Of a DNA stretch of 41,195 nt, positions 1 to 41,195 are shown one piece after another (within the stretch, counting starts at the first letter, position 1; the number at the start of each line of letters is the position of its first letter). Where the stretch lies: the NCBI GenBank assembly GCA_017651245.1, contig JAGCDQ010000044.1:1-41195 (forward strand), in the 5' to 3' direction. This DNA is from Bacteroidaceae bacterium. Lineage in GTDB: Bacteria; Bacteroidota; Bacteroidia; Bacteroidales; Bacteroidaceae. Under the pieces are notes generated by a model. The model was not told where the DNA came from, ran no database searches, and saw nothing but the letters and a program-made list of their open reading frames with translations. The translations under genes were made by a program, and so were the position numbers.

Positions 1-2
1 CA

Positions 3-113
3 ATAGGACTTGCGGCATTGTCGTATAAGTACTATGAAATGCCGTTCTTGCGTATAAAAGATAAGTATAGTGTGGTTAAGAGTACGAACGAGAGAGTAAA
101 AGATGCTATTTAA
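3..113 (+). CDS. C-terminal end of an acyltransferase-3 like protein (partial)
   Basis: The window opens inside a reading frame that gives 36 residues and stops with TAA at 111-113. The visible peptide contains ALSYKYYEMPFLRIK, which resembles the last transmembrane helix and the YYE-(K/M)-PFL-(R/K) tail of acyltransferase-3 (OafA/YrhL-like) membrane O-acyltransferases. The stop overlaps the start of the next gene by 11 bases (ATG at 103), so the two are translationally coupled. A neighbouring MBOAT O-acyltransferase fits a locus that acylates an exported polysaccharide. Everything upstream lies outside the window, so the family call rests on the tail only. Confidence 0.5.
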   Translation: MGLAALSYKYYEMPFLRIKDKYSVVKSTNERVKDAI

Positions 114-891
114 TAGTTTAGAATTTGCGTTGTTTCTTCCGATTGTATTTGCTATATACTGGCTGCTTGGGAAGAGATTGAGACTACAGAATGCATTTGT
201 AGTTCTTGCTTCGTATGTTTTCTACGGATGGTGGGATTGGAGGTTTCTGCTTCTCATTGCATTCACATCGTTATGCTCATGGGGTAGTGGATTACTCATA
301 AATCGTACACCATATACAGTACACCGTACACTATCGCCCAAATTCTGGATGGCGGCGAATATCTTTATCAATCTAGGAATTTTGGCAGTGTTCAAATACT
401 ATGACTTTTTCGTGAGTGAGTTTGGGCACATATTTGGTATCAGCACGGAGAGTTTGTTGCTGCGGATAATTCTACCGGTGGGAATATCATTCTATACCTT
501 CCAAGCGTTATCCTATTTAATTGATGTATACAGAGGAGAGGTTAAAGCGCAAAAAGATATATATAAATTAGCACTTTATATTTGTTTATTCCCTCCGCTT
601 ATTGCGGGACCTATTGTAAAATATCATGATGTTGAAGAACAAATTGAAGATAGGGAAGTCAATTTTGAGCAAGTTATTATCGGCGTTAAACGCTTTATCA
701 TAGGACTTTCAAAAAAGGTATTAATTGCAAATACAATGGGAGCTATTGCAGACAAAATATTTACTCAAGCACCTGATGCTTTCGGGCATGGAATTGCTTG
801 GTTGGGCGCTATTGCATATACTTTCCAAATCTATTTTGATTTCTCAGGTTATTCCGATATGGCAATCGGTTTAGGCTTAATCTTCGGGTAG
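103..891 (+). pseudogene. MBOAT family O-acyltransferase (AlgI-like), 3'-truncated at a sequence junction
   Basis: This is the N-terminal half (262 aa) of a membrane-bound O-acyltransferase of the AlgI/PatA type, which moves acetyl groups onto exported polysaccharides. Visible family features are the start LFNSLEFALFLPIVF, the YVFYGWWDWRFL segment, the LPVGISFYTFQALSYLIDVYRG block and the final [19 protein letters not shown]. Family members run to about 470-500 aa. The next expected block holds the RRWHISL region and the catalytic His, and it is absent. The frame ends at a TAG formed exactly where sequence resembling nagB begins. Base composition is clearly more AT-rich than the sequence after 890. 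The product would be inactive. The truncation may be a real deletion or an assembly mis-join. Confidence 0.8.
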
Positions 892-1448
892 AAGACCACA
901 CAGAGAGCTACCACTCTTTCATGTGGAACAACTTCTTCAAGAACAGTGACATCAAGCCTGAGAACGTGCATATCCTCGATGGTAATGCTCCTGACCTTAT
1001 TGCAGAGTGCAAGCAATATGAGGAAGCGATTGCCAAGGCTGGTGGTATCGACCTCTTCATGGGCGGTATCGGTCCTGATGGTCACCTCGCATTCAACGAG
1101 CCAGGTTCTTCATTGTCTTCTCGTACACGTATCAAGACATTGACCACCGACACCATCCACGCCAACAGCCGTTTCTTCAATGGCGACCTCAGCCTCGTTC
1201 CAAAGCAGGCTTTGACAGTCGGTATCGGTACTGTAATGGATGCGAAGGAAGTGCTTCTCGTATGTAGTGGTCACAACAAGGCTCGTGCCTTGAAGCACTG
1301 CATCGACGGTGACATCAGCCACAAGTGGACATCTTCCATGCTTCAGTTGCACCCACACGCTATCGTGGTTTGCGACGAGGCTGCTTGCGATGAGTTGACA
1401 GTAGGTACTTACAAGTATTACCTCGACAAGGAGAGAGGCAACTTGTAA
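888..1448 (+). pseudogene. nagB: Glucosamine-6-phosphate deaminase NagB, 5'-truncated
   Basis: NagB converts glucosamine-6-phosphate to fructose-6-phosphate and ammonia in the cytoplasm during amino-sugar use. Homology begins at about codon 888 ([17 protein letters not shown]) and runs to the natural C-terminus. The block [18 protein letters not shown] carries the catalytic Asp/His/Glu group, and SRTRIKTL follows it. About 80 N-terminal residues are missing, including the sugar-phosphate loop and the NMDEY motif with the proton-transfer Asp. The first ATG in this frame is at 921, and no promoter is visible because the preceding bases are MBOAT coding sequence in another frame. The remnant should be non-functional if the junction is real. 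A strong terminator follows at once. Confidence 0.85.
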
Positions 1449-1467
1449 TCAGTCCATACGACACAAC

Positions 1468-1504
1468 GAAGGGGGCGCGTTCCTACGCACCCCCTTCTCT
1501 TTTT
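1468..1504 (+). terminator. Rho-independent terminator after nagB
   Basis: GAAGGGGG at 1468-1475 pairs with CCCCCTTC at 1490-1497, with further GCG/CGC pairing inside. A T-rich tract follows to 1504. The next gene (gmk) converges from the other side, so the hairpin may serve both strands. Confidence 0.8.
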
Positions 1505-1517
1505 ATACTTTCATTGA

Positions 1518-2096
1518 TTATTCTTCCAAGAAATCCTCCACCAAGGCACGAGCCTCCACTTGGGCAATCTCCAGGTTGTCGTTAATGACCACCTCATCGA
1601 AGTGCTCTGCTTGGGAAAGTTCGTACTTGGCACGCTCGATGCGCTGTTCAATCACCTCGGGAGCATCTGTGGCACGTTTCTCCAATCGGCGACGGAGTTC
1701 CTCGATGCTGGGGGGCTGGATGAAGATGCTGAGGGCACGATTTCCGTATATCTTCTTAATGTTCATGGCACCATTGACATCCACATCGAAGATCACGTTC
1801 TCGCCAGCAGCCAACTGCTTGTCCACCTGCGACTTCAGCGTTCCATAGAACTTGTCGGTATAGACTTCCTCGTATTCAATGAACTCGTCGTTAGCAATCT
1901 TCTGACGGAATTCATCAGGCGTGAGGAAAAAGTACTCCACTCCGTTCTTCTCCTCACCACGAGGGGCACGAGAGGTGGCTGAAATGGAAAAATGGAGGTT
2001 CAGTTCTTCATTACCTCCGTCAGCCATGATGCTGTTGATAATCGTTGACTTGCCCGACCCTGATGGGGCAGCGAAAATAATCAGTTTCCCTTCCAT
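1518..2096 (-). CDS. gmk: Guanylate kinase
   Basis: Gmk phosphorylates GMP (and dGMP) to GDP with ATP, an essential cytoplasmic step in nucleotide synthesis. The protein of about 192 aa begins MEGKLIIFAAPSGSGKST, with the P-loop APSGSGKST, then the GMP-binding ISATSRAPRGEEKNGVEYFF and the DVDVNGAMNIKK region. Length matches the family. An in-frame ATG four codons upstream (start 2108) would overlap yicC by 11 bases. I prefer 2096 because the family starts M-x-GKLIIF and this ATG directly follows the yicC stop. Gmk and yicC form an operon, a common pairing in bacteria. Confidence 0.95.
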   Translation of the reverse strand: MEGKLIIFAAPSGSGKSTIINSIMADGGNEELNLHFSISATSRAPRGEEKNGVEYFFLTPDEFRQKIANDEFIEYEEVYTDKFYGTLKSQVDKQLAAGENVIFDVDVNGAMNIKKIYGNRALSIFIQPPSIEELRRRLEKRATDAPEVIEQRIERAKYELSQAEHFDEVVINDNLEIAQVEARALVEDFLEE

Positions 2097-2097
2097 A

Positions 2098-2973
2098 TTA
2101 CATGACATTGAGCACTTGTTCCTTAATCTGTTCGAGTTCGTCCTTCATCTTCACCACGATGTTCTGCATCTCAGCCTGATTGGACTTCGAGCCGGTGGTG
2201 TTGATTTCACGTCCCATCTCCTGAGCGATGAAGCCGAGTTTCTTGCCCTGACCGTGACCGTCCTGCATGGTCTCGATGAAATAGCGGAGATGGTTGGTGA
2301 GGCGCTGCTTCTCCTCAGAGATGTCGAGCTTCTCGATATAGTAAATCATCTCCTGTTCGAGACGGTTCTTGTCATAATCCACGCCGATGTTCTGTTCGAG
2401 GGCATCAACAATGCGCTGGCGAATCTTCTCCGTACGCTCCTTCTCATAGGGTTCGATGGAAGCGAGCAGAGCGGCGATGTTGTCAATCTTCTCCTGGAAC
2501 TTCTTTGCCAAAGCCAGACCTTCTTGTTTGCGGAAAGCCACCAGCTCATCCACGGCTCCCTCCACAGCTTTACGGGCAACCACCCATTCCTCGTCGGAGA
2601 GTTCTTCCACCTCCGTATGCGTGAACACATCGGGCAGTCGGAGCAACGTACCGTACCAGTCTTCGGGTTGAGGAAGAGAAAGCTCCTCCTGCATCTGTTC
2701 AATCTGCTGCTTGTAAGAACGGATCAGCGCCATGTTGAGTGGATTTGCCTGCGAAGCCTCATCCTTCTCCACCCAAAGTACGAAATCTACCTTGCCGCGT
2801 TCCAGTTTCTGCTGGATAATCTGTCGCATTTCCATTTCCTTCTCTCGATAGATGGGGGCGATGCGAGCCGTCAGGTCCAGTGCCTTGCTATTCAGCGATT
2901 TCACTTCGGCGTGAATCTTCTTTCCGTTATACTCTACGACGCACTTGCCGTAGCCTGTCATTGATTGTATCAT
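2098..2973 (-). CDS. YicC/YloC family endoribonuclease
   Basis: This 291-aa protein opens with MIQSMTGYGK, the hallmark start of the YicC family. The N-terminal domain covers roughly residues 1-155. The C-terminal DUF1732 domain covers about 205-291 and contains GKKLGFIAQEMGREINTTGSK. Family members are metal-dependent endoribonucleases involved in RNA turnover, in E. coli acting on small RNAs; that role is carried over from the family. It is the first gene of a two-gene unit with gmk and is read from a -7 box at 2994-3001, divergent from tsaB. Confidence 0.93.
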   Translation of the reverse strand: MIQSMTGYGKCVVEYNGKKIHAEVKSLNSKALDLTARIAPIYREKEMEMRQIIQQKLERGKVDFVLWVEKDEASQANPLNMALIRSYKQQIEQMQEELSLPQPEDWYGTLLRLPDVFTHTEVEELSDEEWVVARKAVEGAVDELVAFRKQEGLALAKKFQEKIDNIAALLASIEPYEKERTEKIRQRIVDALEQNIGVDYDKNRLEQEMIYYIEKLDISEEKQRLTNHLRYFIETMQDGHGQGKKLGFIAQEMGREINTTGSKSNQAEMQNIVVKMKDELEQIKEQVLNVM

Positions 2974-2993
2974 GGTTTTTTGCTAATTTTGTG

Positions 2994-3001
2994 CAAAGGT
3001 A
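2994..3001 (-). promoter_or_regulatory. Promoter -7 element for yicC-gmk
   Basis: On the minus strand this reads TACCTTTG, matching the Bacteroidetes TAnnTTTG box, about 20 bases before the yicC start. It is half of an 11-bp inverted repeat (2991-3001 with 3025-3035), the other half being the tsaB -7 box. No clear TTTG -33 element is seen. Confidence 0.65.
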
Positions 3002-3024
3002 GTGATTTTTTTAATTAAATTCCG

Positions 3025-3032
3025 TACCTTTG
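3025..3032 (+). promoter_or_regulatory. Promoter -7 element for the tsaB operon
   Basis: TACCTTTG followed by CAC, about 30 bases before the tsaB ATG. The expected -33 position for this promoter falls on the -7 box of the divergent yicC promoter, so the two probably overlap. Confidence 0.65.
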
Positions 3033-3061
3033 CACATATTTTATATGAATGAGGACACAAG

Positions 3062-3784
3062 ATGTCAGTAATTTTACATATTGAGACGGCAACCGACTTG
3101 TGCAGTGTGGCAGTGAGTCAAGACACCGCAATCATCTTTCAGACGGATAACTTGCCCAAGGAGGGAGAGGAGCAGACAGCACAGAAGGGGACGAACCACG
3201 CATCCATCCTCGGCACGATGGTGGACGAGGCACTCTCTTTCACCGACAACCATGCCATTCCCTTCGATGCGGTGGCAGTGAGTGGTGGTCCTGGCAGTTA
3301 CACGGGATTGCGCATTGGCGTTTCGATGGCAAAGGGCATCGCATACGGCAGAAACCTGAAGCTCATCTCTCTGCCCACCTTGGAAGTGCAATGCGTGCCT
3401 GTCTTGCTGGTGCACGACGACCTGCCCGAAGATGCACTCCTCTGTCCGATGCTCGATGCCCGTCGCATGGAAGTCTATACGGCACTCTACACACGGGCTT
3501 TGAGGACCGTCCTGCCCATCCAGCCGATGGTCATCGACGAGCATTCCTTCGAGCAACAACTGAATGAGCATCCCATCTACTTCTTCGGCAATGGTGCCGA
3601 GAAGTGCAAGGCGGTGATTCAGCATCCCAATGCCCACTTCTTCGATGGCGTGCCCTTGCTTGCCAAGTACATGTCGCCACTGGCAGAGAAGAAGTTCCTG
3701 CGGGAGGAGTTCGAGGACGTGGCATACTTCGAGCCCAATTATCTCAAAGAGTTTCAAGCAACAAAAGCAAAGAACCTATTATAA
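3062..3784 (+). CDS. tsaB: tRNA threonylcarbamoyladenosine biosynthesis protein TsaB
   Basis: TsaB is the partner of TsaD in the complex that puts threonylcarbamoyl on A37 of ANN-decoding tRNAs. The 240-aa protein has the ASKHA-type start HIETATDLCSVAVSQD and the family signature AVSGGPGSYTGLRIGVSMAKG at about residues 75-95. The C-terminus ends in an YLKEFQ type segment common in Bacteroidetes homologues. The stop codon directly abuts the ATG of the DUF4290 gene, so this is the first gene of the operon tsaB-DUF4290-murA-rimM. Confidence 0.95.
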   Translation: MSVILHIETATDLCSVAVSQDTAIIFQTDNLPKEGEEQTAQKGTNHASILGTMVDEALSFTDNHAIPFDAVAVSGGPGSYTGLRIGVSMAKGIAYGRNLKLISLPTLEVQCVPVLLVHDDLPEDALLCPMLDARRMEVYTALYTRALRTVLPIQPMVIDEHSFEQQLNEHPIYFFGNGAEKCKAVIQHPNAHFFDGVPLLAKYMSPLAEKKFLREEFEDVAYFEPNYLKEFQATKAKNLL

Positions 3785-4381
3785 ATGGATTACAATACGA
3801 AAAGAGAGAAACTGATCATGCCCGAGTATGGGCGTGGCATTCAGCAGATGGTGGAACACTGCAAGACCATCGCCGACAAGGGCGAGCGGATGCGGTGTGC
3901 CCGTACCATCATCGGCACGATGGCGAACATGGCGGAGCAGACAGCCGACCGTGAGGATTTCCAGAAGAAACTTTGGAACCACCTCGCAGCGATGGCACAA
4001 TACGAATTGGACATCGACTATCCCGTGGAGATTGAGCGGATGGACGATGAGGACGCACGTCCCGACCAGCTGCCCTACCCTCAGCATCGCATCAAGAAGC
4101 GCAACTATGGCGCCATCGTGGAGCAGTTCACCGAGCATCTTGCCACGATGGAGGAAGGACAGCAGCGCGACGAGCTGACCGTGTTGGTGGCGAACCACAT
4201 GAAGCGTGACCTCTCCAACTGGAGCACCGACTCCATGAGCGACGACAAGGTGGCTGACGACATGGCACACTACACCGACGGCAAGATTCAGCTCGACCCG
4301 ATGCGTCATCACCTCATCAGCGATGGCGAGTTGCTCAGCACACGCGTTTCAACCAGTGTTAAAAAGAAGAAGAAAAAGTAA
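3785..4381 (+). CDS. DUF4290 family protein
   Basis: A 198-aa cytoplasmic protein starting MDYNTKREKLIMPEYGRGIQQMVEH, typical of the Bacteroidetes-restricted DUF4290 family. It appears largely helical, with no signal peptide, no membrane segment and no catalytic motif I recognise. It ends in a run of lysines (six at the C-terminus). Its ATG immediately follows the tsaB stop, and its own stop immediately precedes murA, so translation is probably coupled. Conserved position next to murA suggests a link to envelope precursor synthesis or tRNA modification, but function is unknown. Confidence 0.9.
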   Translation: MDYNTKREKLIMPEYGRGIQQMVEHCKTIADKGERMRCARTIIGTMANMAEQTADREDFQKKLWNHLAAMAQYELDIDYPVEIERMDDEDARPDQLPYPQHRIKKRNYGAIVEQFTEHLATMEEGQQRDELTVLVANHMKRDLSNWSTDSMSDDKVADDMAHYTDGKIQLDPMRHHLISDGELLSTRVSTSVKKKKKK

Positions 4382-5689
4382 ATGGCTTCATTTATCATAG
4401 AAGGCGGACACAAGCTGCATGGCGAAATCACTCCTCAGGGCGCGAAGAACGAGGCTCTGGAGGTCATCTCTGCCATCCTGCTCACAGCCGAGCCTGTCAT
4501 CATCCGGAATGTGCCCAACATTCTCGACGTGAACAACCTCATCAGCCTGCTCAGCAAGATGGGTGTGCATGTGACGGACTTGGGCGACCACGCATGGCAG
4601 TTCCAGGCCGACCAGCTCGACATGGAATACTTGGGCGGTCAGGAGTTTGTGCAGCGTTGCCAGGCATTGCGCGGCAGCATCCTCGTGCTGGGTCCGCTGT
4701 TGGCACGTTTCCACAAGGCGTGTGTGGCAAAGCCCGGTGGTGACCAGATTGGGCGTCGCCGTCTCGACACTCACTTCCTGGGCATTCAGGAACTGGGTGC
4801 CAAGTTCAACTACTGCGTCGAGCGTGGCGTCTATGAGATTGACGCCAACGAGTTGCAGGGCACCTACATGCTCCTCGACGAAGCCAGTGTGACCGGCACC
4901 GCCAACATCATCATGACTGCCGTGCTCGCCAAGGGCACCACCACCATCTACAACGCTGCCTGCGAACCCTACATCCAGCAGCTCTGCCAGATGCTCAACG
5001 CCATGGGTGCCAAGATTTCGGGCATCAGTTCCAACCTCCTCACCATCGAGGGCGTCAGCCAGCTGCACGGCACCGACCACACCATCCTGCCCGACATGAT
5101 TGAGGTCGGCTCCTTCATCGGCATGGCAGCCATGACGGGCAGCGACATCACCATCAAGAATGTCAGCTACGACAACCTCGGCATCATTCCCCAGGCATTC
5201 CGACGTCTGGGCATCACCATTGAGCGAGTGGGCGACGACATTCACATTCCTGAGCACCTGCACTACGAGGTGCAGTCCTTCATGGACGGCAGCACCATGT
5301 CCATCGCCGATGCTCCATGGCCAGGACTCACGCCCGACCTGCTCAGCATCATGCTCGTGGTCGCCACCCAAGCCAAGGGTTCCGTGCTTATCCATCAGAA
5401 GATGTTTGAGAGCCGCCTCTTCTTCGTCGACAAGCTCATCGACATGGGTGCCCAGATCATCCTCTGCGACCCACACCGTGCCGTCGTCGTCGGACACGAC
5501 AACCAGATGAAGCTTCGTGGCTCCCGCATGTCCAGTCCCGACATCCGTGCTGGCATCGCCCTGCTCATCGCCGCCATGTCAGCCAACGGCGTCAGCATGA
5601 TCAGCAACATTGAGCAGATTGACCGCGGCTACGAAGACATCGAGGGACGTTTAACGGCACTCGGAGCAGCCATCAAACGCATACAATGA
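4382..5689 (+). CDS. murA: UDP-N-acetylglucosamine 1-carboxyvinyltransferase MurA
   Basis: MurA transfers enolpyruvate from PEP to UDP-GlcNAc, the first committed step of peptidoglycan synthesis in the cytoplasm. The 435-aa length is normal for the family. Visible blocks are GAKNEALEV (Lys22/Asn23 substrate contacts), the active-site loop KPGGDQIGRRRLDTHF and ADAPWPGLTPDL. The residue aligned with the E. coli catalytic Cys115 is Asp121 (codon 4742-4744). In MurA from mycobacteria and Chlamydia the same substitution keeps activity but blocks fosfomycin alkylation, so this enzyme is predicted to be fosfomycin-insensitive. It abuts DUF4290 and overlaps rimM by four bases. Confidence 0.97.
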   Translation: MASFIIEGGHKLHGEITPQGAKNEALEVISAILLTAEPVIIRNVPNILDVNNLISLLSKMGVHVTDLGDHAWQFQADQLDMEYLGGQEFVQRCQALRGSILVLGPLLARFHKACVAKPGGDQIGRRRLDTHFLGIQELGAKFNYCVERGVYEIDANELQGTYMLLDEASVTGTANIIMTAVLAKGTTTIYNAACEPYIQQLCQMLNAMGAKISGISSNLLTIEGVSQLHGTDHTILPDMIEVGSFIGMAAMTGSDITIKNVSYDNLGIIPQAFRRLGITIERVGDDIHIPEHLHYEVQSFMDGSTMSIADAPWPGLTPDLLSIMLVVATQAKGSVLIHQKMFESRLFFVDKLIDMGAQIILCDPHRAVVVGHDNQMKLRGSRMSSPDIRAGIALLIAAMSANGVSMISNIEQIDRGYEDIEGRLTALGAAIKRIQ

Positions 5690-6210
5690 TTAAGCAAGAA
5701 GACGTATATCAGATTGGCCGCATGGGCAAGGCACACGGACTGAAGGGAGAAATCAACTTTCAGTTCACCGATGATGTGTGGGACCGTGTCGACTGTGAAT
5801 ATATAATATGTGAAATCGAAGGCATCCTCGTTCCTTTTTTCATTGAGGAATACCGATTTCGCAGCGACTCCACCGCCATCGTGAAGATGGAGGACATCGA
5901 CAGCATTGAGGCGGTGCAGATGCTGGTCAACAGCCCCGTCTTCTTCGAAAAGAAATACCAGGAAGAACTCGACGAGGACGAGGTGTCGCTCCACTACTTC
6001 ATCGGTTTCCGCATGACAGACGGAGACAACAATCAGGAGATTGGCACCATCACCGCCATCGACGACCAGACAGACAACTGGCTCTTCATCGTCACCCGTC
6101 CCGACGGCAGCGAAGTGATGATTCCTGCCCACGAAGAGTTCATCGCCGAGATTCAACAGGAAGAGAAGACGATGGTCATGGACCTGCCCGTCGGACTGCT
6201 GGAACTGTAA
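5686..6210 (+). CDS. rimM: Ribosome maturation factor RimM
   Basis: RimM binds ribosomal protein S19 and helps mature the 30S head. The 174-aa protein has the N-terminal RimM domain (QIGRMGKAHGLKGEINF at residues 9-25) and a C-terminal PRC-barrel with VMIPAHEEFIAEIQQEEKTM. The start overlaps the end of murA in an ATGA junction, implying coupled translation. Its TAA stop is also the first three bases of a repeat element (TAAACATCGC) that recurs twice more before the next gene. It is the last gene of the operon. Confidence 0.95.
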   Translation: MIKQEDVYQIGRMGKAHGLKGEINFQFTDDVWDRVDCEYIICEIEGILVPFFIEEYRFRSDSTAIVKMEDIDSIEAVQMLVNSPVFFEKKYQEELDEDEVSLHYFIGFRMTDGDNNQEIGTITAIDDQTDNWLFIVTRPDGSEVMIPAHEEFIAEIQQEEKTMVMDLPVGLLEL

Positions 6211-6381
6211 ACATCGCCCCGCAAGCGGCAGATGAAACAGAAATCTTTGTAAACATCGCCCATTCTGGGCAAATGAAACGAATAAAACGAATGAGCCAAT
6301 CGGGACTCATTCGTTTTATTCGTTCGATTGGCTACGCCGAGCTAAAGGTTCGTTCAATTTGCACCACAGGTGCGATGTTTA
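6208..6381. repeat. Inverted hairpin-bearing repeats between convergent rimM and HU-like genes
   Basis: Three copies of a roughly 30-bp element begin TAAACATCGC, continue with a small variable hairpin, and end near GCAAATGAAAC. They lie at 6208-6239 and 6250-6280 on the plus strand and 6354-6381 on the minus strand. The hairpins differ but pair (for example GCCCA-TTC-TGGGC). The outer copies supply the TAA stop codons of both flanking genes. A 19-bp perfect stem lies between the arms. The arrangement resembles REP/BIME-type elements; no computation was run. Confidence 0.75.
6277..6324. terminator. 19-bp perfect hairpin, probable bidirectional terminator
   Basis: Bases 6277-6295 are perfectly complementary to 6306-6324, with a 10-base loop. 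The arms contain AAAACGAAT and its complement, giving a short T-rich run on either strand. The position midway between two convergent genes suits a shared terminator, though no long U tract follows. Confidence 0.6.
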
Positions 6382-6921
6382 GAAGACTCCGTCGCCTGTG
6401 TCGAAGCCGCCGCTTCCGCCGTTGTTGCCACCACCGGAGCCGCCGTTATCGTCACCACCAGGAGTGTCGCCACCGCTTGGAGTGTCGCCACCGCCTGGCG
6501 TGTCACCGCCTTCCTCTTCTTCCTCTTCCTCATCGGATGCCTTTGCCCAGACGAGCTTGGCAGCCTTGATGGCACCAGCCACATCATCGCCTGCTCGATA
6601 GTAGAGTCCGGGCTTCACGTCTTCGAGCTTCATGTCCTTCTCAGTCTCGTACCATCCGCTCGTGCAGCTTGGATAGAGTTTGCCGATGGGTCCGAGGTCC
6701 ACGATGAAGCCTTGTTTCAGCATCTCGACAACGCTGTCGATGCACAGCTCGAAAGCCATGCGCAGCTCCGCCCTGTGCATGGTCGTGTTGTGACCAGCCT
6801 CTTTCACGATGTCATCGAATGCGGCGGTTCCATTGGTCAACACTCGGGCTGTAAAGCCCAATTGCTTCGTGATGGGATGCTTGCTCCCTGCTTTCTTCAC
6901 TTTCAGTTTCAGTTGTGACAT
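6379..6921 (-). CDS. HU-like DNA-binding protein with Gly/Asp-rich tail
   Basis: A 180-aa relative of HU/IHF histone-like proteins of the Bacteroidetes HU-related type. Residues 1-125 contain the paired-helix and beta-arm region: the TARVLTNGTAAFDDIVKEAG block, the helix MAFELCIDSVVEMLKQGFIVDLGPIGKLYP, and WYETEKDMKLEDVKPGLYYR. An acidic run (residues 131-137) leads into a tail (138-180) built from repeats of GGDTP and GGSGG, of a kind that ends many proteins of this class. A structural chromosome or local repressor role is likely but unproven. It is convergent with rimM. A 22-bp tandem array lies just upstream, and it heads away from a small HTH-like gene. Confidence 0.82.
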   Translation of the reverse strand: MSQLKLKVKKAGSKHPITKQLGFTARVLTNGTAAFDDIVKEAGHNTTMHRAELRMAFELCIDSVVEMLKQGFIVDLGPIGKLYPSCTSGWYETEKDMKLEDVKPGLYYRAGDDVAGAIKAAKLVWAKASDEEEEEEEGGDTPGGGDTPSGGDTPGGDDNGGSGGGNNGGSGGFDTGDGVF

Positions 6922-6972
6922 AATAGAAAATTTTAATTGTTAATAAAAGATTATCTGATGGGCTACGCCCGA

Positions 6973-7104
6973 TTACTCAATCGGGGCGCACCAGTTGTTC
7001 AATCGGGGCGCACCAGTTGCTCAATCGGGGCGCGTCAGTTAAGCAATTGGGGCGGCTCAGTTGCTTTGTTGAGGCGCACCAATCGTTCAATCGGGGCGGC
7101 TCAG
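6973..7104. repeat. Six-copy 22-bp tandem repeat
   Basis: Six head-to-tail units of exactly 22 bp start at 6973, 6995, 7017, 7039, 7061 and 7083, with a degenerate seventh after 7104. The common core is CAATCGGGGCGCACCAG; units 2 and 3 are nearly identical and units 4-5 most diverged. Twenty-two bp is about two helical turns, so a bound protein would repeat on one DNA face. The array lies about 50-180 bases upstream of the HU-like start. There are no spacers, so it is not CRISPR. Bases 6922-6972 otherwise hold a GGCTACGCC palindrome (6961-6969). Confidence 0.9.
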
Positions 7105-7146
7105 TTGTCAACTTGCGTCGGCAAAGGAACGAAGAAGTTGCCACCC

Positions 7147-7168
7147 GAAAAAAGTATTCGCTTTTTTC
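7147..7168 (-). terminator. Hairpin terminator after the small HTH-like gene
   Basis: GAAAAAAG (7147-7154) pairs perfectly with CTTTTTTC (7161-7168) around a six-base loop, one base beyond the stop of the minus-strand gene. The stem is weak because it is A/T rich. Confidence 0.45.
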
Positions 7169-7169
7169 T

Positions 7170-7430
7170 TCATGATTTTTTCTTCGGCCGTCCCCCTCTT
7201 TTCCCATTCTCACGGTTTTCCTTCGACAAGACCGATGCCAGTTTCCGAGCCCAAGGCTCCCAATTCCACCGATACACATAGTTCGTTATCTGCCTCACTG
7301 TCAGCCCCATCTTCCGTGCCAAGTCCGCCGTCCGCATCCGTGAGTACCATCGCCTGATGACAGGCCCATCCGTCGCTTCGTGGAACCTCCTTCGAGGTTG
7401 TCCACTCTCTTTCATTTTCTTTTTCGTCAT
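7170..7430 (-). CDS. Small basic protein with predicted helix-turn-helix
   Basis: An 86-aa protein from the ATG at 7428-7430 (MTKKKMKESG). An upstream ATG at 7469 would lie inside the preceding terminator, so I reject it. Residues about 38-60 (TADLARKMGLTVRQITNYVYRW) have the spacing of a helix-turn-helix. Both ends are strongly basic, with GGRPKKKS at the C-terminus, consistent with DNA binding. It resembles short phage- or transposon-derived regulatory proteins, but I cannot assign a family. It lies between an EVE/PUA-like gene and the 22-bp array with the HU-like gene, all on the minus strand, and could be the regulator of that array. This role is inference. Confidence 0.6.
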   Translation of the reverse strand: MTKKKMKESGQPRRRFHEATDGPVIRRWYSRMRTADLARKMGLTVRQITNYVYRWNWEPWARKLASVLSKENRENGKRGGRPKKKS

Positions 7431-7455
7431 GTTATTGTTTTTTGAATATTTGAAT

Positions 7456-7483
7456 AAAAAAAGGAGCACGCATTGTGCTCCTT
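7456..7483 (-). terminator. Rho-independent terminator of the EVE/PUA-like gene
   Basis: AAGGAGCAC (7461-7469) pairs with GTGCTCCTT (7475-7483), nine perfect base pairs with a five-base loop. On the minus strand it is followed by a run of seven T (7456-7462), which gives the usual U tract. Confidence 0.85.
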
Positions 7484-7547
7484 AATTCTCTTGCCTTTAT
7501 ATAAAAATCGCATTCGGATAGTACCGCCTGCGATTTTATAAAAAACT

Positions 7548-7934
7548 CTATTCAAAATGAGAGGCAAGCCAATCTGCTTGTTCTTTGCTCAATTTCTTAT
7601 ATTGGACATATCTGCTGATGCCGTGCTGCTCCAAATCATCATGGTCAAGTCCCTTTCCATGATAAACACCAGCAATGTTCTCCAACTTGAAGCAGCAATT
7701 GTCATGCTGATATTTGCCTCGCCAATATTTTTTGTCCGCTCTTTCGCTGTCAGTCTCGACAACTTTTAGTCGATACATCACGCGATTGTGTATCTTGTCC
7801 GAGATGAACAGATAGACAATGTCGCCTAACTGCATTTTTTTGTTGGTCTTTTTCCAATATGCGATTCCCGTGTCACGGATGCATCCAATGTGGTCGATTA
7901 AACTTTCCAGACCTATAAGCAAATAACTATTCAT
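7548..7934 (-). CDS. Hypothetical protein, EVE/PUA-like fold suspected
   Basis: A 128-aa protein with no signal peptide. The order of elements is MNSYLLIGLE, AYWKKTNKKMQLGDIVYLFIS, then RVMYRLKVVETDSER and KYWRG. This suits EVE/PUA-like domains, in which a GD-x-VY-x-Y/F-I-S strand is followed by an I-x-Y/x-V strand. Such domains bind modified bases or RNA and are often attached to HNH or restriction-type enzymes. No such partner is fused here. Base composition is more AT-rich than neighbouring housekeeping genes, consistent with acquired DNA. It has its own promoter (8030-8061) and terminator (7456-7483), so it is a free-standing unit. Function unknown. Confidence 0.6.
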   Translation of the reverse strand: MNSYLLIGLESLIDHIGCIRDTGIAYWKKTNKKMQLGDIVYLFISDKIHNRVMYRLKVVETDSERADKKYWRGKYQHDNCCFKLENIAGVYHGKGLDHDDLEQHGISRYVQYKKLSKEQADWLASHFE

Positions 7935-8029
7935 TCCATTATCTCCTTTCTGAACGACCTTGCTCCATTGCCTACTGGTAAAGAGCGGTGTCTTTCGTAG
8001 AATTTGTGATTCTTGATTGTTTTCGGTTG

Positions 8030-8061
8030 CAAAGATACGCCCTTTCTCCTACTTCGCCAAA
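8030..8061 (-). promoter_or_regulatory. Promoter of the EVE/PUA-like gene
   Basis: On the minus strand a TTTG (-33; 8058-8061) is followed after 20 bases by TATCTTTG (-7; 8030-8037), matching the Bacteroidetes consensus closely. It implies a leader of about 90 bases before the start at 7934. Confidence 0.7.
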
Positions 8062-8129
8062 CATTTCCAAAACTTTTTTCCCATTGGACAAAAAAGAGAA
8101 GCGCCTTGTTGTTTCCACATTTATATATA

Positions 8130-8145
8130 GCCACAGTGTTGTGGC
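8130..8145 (-). terminator. Hairpin just after the RAYT-type gene
   Basis: GCCACA (8130-8135) pairs with TGTGGC (8140-8145) around a four-base loop, five bases beyond the transposase-like stop. The following minus-strand bases are T/A alternating rather than a clean T run, so it may be a weak terminator or a repeat hairpin. Confidence 0.4.
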
Positions 8146-8150
8146 ATGGG

Positions 8151-9179
8151 TCAACGACCGCAAATCTCGGCGGTCATGCTGTTCAGTGCCAGGCACATCT
8201 GGCGGGTGAGGGGCAGGCGCTGGTTTTCGTGTGGCCATGGGGCGAGGATGAGGAAGCGACCCTCGGCACATGCCTCGTAGAACTGATGCCCCGGGCGGGA
8301 AAACTCGTTGAAGCCCCAGGGGGTGAGGAAGATGAGCGGCAGCCGCGCATCGAGCACCGCCCGCATCACCGCCTGCTCTCCTTTGGAAATGGCGGGCGAC
8401 ACGAGGATGGCTCCGCTTCGGGCTTTCGCCAGCATCCGCTCAACGGTCTCTGTCACCTGCTCCTCGGTGAGGCTTCGTGAGCACTGCACCTGCACTTTCT
8501 CGGGGTGTTGCAGCAGGAAGCGGTTGCCGATGGCGGCGTAGGTCTGGCTGCCGATGGTCAGGTCGAAGCGCACCCGGAAGTACTCGGGATGCCCTCGGCG
8601 CACTGCCAACCGACGTGGGTTCTCGTGCAGGTACTGGAACCAGCGGTCCAGTTCGCCTGCACCTTCAAGGATATGGTCGTTGTAGTTGCGGGAGAAGAGG
8701 AAGCCTGTGGGGGTGGTTCCCTTTGGCAGTGTTTCCTTTGCCGCAACAGTGTTGCTGCACAGAGGGACTTGGGGGAACAGGCGGCGGTAGGCCTTGTTGC
8801 AGCCAGCCTTGAAGCCCTTGAGCACCATGCCCAGGTGCTGCTCCATCTGGTGCGTGACGAAAAGGATGCCGTGCAGATGGTCGGGCATGAGTTGGAGTGC
8901 CATGGGTTGCACTTCGGGATAGTAGTTGGGAATGGACTGCCAGCAGCGTTGCACCTCCTCGCCCAGCAGTGACGGTTCCACCTTCGGTGCATCAGGACTG
9001 CCGTCGGGAGCATCGGCGCTGCCCACGAGGGTGCCCAGCAACGGAAGGCGTCCCTCCACTGTCATAGTGATGAGGTAGATGCGCCGTGACTCATAGTCGT
9101 GACCCACACGGCGGCGAAGCATCGAGGGCTTCTTCTCACCGGCGAAGGGCTTGTGCTTAGCGAAGGTTTCTTGATCCAT
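8151..9179 (-). CDS. RAYT-like Y1 (HUH) transposase with C-terminal Rossmann-like domain
   Basis: A 342-aa protein. Residues about 30-195 match the Y1/REP-associated tyrosine transposase fold. They include YLITMTVEGR, the HUH metal motif MPDHLHGI (His101, His103) and SRNYNDHILEG with the candidate catalytic Tyr166, followed by ELDRWFQYLHENPRRL. Residues about 205-342 form an extra domain with GAILVSPAISKGEQAVM, DARLPLIFL and EGRFLILAPWPHEN. This pattern suggests a SLOG/DprA-type Rossmann fold that binds nucleotides. The gene is GC-rich relative to neighbours and lacks flanking inverted repeats of its own. RAYTs are usually single-copy, immobile housekeepers of REP repeats. Nuclease activity and the second-domain call are inferred from motifs only. 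Confidence 0.78.
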   Translation of the reverse strand: MDQETFAKHKPFAGEKKPSMLRRRVGHDYESRRIYLITMTVEGRLPLLGTLVGSADAPDGSPDAPKVEPSLLGEEVQRCWQSIPNYYPEVQPMALQLMPDHLHGILFVTHQMEQHLGMVLKGFKAGCNKAYRRLFPQVPLCSNTVAAKETLPKGTTPTGFLFSRNYNDHILEGAGELDRWFQYLHENPRRLAVRRGHPEYFRVRFDLTIGSQTYAAIGNRFLLQHPEKVQVQCSRSLTEEQVTETVERMLAKARSGAILVSPAISKGEQAVMRAVLDARLPLIFLTPWGFNEFSRPGHQFYEACAEGRFLILAPWPHENQRLPLTRQMCLALNSMTAEICGR

Positions 9180-9198
9180 GGGTGTTGCTTCTCGACGG

Positions 9199-9206
9199 CA
9201 AAGTTA
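9199..9206 (-). promoter_or_regulatory. -7 element for the RAYT-like gene
   Basis: On the minus strand this reads TAACTTTG, 19 bases upstream of the start at 9179. A TTGG lies about 17 bases further upstream as a possible -33 element. The rest of 9207-9278 shows nothing recognisable. Confidence 0.5.
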
Positions 9207-9278
9207 AGCAAATCCTCGCAAACCAAGAAACAATTCCTTCATTATTTCCACCCTATCCTATTCTATTCGTATCCATAC

Positions 9279-9341
9279 TCGACAATAAAAGTTAAAACTC
9301 AGGTTTTTCCTTTGTATTGTGCTCACTTAATCGTACCTTTG
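9279..9341 (+). promoter_or_regulatory. dxr promoter on a 63-bp repeated cassette
   Basis: TTTG at 9311-9314 and TACCTTTG at 9334-9341 with a 19-base spacer match the Bacteroidetes consensus. The whole 63 bp, including the upstream AT-rich part (GACAATAAAAGTTAAAA), recurs before lemA at 35037-35099 with about five differences and no gaps. It should drive the long dxr to ispF series. Confidence 0.85.
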
Positions 9342-9368
9342 CACTCGAAAACTTCGTTCGAACGACTT

Positions 9369-10511
9369 ATGAAGAAAAGAATATGTATATTAGGCTCGAC
9401 GGGAAGCATCGGCACGCAGGCGCTGGATGTGATCGGACAGCACTCAGACCTGTATGAGGCGTACGTGCTGACAGCCTACAACAATGCCGACTTGCTCATC
9501 GAGCAGGCAAGGCAATACAACCCCGCAGCGGTGGTCATCGCCAAGGAGGAAAACTACGAGAAGGTGAAGGAGGGGCTGGAGGACTTGCCCATCAAGGTGT
9601 ATACGGGAGCCGACGCGCTCTGCCAGGTGGTGCAGGACGACAACGTGGACATCGTGCTGGCATCGATGGTGGGATTCGCAGGACTGGAACCGACCATCGC
9701 CGCCATCAAGGCAAAGAAGATGATTGCCCTGGCAAACAAGGAGACGCTGGTGGTGGCGGGCGACCTCATCACCCGTCTGGCAAACGAGAACCAGGTGCCC
9801 ATCCTGCCCGTGGACTCTGAACACTCTGCCATCTTCCAATGTCTGGAACCCGGCAACCGCATCGACAAGATATTGCTCACGTGCAGTGGCGGTCCGTTCC
9901 GTCATTTCACCAAGGAGCAGCTCAAGACGGTGACGAAGGCAGACGCCCTCGCCCACCCCACTTGGAACATGGGTGCGAAAATCACCATCGACTCAGCCAC
10001 GCTGATGAACAAGGGCTTCGAGGTGATCGAGGCAAAGTGGCTCTTCGGCGTGAAGCCCGAGCAGATTCAGGTGGTGGTGCATCCCCAGTCGGTCATCCAC
10101 AGCGCCGTGCAGTTTGAGGACGGAGCGGTGAAGGCTCAGCTCGGCGTGCCCGACATGCGCCTGCCCATCCAGTACGCATTCAGCTATCCAAGGCGACTCT
10201 CCTTGAACGGCGAGCGTCTCGACCTCTTCACGCTGAAGGACCTGACCTTCGAGAAACCCGACACGGAACGCTTCCGCTGTCTGGGTCTGGCATACGAAGC
10301 CCTCAGACAAGGTGGCAACATGCCCTGCATCGTGAATGCCGCCAACGAGATTGCCAACCGCGCTTTCATCGACGACCGCATCGGCTACGAGCAGATTGCC
10401 GACATCATCGAGCAGACGATGGCGAAGATCAGCTTCACCACCGACAACGCATTGGAAACCTATTTACAAACCGATAAAGAAGCGAGACAGTACGCTTCCA
10501 CATTATTATAA
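9369..10511 (+). CDS. dxr: 1-deoxy-D-xylulose-5-phosphate reductoisomerase
   Basis: Dxr makes 2-C-methyl-D-erythritol 4-phosphate with NADPH, the first committed step of the MEP isoprenoid pathway. The 380-aa protein starts MKKRICILGSTGSIGTQALDVI with the NADPH-binding GSTGSIG. It continues with NKETLVVAG, the metal-binding PVDSEHSAIFQ, then IDSATLMNKGFEVIEAKWLF and VVHPQSVIHSAVQFEDG. I take the ATG at 9369: it lies 27 bases after the -7 box and matches the family start, whereas the open frame further upstream runs through the promoter. Six bases separate it from rseP. The partner gene ispF lies at the far end of the same series. Confidence 0.97.
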   Translation: MKKRICILGSTGSIGTQALDVIGQHSDLYEAYVLTAYNNADLLIEQARQYNPAAVVIAKEENYEKVKEGLEDLPIKVYTGADALCQVVQDDNVDIVLASMVGFAGLEPTIAAIKAKKMIALANKETLVVAGDLITRLANENQVPILPVDSEHSAIFQCLEPGNRIDKILLTCSGGPFRHFTKEQLKTVTKADALAHPTWNMGAKITIDSATLMNKGFEVIEAKWLFGVKPEQIQVVVHPQSVIHSAVQFEDGAVKAQLGVPDMRLPIQYAFSYPRRLSLNGERLDLFTLKDLTFEKPDTERFRCLGLAYEALRQGGNMPCIVNAANEIANRAFIDDRIGYEQIADIIEQTMAKISFTTDNALETYLQTDKEARQYASTLL

Positions 10512-10517
10512 TATTAA

Positions 10518-11993
10518 ATGGACACGATTCTCATCAAAGGACTGCAACTCATCGTTGCCCTCGCATTGCTCATCATCCTGCATGAGGGTGGACACTTCTT
10601 TGCAGCAAAGATATTCAAGGTAAGAGTGGAGAAGTTCTACCTCTTCTTCGACTGGAAATTCAGCATCTTCAGCACCTACAGCAACTGGTGGCGCAAGCTC
10701 GTCGGAAAGGCTCCCGCCAAGAAACTGGAAAATGGTTCTTACGAATATGAAGGAACGGAATACGGCATCGGCTGGATTCCGCTGGGCGGCTACGTGAGCA
10801 TCTCAGGCATGGTGGACGAGTCTTCCTTCAAGGAGGACGGCAGCCAGAAGAGCTTCTGGAAGCAGTTGCCACAGCTGATGAAGAACATCATCATCAAGAA
10901 CTCCGAGGTGAAGGGCGAACCATGGGAGTTCCGCACCCACCCCGCGTGGCAACGCCTCATCATCATGCTCGGTGGCATCATCATGAATTTCATTACCGCC
11001 TTCGTCATCTATGCCATGGTGCTGTTCACCTGGGGCGAAAGCTTCGTGAAGAGCGAAGACATGAGCTACGGCATGAAGTTCTCCGAACAGGCAAAGGCTG
11101 ACGGTTTCCGCGACGGCGACATCATCATCAAGACCGATGAGGACGTGGTGGAGTCGTGGAGCACTTCCGTGTTGCAGGAGATGTCGAACGCCAAGACCGT
11201 GACCGTGCTTCGTGACGGGAAAGAGGTGGTCATCAACATGCCCGAGAAACTCTCCTTGCTCGACATGATTGAGCAGCCACTCTATGCCACCATGCTGGCA
11301 CCTCTTGCCATCGACAGCATCATCCCAGGCTCCCCAGCCGAGGACATGGGCTTGAAGAAGACCGACAAGATCTGCTCCATCAATGGCATCGAGGTGGGCG
11401 ACTTCAACGATTTCCAAAACGCACTCGTCGCCTTGCAGAAGAACCTGCCTGAGAACGCCAACTTCGGCGACAGCCTCAAGGCAAGACAAATCACGCTCGT
11501 GCTGAACGACTCCGTGACCAAGGAGGTGACCCTCACCCCAGAGTTCACGCTGGGCTTTGCCAATGCGATGCCTTATCAAGACAAAATCACGACGAAGACC
11601 TACGGCTTCTTCGAGTCGTTCCCCGCTGGTGTGAAGTATGGCTGGAACACGCTGACCAGCTATGCCGACCAAATGAAATATATCTTCACGAAGAAAGGCG
11701 CACGTCAGGTGGGCGGTTTCATCAGCATCGGCAACATCTTCCCCGATGCCTGGAACTGGCAACGCTTCTGGTTGCTCACCGCTTTCCTCTCCATCGCCCT
11801 GGGCTTCGTCAACGTGCTACCCATCCCCGCACTGGATGGCGGTCATGCCCTCTTCGCCACATTCGAACTCCTCACCGGCAAGCGTCTCAATGACAATTTC
11901 CTCTTGGTGGTTCAATACTTTGGCATGTACCTCCTGCTCGCCCTCATGGTGTTGGCACAACTGAACGACATTTTAAGGATTTTCGGATTGTAA
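10518..11993 (+). CDS. rseP: RIP metalloprotease RseP (site-2 protease)
   Basis: An inner-membrane zinc protease that cuts transmembrane helices, typically anti-sigma factors or signal-peptide remnants. The 491-aa protein carries the active-site HEGGH at residues 22-26 in the first membrane segment, a central periplasmic region with PDZ-type sequence (around residues 190-330), and the third zinc ligand in NVLPIPALDGGH (Asp440) near the C-terminus. It is somewhat longer than E. coli RseP, as usual in Bacteroidetes, mainly in the segment between the first two helices. It follows dxr by six bases, a conserved bacterial pairing, and precedes the FAH-family gene by six bases. Confidence 0.95.
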   Translation: MDTILIKGLQLIVALALLIILHEGGHFFAAKIFKVRVEKFYLFFDWKFSIFSTYSNWWRKLVGKAPAKKLENGSYEYEGTEYGIGWIPLGGYVSISGMVDESSFKEDGSQKSFWKQLPQLMKNIIIKNSEVKGEPWEFRTHPAWQRLIIMLGGIIMNFITAFVIYAMVLFTWGESFVKSEDMSYGMKFSEQAKADGFRDGDIIIKTDEDVVESWSTSVLQEMSNAKTVTVLRDGKEVVINMPEKLSLLDMIEQPLYATMLAPLAIDSIIPGSPAEDMGLKKTDKICSINGIEVGDFNDFQNALVALQKNLPENANFGDSLKARQITLVLNDSVTKEVTLTPEFTLGFANAMPYQDKITTKTYGFFESFPAGVKYGWNTLTSYADQMKYIFTKKGARQVGGFISIGNIFPDAWNWQRFWLLTAFLSIALGFVNVLPIPALDGGHALFATFELLTGKRLNDNFLLVVQYFGMYLLLALMVLAQLNDILRIFGL

Positions 11994-11999
11994 AGGCTC

Positions 12000-12632
12000 A
12001 TGAAGATTCTCGCTGTCGGCATGAACTATGCCAAACATATTGACGAGTTACACACTAAAGAGGAACAAAATTCGTTACTACATACAGAACCCATCTTGTT
12101 CTCCAAGTTCGATTCGAGCATCATCCAGCCAGGGAAGCCATTCTTTGTGCCCGACTTTGCTGAGCGATTCGACTACGAGACCGAGATTGTGGTGAAGATT
12201 GCCCATGTAGGCAAGGACATCAGCGAACGCTTTGCCCATCGCTACTACAACGAACTGACCGTCGGCATTGACTTCACAGCACGAGAGTTGCAAAAGGAAC
12301 TCCGCGAGAAGGGCATGCCGTGGGAGTGTTGCAAGGGCTTTGACGGCAGTGCTGCTCTGGGCAAGTTCATCACGAAGGAAGAACTGGGATGCGACGTGCA
12401 GGACATCCATTTCCACATGGACCTGAACGGCGAGCGCCGACAGACAGGACATACGGCAGACATGATCCACACCATCGACCACATCATCGCCTATGCCTCC
12501 AAGTTCTTCACCCTCAAGACGGGCGACCTTATCTTCACCGGCACGCCCGATGGCATCGGCGCCGTGAAAGAAGGAGACAAGATTGAAGCCTACATCGGCG
12601 ACAGGAAACTACTCGACCTGAAGATTAAGTGA
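12000..12632 (+). CDS. Fumarylacetoacetate hydrolase family protein
   Basis: A 210-aa single-domain FAH-fold protein. Landmarks are the start MKILAVGMNYAKHIDEL, PILFSKFDSSII, the metal-ligand region FDYETEIVVKI, VGIDFTARELQ, KGFDGSAALGKFI and the C-terminal FTGTPDGIGAVKEGDKI. Small members include oxaloacetate decarboxylases, acylpyruvate hydrolases and oxaloacetate tautomerases, so substrate cannot be fixed from sequence. It belongs to the dxr-rseP-porU transcription unit, with six bases to rseP and 24 to porU. Confidence 0.93.
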   Translation: MKILAVGMNYAKHIDELHTKEEQNSLLHTEPILFSKFDSSIIQPGKPFFVPDFAERFDYETEIVVKIAHVGKDISERFAHRYYNELTVGIDFTARELQKELREKGMPWECCKGFDGSAALGKFITKEELGCDVQDIHFHMDLNGERRQTGHTADMIHTIDHIIAYASKFFTLKTGDLIFTGTPDGIGAVKEGDKIEAYIGDRKLLDLKIK

Positions 12633-12656
12633 GGGCTGAGAGTTTAGAGAAGATAT

Positions 12657-15600
12657 ATGACACGAAAGATATACATCCTTTTCATCCTCCTGACATTGGC
12701 ACTCTGCGTCAATGCCCAATCTCGTTATGCCGAGCACTCCAAGCTCGCCACGGGCAAATGGGTGAAGATTCGCGTGGAGAAGGAAGGTGTGTATCAACTC
12801 ACCAGTGCCAACCTCAAAAGCATGGGATTCAGCAATCCCGCCAAGGTCTGTCTCTATGGTTACAACCTTCCCTTCTTGCCCGAAGCGAACATCGAGAACC
12901 TGGACGATGACCTCACCGAGATTCCTCTCTATCGCAAGGCTGACGGCACGATGCTCTTCTATTCGTGTGGCACCACTCAATGGACTCGCCCCAATGAAAG
13001 CAGTGCCTACACCCATCGCAACAACCCCTATTCCAACTACATTTATTACTTCTTGACAGAAACGACGGGCACACCCGCCACTTTCAGCAAGACGGATGCA
13101 CAGGCGGCTTCTTCCAACATTCAGAAGACCTACTACGCCCATGCACTCTATGAGGAGGATGCCTTCTCGTTCCTCAACACGGGTCGCACTTTCTTCGAGG
13201 CACACGACTATGCCAACAATCCACAGAAGTCATACCAACTGAACTTCGGCAACACCACTTGCGGTGATGTGACCATCGATGTACAGTTTGGTGCGGCAGG
13301 AAACAGTGCCTCCACCCTCGATGTCTCCGTGAATGACAACTCGATGGGCACCCTCGCTTTTTCCAGCCTTGCCAACTATACCTACGCAAACGTCAGCAAC
13401 AAGACTTTCACCTTGTACGACCAAACGTTGTCCTCCCTCAATGTCAAGCTGAAGCACACACGCACTTCTGGCATTGCCGGACACCTCGACTATATCCGTG
13501 CTACCAGCGAGGCACAACTCTCCATCAGTGGAAAAGATTATGTGGCATTCCGTCCCAACACGGATGGCACTAGCACCTTCGAACTGGCTGGAGCCACGTC
13601 CTCCACAGCCATTTGGGAAGTCACAACACCTTCCACCACCCACGAACTCACGGGGACACTCACGGGGACAACTTACAGTGCAACCGCCTCGGGTGCCAAG
13701 TTCACCGACCAATATGTGGCTGTGAACACCAATGCCTCTTTCCCCACTCCACAGACCGTCGGTAATGTAGCACACCAAGACTTACATGCCCTCGACAACA
13801 TCAATCTACTCATCATCGTGCCTGCCAACGGCAAACTGACCGAACAGGCACAACGTCTTGCTGCAGCCCACACCCAGTATGACGGCATCAAATGCGCCGT
13901 GGTCGAAGCCGATAAAGTATATAATGAGTTCTCTTCAGGAACACCTGATGCAACAGCCTATCGCCGTCTGATGAAGATGCTCTACGACAAGCAATATACT
14001 TCTTCTCCATTGACAGGTACACAAAAAGGAAGCCTCAACCTCCTTCTGTTCGGTAACTGTATGTGGGATAACCGCTTCGTCACCAACGGACTTACCTCCA
14101 AGTCCCAGGACGACTACCTGCTTGCCTACGAATCAGACAACTCATGGTCGCACACAGATTCCTATGTGGCAGAGGAGTACTTCACCCTGCTTGCCGACGG
14201 GAAAGGCATTTCTCCGCTCAAAGAGCTGCCCGATTGTGGTGTGGGTCGCCTGCCCGTTTCTTTCGAGTCAGATGCCAAGAATGTGGTGGACAAACTCATC
14301 CGCTACATGAGCAACACCTATGCTGGTGCATGGAAGAACACCATCTGCATGATGGGCGATGACGACAAGACCAACATCCATATGGAGGATGCCGAGAACG
14401 TGCTGACTAACACTCAAAAGAATTTCCCCGATTACCATTATCAGCGCATCTATTGGGACAGCTATACCATACAACGAACAGCTACAGGCAATGACTATCC
14501 CGATGTCTATGCCAACATTAACAAGACGATGCAGGAAGGTGCGCTCATCATGAACTACACTGGACACGGAGCAGCTTACTGCCTTTCCCACGAGCAGATT
14601 CTCAAGACAAAAGATTTCCAAGACTGGACATCACCACGCATTCCCGTCTGGGTGACAGCAGCCTGCGACGTGACACCATTCGACATGAACACTGAAAACA
14701 TCGGCACAGAAGCCATCATCAACAAGCAGGGTGCGGCAGTTGCATTCATCGGAACGGCACGTACTGTCTATTCATCGCCCAACCGTGTCATCAACCGCAA
14801 CTTCATGTCGCATGTGCTCGGCACCAAGAACAATGGTGAACACTATACCATTGGTGAGGCTCTGGCACAGGCAAAAGCCGACATCATCACGTCAAAAAAG
14901 AATAGTTATTTCTCTAAGATCGATTCCATCAACAAAGTACACTTCGTTTTGTTGGGTGACCCTGCTATCAAACTGATCACTCCAACCCATAAGGTAACAA
15001 TTGATAAGTTCAACGGCAAAAGCATCGACACATCCAATCCTTCCACTATTTCGGCAGCTGAGACAATCACCATCGAAGGACACATTGCCAACACCAATGG
15101 TGAGAAGGTATCCGACTTCAACGGCACAGTCTCCGCTATTGTCTATGATAGCGAAGAGCACATCGTTTGCAAACTCAATGCCGGCATCGACATCGAGCCT
15201 TACGAATATGATGACCGCACACGTGTCCTTTATGCAGGAACCGATTCTGTCAAGGCTGGTACATTCAAGTTCACCTTCCCAGTGCCACTCGACATCAACT
15301 ATTCCGATTTACCAGGACTCATCAATCTCTATGCCATCAACACCCAAAAAGATATCGAGGCAAATGGCACCTTTGAAGACTTCCTTATTGGTGGCACATC
15401 AACAGAAGAGCAAACTGACACGATTGGTCCTTCCATTGCAGCTTTCTCCAATGGACACAATGTCAAGGAAATCAGTTACACGAATGAGACACCCACTCTT
15501 CGCATTGAATTGAGCGATGAAAGCGGTATCAACACCACAGGTAATGGACTTGGACATGACATCGTTGCCATTATCGACAACAACGAGGCAACCACTTATA

Positions 15601-15929
15601 CTCTCAATAGTTACTACACGCAAGCTGTGGGCGACTACCGTTCCGGCACAGTCACCTACACACTGCCGACCCTCCCTGCAGGCAAGCACTCTCTCGTCAT
15701 CCGCGCGTTTGACACGCTCAACAACATGGGGGCTCAAGCATATTCCTTCGAAGTAGTGACAGGGCTTACCCAGGTCTATGACATTTTTGACATGACAGGG
15801 CGGAAAGTATATAGCAACAGCGAGCCAAAGCCATCACTCCCACCTGGTATCTATGTTCGTCGCACCCGCCTTACATCGCCTAAAGGCGACATTTCCACCT
15901 CATCAGAAAAGTTCATCAGTACACAATAA
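12657..15929 (+). CDS. porU: Type IX secretion system sortase PorU
   Basis: PorU is the cell-surface C25 (gingipain-type) cysteine protease that removes the C-terminal signal of T9SS cargo and attaches cargo to A-LPS. The 1090-aa protein starts with a signal peptide (residues 1-20, LFILLTLALCVNA). The caspase-like core has the catalytic His637 in NYTGHGAAYC and Cys670 in VTAACDVTPF. The 33-residue gap equals that between His657 and Cys690 of the P. gingivalis enzyme. The C-terminus (VYDIFDMTGRKVYS through LPPGIYVRR) has the form of a T9SS C-terminal domain, as expected for PorU itself. It is followed by porV after 85 bases. Confidence 0.95.
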   Translation: MTRKIYILFILLTLALCVNAQSRYAEHSKLATGKWVKIRVEKEGVYQLTSANLKSMGFSNPAKVCLYGYNLPFLPEANIENLDDDLTEIPLYRKADGTMLFYSCGTTQWTRPNESSAYTHRNNPYSNYIYYFLTETTGTPATFSKTDAQAASSNIQKTYYAHALYEEDAFSFLNTGRTFFEAHDYANNPQKSYQLNFGNTTCGDVTIDVQFGAAGNSASTLDVSVNDNSMGTLAFSSLANYTYANVSNKTFTLYDQTLSSLNVKLKHTRTSGIAGHLDYIRATSEAQLSISGKDYVAFRPNTDGTSTFELAGATSSTAIWEVTTPSTTHELTGTLTGTTYSATASGAKFTDQYVAVNTNASFPTPQTVGNVAHQDLHALDNINLLIIVPANGKLTEQAQRLAAAHTQYDGIKCAVVEADKVYNEFSSGTPDATAYRRLMKMLYDKQYTSSPLTGTQKGSLNLLLFGNCMWDNRFVTNGLTSKSQDDYLLAYESDNSWSHTDSYVAEEYFTLLADGKGISPLKELPDCGVGRLPVSFESDAKNVVDKLIRYMSNTYAGAWKNTICMMGDDDKTNIHMEDAENVLTNTQKNFPDYHYQRIYWDSYTIQRTATGNDYPDVYANINKTMQEGALIMNYTGHGAAYCLSHEQILKTKDFQDWTSPRIPVWVTAACDVTPFDMNTENIGTEAIINKQGAAVAFIGTARTVYSSPNRVINRNFMSHVLGTKNNGEHYTIGEALAQAKADIITSKKNSYFSKIDSINKVHFVLLGDPAIKLITPTHKVTIDKFNGKSIDTSNPSTISAAETITIEGHIANTNGEKVSDFNGTVSAIVYDSEEHIVCKLNAGIDIEPYEYDDRTRVLYAGTDSVKAGTFKFTFPVPLDINYSDLPGLINLYAINTQKDIEANGTFEDFLIGGTSTEEQTDTIGPSIAAFSNGHNVKEISYTNETPTLRIELSDESGINTTGNGLGHDIVAIIDNNEATTYTLNSYYTQAVGDYRSGTVTYTLPTLPAGKHSLVIRAFDTLNNMGAQAYSFEVVTGLTQVYDIFDMTGRKVYSNSEPKPSLPPGIYVRRTRLTSPKGDISTSSEKFISTQ

Positions 15930-16014
15930 ACACACCCATCTCTCGTTTCTTTAAGAGGTTGTACCCTATATCTGTATCATACAGAGACTATGGTTCCCTA
16001 AAAAATTAAAAAAG

Positions 16015-17253
16015 ATGAAGAAAATACTATTCATATACACCTTGCTTGTCCTGACCCTCTCGGCAAAGGCACAAGATGTGAAGAATCAACTCAACCCCGT
16101 CTATCATGGCGCCAATTCGCTCGCCATCGCTCCTGATGCACGTGCTGGTGGTCTTGGTGACGTCGGTGCTGCTACTGACCCTGATGTCAACTCGCAGTAT
16201 TGGAACCCTGCCAAATACCCGTTCTGCATCAGCCGTTCGGGAATTTCGCTCAACTACACCCCGTGGCTTCGCAAAATCGTCGATGACATTGACCTTGCCA
16301 ACATCACAGGTTACTATCGTCTGGGCGATTACGATGCATTGTCTGGTTCATTGCGCTATTTCTCACTGGGTACTGTTTACGAAAGTATGGAGGCGGACGC
16401 ACAAAGTTTTCGTCCTTATGAAATGGCTGTTGACTTGGCCTACTCACGCATGCTCTCTGAAACATTTTCTGCAGGTGTTGCCCTCCGTTTCATTTACTCT
16501 GATCTCGCATTCAAGGGAGAAGGCTCCGACGAATTGAAACCAGCCTCTGCCTTTGCTGCTGACATTGCTCTTTATCACAACGGATACCTCAATTTAGGCG
16601 GTCATGAGAGCCAACTCGGATGGGGTCTCAATATCTCCAACATCGGTTCCAAACTCTCTTACGACGAAGGCAACACTTCTGAGTTCATCCCCACCAATAT
16701 GCGTCTCGGTACTTCATTGCTTATACCGTTTGACGAATACAACACCCTCACCATAGCAGCCGATGCCAATAAACTGTTGGTACCCACCCGTCCCACTATG
16801 GATCAATACGTGAAGCACATGGTCGATACCGAAGGTGGTGATGCCAAGGACTACGAAAATGACTATGGTGGCTATCGCACTTGGCTCGAAGGAGAAGGAT
16901 ATTACAACATATCTCCTATATCGGGTATTTTTAAGTCTTTCCACGATGCCCCCAACGGTTTCAAGGAAGAATTACAAGAAATCCAGTGGAGTGTAGGTCT
17001 CGAATATGCCTACAACAACCAGTTCTTCCTCCGTGCAGGTTATCACTACGAGCATCCCAACAAAGGTAACCGAAAGTACTACACGGTAGGTGCGGGTTTC
17101 AAGATGAATGTCTTCTCGCTCGATGCGGGCTATGTCATCTCTGCTGCTCCCAGCAACCCACTTGACCAGACCATCCGCTTCTCGCTTGCTTTCGACATGG
17201 ACGGCATCAGCGACCTCTTAGGTAAGAACAGAAGTGGAAGAAGAAGAAGATAG
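16015..17253 (+). CDS. porV: Type IX secretion system outer membrane protein PorV (LptO)
   Basis: PorV is a FadL-like 14-stranded outer-membrane barrel that collects cargo from the SprA/Sov translocon and hands it to PorU. The 412-aa protein has a signal peptide (residues 1-19, ending LSAKA) and the typical mature start with AIAPDARAGGLGDVGAAT and NSQYWNPAKYPF. It ends in a short basic SGRRRR tail. The gene directly follows porU and precedes ispF by 20 bases. The porU-porV gap contains a perfect short hairpin (15971-15985) that could tune expression. Confidence 0.95.
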   Translation: MKKILFIYTLLVLTLSAKAQDVKNQLNPVYHGANSLAIAPDARAGGLGDVGAATDPDVNSQYWNPAKYPFCISRSGISLNYTPWLRKIVDDIDLANITGYYRLGDYDALSGSLRYFSLGTVYESMEADAQSFRPYEMAVDLAYSRMLSETFSAGVALRFIYSDLAFKGEGSDELKPASAFAADIALYHNGYLNLGGHESQLGWGLNISNIGSKLSYDEGNTSEFIPTNMRLGTSLLIPFDEYNTLTIAADANKLLVPTRPTMDQYVKHMVDTEGGDAKDYENDYGGYRTWLEGEGYYNISPISGIFKSFHDAPNGFKEELQEIQWSVGLEYAYNNQFFLRAGYHYEHPNKGNRKYYTVGAGFKMNVFSLDAGYVISAAPSNPLDQTIRFSLAFDMDGISDLLGKNRSGRRRR

Positions 17254-17273
17254 AAGTTAAGAAGATACCCAAC

Positions 17274-17753
17274 ATGATTAGAGTCGGTTTTGGTTACGAT
17301 GTCCATCAACTCACCGAAGGACGTGAGTTATGGCTCGGTGGCATCAAGATAGAACACACCTTGGGTCTGCTCGGTCATTCCGATGCTGACGTACTTATCC
17401 ATGCCATCTGCGATGCTATCCTTGGTGCTGCCAATATGCGCGACATCGGCTACCACTTCCCTCCTCAAAAAGGTAATGAGTTTGAGAACATCGATTCCAA
17501 GATTCTCCTCCGCAAGACAATTGACATCGTAGCCACCAAAGGATACACCGTCAGCAACATTGATGCCACCGTCTGTGCTGAGCGTCCCAAACTCAATCCT
17601 CATATTCCCCAAATGCAACAGACTCTTGCCGAGGTTATGAACATTGATCCAGATTGTGTTTCCATCAAGGCCACCACTTCTGAGAAACTTGGTTTCACTG
17701 GACGTGAAGAAGGCATCAGTGCCTACGCCGTAGTGCTGTTGGAAAAAGATTGA
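17274..17753 (+). CDS. ispF: 2-C-methyl-D-erythritol 2,4-cyclodiphosphate synthase
   Basis: IspF cyclises CDP-ME-2-phosphate to MEcPP in the MEP pathway; the enzyme is a homotrimer with zinc. The 159-aa protein has the signature FGYDVHQL (Asp and His zinc ligands), GLLGHSDADVLIHAICDAILGAANMRDIG and KATTSEKLGFTGREEGI, and matches the usual length. It closes the dxr to ispF series. Gene end and the convergent menA end are separated by 35 bases holding an AGGACA/TGTCCT dyad (17763-17776). Confidence 0.97.
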   Translation: MIRVGFGYDVHQLTEGRELWLGGIKIEHTLGLLGHSDADVLIHAICDAILGAANMRDIGYHFPPQKGNEFENIDSKILLRKTIDIVATKGYTVSNIDATVCAERPKLNPHIPQMQQTLAEVMNIDPDCVSIKATTSEKLGFTGREEGISAYAVVLLEKD

Positions 17754-17788
17754 TGTATCACAAGGACACATGTCCTCCTTTCATCATC

Positions 17789-18748
17789 TCAAAGAAAAAC
17801 ACTGATGGCAAGGAGAACACCGAAAAGGAAAATATTGCGGGCTGTAACGCCAAGCACTTGGTTGAGAGCCTTACCTTCAAATGCCTTCATCTGATGGAAA
17901 GCCTTGATATGAAGAAGAAAATAGATAATAGGCAGCCCCACTTTGATTCCGACAATAAGAATAGACGCTTGAACTTGCATGTTCAGGCAAATGGAAGTGA
18001 TTGCAAGAAGCATAGCGATGACACCCAACCATAAGTAGAGATTAAGACAGATCTTTTCACCCTTCTTTCTACCAAATTCTTCCCCATAACGTTTGATTTG
18101 TGCCTCTATAATGCGCACGACGATGGTGCGTTTACCACTCACCTTATCTTGATGGCGGTCACGGTAATTGTTGACCATGAGAAGATTGTCAGTCGCAAGC
18201 CCCATAGCAAGACTGGCAATCGCCAAAGGAATGCTCCACCCTCCCATCGTTATCACATAATGAGTAAAAATAACAGGAACGAAACCGAAGAAAACCAGTA
18301 CGAGGAAATCGCCCAAGCCAAGATAAGAAAGGTGGGTCGTGTAAAGGAAACAGAAGAGGACACAAAGAACACCAATAACGAGAAGTTCCCACTGCATATG
18401 GGTGAACAAAATCGCGATTCCCACCAGACATGAGAGGGTGGTCATGATGGCAATGCCCCACTGCATTGCACGAGGCGTAATCCAACCCTGAGCACAAGCA
18501 CGTTCTGGACCAAGACGGTCTTCACGGTCAGTGCCTTTTCTAAAATCGAAATAGTCATTGACGAGGTTTGCGTCAATCTGCATGAAAACAGCGAAGAGGA
18601 AACAGAGAACTGCTGAGAACTGAAAGTTGAGAGTAGAAAGTTGAGAGTAGGCAAAGGCTGCTCCGACAAGAACGGGAGCGACGGCTCCTGTAAGGGTCTT
18701 GGGTCGTGCGGCAAGCACCCATGCTTTCAAAGAATTAGTCTTTACCAT
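17789..18748 (-). CDS. menA: 1,4-dihydroxy-2-naphthoate polyprenyltransferase MenA
   Basis: MenA prenylates DHNA in the inner membrane to form demethylmenaquinone for anaerobic respiration. The 319-aa protein is a UbiA-type enzyme with about nine membrane segments. It has the first Asp motif NLVNDYFDFRKGTDRED and the second NNYRDRHQDKVSGKRT. Residues about 34-46 (YSQLSTLNFQFSA), in the first loop, are encoded by a run of five heptanucleotides (18614-18648) that looks like an intergenic repeat captured into the gene. A second heptad run (18750-18784) lies two bases upstream of the ATG. Confidence 0.95.
   Translation of the reverse strand: MVKTNSLKAWVLAARPKTLTGAVAPVLVGAAFAYSQLSTLNFQFSAVLCFLFAVFMQIDANLVNDYFDFRKGTDREDRLGPERACAQGWITPRAMQWGIAIMTTLSCLVGIAILFTHMQWELLVIGVLCVLFCFLYTTHLSYLGLGDFLVLVFFGFVPVIFTHYVITMGGWSIPLAIASLAMGLATDNLLMVNNYRDRHQDKVSGKRTIVVRIIEAQIKRYGEEFGRKKGEKICLNLYLWLGVIAMLLAITSICLNMQVQASILIVGIKVGLPIIYFLLHIKAFHQMKAFEGKALNQVLGVTARNIFLFGVLLAISVFL
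18614..18648. repeat. Five heptads inside menA
   Basis: Five 7-base words read TGAGAAC, TGAAAGT, TGAGAGT, AGAAAGT and TGAGAGT on the plus strand. Bases 18622-18635 are repeated exactly at 18636-18649. The run lies inside the menA coding sequence (antisense here) and encodes a polar stretch in a predicted loop. Confidence 0.85.
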
Positions 18749-18749
18749 A

Positions 18750-18784
18750 TCAGCTCTTACCTCTTACTTCAGACCTCTCACCTT
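18750..18784. repeat. Five heptads before menA
   Basis: Words TCAGCTC, TTACCTC, TTACTTC, AGACCTC and TCACCTT fill the gap between the menA start (18748) and the stop of the MORN-protein gene (18786). In menA sense the run is purine-rich and may double as the ribosome landing region. Confidence 0.7.
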
Positions 18785-18785
18785 T

Positions 18786-19415
18786 TTACTCATCTTCACT
18801 TTTCCAGTATTGAATGGTCAATGTGTTGTTGGTGTAGAACATCGCACCGAATCCCTGGCGGTCGTTGTTCTTGTAGCGACCATAGTAATAATTACCATTA
18901 TTATAATAATAGAGTCCAACACCTTCACGCTTGCCATTGACTGTTTCGCCCACATACTTGTCGCCATTCTGGTACGTGAGGGATTCGAAGCGGTAGGTCT
19001 TCTCGTAGTCGGATGGAAGGGAATACTTGTCACCGTCCTTCATAATGTAGAGTGGATTACCTGTAGTTAGGTCATAAACGATGTAGTGATCGTTACTGCC
19101 AACCTTTGCGATTTGAGTACCCATCTTGATACCAAAAAGAAAATTACCAAGACGATATTGCCCATAAATGACACCATCGTTATCTGTGTAATAGGCACCA
19201 AAGCCGTAGATGTTGCGTTCTTTAGTAATTTGCCCAAAGTACTGCCCAAATGAGGATTTAGCAACTCCACTGGCAAAGTCTTTCACATAATCCACAAACA
19301 CAGCGTCGTACTGACCAGGTATGTTGGGGTACTTCTCCAAACGAGCAAACTGAGCACGAAGCGTAAGGGTGAAAACACATTGCAACAGCAGGAAGATAGA
19401 GAATATTTTTCTCAT
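18786..19415 (-). CDS. Secreted MORN-repeat protein
   Basis: A 209-aa protein with a signal peptide (residues 1-21, ILLLQCVFTLTLRA). Its C-terminal half carries at least two clear MORN-type repeats: YQNGDKYVGETVNGKREGVG and YYNNGNYYYGRYKNNDRQGFG. Weaker copies (GFGAYYTDNDGVIYGQYRLG) are in the N-terminal half. MORN repeats mostly act as structural scaffolds. No catalytic motif is seen. It is upstream of menA on the same strand with a 37-base gap filled by heptads, so the two may be co-transcribed. Location in the periplasm or outer membrane is inferred from the signal peptide. Confidence 0.8.
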   Translation of the reverse strand: MRKIFSIFLLLQCVFTLTLRAQFARLEKYPNIPGQYDAVFVDYVKDFASGVAKSSFGQYFGQITKERNIYGFGAYYTDNDGVIYGQYRLGNFLFGIKMGTQIAKVGSNDHYIVYDLTTGNPLYIMKDGDKYSLPSDYEKTYRFESLTYQNGDKYVGETVNGKREGVGLYYYNNGNYYYGRYKNNDRQGFGAMFYTNNTLTIQYWKSEDE

Positions 19416-19456
19416 GAATCTGAGGTTTTAATGGATTGAGTTTCTGAAAATCGCTG

Positions 19457-19464
19457 CAAAATTA
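19457..19464 (-). promoter_or_regulatory. -7 element for the MORN-protein gene
   Basis: Reads TAATTTTG on the minus strand, about 42 bases before the start at 19415. No good -33 partner is visible. Bases 19465-19565 are AT-rich leader of the divergent outer-membrane gene, with no convincing consensus promoter. Confidence 0.45.
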
Positions 19465-19565
19465 CATATAAAAACTCAATTTTTTAGCATTCCATTAAAC
19501 CTTTTCTTTACTTTATAGTCAATTTGGGTACATTAGCGAAGAAAAATCAATCAAAAAATCACAAT

Positions 19566-22556
19566 ATGAAAAAATCACTCATCGCTTTGTTTCTCACTTT
19601 TGTGGGGCTCAGCGCAATGGCTCAGTCCAAATTTAATGTTTCGGGAACCATTCTCGAAGACGAAACAAACGAAGTTGTTATTTCAGCCACAGTTCGTATC
19701 CTCAACCTACCCGACAGCAGCATGGTAGCTGGTGCCGCAACAGGATTTGATGGTAGTTTCAACATCAAGAACGTCAAGGCTGGTAAGTATGCTCTGAAAA
19801 TCACTTATGTGGGTTTCCAGACAAAAGTGCTTCCATTGGATTTGACCAACAAGAAAGACAAGAATGTCAGTGTTGGTTATCTGCACATCATGCCCGACTC
19901 CAAGCTGATGAAGGACGTAACGGTGACAGCCAATGTTGCAAAAGTACAGGTGAGCGGCGACTCTCTCATCTATAACGCTGACGCCTACCGTGTGCCAGAA
20001 GGTTCCGTACTGGAAGACCTTGTGAAGAAACTGCCAGGTGCACAGGTGGACGAAAATGGTGGCGTGACCATCAATGGTAAGAAGGTGTCCAAGATTCTCG
20101 TTGATGGTAAGGAATTCTTCTTCGATGATGCCAGCATGGCCATGAAGAACATCCCGACCAACATGATTGACAAGCTTAAGGCATACGACCGCAAGAGTGA
20201 TTTCGCTCGTGTGACGGGTATTGATGATGGTGAAGACGAAACCGTGCTCGACCTGACTGTGAAGAAGGGTATGAATAATGGTTGGTTCGGCAACATCGAC
20301 ACAGCTTACGGTACAAAAGACCGTTGGTCTGAGAGATTCACGATCAACCGCTTTATCGACCATAACCAATACACTCTGACTGGTGGCGCCAACAACACGG
20401 GCGGTATGGGCTTCGGTGGTGGCGGTGGCCGTTTCGCCAACATGGGTGGCGGTGGCGGCGGTGGTCTTCGCAACCAGAAGAACATCGGTATCAACTTTGC
20501 CACAGAGGCTAAGAACATTGAATTAGGTGGTAGCGCACGTTACAATTATAATGGTAATGACACGAGAAACTGGTCATCCACTCAAAGCTTCGTAACATCA
20601 CAGGGTGCATTCAGCAACAGTGCCAGCCAGAACAGAAGCAGTGCAAACAACTGGAACGGTCAGTTCCGTATGGAATGGACACCAGACTCAATGACGAACA
20701 TCATCTTCCGTCCATCAGGAACATTCTCAAAGAACAAGGGATACAGCGACAGCGAGTCTGCAAACTTTAGCGATGATCCTAACAAGTTGACCGATGATCC
20801 GTTGACTGATGCCATCAACAATGCTGTGAACGTGGATGGTCTGATGGACATCATTGTCAACACGAATGTGAACCGTTCACAGACATACAGCGAAAACAAG
20901 CGTCTGCAAGGCGAATTGCAAGCAAACCGCCGTTTGAACGACTACGGACGTAACATCACCCTTCGTGCTACAGGTAACTTCGGTAGTTCAGAGAGTAAGC
21001 AACTCTCAGCTGCAAACATCGAATACAAGAAGACTGGTGGTACGACAACCAATAACCGTTACTACACCACTCCTGGTAGAAACAGGTCTATCGGTGCCCA
21101 GTTATCTTATTCAGAGCCTATTGGCAACAGAGCTTATCTGCAATTCTCTTACAGATATGATTACAGCTACAACAGGTCAAATCGTCAGGCGTTTGCAATG
21201 GATCCTGTAGCTTATACAGACTTGGCAAGTTCGTTGAACAATTACCGCTACAACATTGATGGTGCCATTGACTACTTGCTCTCTAAAGAGTACAAGCTGT
21301 ATGGAGAGGATGAAAACGAAGATGCCAAAAAGAACAGCCAGTACTCTGAGTACAAGAACTACAACCAAACCATCAGCCTCAGTTTCCGTAAGATTTCGGA
21401 TTACTTCAACTTCAGTGCTGGTATTGATCTTTTGCCACAAAGAAGTACCCTCGATTATAAATATATGGGCACTAAGTACCCAACCATCACCCGTAACGTG
21501 TTCAACTTCGCACCAAATGTTGATTTCCGCTATAACTTCACACAGCAGACCAACCTGCGTTTGAATTACCGCGCTCGTACTCAACAGCCAAGTATGACGA
21601 ACTTGTTGGACATCACGGATGACTCGAACCCACTGAACATCACGAAGGGTAACCCTGGCTTGAAGCCTTCTATCACCCACAACATCAACCTCAACTTCAA
21701 CACCTTCACGATGGCTCATCAGCAGAGTATCTTTGGTTGGGGTGGTATCAACTTCACCAGAAACAGTACAGCAAACCGTACTAGCTACAATGAGGCAACA
21801 GGTGTGAGAACCACAAAGCCTGAGAACATCAACGGTAACTGGAGTGGAAATATTGGTGGTGGCTACAACACGGCACTTGACAGAAATGCTTACTTCACGA
21901 TGAACACTTTTACAAGTTTCAACTACAATCATCAAGTCAGCTACCTCGACCCACAGCAGTACACTGAGGATAAGTCTAAGACCAACACCATCGGCGTGAA
22001 CGAGAACCTTGGTTTCGACTTCCGCAAGGATTGGTTCGAAATGGGTATCAATGGTAGCTTGAACTACAACAATTCACGCAACTCTGTCTTGACAACTGGT
22101 AACATGGAGACTTGGACTTTCAGTTACGGTGCTGATTTGAACCTTATCTTCAATAACGGCTTGACATTCTCCACAGACATTAGCCAGAGCAGCCGTCGCG
22201 GTTTCTCCTCTGCCAACATGAACACCAACGAATTGCTTTGGAACGCTCAGGCAGGTATGTCTTTCCTCAAGGGTAACGCACTGACCATCACGCTCCAGTG
22301 GAACGATATCCTGAAGAAGCAGAGCAACATCAGCCGTCAAATCTCAGCTTACCAGCAAAGTGACTCGCGTTACAACGCTATCTACTCTTACGGCATGATT
22401 CATGTCATCTACAAACTCAACATCTTCGGCGGTGGAGGCTCACGTGGTGGCTTCGGCGGAGGCATGGGAGGCTTCGGTGGAGGCATGGGAGGCTTCGGTG
22501 GAGGCGGCGGCTTCGGCGGAGGTGGCTTCGGCGGAGGCATGGGAGGCATGAGATAA
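19566..22556 (+). CDS. Outer membrane beta-barrel protein (TonB-dependent receptor-like, OMP_b-brl_3 type)
   Basis: A 996-aa outer-membrane protein. I start at 19566 because MKKSLIALFLTFVGLSAMAQ is a clear signal peptide; the open frame 14 codons upstream has none. Order: CarboxypepD_reg-like domain (about 22-105), plug-like region with VTVTANVAKVQVSGDSLIYNAD and VTINGKKVSKILVDGKEFFFDD (about 115-200), then a large barrel with many Tyr/Asn-rich strands. A Gly-rich patch lies at about residues 275-310. The last barrel strand (HVIYKLNIF) is followed by a 40-residue Gly/Met/Phe tail rather than ending the protein. Substrate unknown. It is paralogous to the protein at 28112-31273, and a strong terminator follows. 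Confidence 0.85.
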   Translation: MKKSLIALFLTFVGLSAMAQSKFNVSGTILEDETNEVVISATVRILNLPDSSMVAGAATGFDGSFNIKNVKAGKYALKITYVGFQTKVLPLDLTNKKDKNVSVGYLHIMPDSKLMKDVTVTANVAKVQVSGDSLIYNADAYRVPEGSVLEDLVKKLPGAQVDENGGVTINGKKVSKILVDGKEFFFDDASMAMKNIPTNMIDKLKAYDRKSDFARVTGIDDGEDETVLDLTVKKGMNNGWFGNIDTAYGTKDRWSERFTINRFIDHNQYTLTGGANNTGGMGFGGGGGRFANMGGGGGGGLRNQKNIGINFATEAKNIELGGSARYNYNGNDTRNWSSTQSFVTSQGAFSNSASQNRSSANNWNGQFRMEWTPDSMTNIIFRPSGTFSKNKGYSDSESANFSDDPNKLTDDPLTDAINNAVNVDGLMDIIVNTNVNRSQTYSENKRLQGELQANRRLNDYGRNITLRATGNFGSSESKQLSAANIEYKKTGGTTTNNRYYTTPGRNRSIGAQLSYSEPIGNRAYLQFSYRYDYSYNRSNRQAFAMDPVAYTDLASSLNNYRYNIDGAIDYLLSKEYKLYGEDENEDAKKNSQYSEYKNYNQTISLSFRKISDYFNFSAGIDLLPQRSTLDYKYMGTKYPTITRNVFNFAPNVDFRYNFTQQTNLRLNYRARTQQPSMTNLLDITDDSNPLNITKGNPGLKPSITHNINLNFNTFTMAHQQSIFGWGGINFTRNSTANRTSYNEATGVRTTKPENINGNWSGNIGGGYNTALDRNAYFTMNTFTSFNYNHQVSYLDPQQYTEDKSKTNTIGVNENLGFDFRKDWFEMGINGSLNYNNSRNSVLTTGNMETWTFSYGADLNLIFNNGLTFSTDISQSSRRGFSSANMNTNELLWNAQAGMSFLKGNALTITLQWNDILKKQSNISRQISAYQQSDSRYNAIYSYGMIHVIYKLNIFGGGGSRGGFGGGMGGFGGGMGGFGGGGGFGGGGFGGGMGGMR

Positions 22557-22626
22557 TCCCAATATACCCCAAGCATACTAAACTTCATTATATTTACACA
22601 TTCTGTTCTCAACAAAAAGAACACAG

Positions 22627-22658
22627 AAAAGGCTCGACCAAATGGTTGAGCCTTTTTA
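22627..22658. terminator. Bidirectional terminator between the barrel gene and rsmD
   Basis: AAAAGGCTC pairs with GAGCCTTTT, extended inward by ACC/GGT past one mismatch, with an AAAT loop. T-runs follow on both strands, suiting the convergent genes on each side. Confidence 0.85.
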
Positions 22659-22682
22659 ATGATGCTATTTTTCTGATTCTAC

Positions 22683-23213
22683 TTATTGAAAGAATGAGAA
22701 GTTCACGCTTCCATAATTACGGTGAGCTATAAAACGGGGATGTTCCGAAAAATCGTAACTGCTACCATGTTCCAAAATCAACACTCCCTCATCTGCCAAC
22801 AAAGGTAAAGCTGCATCAGGAATTTCACTCAAATTCTCCAACGCATAAGGAGGATCGGCAAAGATGATGTCATAGCGTTCCTTACATGTGCGTACATACT
22901 TAAAGACGTCCCCTTTCAGCGGTAACCATTCCTTCACCTGCAGTTCCTTCTGAACACGCGACAAGAACTGCCAGTGCTTGAAATCCTTCTCCACTGACAC
23001 CACTTTGCTACATCCACGCGATGCCAACTCCAATCCTATAGATCCAGTACCAGCAAAAAGGTCAAGAGCTGTAGGTGCCACATCAAAATCAACATACACG
23101 TTCTCCAATATGTTGAAAAGTCCCTCTTTGGCAAAGTCTGTCGTAGGACGTGCCTTAAAGCCCGTAGGTGTGGGAACATGTCGTCCCTTATATTTTCCTC
23201 GGATTATTCTCAT
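22683..23213 (-). CDS. rsmD: 16S rRNA (guanine(966)-N(2))-methyltransferase RsmD
   Basis: RsmD methylates G966 of 16S rRNA in the 30S subunit using SAM. The 176-aa protein starts MRIIRGKYKGRHVPTP, as family members do. It has the SAM-binding LDLFAGTGSIGLELASRG and the catalytic DPPY in DIIFADPPYALEN. It sits downstream of a DUF3822 gene, a conserved Bacteroidetes neighbourhood. The 86-base gap between them contains five heptads (23263-23297). Confidence 0.95.
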   Translation of the reverse strand: MRIIRGKYKGRHVPTPTGFKARPTTDFAKEGLFNILENVYVDFDVAPTALDLFAGTGSIGLELASRGCSKVVSVEKDFKHWQFLSRVQKELQVKEWLPLKGDVFKYVRTCKERYDIIFADPPYALENLSEIPDAALPLLADEGVLILEHGSSYDFSEHPRFIAHRNYGSVNFSFFQ

Positions 23214-23262
23214 ATGGTATAGATTTTTGAGAAAGAACGCATGGTAAACATGTTCACCGAAT

Positions 23263-23297
23263 GGTCTTTAATCTTTAATCGTTATCCATTAACCCTT
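23263..23297. repeat. Five heptads between DUF3822 and rsmD
   Basis: GGTCTTT, AATCTTT, AATCGTT, ATCCATT and AACCCTT run without gaps, ending three bases before the DUF3822 stop codon and about 50 bases upstream of rsmD. Confidence 0.65.
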
Positions 23298-23299
23298 AC

Positions 23300-24112
23300 T
23301 TAAAATCCACAAATGAGCAAAGTCTGCAAGTCGTAAGGAATAAAGTTGTTACCCATTGTCAGACGATCCTTGAAATCCTCACTGCGGTCAATGACCGAAA
23401 CATGCTGGAGAAAATACTTGGTTTTCTCCGACAATTCCACAGCACGTTTCTCCGTATCACCCACCACAAAGAGAGCATCGTCCACTTGATCGAAGCCCAA
23501 TTCTTTCCATACATTCAGCGTGTAGTACTGCATATCAGCAACACTGGTGCAATCGAAATTGTTGACAAAGAGCATTCTCCCCTGTTCGAAAGCATAGATG
23601 GTAATCTCTTTCTCATGTAGATAAACAAACATTTTCTTGCCAGGTCCGAACAGGCTCTTCTCACTAAAAAACTCTATCAACGTGCTGGCAGAAGCATAAA
23701 ATCGGGCACGGGGAAAATCATCAAGCAACAGTTGATAGATGCTACGCTCTAAACCGAACACAATGGCAATACCCGAACGGCGCAACACATTGTAACTAAC
23801 GTGCTGAGGCTTATCCTTTGGAAAGGTGAACTGATACACCGCATGAACGTCTTCCTTCTTAAAAGTGGCAACAGGTACAGTCGTGAAGTGAGGCGTAGTG
23901 ATCAGCACATTCACTCGTTGATAGTTTTGCTGCAGCATTGGCTCATGCATCAATGCATCTTTCAAATTCGCCGTCAACGAGATCGTATGGTTCACATCCC
24001 ACACTTTATACTCGAACGGTTCATTCTGTCCTGGAGCATAGGTACAAAAAGAAAGTCCATTCGAGCAGACTCGAATGGACAAACTTTTATTAGTTATCTG
24101 ATTTTCTGCCAT
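23300..24112 (-). CDS. DUF3822 family protein
   Basis: A 270-aa protein of the Bacteroidetes DUF3822 family. It starts MAENQITNKSLSIRVCSNGLSFC and contains ITTPHFTTVPVATFKKED, IVFGLERSIYQLLLDDFP and MFVYLHEKEITIYAFEQGRMLFVNNFDC. The layout resembles an ASKHA (actin-like ATPase) protein of the PilM/FtsA sort, with two similar halves, but the usual phosphate motifs are not clear. No signal peptide. It is co-oriented with rsmD and with an upstream membrane-anchored protein. Function unknown. Confidence 0.88.
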   Translation of the reverse strand: MAENQITNKSLSIRVCSNGLSFCTYAPGQNEPFEYKVWDVNHTISLTANLKDALMHEPMLQQNYQRVNVLITTPHFTTVPVATFKKEDVHAVYQFTFPKDKPQHVSYNVLRRSGIAIVFGLERSIYQLLLDDFPRARFYASASTLIEFFSEKSLFGPGKKMFVYLHEKEITIYAFEQGRMLFVNNFDCTSVADMQYYTLNVWKELGFDQVDDALFVVGDTEKRAVELSEKTKYFLQHVSVIDRSEDFKDRLTMGNNFIPYDLQTLLICGF

Positions 24113-24114
24113 TA

Positions 24115-24148
24115 ATTGTCAACTGTCAATTTCAACTGTCAACTAAAT
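24115..24148. repeat. Heptad run before DUF3822
   Basis: ATTGTCA, ACTGTCA, ATTTCA (six bases), ACTGTCA and ACTAAAT fill the whole gap between the DUF3822 start (24112) and the stop of the upstream gene (24148-24150). Confidence 0.75.
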
Positions 24149-24897
24149 TATTCCCAGTTACCAGCCATCTTGTTGTTCGTGTCCTCAAGGTCACCGATAC
24201 GGAGTCCGTACCATTCACCATCTGTCTGGTCCTCGTTGTCGAGCATCAACTCAGCACGGTTTCTGTGGCGTTTCTTCAAATCAGCCTTCACGCTCTTGAC
24301 TTTCTTTTCGTTCATGCCGTCCATATAGTCGTCCAGACGTGCACGGAATTCAACGAGCATATCAAACTCATTTGACTTCATGTTAAACTGAGCCTTCTTA
24401 CGCAGCTCAATGATACCCTGGTAAATCGTGTCATACACAGATGGATCGAAAGTGGAGCGCACCACGAAGAAAGAACCATCAGCTGGACGACCTATTGGCA
24501 CATACTTCATTGAGTCAGGATTAGCAATACCCAACTTCTCAGCAGCGGTCATCCAAATAGTGTCACGTCTGATGAGGCCCTTTGCGACAGCCTCCTTTTC
24601 AGTCATACCTGCCTCCAATTGATCATCAGTCAACTCACCTTCCTTGATGATCTTATCAACGGTCTTACCGTTTTTCACAAAGTCAATCAAAGAGTCGATG
24701 GTGCCACAATACTCACCAAAAGTCATCTTGTACTGCTCTTCTGCGTTACGGATGTCCATCAGACGAGCAATAACGATTTTCTCACGAGCTGCCTTCTCTT
24801 CATCAAAGGCAATGTCGCTGTAGATGCTGTAGAAGCATGCTGCGACCAGACCTAATGCACATACGACAAGAAGTCCATTAATTACACTTTTTTTCAT
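24148..24897 (-). CDS. Conserved membrane-anchored protein of unknown function
   Basis: A 249-aa protein from the ATG at 24895-24897 (MKKSVINGLLVVCALGLVAACFYSIY). A frame extends upstream but lacks a sensible start. One N-terminal membrane helix (about 6-27) is followed directly by a long charged helix with IARLMDIRNAEEQYKMTFGEYC. That is the layout of type II secretion pseudopilins, although no prepilin peptidase site (G-F-T-x-x-E) is visible. The rest is mixed and acidic. It precedes DUF3822 and rsmD on the same strand. Beyond this resemblance I do not recognise it. Confidence 0.75.
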   Translation of the reverse strand: MKKSVINGLLVVCALGLVAACFYSIYSDIAFDEEKAAREKIVIARLMDIRNAEEQYKMTFGEYCGTIDSLIDFVKNGKTVDKIIKEGELTDDQLEAGMTEKEAVAKGLIRRDTIWMTAAEKLGIANPDSMKYVPIGRPADGSFFVVRSTFDPSVYDTIYQGIIELRKKAQFNMKSNEFDMLVEFRARLDDYMDGMNEKKVKSVKADLKKRHRNRAELMLDNEDQTDGEWYGLRIGDLEDTNNKMAGNWE

Positions 24898-25003
24898 GAT
24901 ATGGTTGTTAATTTTTTGTTGTTTACACACTTTTTTACGGTCCCAAAAGCAAGTTTTTTGCCTCACTTATGGTCCACTCCATGAATAATCACTATATTCG
25001 TTG

Positions 25004-25011
25004 CAAAAATA
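25004..25011 (-). promoter_or_regulatory. -7 element upstream of the membrane-anchored protein gene
   Basis: Reads TATTTTTG on the minus strand, about 107 bases before the start at 24897. No TTTG at the expected -33 distance, so the assignment is tentative. Confidence 0.4.
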
Positions 25012-25062
25012 GTGCAAAAAATTCAATTGCGCCCACAACTTTCAGATTTTTTTTCAAAAAAG

Positions 25063-26574
25063 ATGATAAAAGACTATTTAAAAGACCTCATTTTGCATCA
25101 TTTCGGACTAAAACCGACAGAAGACCAGTCAAAAGTTATTGACTCGCTCTGTCAGTTCATCCTAACACCCGATGCAGAATCAGTGTTCATCCTGAGAGGT
25201 TTTGCCGGCACAGGAAAGACTTCGCTGGTGAGTGCTCTCGTCAAGACGATGGAACAGCTCGAACGCGAGTGTGTGCTCATGGCACCCACAGGACGTGCCG
25301 CCAAAGTCCTTTCCCTCTATGCAGACCACCCTTCATTCACCATCCATAAGCGTATTTATCGTCAGAAGTCCATCGACAAGGATTCCATCTTCACCCTCAA
25401 CTACAATATGAGGCAGAATCTTCTCTTTATCTGCGACGAAGCATCCATGATTGCCAACGACGAATACCTCTCAGGCAGTCTCTATGGAACAGGACGTCTT
25501 TTAGATGATTTGGTTCACTTCGTCTATGGTGGCAAAGGGTGTCGGCTTATTCTGATGGGAGACACCGCCCAACTACCTCCCGTCGGTGATGATGAAAGTC
25601 CTGCCCTATCCGACGAATACATGAGCGGTTATGGGCTTCGAGTCGTTAGCCACACCCTCACTGAGGTGGTGCGACAAGCTGAAGAATCAGGAATCCTCTG
25701 GAACGCCACCCATCTGAGACAAGTTCTCAACAGCCAACTTTCAACGGTCAACAATCAACTTCCCCAAATACGATTCAAGAGCTTTCCCGACGTAAAGAAC
25801 ATATCAGGCAATGAACTGATAGAAGTCCTCGAAGAGTGCTACCATCGTGACGGAGAGGACGACACCATTGTCGTGACTCGCAGCAACAAGCGTGCCAACA
25901 TCTACAACAATGGCATTCGTGCCCAAATCCTCTGGCGAGAAGAAGCCCTCGAAAGTAGCGATATGCTCATGGTTGTCAAGAACAATTATTATTGGACAGA
26001 AAAACTGGCACTTGAATTGCTGGCGAATGCGAAAGCAGAAGGCAAGACACCTGAAGAAGCTGAGGCTGTTCCTTTCGATTTTATTGCCAATGGTGACACA
26101 GCCATCATTCGTCGCATTCGCAAAGAGCGCAACTTCTATGGTTTCACTTTTGCGGACACCACTTTGGAGTTCCCCGATTACGATGGTTTCACACTCGAAA
26201 CCACCGTCCTGCTCGACACACTCCAGTCCGAAGCCCCTGCCCTCACGAAAGAGCAGCAAGACAACCTCTACAACCGCATCATGGAAGATTATGAGGGTGA
26301 CCCCACCCTACGCTCCAAACAAGACAAACTCAAAGCCCTGCGCCAAGATCCTTACTATAATGCTCTTCAGATCAAGTACGCCTATGCCATCACCTGTCAC
26401 AAAGCGCAAGGTGGACAATGGACCAACGTATTTATTGACCAAGGGTATATGACGGAAGAAATGCTCTCCCCCGATTATTTCCGTTGGCTCTACACCGCCA
26501 TCACACGCGCCACCACACGGGTCTTTTTCGTGAACTGGCCCCAAGAGCAAATCATGGGAAAGTTGGAGGAATGA
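25063..26574 (+). CDS. RecD/PIF1-like ATP-dependent DNA helicase
   Basis: A 503-aa superfamily 1B helicase. Walker A is RGFAGTGKTS (residues 45-54). Walker B is LLFICDEASMI, motif III is LILMGDTAQLPPVGDDES, and the C-terminal UvrD_C_2-like module has YAITCHKAQGGQW and LYTAITRATTRVFFVNW. It lacks the N-terminal OB and HhH domains of full-length RecD2, so it is the short stand-alone form common in Bacteroidetes. I start at MIKDYLKDLI (25063); an upstream in-frame ATG at 25012 adds a sequence without family resemblance. Residues about 222-234 come from a five-heptad run (25728-25762). Confidence 0.9.
   Translation: MIKDYLKDLILHHFGLKPTEDQSKVIDSLCQFILTPDAESVFILRGFAGTGKTSLVSALVKTMEQLERECVLMAPTGRAAKVLSLYADHPSFTIHKRIYRQKSIDKDSIFTLNYNMRQNLLFICDEASMIANDEYLSGSLYGTGRLLDDLVHFVYGGKGCRLILMGDTAQLPPVGDDESPALSDEYMSGYGLRVVSHTLTEVVRQAEESGILWNATHLRQVLNSQLSTVNNQLPQIRFKSFPDVKNISGNELIEVLEECYHRDGEDDTIVVTRSNKRANIYNNGIRAQILWREEALESSDMLMVVKNNYYWTEKLALELLANAKAEGKTPEEAEAVPFDFIANGDTAIIRRIRKERNFYGFTFADTTLEFPDYDGFTLETTVLLDTLQSEAPALTKEQQDNLYNRIMEDYEGDPTLRSKQDKLKALRQDPYYNALQIKYAYAITCHKAQGGQWTNVFIDQGYMTEEMLSPDYFRWLYTAITRATTRVFFVNWPQEQIMGKLEE
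25728..25762. repeat. Five heptads inside the helicase gene
   Basis: CAACAGC, CAACTTT, CAACGGT, CAACAAT and CAACTTC: CAAC recurs at 25728, 25735, 25742, 25749 and 25756, an exact 7-base period. Encodes the polar segment SQLSTVNNQL between conserved helicase motifs. Confidence 0.88.
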
Positions 26575-26593
26575 AAAGAAAGTCGTAACTTTG
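26563..26593 (+). promoter_or_regulatory. luxS promoter
   Basis: TTGG at 26563-26566 and TAACTTTG at 26586-26593 with a 19-base spacer. The -33 part overlaps the end of the helicase gene. The luxS ATG is 30 bases downstream of the -7 box. Confidence 0.65.
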
Positions 26594-26622
26594 CACCACA
26601 AAAACAAACAATAAAAATCATT

Positions 26623-27117
26623 ATGGAAGTCATACAAAGTTTCACCATCGACCACACCCAGCTGAAGCCAGGCATCTACGTGTCTCGTGAAGACAAAGGT
26701 TTCACCACTTTCGACCTGCGCATCACAGAACCCAATAAAGAGCCAGCCGTTGCTCCTGCTGCCATCCATAGTTTGGAACACCTGATGGCCACATGGTTCC
26801 GCAATTCTGAAGCAAAGGAAGATGTGGTGTATGTTGGTCCTATGGGATGTCTCACAGGAATGTATATCATTATGACTGGAACCTACACGGTGGAGGATAT
26901 GCGTCGCCTGACCATCGAGTGCCTTCAATGGATTCTCACCCAGACAGAAGTGCCCGCCACGCGTCCTGAAGCCTGTGGAAACTATCTGCTTCACGACCTT
27001 CCTATGTGCAAGTGGGAAAGTGCCCGCTATCTCGATCGTTTGCAACACGATTTCCACAGCGAGTACACCAAACTTCAGATTACCCTCAACGATGGGAAGG
27101 TCTTTGCCGATGCATAG
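26623..27117 (+). CDS. luxS: S-ribosylhomocysteine lyase LuxS
   Basis: LuxS cleaves S-ribosylhomocysteine to homocysteine and DPD, recycling SAM by-products and producing the AI-2 precursor. The 164-aa protein has the metal ligands in HSLEHL (His-x-x-x-His) and HDL near the C-terminus. The catalytic Cys is in GPMGCLTGMY, and the substrate loop is FDLRITEPN. The family more usually has GCRTGFY or GCQTGFY, so Leu and Met here are mild variants. All catalytic residues are present. It has its own promoter and faces a convergent outer-membrane gene. Confidence 0.96.
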   Translation: MEVIQSFTIDHTQLKPGIYVSREDKGFTTFDLRITEPNKEPAVAPAAIHSLEHLMATWFRNSEAKEDVVYVGPMGCLTGMYIIMTGTYTVEDMRRLTIECLQWILTQTEVPATRPEACGNYLLHDLPMCKWESARYLDRLQHDFHSEYTKLQITLNDGKVFADA

Positions 27118-27147
27118 ACAAAAGTGTGATGAAACACAGACTTTGTC
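27117..27147. terminator. Hairpin between convergent luxS and outer-membrane gene
   Basis: GACAAA (27117-27122) pairs with TTTGTC (27142-27147), with GTGTG/CACA pairing inside. No T tract follows, so terminator activity is uncertain. Confidence 0.35.
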
Positions 27148-27153
27148 GGCAGG

Positions 27154-28107
27154 CTATTGATTCTGTTTCAAGCTATACTTCACAGTCATCTTCACAAATG
27201 GTTTTACCTTATCGCGTAAAATCATGTAACTGTGATTATATCCACTTTCGCGCAGACGTCCATAAAACGGCAGTTCCATCCCCATACCCACATTTAACGC
27301 CAATTCTTTTGTGGCCTGCACATCGGCAAACAAGCCCAGACGCTCTGACACTTGGCTGTACATCGCCTTCTTAGGCAAACCCTCTGTCTTGGGACGGAAA
27401 TAGAACTTATCTGTCTCCAACTCCAAGCCTAACGAATACTTCACTTTGGGTGATGCCTGATAATAAAGATAGTTGTATGCCTCCATACAGTTGATGCTCC
27501 AACGGTCATCAAACTTGTGCGAATAAATAATCATCGGATAGAGCGGCCACGACACAGCTGTGCCCACAAGACAGACAGCGCCTACCCCAAGAACCGTTCG
27601 TTGATTGTGTGTCAGCATCAAGATACCCCCCACAATACCCGAGGCATTCTCATAGCCATATTGCGAAAAGTTGCCAGTACCCATACCCATCAGCGTCAAT
27701 GGCTTGCCAAAAGCCAAGAGATTGTAGGTCAATGACAACGTGCCGCCATAGTGATGGTGTGCTGTCGGCATTTCGAATCCCAGCTTCTTCGTCTCCCACT
27801 CTGTGCGCAATTCACGATTGCTGAAGTTGTAAAATGGTGAGACTGACAAAGCAAACATTTTGTTCGAATACAACTTCACGCTCGATTTCACCTTCACGTT
27901 CACTCCACGATGTATGCGTCCTCCAGCCAATCGTTCACCCTCTTCCGATTTCCAAGTGAAATTCGTGTTGGTGGCACCATCCACAGTTGCTGACAGGCTG
28001 AACTTTTCCCTTGGGTCACTTAACTGCGCAAACATACTCATGGAACAAAGCGACAGTCCCATGATCCATAGAAACACTTTCATCTGCTGTATTTTCTCTG
28101 TTATCAT
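27154..28107 (-). CDS. Putative outer membrane protein (DUF6268-like barrel)
   Basis: A 317-aa protein. I choose the ATG at 28105-28107, four bases beyond the stop of the large barrel gene, which gives MITEKIQQMKVFLWIMGLSLCSMSMFAQ as a signal peptide. The ATG at 28083 is the alternative. The mature part alternates hydrophobic and polar residues in beta-strand fashion (VKSSVKLYSNKMFALSVSPFYNF, YGGTLSLTYNLLAFG) and ends VKPFVKMTVKYSLKQNQ, like a small barrel. It resembles Bacteroidetes DUF6268 barrels by general pattern only. Tight spacing suggests coupled translation with the upstream barrel gene. Confidence 0.7.
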   Translation of the reverse strand: MITEKIQQMKVFLWIMGLSLCSMSMFAQLSDPREKFSLSATVDGATNTNFTWKSEEGERLAGGRIHRGVNVKVKSSVKLYSNKMFALSVSPFYNFSNRELRTEWETKKLGFEMPTAHHHYGGTLSLTYNLLAFGKPLTLMGMGTGNFSQYGYENASGIVGGILMLTHNQRTVLGVGAVCLVGTAVSWPLYPMIIYSHKFDDRWSINCMEAYNYLYYQASPKVKYSLGLELETDKFYFRPKTEGLPKKAMYSQVSERLGLFADVQATKELALNVGMGMELPFYGRLRESGYNHSYMILRDKVKPFVKMTVKYSLKQNQ

Positions 28108-28111
28108 AATC

Positions 28112-31100
28112 TTACATTCTTCCTCTTCTTGCACTTTGACGACCACCAAACATATTGAGGCGATAGCTGAGGTGCAGGATGGCATAACTGGTGATGGCAT
28201 TCACCTCACGGTCCGTCCATCCGTTGGCATTGACGGTACGTGTGAAGTTCGACTGCTCATGAAGAATATCATACCATTGGAGCATCACGGTCAGCTTCTT
28301 GCCACGCAAGAAAGCATGAGATAACTGAGCATTCCAAAGCAATTCGTTGGTGTTCAGCGACTGGTCGCTATACCCTCGTTTGCTGTACATATGAAAGTCA
28401 GTGGAAAGGCTGGTGCCCCACGAGAAGGTGATTTTCGTGTTGCCACCATACTGGAAGTTCCATGTGGTCAAGTTGCGTGATGCTTGCAGTTCGTTCTCTG
28501 TACGGGCATAAGTGATATTCGTGTTCAGCGAGAAACTGATATTCTTTTTGCGGAAACTCAACGAGATTGACGGCGTGAGATTGTAGGAATGGGTGACGTT
28601 GCGTTGCGATGAAGCATCTCGATTCAGATTGACAAACGAGACATGATGGTTGTAGTTGCCTCGTACGGAACCACTCACATCCCAGCGATTCAGGGTGTCG
28701 AGTGAAATATTGAATGTAGCACCACCATTCGCACTCCAGTTGCCATTGAAGTTTTCAGGTCGAGAAATGCGTCCACCTGTTTCCTCGTTGTAGGTGACGA
28801 TGTTACCCACAGAATTTCTGGTGCTTCTTACACTGGCGTTGGTGCTGTAGCTCCATCGACGTTGCGCCTTGGGGATGGTGTTGCCCAAGCTGTCCTCCAC
28901 ATACTTGGGCACACTTTGCCTTTGGTAGTTGACGTCAAAGTTAGTGGTGAACGAAGGCTTCAATCCTGGATTACCCATCGTGATGGAAAGCGGGTTGGTG
29001 TCATCGTAAATGTTGAGGAGCTGGGTGATGGATGGTTGCTGCGTCTGTCCACGCAAGGTCACTTGCAGGTTGCTCTGCTGGGTGAAGCGATAGCGCATAT
29101 TGAGCGTGGGTGAGTAATTCGTGACGGTACGGACCGTATCCACAGGACGCCCCAGATATTGCTGTATGTAGTGCGAACGCTGAGGTTGGGCAGACACACC
29201 CACATTCAGGTTGATTTTATTGCGCACCAGTCGCAACTGTAGATTGATGTTATGTCCATACTCCGTGCGTTCCGAGTATCGGCTCAGACGCGTGGAGAGA
29301 TATTCCTCGTAGGGGTTCTCAAGGAAGCCGAACAACCGTCCCCAATCGCGATATTCCTGCAAGGCGGCATTGAACGCCTCCTCACCAATATCTGGGAAGT
29401 CGTAAGTCAGAGGGTCATTTTTCTGATGGCTGTAACGGAAATTGTAGTTCACCTGCAAGAAAATACCCTGCGAACCTGCATTGCGTTGATTGCCTCCACC
29501 ACGGTTGCCACCACCGCCGCCAGGACCGCCACCGCCAGGACCACCACCCTGGTTTCCACCGCCACGATTACCTCCACCCTGGAAGCCGCCCCTGTATCCT
29601 CTCTGGTTGGCTTGAGGAAGGATGCTGTCAGTACTCAGCGTGTCCACTGGCTCTGGCTTGGGCTTGAAGATATAGAGCGGTTCCGTATAGGTGATGCCCA
29701 CATTGTAATTGAAGTTGTTGTTGGGCGAAGCCGTGTATCGGTTGGTCTGATAGGTCGAGTCATTGCCTGTTACATTCAGGGTCTTGTAAAGGTGCACCAT
29801 CGAGAGGTTGGCATTTCGGTTGCTGTTTTTACTGTAGCTGATATTGCCGTTGACAGCCAAGTTGCGTCCATTATTGCTGAAGCGACGATGCAACTGCAAC
29901 TGTGTGCTGAGATTCGTGTTTTCGCCATAACTCATCGACTTGTTCTGCCGACCATTGACAATCAGTCCCAATTCGTTCATCGTGTTCAGTCCCTCATTGC
30001 TCAGAGGATTCCTCACGTATTCGAAAGGGTCAGCGTTGAACGAGGCATTGGACGAATGACTGCGGCTGTCGCTGGTCGAGAAAGTCACGTTGGGACGGAA
30101 AGAGAGTGTGGTGACCGAGTCGATGGTCCATTGCAGGTTCATGTTTCCCGTCCAACTATTGTTGCGAGAGTAGCTTTGGCTGATGCTGTTGGAGAATGCA
30201 CCTCCTCGCGTTCTGACGAAGTTCTCCGACCCAGTGCGGTTCCAGTTGTCAGCTGTGCTGTGGGTCCAAGTCACGCGTCCACTCATTTTCAAGTTCTTGT
30301 CATTCTCATAGCTTCCATCCAGAGCGGCTGTCTGCGTGTTGCGCTGTCCGTTGCCATTACCTCTTCCTCGTCCTCCTCGTCCTGAGAAGTTTCGGTCGTT
30401 CACGTTGTTGGCATTGCCCATAAATGTATAACGCATTGCTCCAAAGGGCTTCATGGCGGTCAATCGGATGCCATAACGATTATCTGTACCATAACCCAAG
30501 TCTGGGTTGGCTTGCAAACCGCGTCGGGCGCTCTTCTTGGTGGTGAACTCCATCACAAAGTCATCCTCACCATCGTCAATGCCCGTCAGTCGTGAGAGGT
30601 CGCTCTTCTCATCATACACCTTCACCTTGTCAATGACATAGGAAGGCAAGTTCTTCATCACAGCGCTATTGTTTCCTGTCATGAAATCACGTCCATCCAA
30701 CTTGAATCGCTTCACTTGCTTGCCATTGACGGTGATGCCTCCATTCTCATCAATCTCTGCACCAGGCAGCACCTCCACCAACGCCTCGATAACCGCTCCC
30801 TCAGGCACTGTGAAGGCATCGGCATTATAAATCAAGGTGTCATCCTTGACCACCATCTTGGGAAGGTTGGCAGTGACGACCGCATCATCCAATTCCTTGA
30901 TTTCAGGGTTCAGGGAGATGGTGCCCAAAGACATATTTGATCGTCCTTTCTTCTCAAATGGAACCATTCGTGGTTCGAAACCGAGGAACGAGAGTTTCAG
31001 CACATAAGTGCCTGAATTGATAGAAGCAAAGCTGAAACGTCCATTCTGGTCAGAATAGGCTCCCTTGACAAAAGTGGTGTCAGTCCTGTTGCGTCGCGTG

Positions 31101-31273
31101 GTGATTTCGTACAATTGCAAGGTGGTGTTGGAAAGTGGATCAGCTGTTGAGTTGTCTATAACACGTCCACTAACAGACTCATTCCTGTTCTGTTGCGCAG
31201 CTACAGGCAATCCTCCAGCAAATAGGAGAATCACCAACAAAGCGATATATCGTGTAAATGGGAATTGTTTCAT
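28112..31273 (-). CDS. Outer membrane beta-barrel protein (TonB-dependent receptor-like), paralogue of 19566-22556
   Basis: A 1053-aa protein starting MKQFPFTRYIALLVILLFAGGLPVAAQQ, a clear signal peptide; the frame before 31273 lacks one. The carboxypeptidase-regulatory-like domain (SGRVIDNSTADPLSNTTLQL) is followed by a plug-like region with VVTANLPKMVVKDDTLIYNADAF and ITVNGKQVKRFKLDGRDF, then a Tyr/Asn-rich barrel. It shares IDDGEDDFVMEFTTKK-type motifs with the other barrel, so they are paralogues. A Gly/Asn/Arg/Pro-rich insert lies within the barrel (coding bases about 29480-29610), with a smaller GRGGRGRGNGNG insert earlier. Ligand unknown. The barrel ends in GGRQSARRGRM. A small barrel gene follows after four bases. 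Confidence 0.85.
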   Translation of the reverse strand: MKQFPFTRYIALLVILLFAGGLPVAAQQNRNESVSGRVIDNSTADPLSNTTLQLYEITTRRNRTDTTFVKGAYSDQNGRFSFASINSGTYVLKLSFLGFEPRMVPFEKKGRSNMSLGTISLNPEIKELDDAVVTANLPKMVVKDDTLIYNADAFTVPEGAVIEALVEVLPGAEIDENGGITVNGKQVKRFKLDGRDFMTGNNSAVMKNLPSYVIDKVKVYDEKSDLSRLTGIDDGEDDFVMEFTTKKSARRGLQANPDLGYGTDNRYGIRLTAMKPFGAMRYTFMGNANNVNDRNFSGRGGRGRGNGNGQRNTQTAALDGSYENDKNLKMSGRVTWTHSTADNWNRTGSENFVRTRGGAFSNSISQSYSRNNSWTGNMNLQWTIDSVTTLSFRPNVTFSTSDSRSHSSNASFNADPFEYVRNPLSNEGLNTMNELGLIVNGRQNKSMSYGENTNLSTQLQLHRRFSNNGRNLAVNGNISYSKNSNRNANLSMVHLYKTLNVTGNDSTYQTNRYTASPNNNFNYNVGITYTEPLYIFKPKPEPVDTLSTDSILPQANQRGYRGGFQGGGNRGGGNQGGGPGGGGPGGGGGNRGGGNQRNAGSQGIFLQVNYNFRYSHQKNDPLTYDFPDIGEEAFNAALQEYRDWGRLFGFLENPYEEYLSTRLSRYSERTEYGHNINLQLRLVRNKINLNVGVSAQPQRSHYIQQYLGRPVDTVRTVTNYSPTLNMRYRFTQQSNLQVTLRGQTQQPSITQLLNIYDDTNPLSITMGNPGLKPSFTTNFDVNYQRQSVPKYVEDSLGNTIPKAQRRWSYSTNASVRSTRNSVGNIVTYNEETGGRISRPENFNGNWSANGGATFNISLDTLNRWDVSGSVRGNYNHHVSFVNLNRDASSQRNVTHSYNLTPSISLSFRKKNISFSLNTNITYARTENELQASRNLTTWNFQYGGNTKITFSWGTSLSTDFHMYSKRGYSDQSLNTNELLWNAQLSHAFLRGKKLTVMLQWYDILHEQSNFTRTVNANGWTDREVNAITSYAILHLSYRLNMFGGRQSARRGRM

Positions 31274-31330
31274 ATATTCTATATGACCCTCAAACATGCC
31301 AAAGGTTAAGAGACGCTCCCCTATTTGAAG

Positions 31331-31362
31331 AAAAAAATCCCTCCCACGCATGGTGGAAGGGA
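31331..31362 (-). terminator. alaS terminator
   Basis: On the minus strand TCCCTTCCAC pairs with GTGGGAGGGA (one G-T wobble) around a five-base loop, followed by seven T. Lies just after the alaS stop at 31369. Confidence 0.85.
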
Positions 31363-31368
31363 AATTTC

Positions 31369-33987
31369 TTATTTCGTTGCATCTTCAACAATCTTATCAA
31401 CAGCAGCCTTCAGACCATCAGGATTCTTACCACCTGCTGTGGCGAAATGGGGCTGACCGCCGCCACCACCTTGGATGAGCTTGCCTGCCTCACGCACATA
31501 CTGACCAGCGTTCTTTCCCTCTGCCACAAGGTCGTTAGAGATAGAGACAGTCAAAGTGGGTTTGCCAGCCGCTTCACTACCGATGACCACGAGCAAGTGC
31601 TCTGGGAACTGGCTGCGGAGCTGGAAGGCGATATCCTTCACATGTTGTGCCTCCATTGGCAGCACACCAGAGATGACCTTCACGCCATTCACTTCACGCG
31701 CTTTCTCAATGAGCAGCTTCTTCAGTTCCTGTGCCTTCTGAGCCTTGAACTCATCCACCTGAGCCTGCAACTCCTTGTTCTCGGCAATCGCTCTCTGAAC
31801 CGTTGCCATCAAGTCTGGTGCATTGTTGAGCAAGCCCTTCAGGTCGGTCATGAAGTCCTGCATCTTGTCGAGGGTTTCCTCCACAGCCTTGCCTGTGATT
31901 GCCTCAATACGACGCACACCAGCGGCGATGCTGCTTTCGCTCGTGATTCTCATCATACCCAGACGGCCTGTGCTCTGTGCGTGGCAACCACCACAGAACT
32001 CCACACTTGTGCCGAACTGAACCACACGCACCTTGTCGCCATACTTCTCGCCAAACAACGCGATAGCACCCAATTCTTTGGCTTTCTCGATAGGATAATC
32101 ACGATATTCCTTCAATGAGATGTCCTCGCGAATCTTGGCATTCACCAAGTGCTCCACCTCACGAATCTGCTCTGGAGTGACCTTCTCGAAGTGAGAGAAG
32201 TCGAAACGGAGTCCGTCTGCTGTGACGAGCGAACCTTTCTGTTCCACGTGGGTGCCGAGCACCTCACGAAGTGCCTCGTCGAGCAAGTGCGTACAAGTGT
32301 GGTTGGCTTCAATCGCGCGACGCTTCTCCACATCCACACAAGCCATGAACTCAGCCTCTGGCTGCTCTGGGAGCTTATCCACGATATGAATGGCCACACC
32401 ATTTTCCTTCTTGGTGTCGAGCACCTGAATCTCCTCATTCTCGCTGACCAGCACACCCTGGTCACCTACTTCACCACCCATCTCGCCATAGAAAGGCGTC
32501 GTGTCGAGGATGACCTCGTATGCCGTGCGCTTCTTCTGCTGCACCTCTCTATATTTAATAATGTGGGCAGGATGCTCCGTATAGTCATAACCCACAAACT
32601 CGCTCTCTGCATCGTTGAGAACCACCCAGTCGCCCAGTTTCACCTCAGCAGCGTTGCGGGCACGGTTCTTCTGTTCCTGCATGCACACATCAAAGCCCTT
32701 CTCATCCACTGTGAGACCCTGCTCACGACAAATCAGCTCTGTCAAGTCGAGTGGGAAGCCGAAGGTGTCGAAGAGTGTGAACGCCTTGTCGCCAGCAATC
32801 TCAGTCTTGCCAGCAGCCTTCGTCTCATCGATGACGCCCTGCAAGAGCTTGATACCGTTCTCCAACGTGCGGAGGAAGGAACTTTCCTCTTCCTGCATCA
32901 CCCTCATCACCAGTTTCTGCTGAGCAGCAATTTCTGGGAAGGCATCGCCCATCTCAGCCACAAGGGTTGGCACGAGCTTATAGATGAATGCCTCCTTTTG
33001 GTCGAGGAAGGTGTAGCCATAACGAACGGCACGGCGAAGGATGCGACGAATCACATAACCAGCCTTGGCGTTGGATGGAAGCTGACCATCCGCAATCGCG
33101 AAGGCGATGGCACGCAAGTGGTCTACCACCACGCGCATGGCGATGTCCTTCTTCTCGTCTTTTCCATATTGGCAACCTGCCATATCGCCCAACACCTTGA
33201 TGAGGGGTTGGAACACATCGGTGTCGTAGTTCGAAGTCTTGCCCTGCAACGTGCGCACCAGACGTTCAAAGCCCATACCCGTATCAATCACCTTGGCTGG
33301 CAGACCCTCGAGGGAGCCGTCAGCCTTGCGGTTGTACTGCATGAACACGAGGTTCCATATCTCAATCACCTGTGGGTGGTCTTTGTTCACCAGTTCACGT
33401 CCTGGCACCTTTGCCTTCTCCTCCTCAGAACGGCTATCCACATGAATCTCTGAGCATGGTCCACAAGGTCCTGTGTCACCCATTTCCCAGAAGTTGTCAT
33501 GCTTGTTGCCGTTGATGATGTGGTCTTTGGGCAAGAACTGCTCCCAGATGGCAGCAGCCTCATCGTCACGAGAAAGTCCCTCCTCAGGGCTGCCCTCGAA
33601 CACAGTGGCATAGAGATCCTTGGGGTCAATCTTCAGCACATCCACAATGTACTCCCAAGCCCAAGAAATCGCCTCTTTCTTGAAGTAGTCACCAAACGAC
33701 CAGTTGCCCAACATCTCGAACATCGTGTGGTGATAGGTGTCATGTCCCACCTCCTCGAGGTCGTTGTGCTTACCGCTCACACGGAGGCACTTCTGCGAAT
33801 CTGCCTGACGGCGACTCTTAGGGGTCACATTGCCCAAAATGATGTCCTTGAACTGATTCATACCTGCATTGGTGAACATCAGCGTTGGGTCGTCCTTCAC
33901 GACCATCGGAGCCGATGGCACAATCAGGTGTTCCTTGCTCTCAAAAAACTTCTTGAAAGACTCACGTATCTCTTTTGCTGTCATCAT
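31369..33987 (-). CDS. alaS: Alanyl-tRNA synthetase
   Basis: AlaRS charges tRNA-Ala in the cytoplasm and edits mischarged Ser/Gly. The 872-aa protein has the class II core from [20 protein letters not shown] with [24 protein letters not shown]. The editing domain has [24 protein letters not shown] and [10 protein letters not shown] zinc-binding residues. The C-Ala domain has [18 protein letters not shown]. Length is normal. The first Met is kept because relatives start M-x-TAKEI. A heptad run (33994-34028) sits in its leader, between the ATG and the -7 box. Confidence 0.97.
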
Positions 33988-33993
33988 ATAAAG

Positions 33994-34028
33994 TTACGAT
34001 TTGACGATTTACTATTTACTATTGAGAA
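33994..34028. repeat. Five heptads in the alaS leader
   Basis: TTACGAT, TTGACGA, TTTACTA, TTTACTA and TTGAGAA, seven bases upstream of the alaS start. The TTACGAT word is the complement of the ATCGTAA word before the blaR1-like gene. Confidence 0.75.
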
Positions 34029-34038
34029 AAATCGGGTG

Positions 34039-34046
34039 CAAAGTTA
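34039..34046 (-). promoter_or_regulatory. alaS promoter -7 element
   Basis: Reads TAACTTTG on the minus strand, 51 bases from the start at 33987. The -33 element is not clear. The heptad run would lie within the transcribed leader. Confidence 0.55.
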
Positions 34047-34119
34047 CAACTTTTTCTCCAAATTACTCATCTTTCCTTGAGCATTTTTCATTTACCAAAG
34101 CGCTTCGAAGCAGAAAAAA

Positions 34120-34184
34120 GTCCCCCACCCCCTTTTTAACGTCCTTCACAGAAGTTTTTCAAGTCCTCAAATTCCTTCAGCCTC
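34120..34184. repeat. Degenerate 21-22 bp periodic repeat
   Basis: GTCC recurs at 34120, 34141 and 34163, each followed by pyrimidines, CA and in two units TTTTT. The period is 21 then 22 bp. Weak but aligned with the other arrays of this intergenic region. Confidence 0.45.
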
Positions 34185-34246
34185 CCTATACAAATTTTCC
34201 AAATGGTACGCTGCTACGTTACAGCATGATGGTGTTAGTTTTTCTG

Positions 34247-34320
34247 AATAAGGGCACCTTATTGCTCAATAAGGAACACTTATTATTCAACAGAGGCAGG
34301 TTATTGGGAAATAAGCCTTG
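34247..34320. repeat. 21-bp tandem repeat, three and a half copies
   Basis: Units start at 34247, 34268 and 34289 with a partial one at 34310. Units 1 and 2 share AATAAGG, CAC/ACC, TTATT and a final TC; unit 3 is diverged. Most units can form AATAAGG/CCTTATT-type dyads. No open reading frame of note. Confidence 0.8.
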
Positions 34321-34337
34321 TAGAGAAAAACCAGTCC

Positions 34338-34482
34338 TTACAGATTACAGTTCTTACAGTTAAAAAATGAGCATAACACTTCTTTATAAAGATTATATAA
34401 CTAATTAATATATATATAGTTATATAGTATATAGAGAAAAATGGGTGCCTCAAAAAATAACTGTAAGAACTGTAATCTGTAA
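34338..34482. repeat. Perfect 25-bp inverted repeats around an AT-rich core
   Basis: Bases 34338-34362 are exactly complementary to 34458-34482. Each arm contains the hexamer TTACAG three times (or its complement). TGAG/CTCA add a short inner stem after an A-run. The core holds a second dyad (ATATAACTA with TAGTTATAT). The whole could fold into a long cruciform or RNA hairpin, or be a MITE-like element. No target duplication is seen. Confidence 0.85.
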
Positions 34483-34804
34483 TATCTAATTCTTTAGCTT
34501 TCATCTAAAAGGCTATAAAACAATAACATACGATATTACAAAGTCCACTGTTCCTAAGTTGCCTAACCTTAGAAAAGGGACAGAATTCATCAAAAACAGG
34601 CTCTTTTGGGGGTCAAAAACAGGCAAAAAACTTCATTTTGATGTATTTTATGCCACTTTCTGCACACAAAGCCTTTCCAAAAAATCAGCATCAACACCCT
34701 ATTTGGAGGGGTATTTGTAGTCAAATGGCTCCTTTCAACACAAAAAATGGGGGTTCATCGCTAATAATTGTCTTTTCGAACCTACAGTTGCACCCTCCCC
34801 GAGC
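34483..34804. other. Gene-free, AT-rich intergenic sequence
   Basis: No convincing coding sequence or promoter. The only structure I see is the 12-mer TCAAAAACAGGC, at 34590-34601 and again at 34613-34624, a 23-bp spacing. Confidence 0.6.
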
Positions 34805-34936
34805 TTGCAAGTGTTACAACGAAGAGGTTGCAAGTGTACCCTCGTGAGTCCACAAAATCGCCTCCAACGGCAATTTTTAAGGGGCACTTTTTTGTTACCC
34901 TTAAGGGTTGCAAAATTTTCCCTTAAGGGGAAGCAA
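34805..34936. repeat. Two further short arrays with 22-23 bp period
   Basis: TTGCAAGTGT occurs at 34805-34814 and 34828-34837 (23 bp apart). The palindrome CCCTTAAGGG occurs at 34898-34907 and 34920-34929 (22 bp apart), with a decayed TTAAGGGG copy at 34877-34884; GCAA/TTTT bases accompany each copy. Confidence 0.75.
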
Positions 34937-35036
34937 TTTTTGCGGCTGCACCTCAAAAATAAAAAAGAAATAGGACTTTTCTTTTTGTATTTCGCTCGGT
35001 TTGCACTCCCGTTGGCTACGCCGAAAGTACTCACGT

Positions 35037-35099
35037 TCGACAATAAAAGTTAAAATATAGATTTTTCCTTTGTATTGTCCTCACTTAATCGTACCTTTG
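35037..35099 (+). promoter_or_regulatory. lemA-htpX promoter on the 63-bp repeated cassette
   Basis: TTTG at 35069-35072 and TACCTTTG at 35092-35099, 19-base spacer. About 58 of 63 bases match the dxr promoter at 9279-9341. Just upstream lies the GGCTACGCC palindrome (35014-35022). Confidence 0.85.
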
Positions 35100-35149
35100 T
35101 CCCCCGAAATAGAAATAGGAACAATAAACCACTAAAAACTATTATCATT

Positions 35150-35713
35150 ATGGTTACTACTATCATTATTATTGCTGTCGTTGTTGTGATTATCCTTGCC
35201 ATCATCGGCATGTACAACAACCTTGTGAGACTTCGCAACAATCGCGAAAATGCTTTTGCTGACATCGACGTGCAGCTCAAGCAGCGTTATGACCTCGTGC
35301 CTCAGTTGGTGGCTACCGTGAAGGGCTATGCAGAGCATGAGAAGGGACTGCTCGAGAGCATCACCGCTGCCCGTTCGGCTGCCATGAGTGCCACCAGCAT
35401 CGACGACAAGATCAAGGCTGACCAGCAACTCACTTCTGCCTTGGCTGGCTTGAAGGTGCAAGTGGAGGCTTATCCTGACCTGAAGGCAAACCAGAACTTC
35501 CTCCAGTTGCAGGGCGAACTCTCTGACATCGAGAACAAACTCGCTGCCGTACGCCGCTTCTTCAACTCTGCCACTCGCGAACTCAACAACGCCGTTCAGA
35601 CTTTCCCCAACAACATCTTCGCTGGCATGTTCGGCTTCCACAAGGAAGCTATGTACGAGATTGAGGCTTCAGAACGCGCTACTGTAGAAAAGGCACCTGA
35701 AATCAAATTCTAA
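35150..35713 (+). CDS. LemA family protein
   Basis: A 187-aa membrane-anchored coiled protein. I start at 35150, where MVTTIIIIAVVVVIILAIIGMYN gives one N-terminal helix. The frame further upstream runs across the promoter. The family core follows: NNLVRLRNNRENAFADIDVQLKQRYDLVPQLVATVKGYA, then NQNFLQLQGELSDIENKLAAVRRFFNSATRELN and an FPNNIFA segment. LemA proteins are helical bundles of unclear role that are commonly encoded beside an HtpX/M48 protease, as here. The shared transcript (35-base gap filled with heptads) supports a joint role in membrane protein quality control. Confidence 0.93.
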   Translation: MVTTIIIIAVVVVIILAIIGMYNNLVRLRNNRENAFADIDVQLKQRYDLVPQLVATVKGYAEHEKGLLESITAARSAAMSATSIDDKIKADQQLTSALAGLKVQVEAYPDLKANQNFLQLQGELSDIENKLAAVRRFFNSATRELNNAVQTFPNNIFAGMFGFHKEAMYEIEASERATVEKAPEIKF

Positions 35714-35715
35714 AA

Positions 35716-35750
35716 GGTTTGAGGTTGGAGATTTGAGGTTGGAGGTTTAT
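35716..35750. repeat. Five heptads abutting the htpX start
   Basis: GGTTTGA, GGTTGGA, GATTTGA, GGTTGGA and GGTTTAT; the ATG of the protease gene (35749) overlaps the last word. The sense strand is purine-rich and could act as a ribosome binding region. Confidence 0.85.
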
Positions 35751-36747
35751 GCAGTATGTAGGTATTCAGACTCAAATTGCACGGAACAACTGGAACAGCA
35801 TCATGTTGCTCCTGATGTTCCCGTGCATCATTTTGGGAATGCTGTGGGTGTTCTGCTGCATTTTTGGATTCCAAAGCACCTACGACTCGTATGGTTATGA
35901 GCATTTCTACCTCGACACGGACATCATCAATAAGACGTGGCTCAGTTGGGCACCTTGGGCGGTCGTGATCGTAGGCATCTGGCTGTTGATTGCTTATCTG
36001 TTCAATGCCCAGATGATTCAGCATGCCACAGGTGCAAAGCCTCTGGAACGCAAGGAGAATCCACGTGTCTATAACCTGGTGGAGAACCTCTGCATGAGTT
36101 GTGGTATGCCGATGCCGAAGGTGAACATCATCGAAGACCCACAACTGAACGCCTTTGCTTCGGGCATCAACCAGAAGAGTTACACCGTCACGCTGACTCG
36201 TGGCATCATCGACTACTTGGACGATGCCGAATTGGAGGGTGTGATTGCGCACGAACTCACCCACATCCGCAATCGCGACACGAAGGTGCTCATCATCAGC
36301 ATCGTCTTTGTCGGCATCCTCTCCACCCTACTTACCGTGCTGACCCGTGGGGTGTTACGTGCATTCTTGTGGAGTGGTGGTTCAAGTCGTCGTTCGAACA
36401 ACAAGGGAGGTGGCGTCGCCATCTTCGTGATCATCATTGCTGCCATCGTCTGTGCCGCCATCGCTTACTTCCTCACCCTTCTCACCCGCTTTGCCATCTC
36501 GCGCAAACGTGAGTTCATGGCGGATGCTGGCGGTGCTGAACTGACACGCAATCCTCGTGCCCTCGCCTCTGCCTTGCGTAAGATTTCTGCTTATCCAGGA
36601 CTTGGGCACATCAATCGTGAGGACATTGCCCAACTCTACATCATTCATCCGAAGAAACTGACACAGAGTTTCTTCGATAAACTACAATCTCTCTTCAGCA
36701 CCCATCCGAGCACAGAAGAGAGAATCCGAATCTTAGAACAGTTCTAA
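35749..36747 (+). CDS. htpX: HtpX-like M48 family zinc metalloprotease
   Basis: A 332-aa inner-membrane protease of the HtpX/Ste24-like type that degrades damaged membrane proteins. There are two N-terminal membrane helices (about 18-42 and 70-86). The active-site HELTH is at residues 168-172 and the third ligand Glu255 is in EFMADAGGAEL. Two helices (182-205, 222-245) lie between them. A Ser/Arg/Asn-rich linker (209-219) lies in the loop. It is the second gene of the lemA operon and is followed by a strong terminator. The name htpX is by family; bona fide E. coli orthology is not proven. Confidence 0.92.
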   Translation: MQYVGIQTQIARNNWNSIMLLLMFPCIILGMLWVFCCIFGFQSTYDSYGYEHFYLDTDIINKTWLSWAPWAVVIVGIWLLIAYLFNAQMIQHATGAKPLERKENPRVYNLVENLCMSCGMPMPKVNIIEDPQLNAFASGINQKSYTVTLTRGIIDYLDDAELEGVIAHELTHIRNRDTKVLIISIVFVGILSTLLTVLTRGVLRAFLWSGGSSRRSNNKGGGVAIFVIIIAAIVCAAIAYFLTLLTRFAISRKREFMADAGGAELTRNPRALASALRKISAYPGLGHINREDIAQLYIIHPKKLTQSFFDKLQSLFSTHPSTEERIRILEQF

Positions 36748-36749
36748 CA

Positions 36750-36791
36750 AAAACATCCAGCCGTTTTCATCATGGCTGGATGTTTTGTTTT
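36750..36791. terminator. Bidirectional terminator between htpX and the GH53 gene
   Basis: AACATCCAGCC and GGCTGGATGTT form a stem of at least 12 bp (36751-36762 with 36774-36785). T-rich bases follow on the plus strand and an A-run precedes it, which gives T on the minus strand. Confidence 0.85.
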
Positions 36792-36792
36792 A

Positions 36793-38856
36793 TCATCGCT
36801 GGAACACTTTGTAGGTCTTTACATTGTCTGATGACTTTTTTCGGATGATGTTCAATCCCCGTCTGGGATGACTGAGTCTGATACCGTCTGGTGTATAATA
36901 CTCTGTGTCACCTTCCCTATCCGAAATCGATGGAGCGTAAATGGCGTCCTCTGTGCCCTCGATGTGCTTCAAGCCGAGGAAAGCATCCATCACGATAGAT
37001 GGTTTCATTGTCCGCGGATTCCATGCACCCAGGTTGTAGTCATCGGTCAGTTCAGGTTCCCAATAGTAAAGTCCTGATGCCCCTGCCTCCATCAACTTGA
37101 CAAGAAACTCACACAGCCACTGGTTTGCCTCCAACTGACGGTCTATGTAATAACCAGTCTCCACAATCAGCACTGGCTTACCATAGCGTTCCTTCAGCAT
37201 CTTGACATTCTCCACCACCTTATCAATCAATCTATAGGGAGTCAGCGAAGACCTCTTGACATGCACAGAAAGGCCAATGGCATCCCACTTCGCCCCTTTC
37301 GCCTGCAACTCATCAAAATAGTCTGTCAGCCACTGTGCATCTTCACATTTTGACACATGAATGACTGTCTGCAAATCAGGATTCACTTCCTTCACCACAT
37401 CATAAGCTGTATTGACAATGCTTACAAAGGTTTCTGTGTCTTGTCCTTCTTTCCACATCATGCCATTGTCAGTCTCATTGCCTATCTGCACCCAACGCAA
37501 ATTTCCTTTTCCCACGCCAAACTTCACAGCCAGCTTAGTATAGGTCTTCACATTGGTCAGCACCTTCTCAAAATCAGCATTTTTCCACGTTGATGGCATC
37601 ATGTATTCTCCCCACCAGTCACTATAGTGCAGGTCTATCATATAATTGAACTCCTGTGGTTCAGCCAAATTCGCCAATGTCCTCATCTGAGACCAAGTAT
37701 AATTGGACGAATTGACCAACATACGAAGTCTGATGCTGTTGATTCCCTGCTCTTTCAAGATGGGGAACAAAGACCGTTCATTTCCCTCTTTGTCGTAAAA
37801 TTTTTTGCCTTGATTGGTGAGCACAGCTAATGAACTCACATCAACACCAAAATCAAAATCCTTGTCAACTGCAGCTCTGTCGAAGACCTGACGAGTCACC
37901 GTTTCCACATCCCTGAAAGGAGCATCGTAGTCCTTGTCAGCTGCAGAGAAATTGCGAGTCTTGACACTCCAGTTATTGGAAAATCCTGTCAAATCTGGCT
38001 CAAGGAAGATATGAGCGTTCTGCTTATAGCCCTTCAGCTGCCAATCCATCCATTTCACTGCAAGGCGTCCAAACTCACCTCCGTACTGATTCCAATAGGT
38101 GCCCCCATGACCTGCATTCGACAAGTCAGCCCATGCCACAGGCTTCGTCACCTTCCCATAGTCAGTCTTGGCGTTTTCGTATGCCACATCATCAGTTCCT
38201 CCTGTCATATAGATGATCGGGCAATGCAATGAATTGAGCGTCTGAGGTGATGCTCCTCCCATCGACATCGTGCCCATACCTGCATTCATGATCAGCAATG
38301 TCTTTACGCGTGAGTTCGCACAATTGGCGATGGCTTGTGCTCCACCACAGGAATGGCCGGAAAGCGCAATGTTATTCACATTGATTGCCTTATAATAGTC
38401 GCTACTCTTCAGTACCGACTGCTTAACCAACCAATTGATGGCCTCCACCACCATCTTTTCATCAGAGCCACCATCGTCACGCTCGCTGTCCTCCATCTCG
38501 AAGGCACCGATGCCCACCACTACATAACCATGTGACGCCATCTCATTGAGCATACGCTCATAGCCGATAGACGATCCCGAGCAGGCTCCATTGCACCAGA
38601 TGAGAATGGGCAACGCACCCTCACGCCTCGCAGCATATTGCACATCACGAGGGCGGTAGATGGTGAAATTGGGTAGTGTCTTTTCGCTGACAATAATGGC
38701 ACGATAGCGACCGCTTCCGCCATTGTCAACTTCTTTCTGTCGGCTCACTTGGTCATTGATGGTTTCATTTGCAGCCTCTGCGATAGGTGCACACACCAAA
38801 GAGAGCCATCCTGTTGCGACCAACAGGAGAACTTTCTGGAAAAGATTTAGGTTCAT
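36793..38856 (-). CDS. Bifunctional secreted enzyme: alpha/beta-hydrolase (esterase) fused to GH53 endo-beta-1,4-galactanase
   Basis: A 687-aa exported protein with a signal peptide (residues 1-29). Residues about 45-280 are an alpha/beta-hydrolase like PET-hydrolase/cutinase-type esterases: SGHSCGGAQA with Ser169, TGGTDD (Asp222/223) and AGHGG (His250). Residues about 330-635 match GH53 arabinogalactan galactanase: IRLRMLVN, FNYMIDLHYSDWWGE, acid/base Glu461 in QIGNETDNGM and nucleophile Glu566 in LIVETGYY. The tail (EYYTPDGIRLSHPRRGLNIIRK) resembles short C-terminal signals of Prevotella secreted proteins, and T9SS genes occur in this window. A likely job is removing ester groups and cutting the galactan side chains of pectin. 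The start codon is abutted by three heptads (38857-38877). Confidence 0.88.
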   Translation of the reverse strand: MNLNLFQKVLLLVATGWLSLVCAPIAEAANETINDQVSRQKEVDNGGSGRYRAIIVSEKTLPNFTIYRPRDVQYAARREGALPILIWCNGACSGSSIGYERMLNEMASHGYVVVGIGAFEMEDSERDDGGSDEKMVVEAINWLVKQSVLKSSDYYKAINVNNIALSGHSCGGAQAIANCANSRVKTLLIMNAGMGTMSMGGASPQTLNSLHCPIIYMTGGTDDVAYENAKTDYGKVTKPVAWADLSNAGHGGTYWNQYGGEFGRLAVKWMDWQLKGYKQNAHIFLEPDLTGFSNNWSVKTRNFSAADKDYDAPFRDVETVTRQVFDRAAVDKDFDFGVDVSSLAVLTNQGKKFYDKEGNERSLFPILKEQGINSIRLRMLVNSSNYTWSQMRTLANLAEPQEFNYMIDLHYSDWWGEYMMPSTWKNADFEKVLTNVKTYTKLAVKFGVGKGNLRWVQIGNETDNGMMWKEGQDTETFVSIVNTAYDVVKEVNPDLQTVIHVSKCEDAQWLTDYFDELQAKGAKWDAIGLSVHVKRSSLTPYRLIDKVVENVKMLKERYGKPVLIVETGYYIDRQLEANQWLCEFLVKLMEAGASGLYYWEPELTDDYNLGAWNPRTMKPSIVMDAFLGLKHIEGTEDAIYAPSISDREGDTEYYTPDGIRLSHPRRGLNIIRKKSSDNVKTYKVFQR

Positions 38857-38886
38857 TGAGAATTGAGAATTGAAAATAATATACGG

Positions 38887-39777
38887 TTACTTTTTCATGT
38901 ATTTCTTGTACGCCTCAATCATTTGCTGGCGTCGTTCTTGTGTGACCTTGATGAGTCGCGTGTTGGTGTCATCACTCTTATCAACGCCGTTGTCCTTTTC
39001 GCTCCAGTGGAAGTTACTTTGCATCTGGCCATGCAGGTCGTCATACACACGACCATCCTCACCAAAGAAGACAGACTTACTATTGGGCTCACCTGCCATC
39101 CATCCCACGAAGGGCTGCTCCACATTCCACTCGCCTGCAGCAATCATCACATAGGGTTTGCCATCAATGACCACCTCCAACAGCTTGTCCTTCACGAAGT
39201 CCAGATATTCATCGTACACTTGTTCGTAGAGCATCGCCATCGTCACTTCCGTGTTTTCCACACCCTGAAATTGGCGACGAACCAGTTCCTTCTGAACCTC
39301 ACTCAACAGGTCGGCTGCAGCCATTGGTCGTTCAGATGCCATCTGCATCATCACAGCCATCGTATTGACCATCATTGGAGTGGTGCTTTCTGTGTCCTTC
39401 TTCAGTTGGAAATAGCGCTTCAACTCATCGCCATAGAAGATTGCATTCTGAAAGTCTTGGTGATTAATTGCGTTGAACATCAGCGTGAGACCTGCCTCAT
39501 TGAACACGGAGTCGGGCACAACGGGCTGGATGTCAGCCACCAGGTGATAGATGCGCTCAAAGTATTTTCCTGCTGCCACCTGGTCATAGAGTTCACTCTC
39601 CTTGTTGATCAGCATTCTCGCTGCAGCGTATTGCTTCTGCCAGTCAGCAGGGTTTGCGTCAGCATCCTTTGCCACACGCTCAAATTCCTGACGTAACGTC
39701 GCATTCTGTGCGTTCACGTTGAAAATTAGGGTACACATCATGGTCAGTGCCACCCAAAAGCATTTCTTTGCCATCAT
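38887..39777 (-). CDS. Secreted protein of unknown function
   Basis: A 296-aa protein with a signal peptide (residues 1-23, WVALTMMCTLIFNVNA). The mature part looks helical in its first two-thirds, like a repeat or solenoid (QEFERVAKDADANPADWQKQ, YGDELKRYFQLKKD). It then has a beta-rich C-terminal section (LLEVVIDGKPYVMIAAGEWNVEQPFVGW) that could be a small ligand-binding module. No catalytic motif is recognised. It lies upstream of the esterase-GH53 gene on the same strand with a gap of only 30 bases, so co-transcription is likely, but no functional link is shown. Confidence 0.75.
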   Translation of the reverse strand: MMAKKCFWVALTMMCTLIFNVNAQNATLRQEFERVAKDADANPADWQKQYAAARMLINKESELYDQVAAGKYFERIYHLVADIQPVVPDSVFNEAGLTLMFNAINHQDFQNAIFYGDELKRYFQLKKDTESTTPMMVNTMAVMMQMASERPMAAADLLSEVQKELVRRQFQGVENTEVTMAMLYEQVYDEYLDFVKDKLLEVVIDGKPYVMIAAGEWNVEQPFVGWMAGEPNSKSVFFGEDGRVYDDLHGQMQSNFHWSEKDNGVDKSDDTNTRLIKVTQERRQQMIEAYKKYMKK

Positions 39778-39806
39778 AACATCAATAGATTTTTAAGTTT
39801 CTGAGG

Positions 39807-39814
39807 CAAAGGTA
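39807..39814 (-). promoter_or_regulatory. -7 element for the secreted protein and GH53 genes
   Basis: Reads TACCTTTG on the minus strand, about 30 bases before the start at 39777. TTG lies about 16 bases further upstream, so the -33 match is poor. Confidence 0.5.
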
Positions 39815-39917
39815 CACAAATTCCATAGAACAACTCTTAATATCTAATAATTTTCGCTGAAAATCTAACAAAATTCGTTAAAGTTGGGGTTCGATGTGCA
39901 TTTTTTTTGTGTTTTTA

Positions 39918-39950
39918 TTTGGTATTATCTAAAAGTTTAGATTAACTTTG
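39918..39950 (+). promoter_or_regulatory. Promoter with embedded palindromic operator before blaI-like gene
   Basis: TTTG (39918-39921) and TAACTTTG (39943-39950) with a 21-base spacer. The spacer contains ATCTAAA-AG-TTTAGAT (39927-39942), a perfect 7-bp dyad. The half-site ATCTAA recurs at 39842, 39863, 39960 and 39982. The layout fits autorepression by the BlaI-like product. Confidence 0.7.
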
Positions 39951-40001
39951 CCGCAGAAAATCTAAAAAATTAAATCAAGAAATCTAAAATATTAAATAAA
40001 T

Positions 40002-40382
40002 ATGAAAAGGAACGACGAAGAAAGACAGCTCACCAAAGCCGAAATGGAAATCATGAATGTGCTTTGGAATACGAAGGGAATGACAACCCACGAAATCATT
40101 GAAGAGTATCCAGAACCCAAACCTGCCTACTCCACCATCGCCACATTCCTGAAAATCCTGACGAACAAAGGCTTCATCGCCTCACGCAAACAGGAAGGAG
40201 GTGGCAAGACCTTCGTGTTCTCACCCCTCATCAGCAGGGAGGCATACACCAACCGCGTGATGAAGGAAGTGAAGAGCACCTTCTTTGGAAACTCCTTGAA
40301 ATCCATGCTCTCCTACTTCGCCCAGCATGAAGAAGTCTCAGAAGAAGACTTGCAGGAAATCATGGAAATGATCAAGAAGTAA
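40002..40382 (+). CDS. BlaI/MecI/CopY family transcriptional repressor
   Basis: A 126-aa winged-helix repressor. The DNA-binding half has LTKAEMEIMNVLWNTKGMTTHEI, YSTIATFLKILTNKGFIASRKQEGGGKTF and the V-F-S-P-L-I segment. The helical dimerisation half has FFGNSLKSMLSYFAQHEEVSEEDLQEIMEMIKK. In the classic system the sensor protease inactivates the repressor when beta-lactam binds. Bacteroidetes versions often control other targets, so the inducer is unknown. The promoter carries a perfect dyad suited to this protein. The gene is followed by a BlaR1-like M56 gene after a heptad-containing 54-base gap. Confidence 0.93.
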   Translation: MKRNDEERQLTKAEMEIMNVLWNTKGMTTHEIIEEYPEPKPAYSTIATFLKILTNKGFIASRKQEGGGKTFVFSPLISREAYTNRVMKEVKSTFFGNSLKSMLSYFAQHEEVSEEDLQEIMEMIKK

Positions 40383-40400
40383 AGCATACAATTCAAAGAA

Positions 40401-40436
40401 AATCGTCAATCGTAAATCGTAAAATCGTAAATCACC
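40401..40436. repeat. Heptad run abutting the blaR1-like start
   Basis: AATCGTC, AATCGTA, AATCGTA, AAATCGTA (eight bases) and AATCACC, ending directly at the ATG (40437). Confidence 0.8.
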
Positions 40437-41195
40437 ATGATATTCGTCCTCAAAGCCGCCATCACATTGGCACTCCTATACAGCTGTTTCTTCGTCTTTC
40501 TGAGCAAAGAAACATTCCATCGGTTCAACCGCTGCATGCTGGTGGGCATCATGCTCGTGTCGCTCGTCATGCCGATGTTCCACTTCACCACCTCCCACCC
40601 CACGGCTTTGAACGAAGAGGTGTATGTGGTGCAGAACTACATCGAGCACGACTATACGCCCATCGTGGTCGCACCACAAGTTCCTCGCATCACGTGGATT
40701 CAGGTGCTCACGGGTATCTATCTGACAGGCGTCGCCATCATGCTCATCCTCACCCTCGTGCAAGCCATCTCGCTCTCCCGCTTCCTCCGCTGTGGCGTGC
40801 GACACACCGACTCACAAGGCAACACCGTCATCCTGCACAATGGAGAGGTGCCACCCTTCAGCATCTTCCGCTTCATCGTCATGAGCGTGAAAGACTATGA
40901 GACGAGTCGCCAATACATCCTCACCCACGAACAGGAGCACATCCGTCTGGCTCACACCTACGACCTCCTCCTGCTTCAGGGCATGAAGATCTTCCAATGG
41001 TTCAACCCATTCATCTGGTTCCTCAGCCGCGACCTCAAGGCGGTTCACGAATATGAGGCTGACCAGGCAGTTATCAACCAAGGCATCGATGCAAAATCAT
41101 ATCAACAACTTCTCGTGATGAAGGTGGTCGGGAATCGACTGCAGCCTTTCACCAACAATCTGAATCACGGCTCACTCAAAAAACGTATTATTATG
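40437..41195 (+). CDS. BlaR1/MecR1-like M56 family metallopeptidase (partial, runs off the window)
   Basis: An open frame of 253 codons from ATG 40437 that continues past the window end. It starts MIFVLKAAITLALLYSCFFVFLSKETF, a membrane segment, with further segments at about 34-50 and 88-112. PFSIFRFIVM precedes the zinc-protease motif HEQEH (residues 164-168) in YILTHEQEHIRLAHTYDLL. The FQWFNPFIWFLSRDLKAVHEYEADQAVINQG block follows, with a Glu (207) likely to complete zinc binding. This is the BlaR1/MecR1 protease core. Whether a penicillin-binding or TonB-type domain follows cannot be seen. It is the natural partner of the BlaI-like repressor upstream. Confidence 0.9.
   Translation, partial: MIFVLKAAITLALLYSCFFVFLSKETFHRFNRCMLVGIMLVSLVMPMFHFTTSHPTALNEEVYVVQNYIEHDYTPIVVAPQVPRITWIQVLTGIYLTGVAIMLILTLVQAISLSRFLRCGVRHTDSQGNTVILHNGEVPPFSIFRFIVMSVKDYETSRQYILTHEQEHIRLAHTYDLLLLQGMKIFQWFNPFIWFLSRDLKAVHEYEADQAVINQGIDAKSYQQLLVMKVVGNRLQPFTNNLNHGSLKKRIIM

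Follow-up and report, generated by a model that had tools for sequence, protein, structure and literature searches.

The DNA studied here, a stretch of 41,195 nt from a member of the Bacteroidaceae (the window), carries runs of about five seven-base words next to unrelated genes, and the question is whether these runs are a shared signal for starting translation or the trace of a common process acting on DNA. Both options had been put forward in a preliminary description of the window. The host genome is of the rumen-type Bacteroidales, and heptamer runs are scattered through it and through many relatives.

Heptanucleotide arrays in the window

The eight runs originally listed are all present where they had been placed, whereas a further one inside menA had been missed; the latter also falls below the threshold of the set of 145 arrays used in the following. 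Gene names are backed by Pfam matches to UbiA (menA), Cons_hypoth95 (rsmD), DUF3822, M48 (htpX), GH53, M56 (blaR1-like), C25 (porU) and alanyl-tRNA synthetase (alaS). The sites are as follows, with no strand assigned to the arrays.

12633..12653, weak heptamer run between the upstream stop and the porU-like (C25) start; lag-7 score 7, p 0.016
18622..18650, array inside menA, just past the conserved N-terminal stretch; TRF period 14 (2 x 7), score 13
18750..18784, spacer array filling the 37-nt gap from the gene at 18786-19415 (minus strand) to menA (minus strand); score 11
23263..23297, array directly behind the DUF3822 stop codon (23300), with the rsmD ATG some 50 nt downstream; score 15
24115..24148, spacer array of TTGACAR-type words filling the 35-nt gap before the DUF3822 gene
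33994..34028, alaS leader array between a TAnnTTTG element and the ATG; score 12
35714..35748, htpX junction array of 35 nt (5 x 7) from the stop (TAA) of a LemA-family gene to the htpX ATG
38855..38877, three-unit array abutting the start of a GH53-domain gene; score 14
40401..40436, array between a penicillinase-repressor-family gene and the ATG of the M56 (blaR1-like) gene; score 14

The run first assigned to the rsmD start thus exists but adjoins the stop codon of DUF3822 instead. Compared with 1000 dinucleotide shuffles of the same 41–56 nt, seven sites score 10–16 at shuffle means of 2.8–3.8 (p 0.001 or less). Because the sites had been chosen for looking periodic, these values are descriptive, and the unbiased test is the genome-wide scan.

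Period 7 across the genome

The draft genome comprises 2.83 Mb at 86% completeness, half of which (1.40 Mb; 1,403,762 bp) was used for the main scan. The comparison with shuffled intergenic DNA that had been suggested as a check gave a clear excess, with 79 strong lag-7 segments versus none in 10 shuffles, and 28 versus none in 20 shuffles in a smaller scan of 390 kb. In the same 1.40 Mb, multiples of seven are also prominent (43 and 27 segments at lags 14 and 21, respectively), whereas intergenic lags between 4 and 30 that are not multiples of seven gave only 0–18 segments each, including the minor periods at lag 8 (12), lag 11 (8), lag 16 (9) and lag 22 (18). Period 7 is dominant, not exclusive. 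Among the lag-8 rows listed outside genes, 12 of 15 consist of TTGAARAA-type words; the occurrence of periods 8 and 11 counts against the reading favoured in the Discussion. Only 17 lag-7 segments of the main scan fall into coding sequence, though the latter is 8 times longer than the intergenic DNA. Arrays are short, with three to five whole units in 104 of the 145 and a median length of 32 nt, those with 6- or 8-nt slips being under-counted in this set. Predicted coding sequence holds 28 of the 145, of which 24 show no sense stop trinucleotide; as gene calls were made with a simple codon-usage caller, some of the 28 may represent miscalled starts or false genes.

Placement relative to starts, stops and promoters

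One explanation sees the arrays as leader elements, an unstructured repeat recruiting the 30S subunit or a binding protein in a non-Shine-Dalgarno lineage. Bacteroidia ribosomes do not recognise Shine-Dalgarno sequences, according to excerpts of PMC9976891 and PMC6847099, and in 787 kb the 45 nt ahead of starts contain lag-7 runs more often (32/431) than the interval from −145 to −100 (6/220). Moreover, 13 arrays were found in 54 tandem spacers of 30–40 nt, and similar words recur between species in the arrays at alaS and blaR (see below). However, convergent 3′ ends are equally rich in lag-7 runs (9/122 in the same 787 kb). In tandem spacers with room, i.e., leaving out short ones in which start and stop are not separable, arrays lean to stops: of 39 arrays, 15 lie no more than 15 nt from a stop and 6 no more than 15 nt from a start, 4.9 being expected for each under uniform placement. 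Placement mostly next to the start codon, as described for the window, hence does not extend genome-wide. Among 74 array/start pairs, counting divergent arrays for both starts, a TAnnTTTG element is located between array and start in 28, upstream of the array in 2 and in neither position in 44. In promoter-bearing regions, many arrays therefore lie upstream of the −7 box and are probably outside the mRNA. With arrays also inside predicted genes and orthologous genes having none at the same junction, we consider the leader explanation quite improbable, and the results do not uphold the shared role in translation initiation proposed at first.

Array orientation is not random. In regions of at least 80 nt with an array near an edge, G-richness falls on the strand that leads away from the gene (23:4 at 3′ edges and 16:4 at 5′ edges), a bias that neutral insertion does not predict and that counts against the reading favoured in the Discussion. 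It would suit a different explanation, namely an origin from a palindromic MITE-like element, of which the arrays would be arms or remnants, with a short hairpin core enclosed by inverted arrays. An inverted partner array within 220 nt is present for 15 of 117 intergenic arrays, whereas a control using the flanks of other arrays gave 3.3%; some of these pairs have a core like CCATTCGGATGG..TTACTTAGAT in common, and repeat cores flanked by arrays, e.g., CTTGGCRAGCCAAGCGTGCTAAAG, occur as well. On the other hand, direct partner copies at the same score are about as common (13/117), 102 of the 117 arrays are without inverted partner, the cores differ, and neither terminal repeats nor target duplications are established. 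Presence of the Y1 transposase family (PF01797) does not track the arrays either. An origin from such an element thus appears clearly unlikely.

Words and unit structure

The 145 arrays are built from 43 consensus words, with GAGGTTT/GAGATTT in 32 arrays and a frequent TTNA framework. This nonrandom choice, which a sequence constraint could account for as well as copying could, is a point against the reading favoured in the Discussion. The leading words (GAGGTTT, GAGATTT, CACTTTT, AACCTTT, and CAATTTT) contain no GGG tracts, while minor words such as GAGGGTT do. Units next to each other differ less (mean Hamming distance of 0.88) than those six apart (1.55). Unit order shared between loci shows no clear excess over unit-order shuffles, neither for 28-nt matches (18 versus a shuffle mean of 13 and a maximum of 27) nor for 21-nt matches (137 versus a mean of 105 and a maximum of 140); therefore, whole arrays are not simply copied. 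As another candidate cause, the blocking of all reading frames was considered, as most words carry TAA, TAG or TGA on one strand and, with 7 equal to 1 modulo 3, their tandem repetition would place a stop in every frame. This was dropped since letter-shuffled words perform nearly as well (0.81 ± 0.08) as the real ones (0.91).

A query for CAACTGT and GAGRTTT arrays resulted in 24–39 matches each in genomes G001, G003, G005, G009, G015, and G016, and in 3–10 matches in the other eight genomes searched. Among the matches listed, mostly CAACTGT was found in G003, G005, G009, G015, and G016, and GAGRTTT in G001. Favoured word sets differ between species. Viral stretches also match, 19 with the GAGRTTT pattern and 27 with GTTAGTR; as the latter is another heptamer word and not a neutral control, these counts carry no information on dispersal by phages.

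Presence, absence and rewriting in relatives

At the htpX junction, the stop codon shares one base with the start codon in four of the nine relatives with both flanks (TAATG in G005, G009, and G010; TGATG in G017), whereas the window has its 35-nt spacer, the words of which are unrelated to the flanks. With regard to a possible target-site duplication, TAATG of the relatives compares with TAA-35 nt-ATG in the window; the net difference to the overlapping relatives is 36 nt, not a clean 35, which counts against the reading favoured in the Discussion. In a horse MAG (L143), TAA is directly followed by ATG, and G018, an array-poor genome, has a different array (score 13). Similarly, of 14 relatives compared at junction L059:10259, nine are almost without spacer, G003 has a longer spacer without lag-7 signal, and G011, G012, and G015 show arrays of other words, G009 being doubtful. 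Where the window has the menA spacer, stop and start overlap (TGATG) in G016, while G005 and G012 both have 28 nt, with a lag-7 signal that is weak in G005 (score 7, p 0.012) and absent in G012. At the site behind the DUF3822 stop, G005 and G006 have 3 nt, and the array there differs between G009 and G010 by 14 nt, exactly two units; these two genomes (91–94% identical over long matches) offer too little material for an indel spectrum. For the GH53 site, no relative had both flanks.

Changes also occur inside proteins. At the in-gene array L007:11467, the product exceeds that of G001, G003, G009, and G016 by 22 residues, and a different heptamer tract is found in G005 and G015. At the in-gene site of menA, strong heptamers are present in G005, G009, G010, and G016 and octamers in G012, while array-poor G006 has no array and G018 a weak lag-7 signal (score 8, p 0.006).

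At other sites, words are kept. TTGACAR-type words upstream of DUF3822 are common to five of eight relatives. By eye, AAATNGT-type words with changed units are seen in the alaS leaders of nine of the 14 congeners with visible leader (in G012 weakly), whereas G015 has other words and four have none; the array is absent in 11 of 11 sequences from other families. The alaS tree is a single-gene tree shown without support values; on it, array-rich and array-poor genomes stand side by side, e.g., G003/G002, G012/G006 and G009/G018. Similar AAATNGT words, again by eye, stand at the blaR1-like junction in G005, G015, and G016. This retention at DUF3822, alaS and blaR could mean function. Signals likewise persist in array-poor genomes, i.e., in the alaS leader of G006 and at menA (weakly) and htpX of G018. 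Both observations count against the reading favoured in the Discussion.

Turnover at orthologous sites, the second check suggested, is evident from presence/absence at htpX and L059:10259 and from the 14-nt change between G009 and G010. Presence at a junction would represent gain, as several relatives have no array. Gain and rewriting, between genes as well as inside proteins, point to a DNA-level process rather than a start-of-translation signal.

Another such process would be replication slippage of the ordinary kind, starting from local seeds present by chance as in other microsatellites. The preference for seven would then come from the geometry of the polymerase, a proposal referred to in the text seen of PMC4692102. 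The two-unit difference between G009 and G010 and the similarity of neighbouring units are in line with it, and so is an AGTT-like seed at the in-gene site L017:15539, which by eye is common to arrays and array-free relatives. Nevertheless, words are common to unlinked loci and word sets are species-specific, arrays of most other unit lengths are few, and the htpX words have no relation to the flanks where relatives are without spacer. Slippage of this kind is hence unlikely to be the explanation; from the stepwise slippage first proposed, change in seven-base units is retained, while a local origin does not easily account for htpX.

Array abundance and candidate machinery

Array abundance is very uneven between close species. 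Across 37 genomes of the genus, TTGA triads range from 0 to 516 per genome, a count which misses arrays built of other words; G037, G015, and G016 belong to the array-rich ones. A 6-spaced pattern served as control, the reversed pattern being unsuitable as it is itself 7-spaced and scores high. The variable units have a telomerase-like look, and a reverse transcriptase copying an RNA template in 7-nt steps has to be weighed. However, RVT_1 (PF00078), the one family covered by the search, was not found in nine of 12 array-rich genomes including G000, four of the nine being at least 90% complete, although draft genomes can miss genes, and its presence is not associated with array counts (Mann-Whitney p 0.94). 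The reverse-transcription-like mechanism of the preliminary description is accordingly very improbable. The Y1 transposase was likewise rejected as a candidate in G000, where the weak match lies in a 213-aa frame read as kinase-like.

Comparison with known repeats

Heptamer repeats are already known in other bacteria, and the seven-base tandem repeats of cyanobacteria carry the name STRR; of the organisms mentioned below, A. sublithincola is presumably an Aequorivita. Direct repeats of TAACTGA occur in Beggiatoaceae, some Cyanobacteria and five Bacteroidetes, and other heptamer repeats were noted in Gramella, A. sublithincola and Elizabethkingia strains (MacGregor, 2015; PMC4679880, in part). 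In the main genome of that study, as far as described in the same excerpts, 2–6 tandem copies are mostly intergenic, some overlapping the upstream stop, a few are inside ORFs and then in reverse orientation, and some close relatives are without sets. The arrays described here share the tandem 7-nt period, the mostly intergenic and partly in-gene location and the patchiness among close relatives. In contrast, the TAACTGA system of the main genome has one dominant word, in forward direction just upstream of starts, with single-base variants rarely repeated (PMC4679880, in part), whereas 43 consensus words without preference for starts are found here. Tandem TAACTGA is absent from both strands of the 1,403,762 bp.

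The GGGNATC repeats of Xanthomonas and Nostoc are likewise heptameric, intergenic and variable in length and sequence between close relatives but are putative G-quadruplex formers in the portions seen of PMC4692102, unlike the leading words here with no GGG tracts. For Calothrix, the same portions mention three heptanucleotides, also tandem, compared with many words and orthologous presence/absence in the present case. The BrickBuilt MITE of Porphyromonas gingivalis, also Bacteroidales, has tandem repeats in an intergenic element with small inverted ends, but a 23-nt unit with defined leader and tail (PMC4596501, in excerpt), whereas most arrays here are without inverted partner. Archaeal Borg tandem repeats similarly evolve rapidly, arise independently and occur also in proteins; Borgs are extrachromosomal archaeal elements (parts of PMC9879509), in contrast to the bacterial genome contigs and dominant 7-nt unit here.

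Discussion

In our judgement, the runs are probably heptanucleotide arrays that evolve rapidly, generated by a process at the DNA level and placed by purifying selection. The common generating process proposed at the outset is in line with one dominant period, species-specific word sets and gain at junctions that relatives lack. Such a process would insert or seed short tracts, mostly of three to five units, from a limited, species-specific word set, and these tracts would then be lengthened, shortened and homogenised in 7-nt steps by slippage, unequal exchange or conversion. New arrays may draw their words from those that the genome already contains, and a single process presumably makes all of them. 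Their location may be set by selection: purifying selection would clear insertions from other places, so that arrays remain at gene borders and in protein loops without being required by start codons.

More speculatively, and in our opinion unlikely, many Bacteroidia might carry, or have carried, an unrecognised enzymatic activity for the synthesis of heptanucleotide tracts in 7-nt steps, with errors tolerated at some positions, and for their genome-wide insertion, active or silent depending on the species and with drifting words. If so, enzymatic heptamer synthesis would reshape gene spacing and protein loops. A repeat before a start codon need not be a regulatory motif. In these bacteria, a fast mutational process of period 7, sharply different between close species, appears to write the spacing of genes, their leaders and some protein loops, and the old question of why bacterial repeats favour heptamers thereby becomes testable by comparing array-rich with array-poor congeners.

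Period-7 Arrays in the Genome and Its Relatives

All eight runs of 7-base words claimed in the preliminary description, near menA, rsmD, DUF3822, alaS, htpX, GH53, a blaR1-like gene and porU, were found in the window of 41,195 bases. The lag-7 score, i.e. self-similarity at a 7-nt shift, is 10–16 at seven of these sites (p 0.001 or less against shuffles of each short stretch) and 7 at the porU run (p 0.016 against shuffles of that short stretch). As the sites had been picked by eye, the test was extended to the 2.83-Mb draft genome containing the window, using 81 pieces totalling 1,403,762 bp, with 1085 predicted genes and 764 intergenic pieces (154,382 bp). The latter hold 79 lag-7 segments versus none in 10 dinucleotide shuffles; hence, the genome-wide lag-7 excess over shuffled intergenic DNA, on which the preliminary description had staked its claim, is real. 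Multiples of seven give 43, 27 and 8 intergenic segments (lags 14, 21 and 28), the remaining lags from 4 to 30 give 18 at lag 22, 12 at lag 8, 9 at lag 16, 8 at lag 11 and 0–3 elsewhere. Coding DNA, though eight times longer than intergenic DNA, holds only 17 lag-7 segments.

Counts of TTGA triads (three TTGA at 7-nt spacing) range from 0 to 516 across 37 members of the genus, this genome among them, with at least 100 in 12 and at most 10 in 14 of them; a control pattern with 6-nt spacing occurs 0–17 times. On a single-gene alaS tree of 17 of these genomes, array-poor members are dispersed among array-rich ones. By alaS, the nearest records with names are MAGs labelled Bacteroidaceae or Prevotellaceae; two of these come from goat reticulum and horse feces, respectively. 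Across 149 genomes sampled from the class, 55 show four consecutive TTGA at 7-nt spacing, with words varying by genome (e.g., TTGAACA, TTGAGTA, TTGAGGC). Among 80 named alaS loci, 19 carry 50 lag-7 segments in total, and eight other lags (4–6, 8–11, 13) give 0–11 segments each. Of 12 array-rich genomes, 9 yielded no member of the RVT_1 family, which makes the previously suggested generation of arrays by a reverse-transcription-like mechanism unlikely. A Y1 transposase was likewise rejected as source, its occurrence not tracking the arrays.

Placement Relative to Start and Stop Codons

A lower threshold than that of the 79 segments gives 145 arrays: 68 between tandem genes, 27 between divergent and 18 between convergent ones, 28 within predicted genes and 4 at the ends of pieces. 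The proposed placement at start codons fails genome-wide, convergent 3′ ends being equally rich and roomy tandem spacers showing no start preference. Specifically, in 787 kb lag-7 runs occur in 32 of 431 regions of 45 nt before starts versus 6 of 220 further upstream, and in 9 of 122 convergent 3′ ends. In tandem pairs with spacers roomy enough for an array to shift by 40 nt or more, 39 arrays were counted; 6 are no further than 15 nt from the start and 15 no further than 15 nt from the stop (4.9 expected each). The 54 tandem spacers of 30–40 nt contain 13 arrays, each occupying most of its spacer; hence, short spacers are largely the source of the apparent start placement. Even the 'rsmD' run adjoins a stop codon instead. 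Of 74 array/start pairs, 28 have a TAnnTTTG element separating the array from the start, 2 have one on the upstream side of the array and 44 have neither. At L069:19009-19026, L261:13152-13175 and L262:6837-6868 (numbered DNA pieces with positions), TTTTCAC-type arrays are found between two divergent −7 boxes (TAnnTTTG) and would thus lie within both promoter spacers.

Turnover at Orthologous Junctions

Junctions were compared with relatives' genomes (given as G-numbers). At htpX (nine relatives with both flanks), 35 nt (5 × 7) separate stop from start in the window, with letters unrelated to the flanks. Stop and start overlap by one base in G005, G009, G010 (TAATG) and G017 (TGATG), and the horse MAG, additional to the nine, reads TAA|ATG. 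G018 bears another array (score 13), the spacers of G015, G016 and G006 no clear array (5, 1, 6), and G012 has 543 nt between the flanks. At L059:10259 (14 relatives), the spacer is nearly absent in G001, G002, G004, G005, G006, G008, G014, G016 and G018; G011, G012 and G015 have arrays of other words (23, 11, 9), G003 a longer spacer without lag-7 signal (2) and G009 a doubtful one (6, p 0.02). The rsmD junction measures 3 nt in G005 and G006, shows lag-7 arrays with other words in G009, G010 and G011, differing by exactly two units in length between G009 and G010, an inverted pair of 8-nt repeats in G012, and no array in G016 and G018.

DUF3822 is the opposite case to these three, with words shared between species. 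Its spacer (29–44 nt) carries TTGACAR-type words in G005, G009, G010, G011 and G016 (scores 18, 17, 17, 17, 7), weak signals in G006 (6) and G012 (7) and no lag-7 signal in G018. Since separately assembled genomes here share arrays at the same place, assembly error is an unlikely cause. In the alaS and blaR leaders, one word type, AAATNGT, is kept in several species, for alaS even in array-poor G006. For GH53, both flanks were found in none of the relatives searched.

Arrays Within Genes

The sense strand has more C than G in 25 of the 28 in-gene arrays, and 24 of the 28 have no sense stop trinucleotide. One further in-gene array belongs to the window:

18622-18650, array in menA (UbiA), 14-nt period, under the threshold of the 145-array set

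Among eight relatives' loci, seven with menA, this site has heptamers in G005, G009, G010 and G016 (scores 19–49), 8-nt repeats instead in G012 (lag-8 score 29), no array in G006 (2) and a weak signal in G018 from a T/C-rich stretch (8, p 0.006) with no array visible. G006 and G018 are array-poor, with 7 and 1 TTGA triads genome-wide. At L007:11467, a gene encoding a DnaG-type zinc ribbon exceeds its counterparts in G001, G003, G009 and G016, which read NL(I/V)(P/K)G..PRF, by 22 residues, and G005 and G015 have a different heptamer tract. The gene's second array (L007:11715) is constant in length in five relatives, with differing DNA words; as the encoded LST.N.QLST is partly conserved, protein constraint may act on it.

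The preliminary idea of stepwise slippage holds in part. Plain local slippage explains the 7-nt length steps and perhaps the in-gene array at L017:15539 (relatives show an AGTT-like seed there), but leaves the htpX array unexplained.

Word Sets, Hairpins and Neighbouring Repeats

The 145 arrays comprise 43 consensus words, GAGGTTT and GAGATTT leading 32 arrays. Favoured words vary by species: a query carrying CAACTGT and GAGRTTT arrays gave 24–39 matches in G001, G003, G005, G009, G015 and G016 and 3–10 in the other eight genomes searched; the matches listed are mostly to CAACTGT in five of those six and to GAGRTTT in G001. Mean letter difference is 0.88 between neighbouring units and 1.55 between units six apart, which is what copying from adjacent units would be expected to give. 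Unit order common to loci showed no convincing excess over shuffles in the 145 arrays. With words shared and order not convincingly so, each array therefore seems to be built up or rewritten at its own site out of a common word set, whose words may come either from older arrays or from re-making under sequence constraint.

Of 117 intergenic arrays, 15 have an inverted partner no more than 220 nt away and 13 a direct one at the same score; for inverted partners, a control using the flanks of other arrays gave 3.3%. Inverted pairs fold as long hairpins, some around a common core. Close to the borders of longer regions, it is the strand pointing away from the gene that is G-rich (23 versus 4 at 3′ ends, 16 versus 4 at 5′ ends), still 20:4 and 11:4 without inverted pairs.

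Hairpin elements whose arms read GTGAAAA/TTTTCAC and whose cores are related (CCATTCGGATGG..TTACTTAGAT) were seen at L257:3354-3447, L279:18441-18541, L068:11530-11622 and L269:19021-19111; the alaS leader in L027 resembles them in the core but has different words in its arms. A short repeat core, CTTGGCRAGCCAAGCGTGCTAAAGATACGATRAGAG, lies between GAGRTTT arrays at L010:4604-4638, L007:14267-14300, L074:19699-19767 and L015:5693-5738. An interspersed repeat of roughly 350–500 nt (window 34241-34760) adjoins the alaS leader, with copies in L006, L065 and L074 at 76–79% identity. Inverted 9-nt repeats (ACGAATRAA type) between convergent genes at 6272-6330 could form a hairpin, and some junctions in relatives have resembling ones. 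At 6976-7098, a 22-nt tandem repeat has 5.6 copies. Other periods occur too (L006, L065, L070, L073, L284, L290, L292, L295; L010, L059, L294): arrays of period 8, most of them built of TTGAARAA words and several arranged as inverted pairs, and arrays of period 11, for example GAACTCRATTR.

Relation to Known Repeats and Possible Origin

Heptamer repeats are known from Beggiatoaceae, Cyanobacteria, Xanthomonas and five Bacteroidetes, as stated in PMC4679880 and PMC4692102, and a Haemophilus influenzae simple-repeat paper uses the word heptanucleotide (PMC2651432). No description of multi-word heptamer arrays in Bacteroidales was found in the literature searched, most subscription papers lying outside its scope. 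According to PMC4679880 (section 12), Gramella forsetii and A. sublithincola have close relatives in which the regions are shorter and show no obvious repeats, which agrees with the presence and absence seen here. The best-supported reading is insertion or seeding at the DNA level: a heptamer tract would be inserted or seeded, would then be rewritten in 7-nt steps, and selection would filter where tracts persist.
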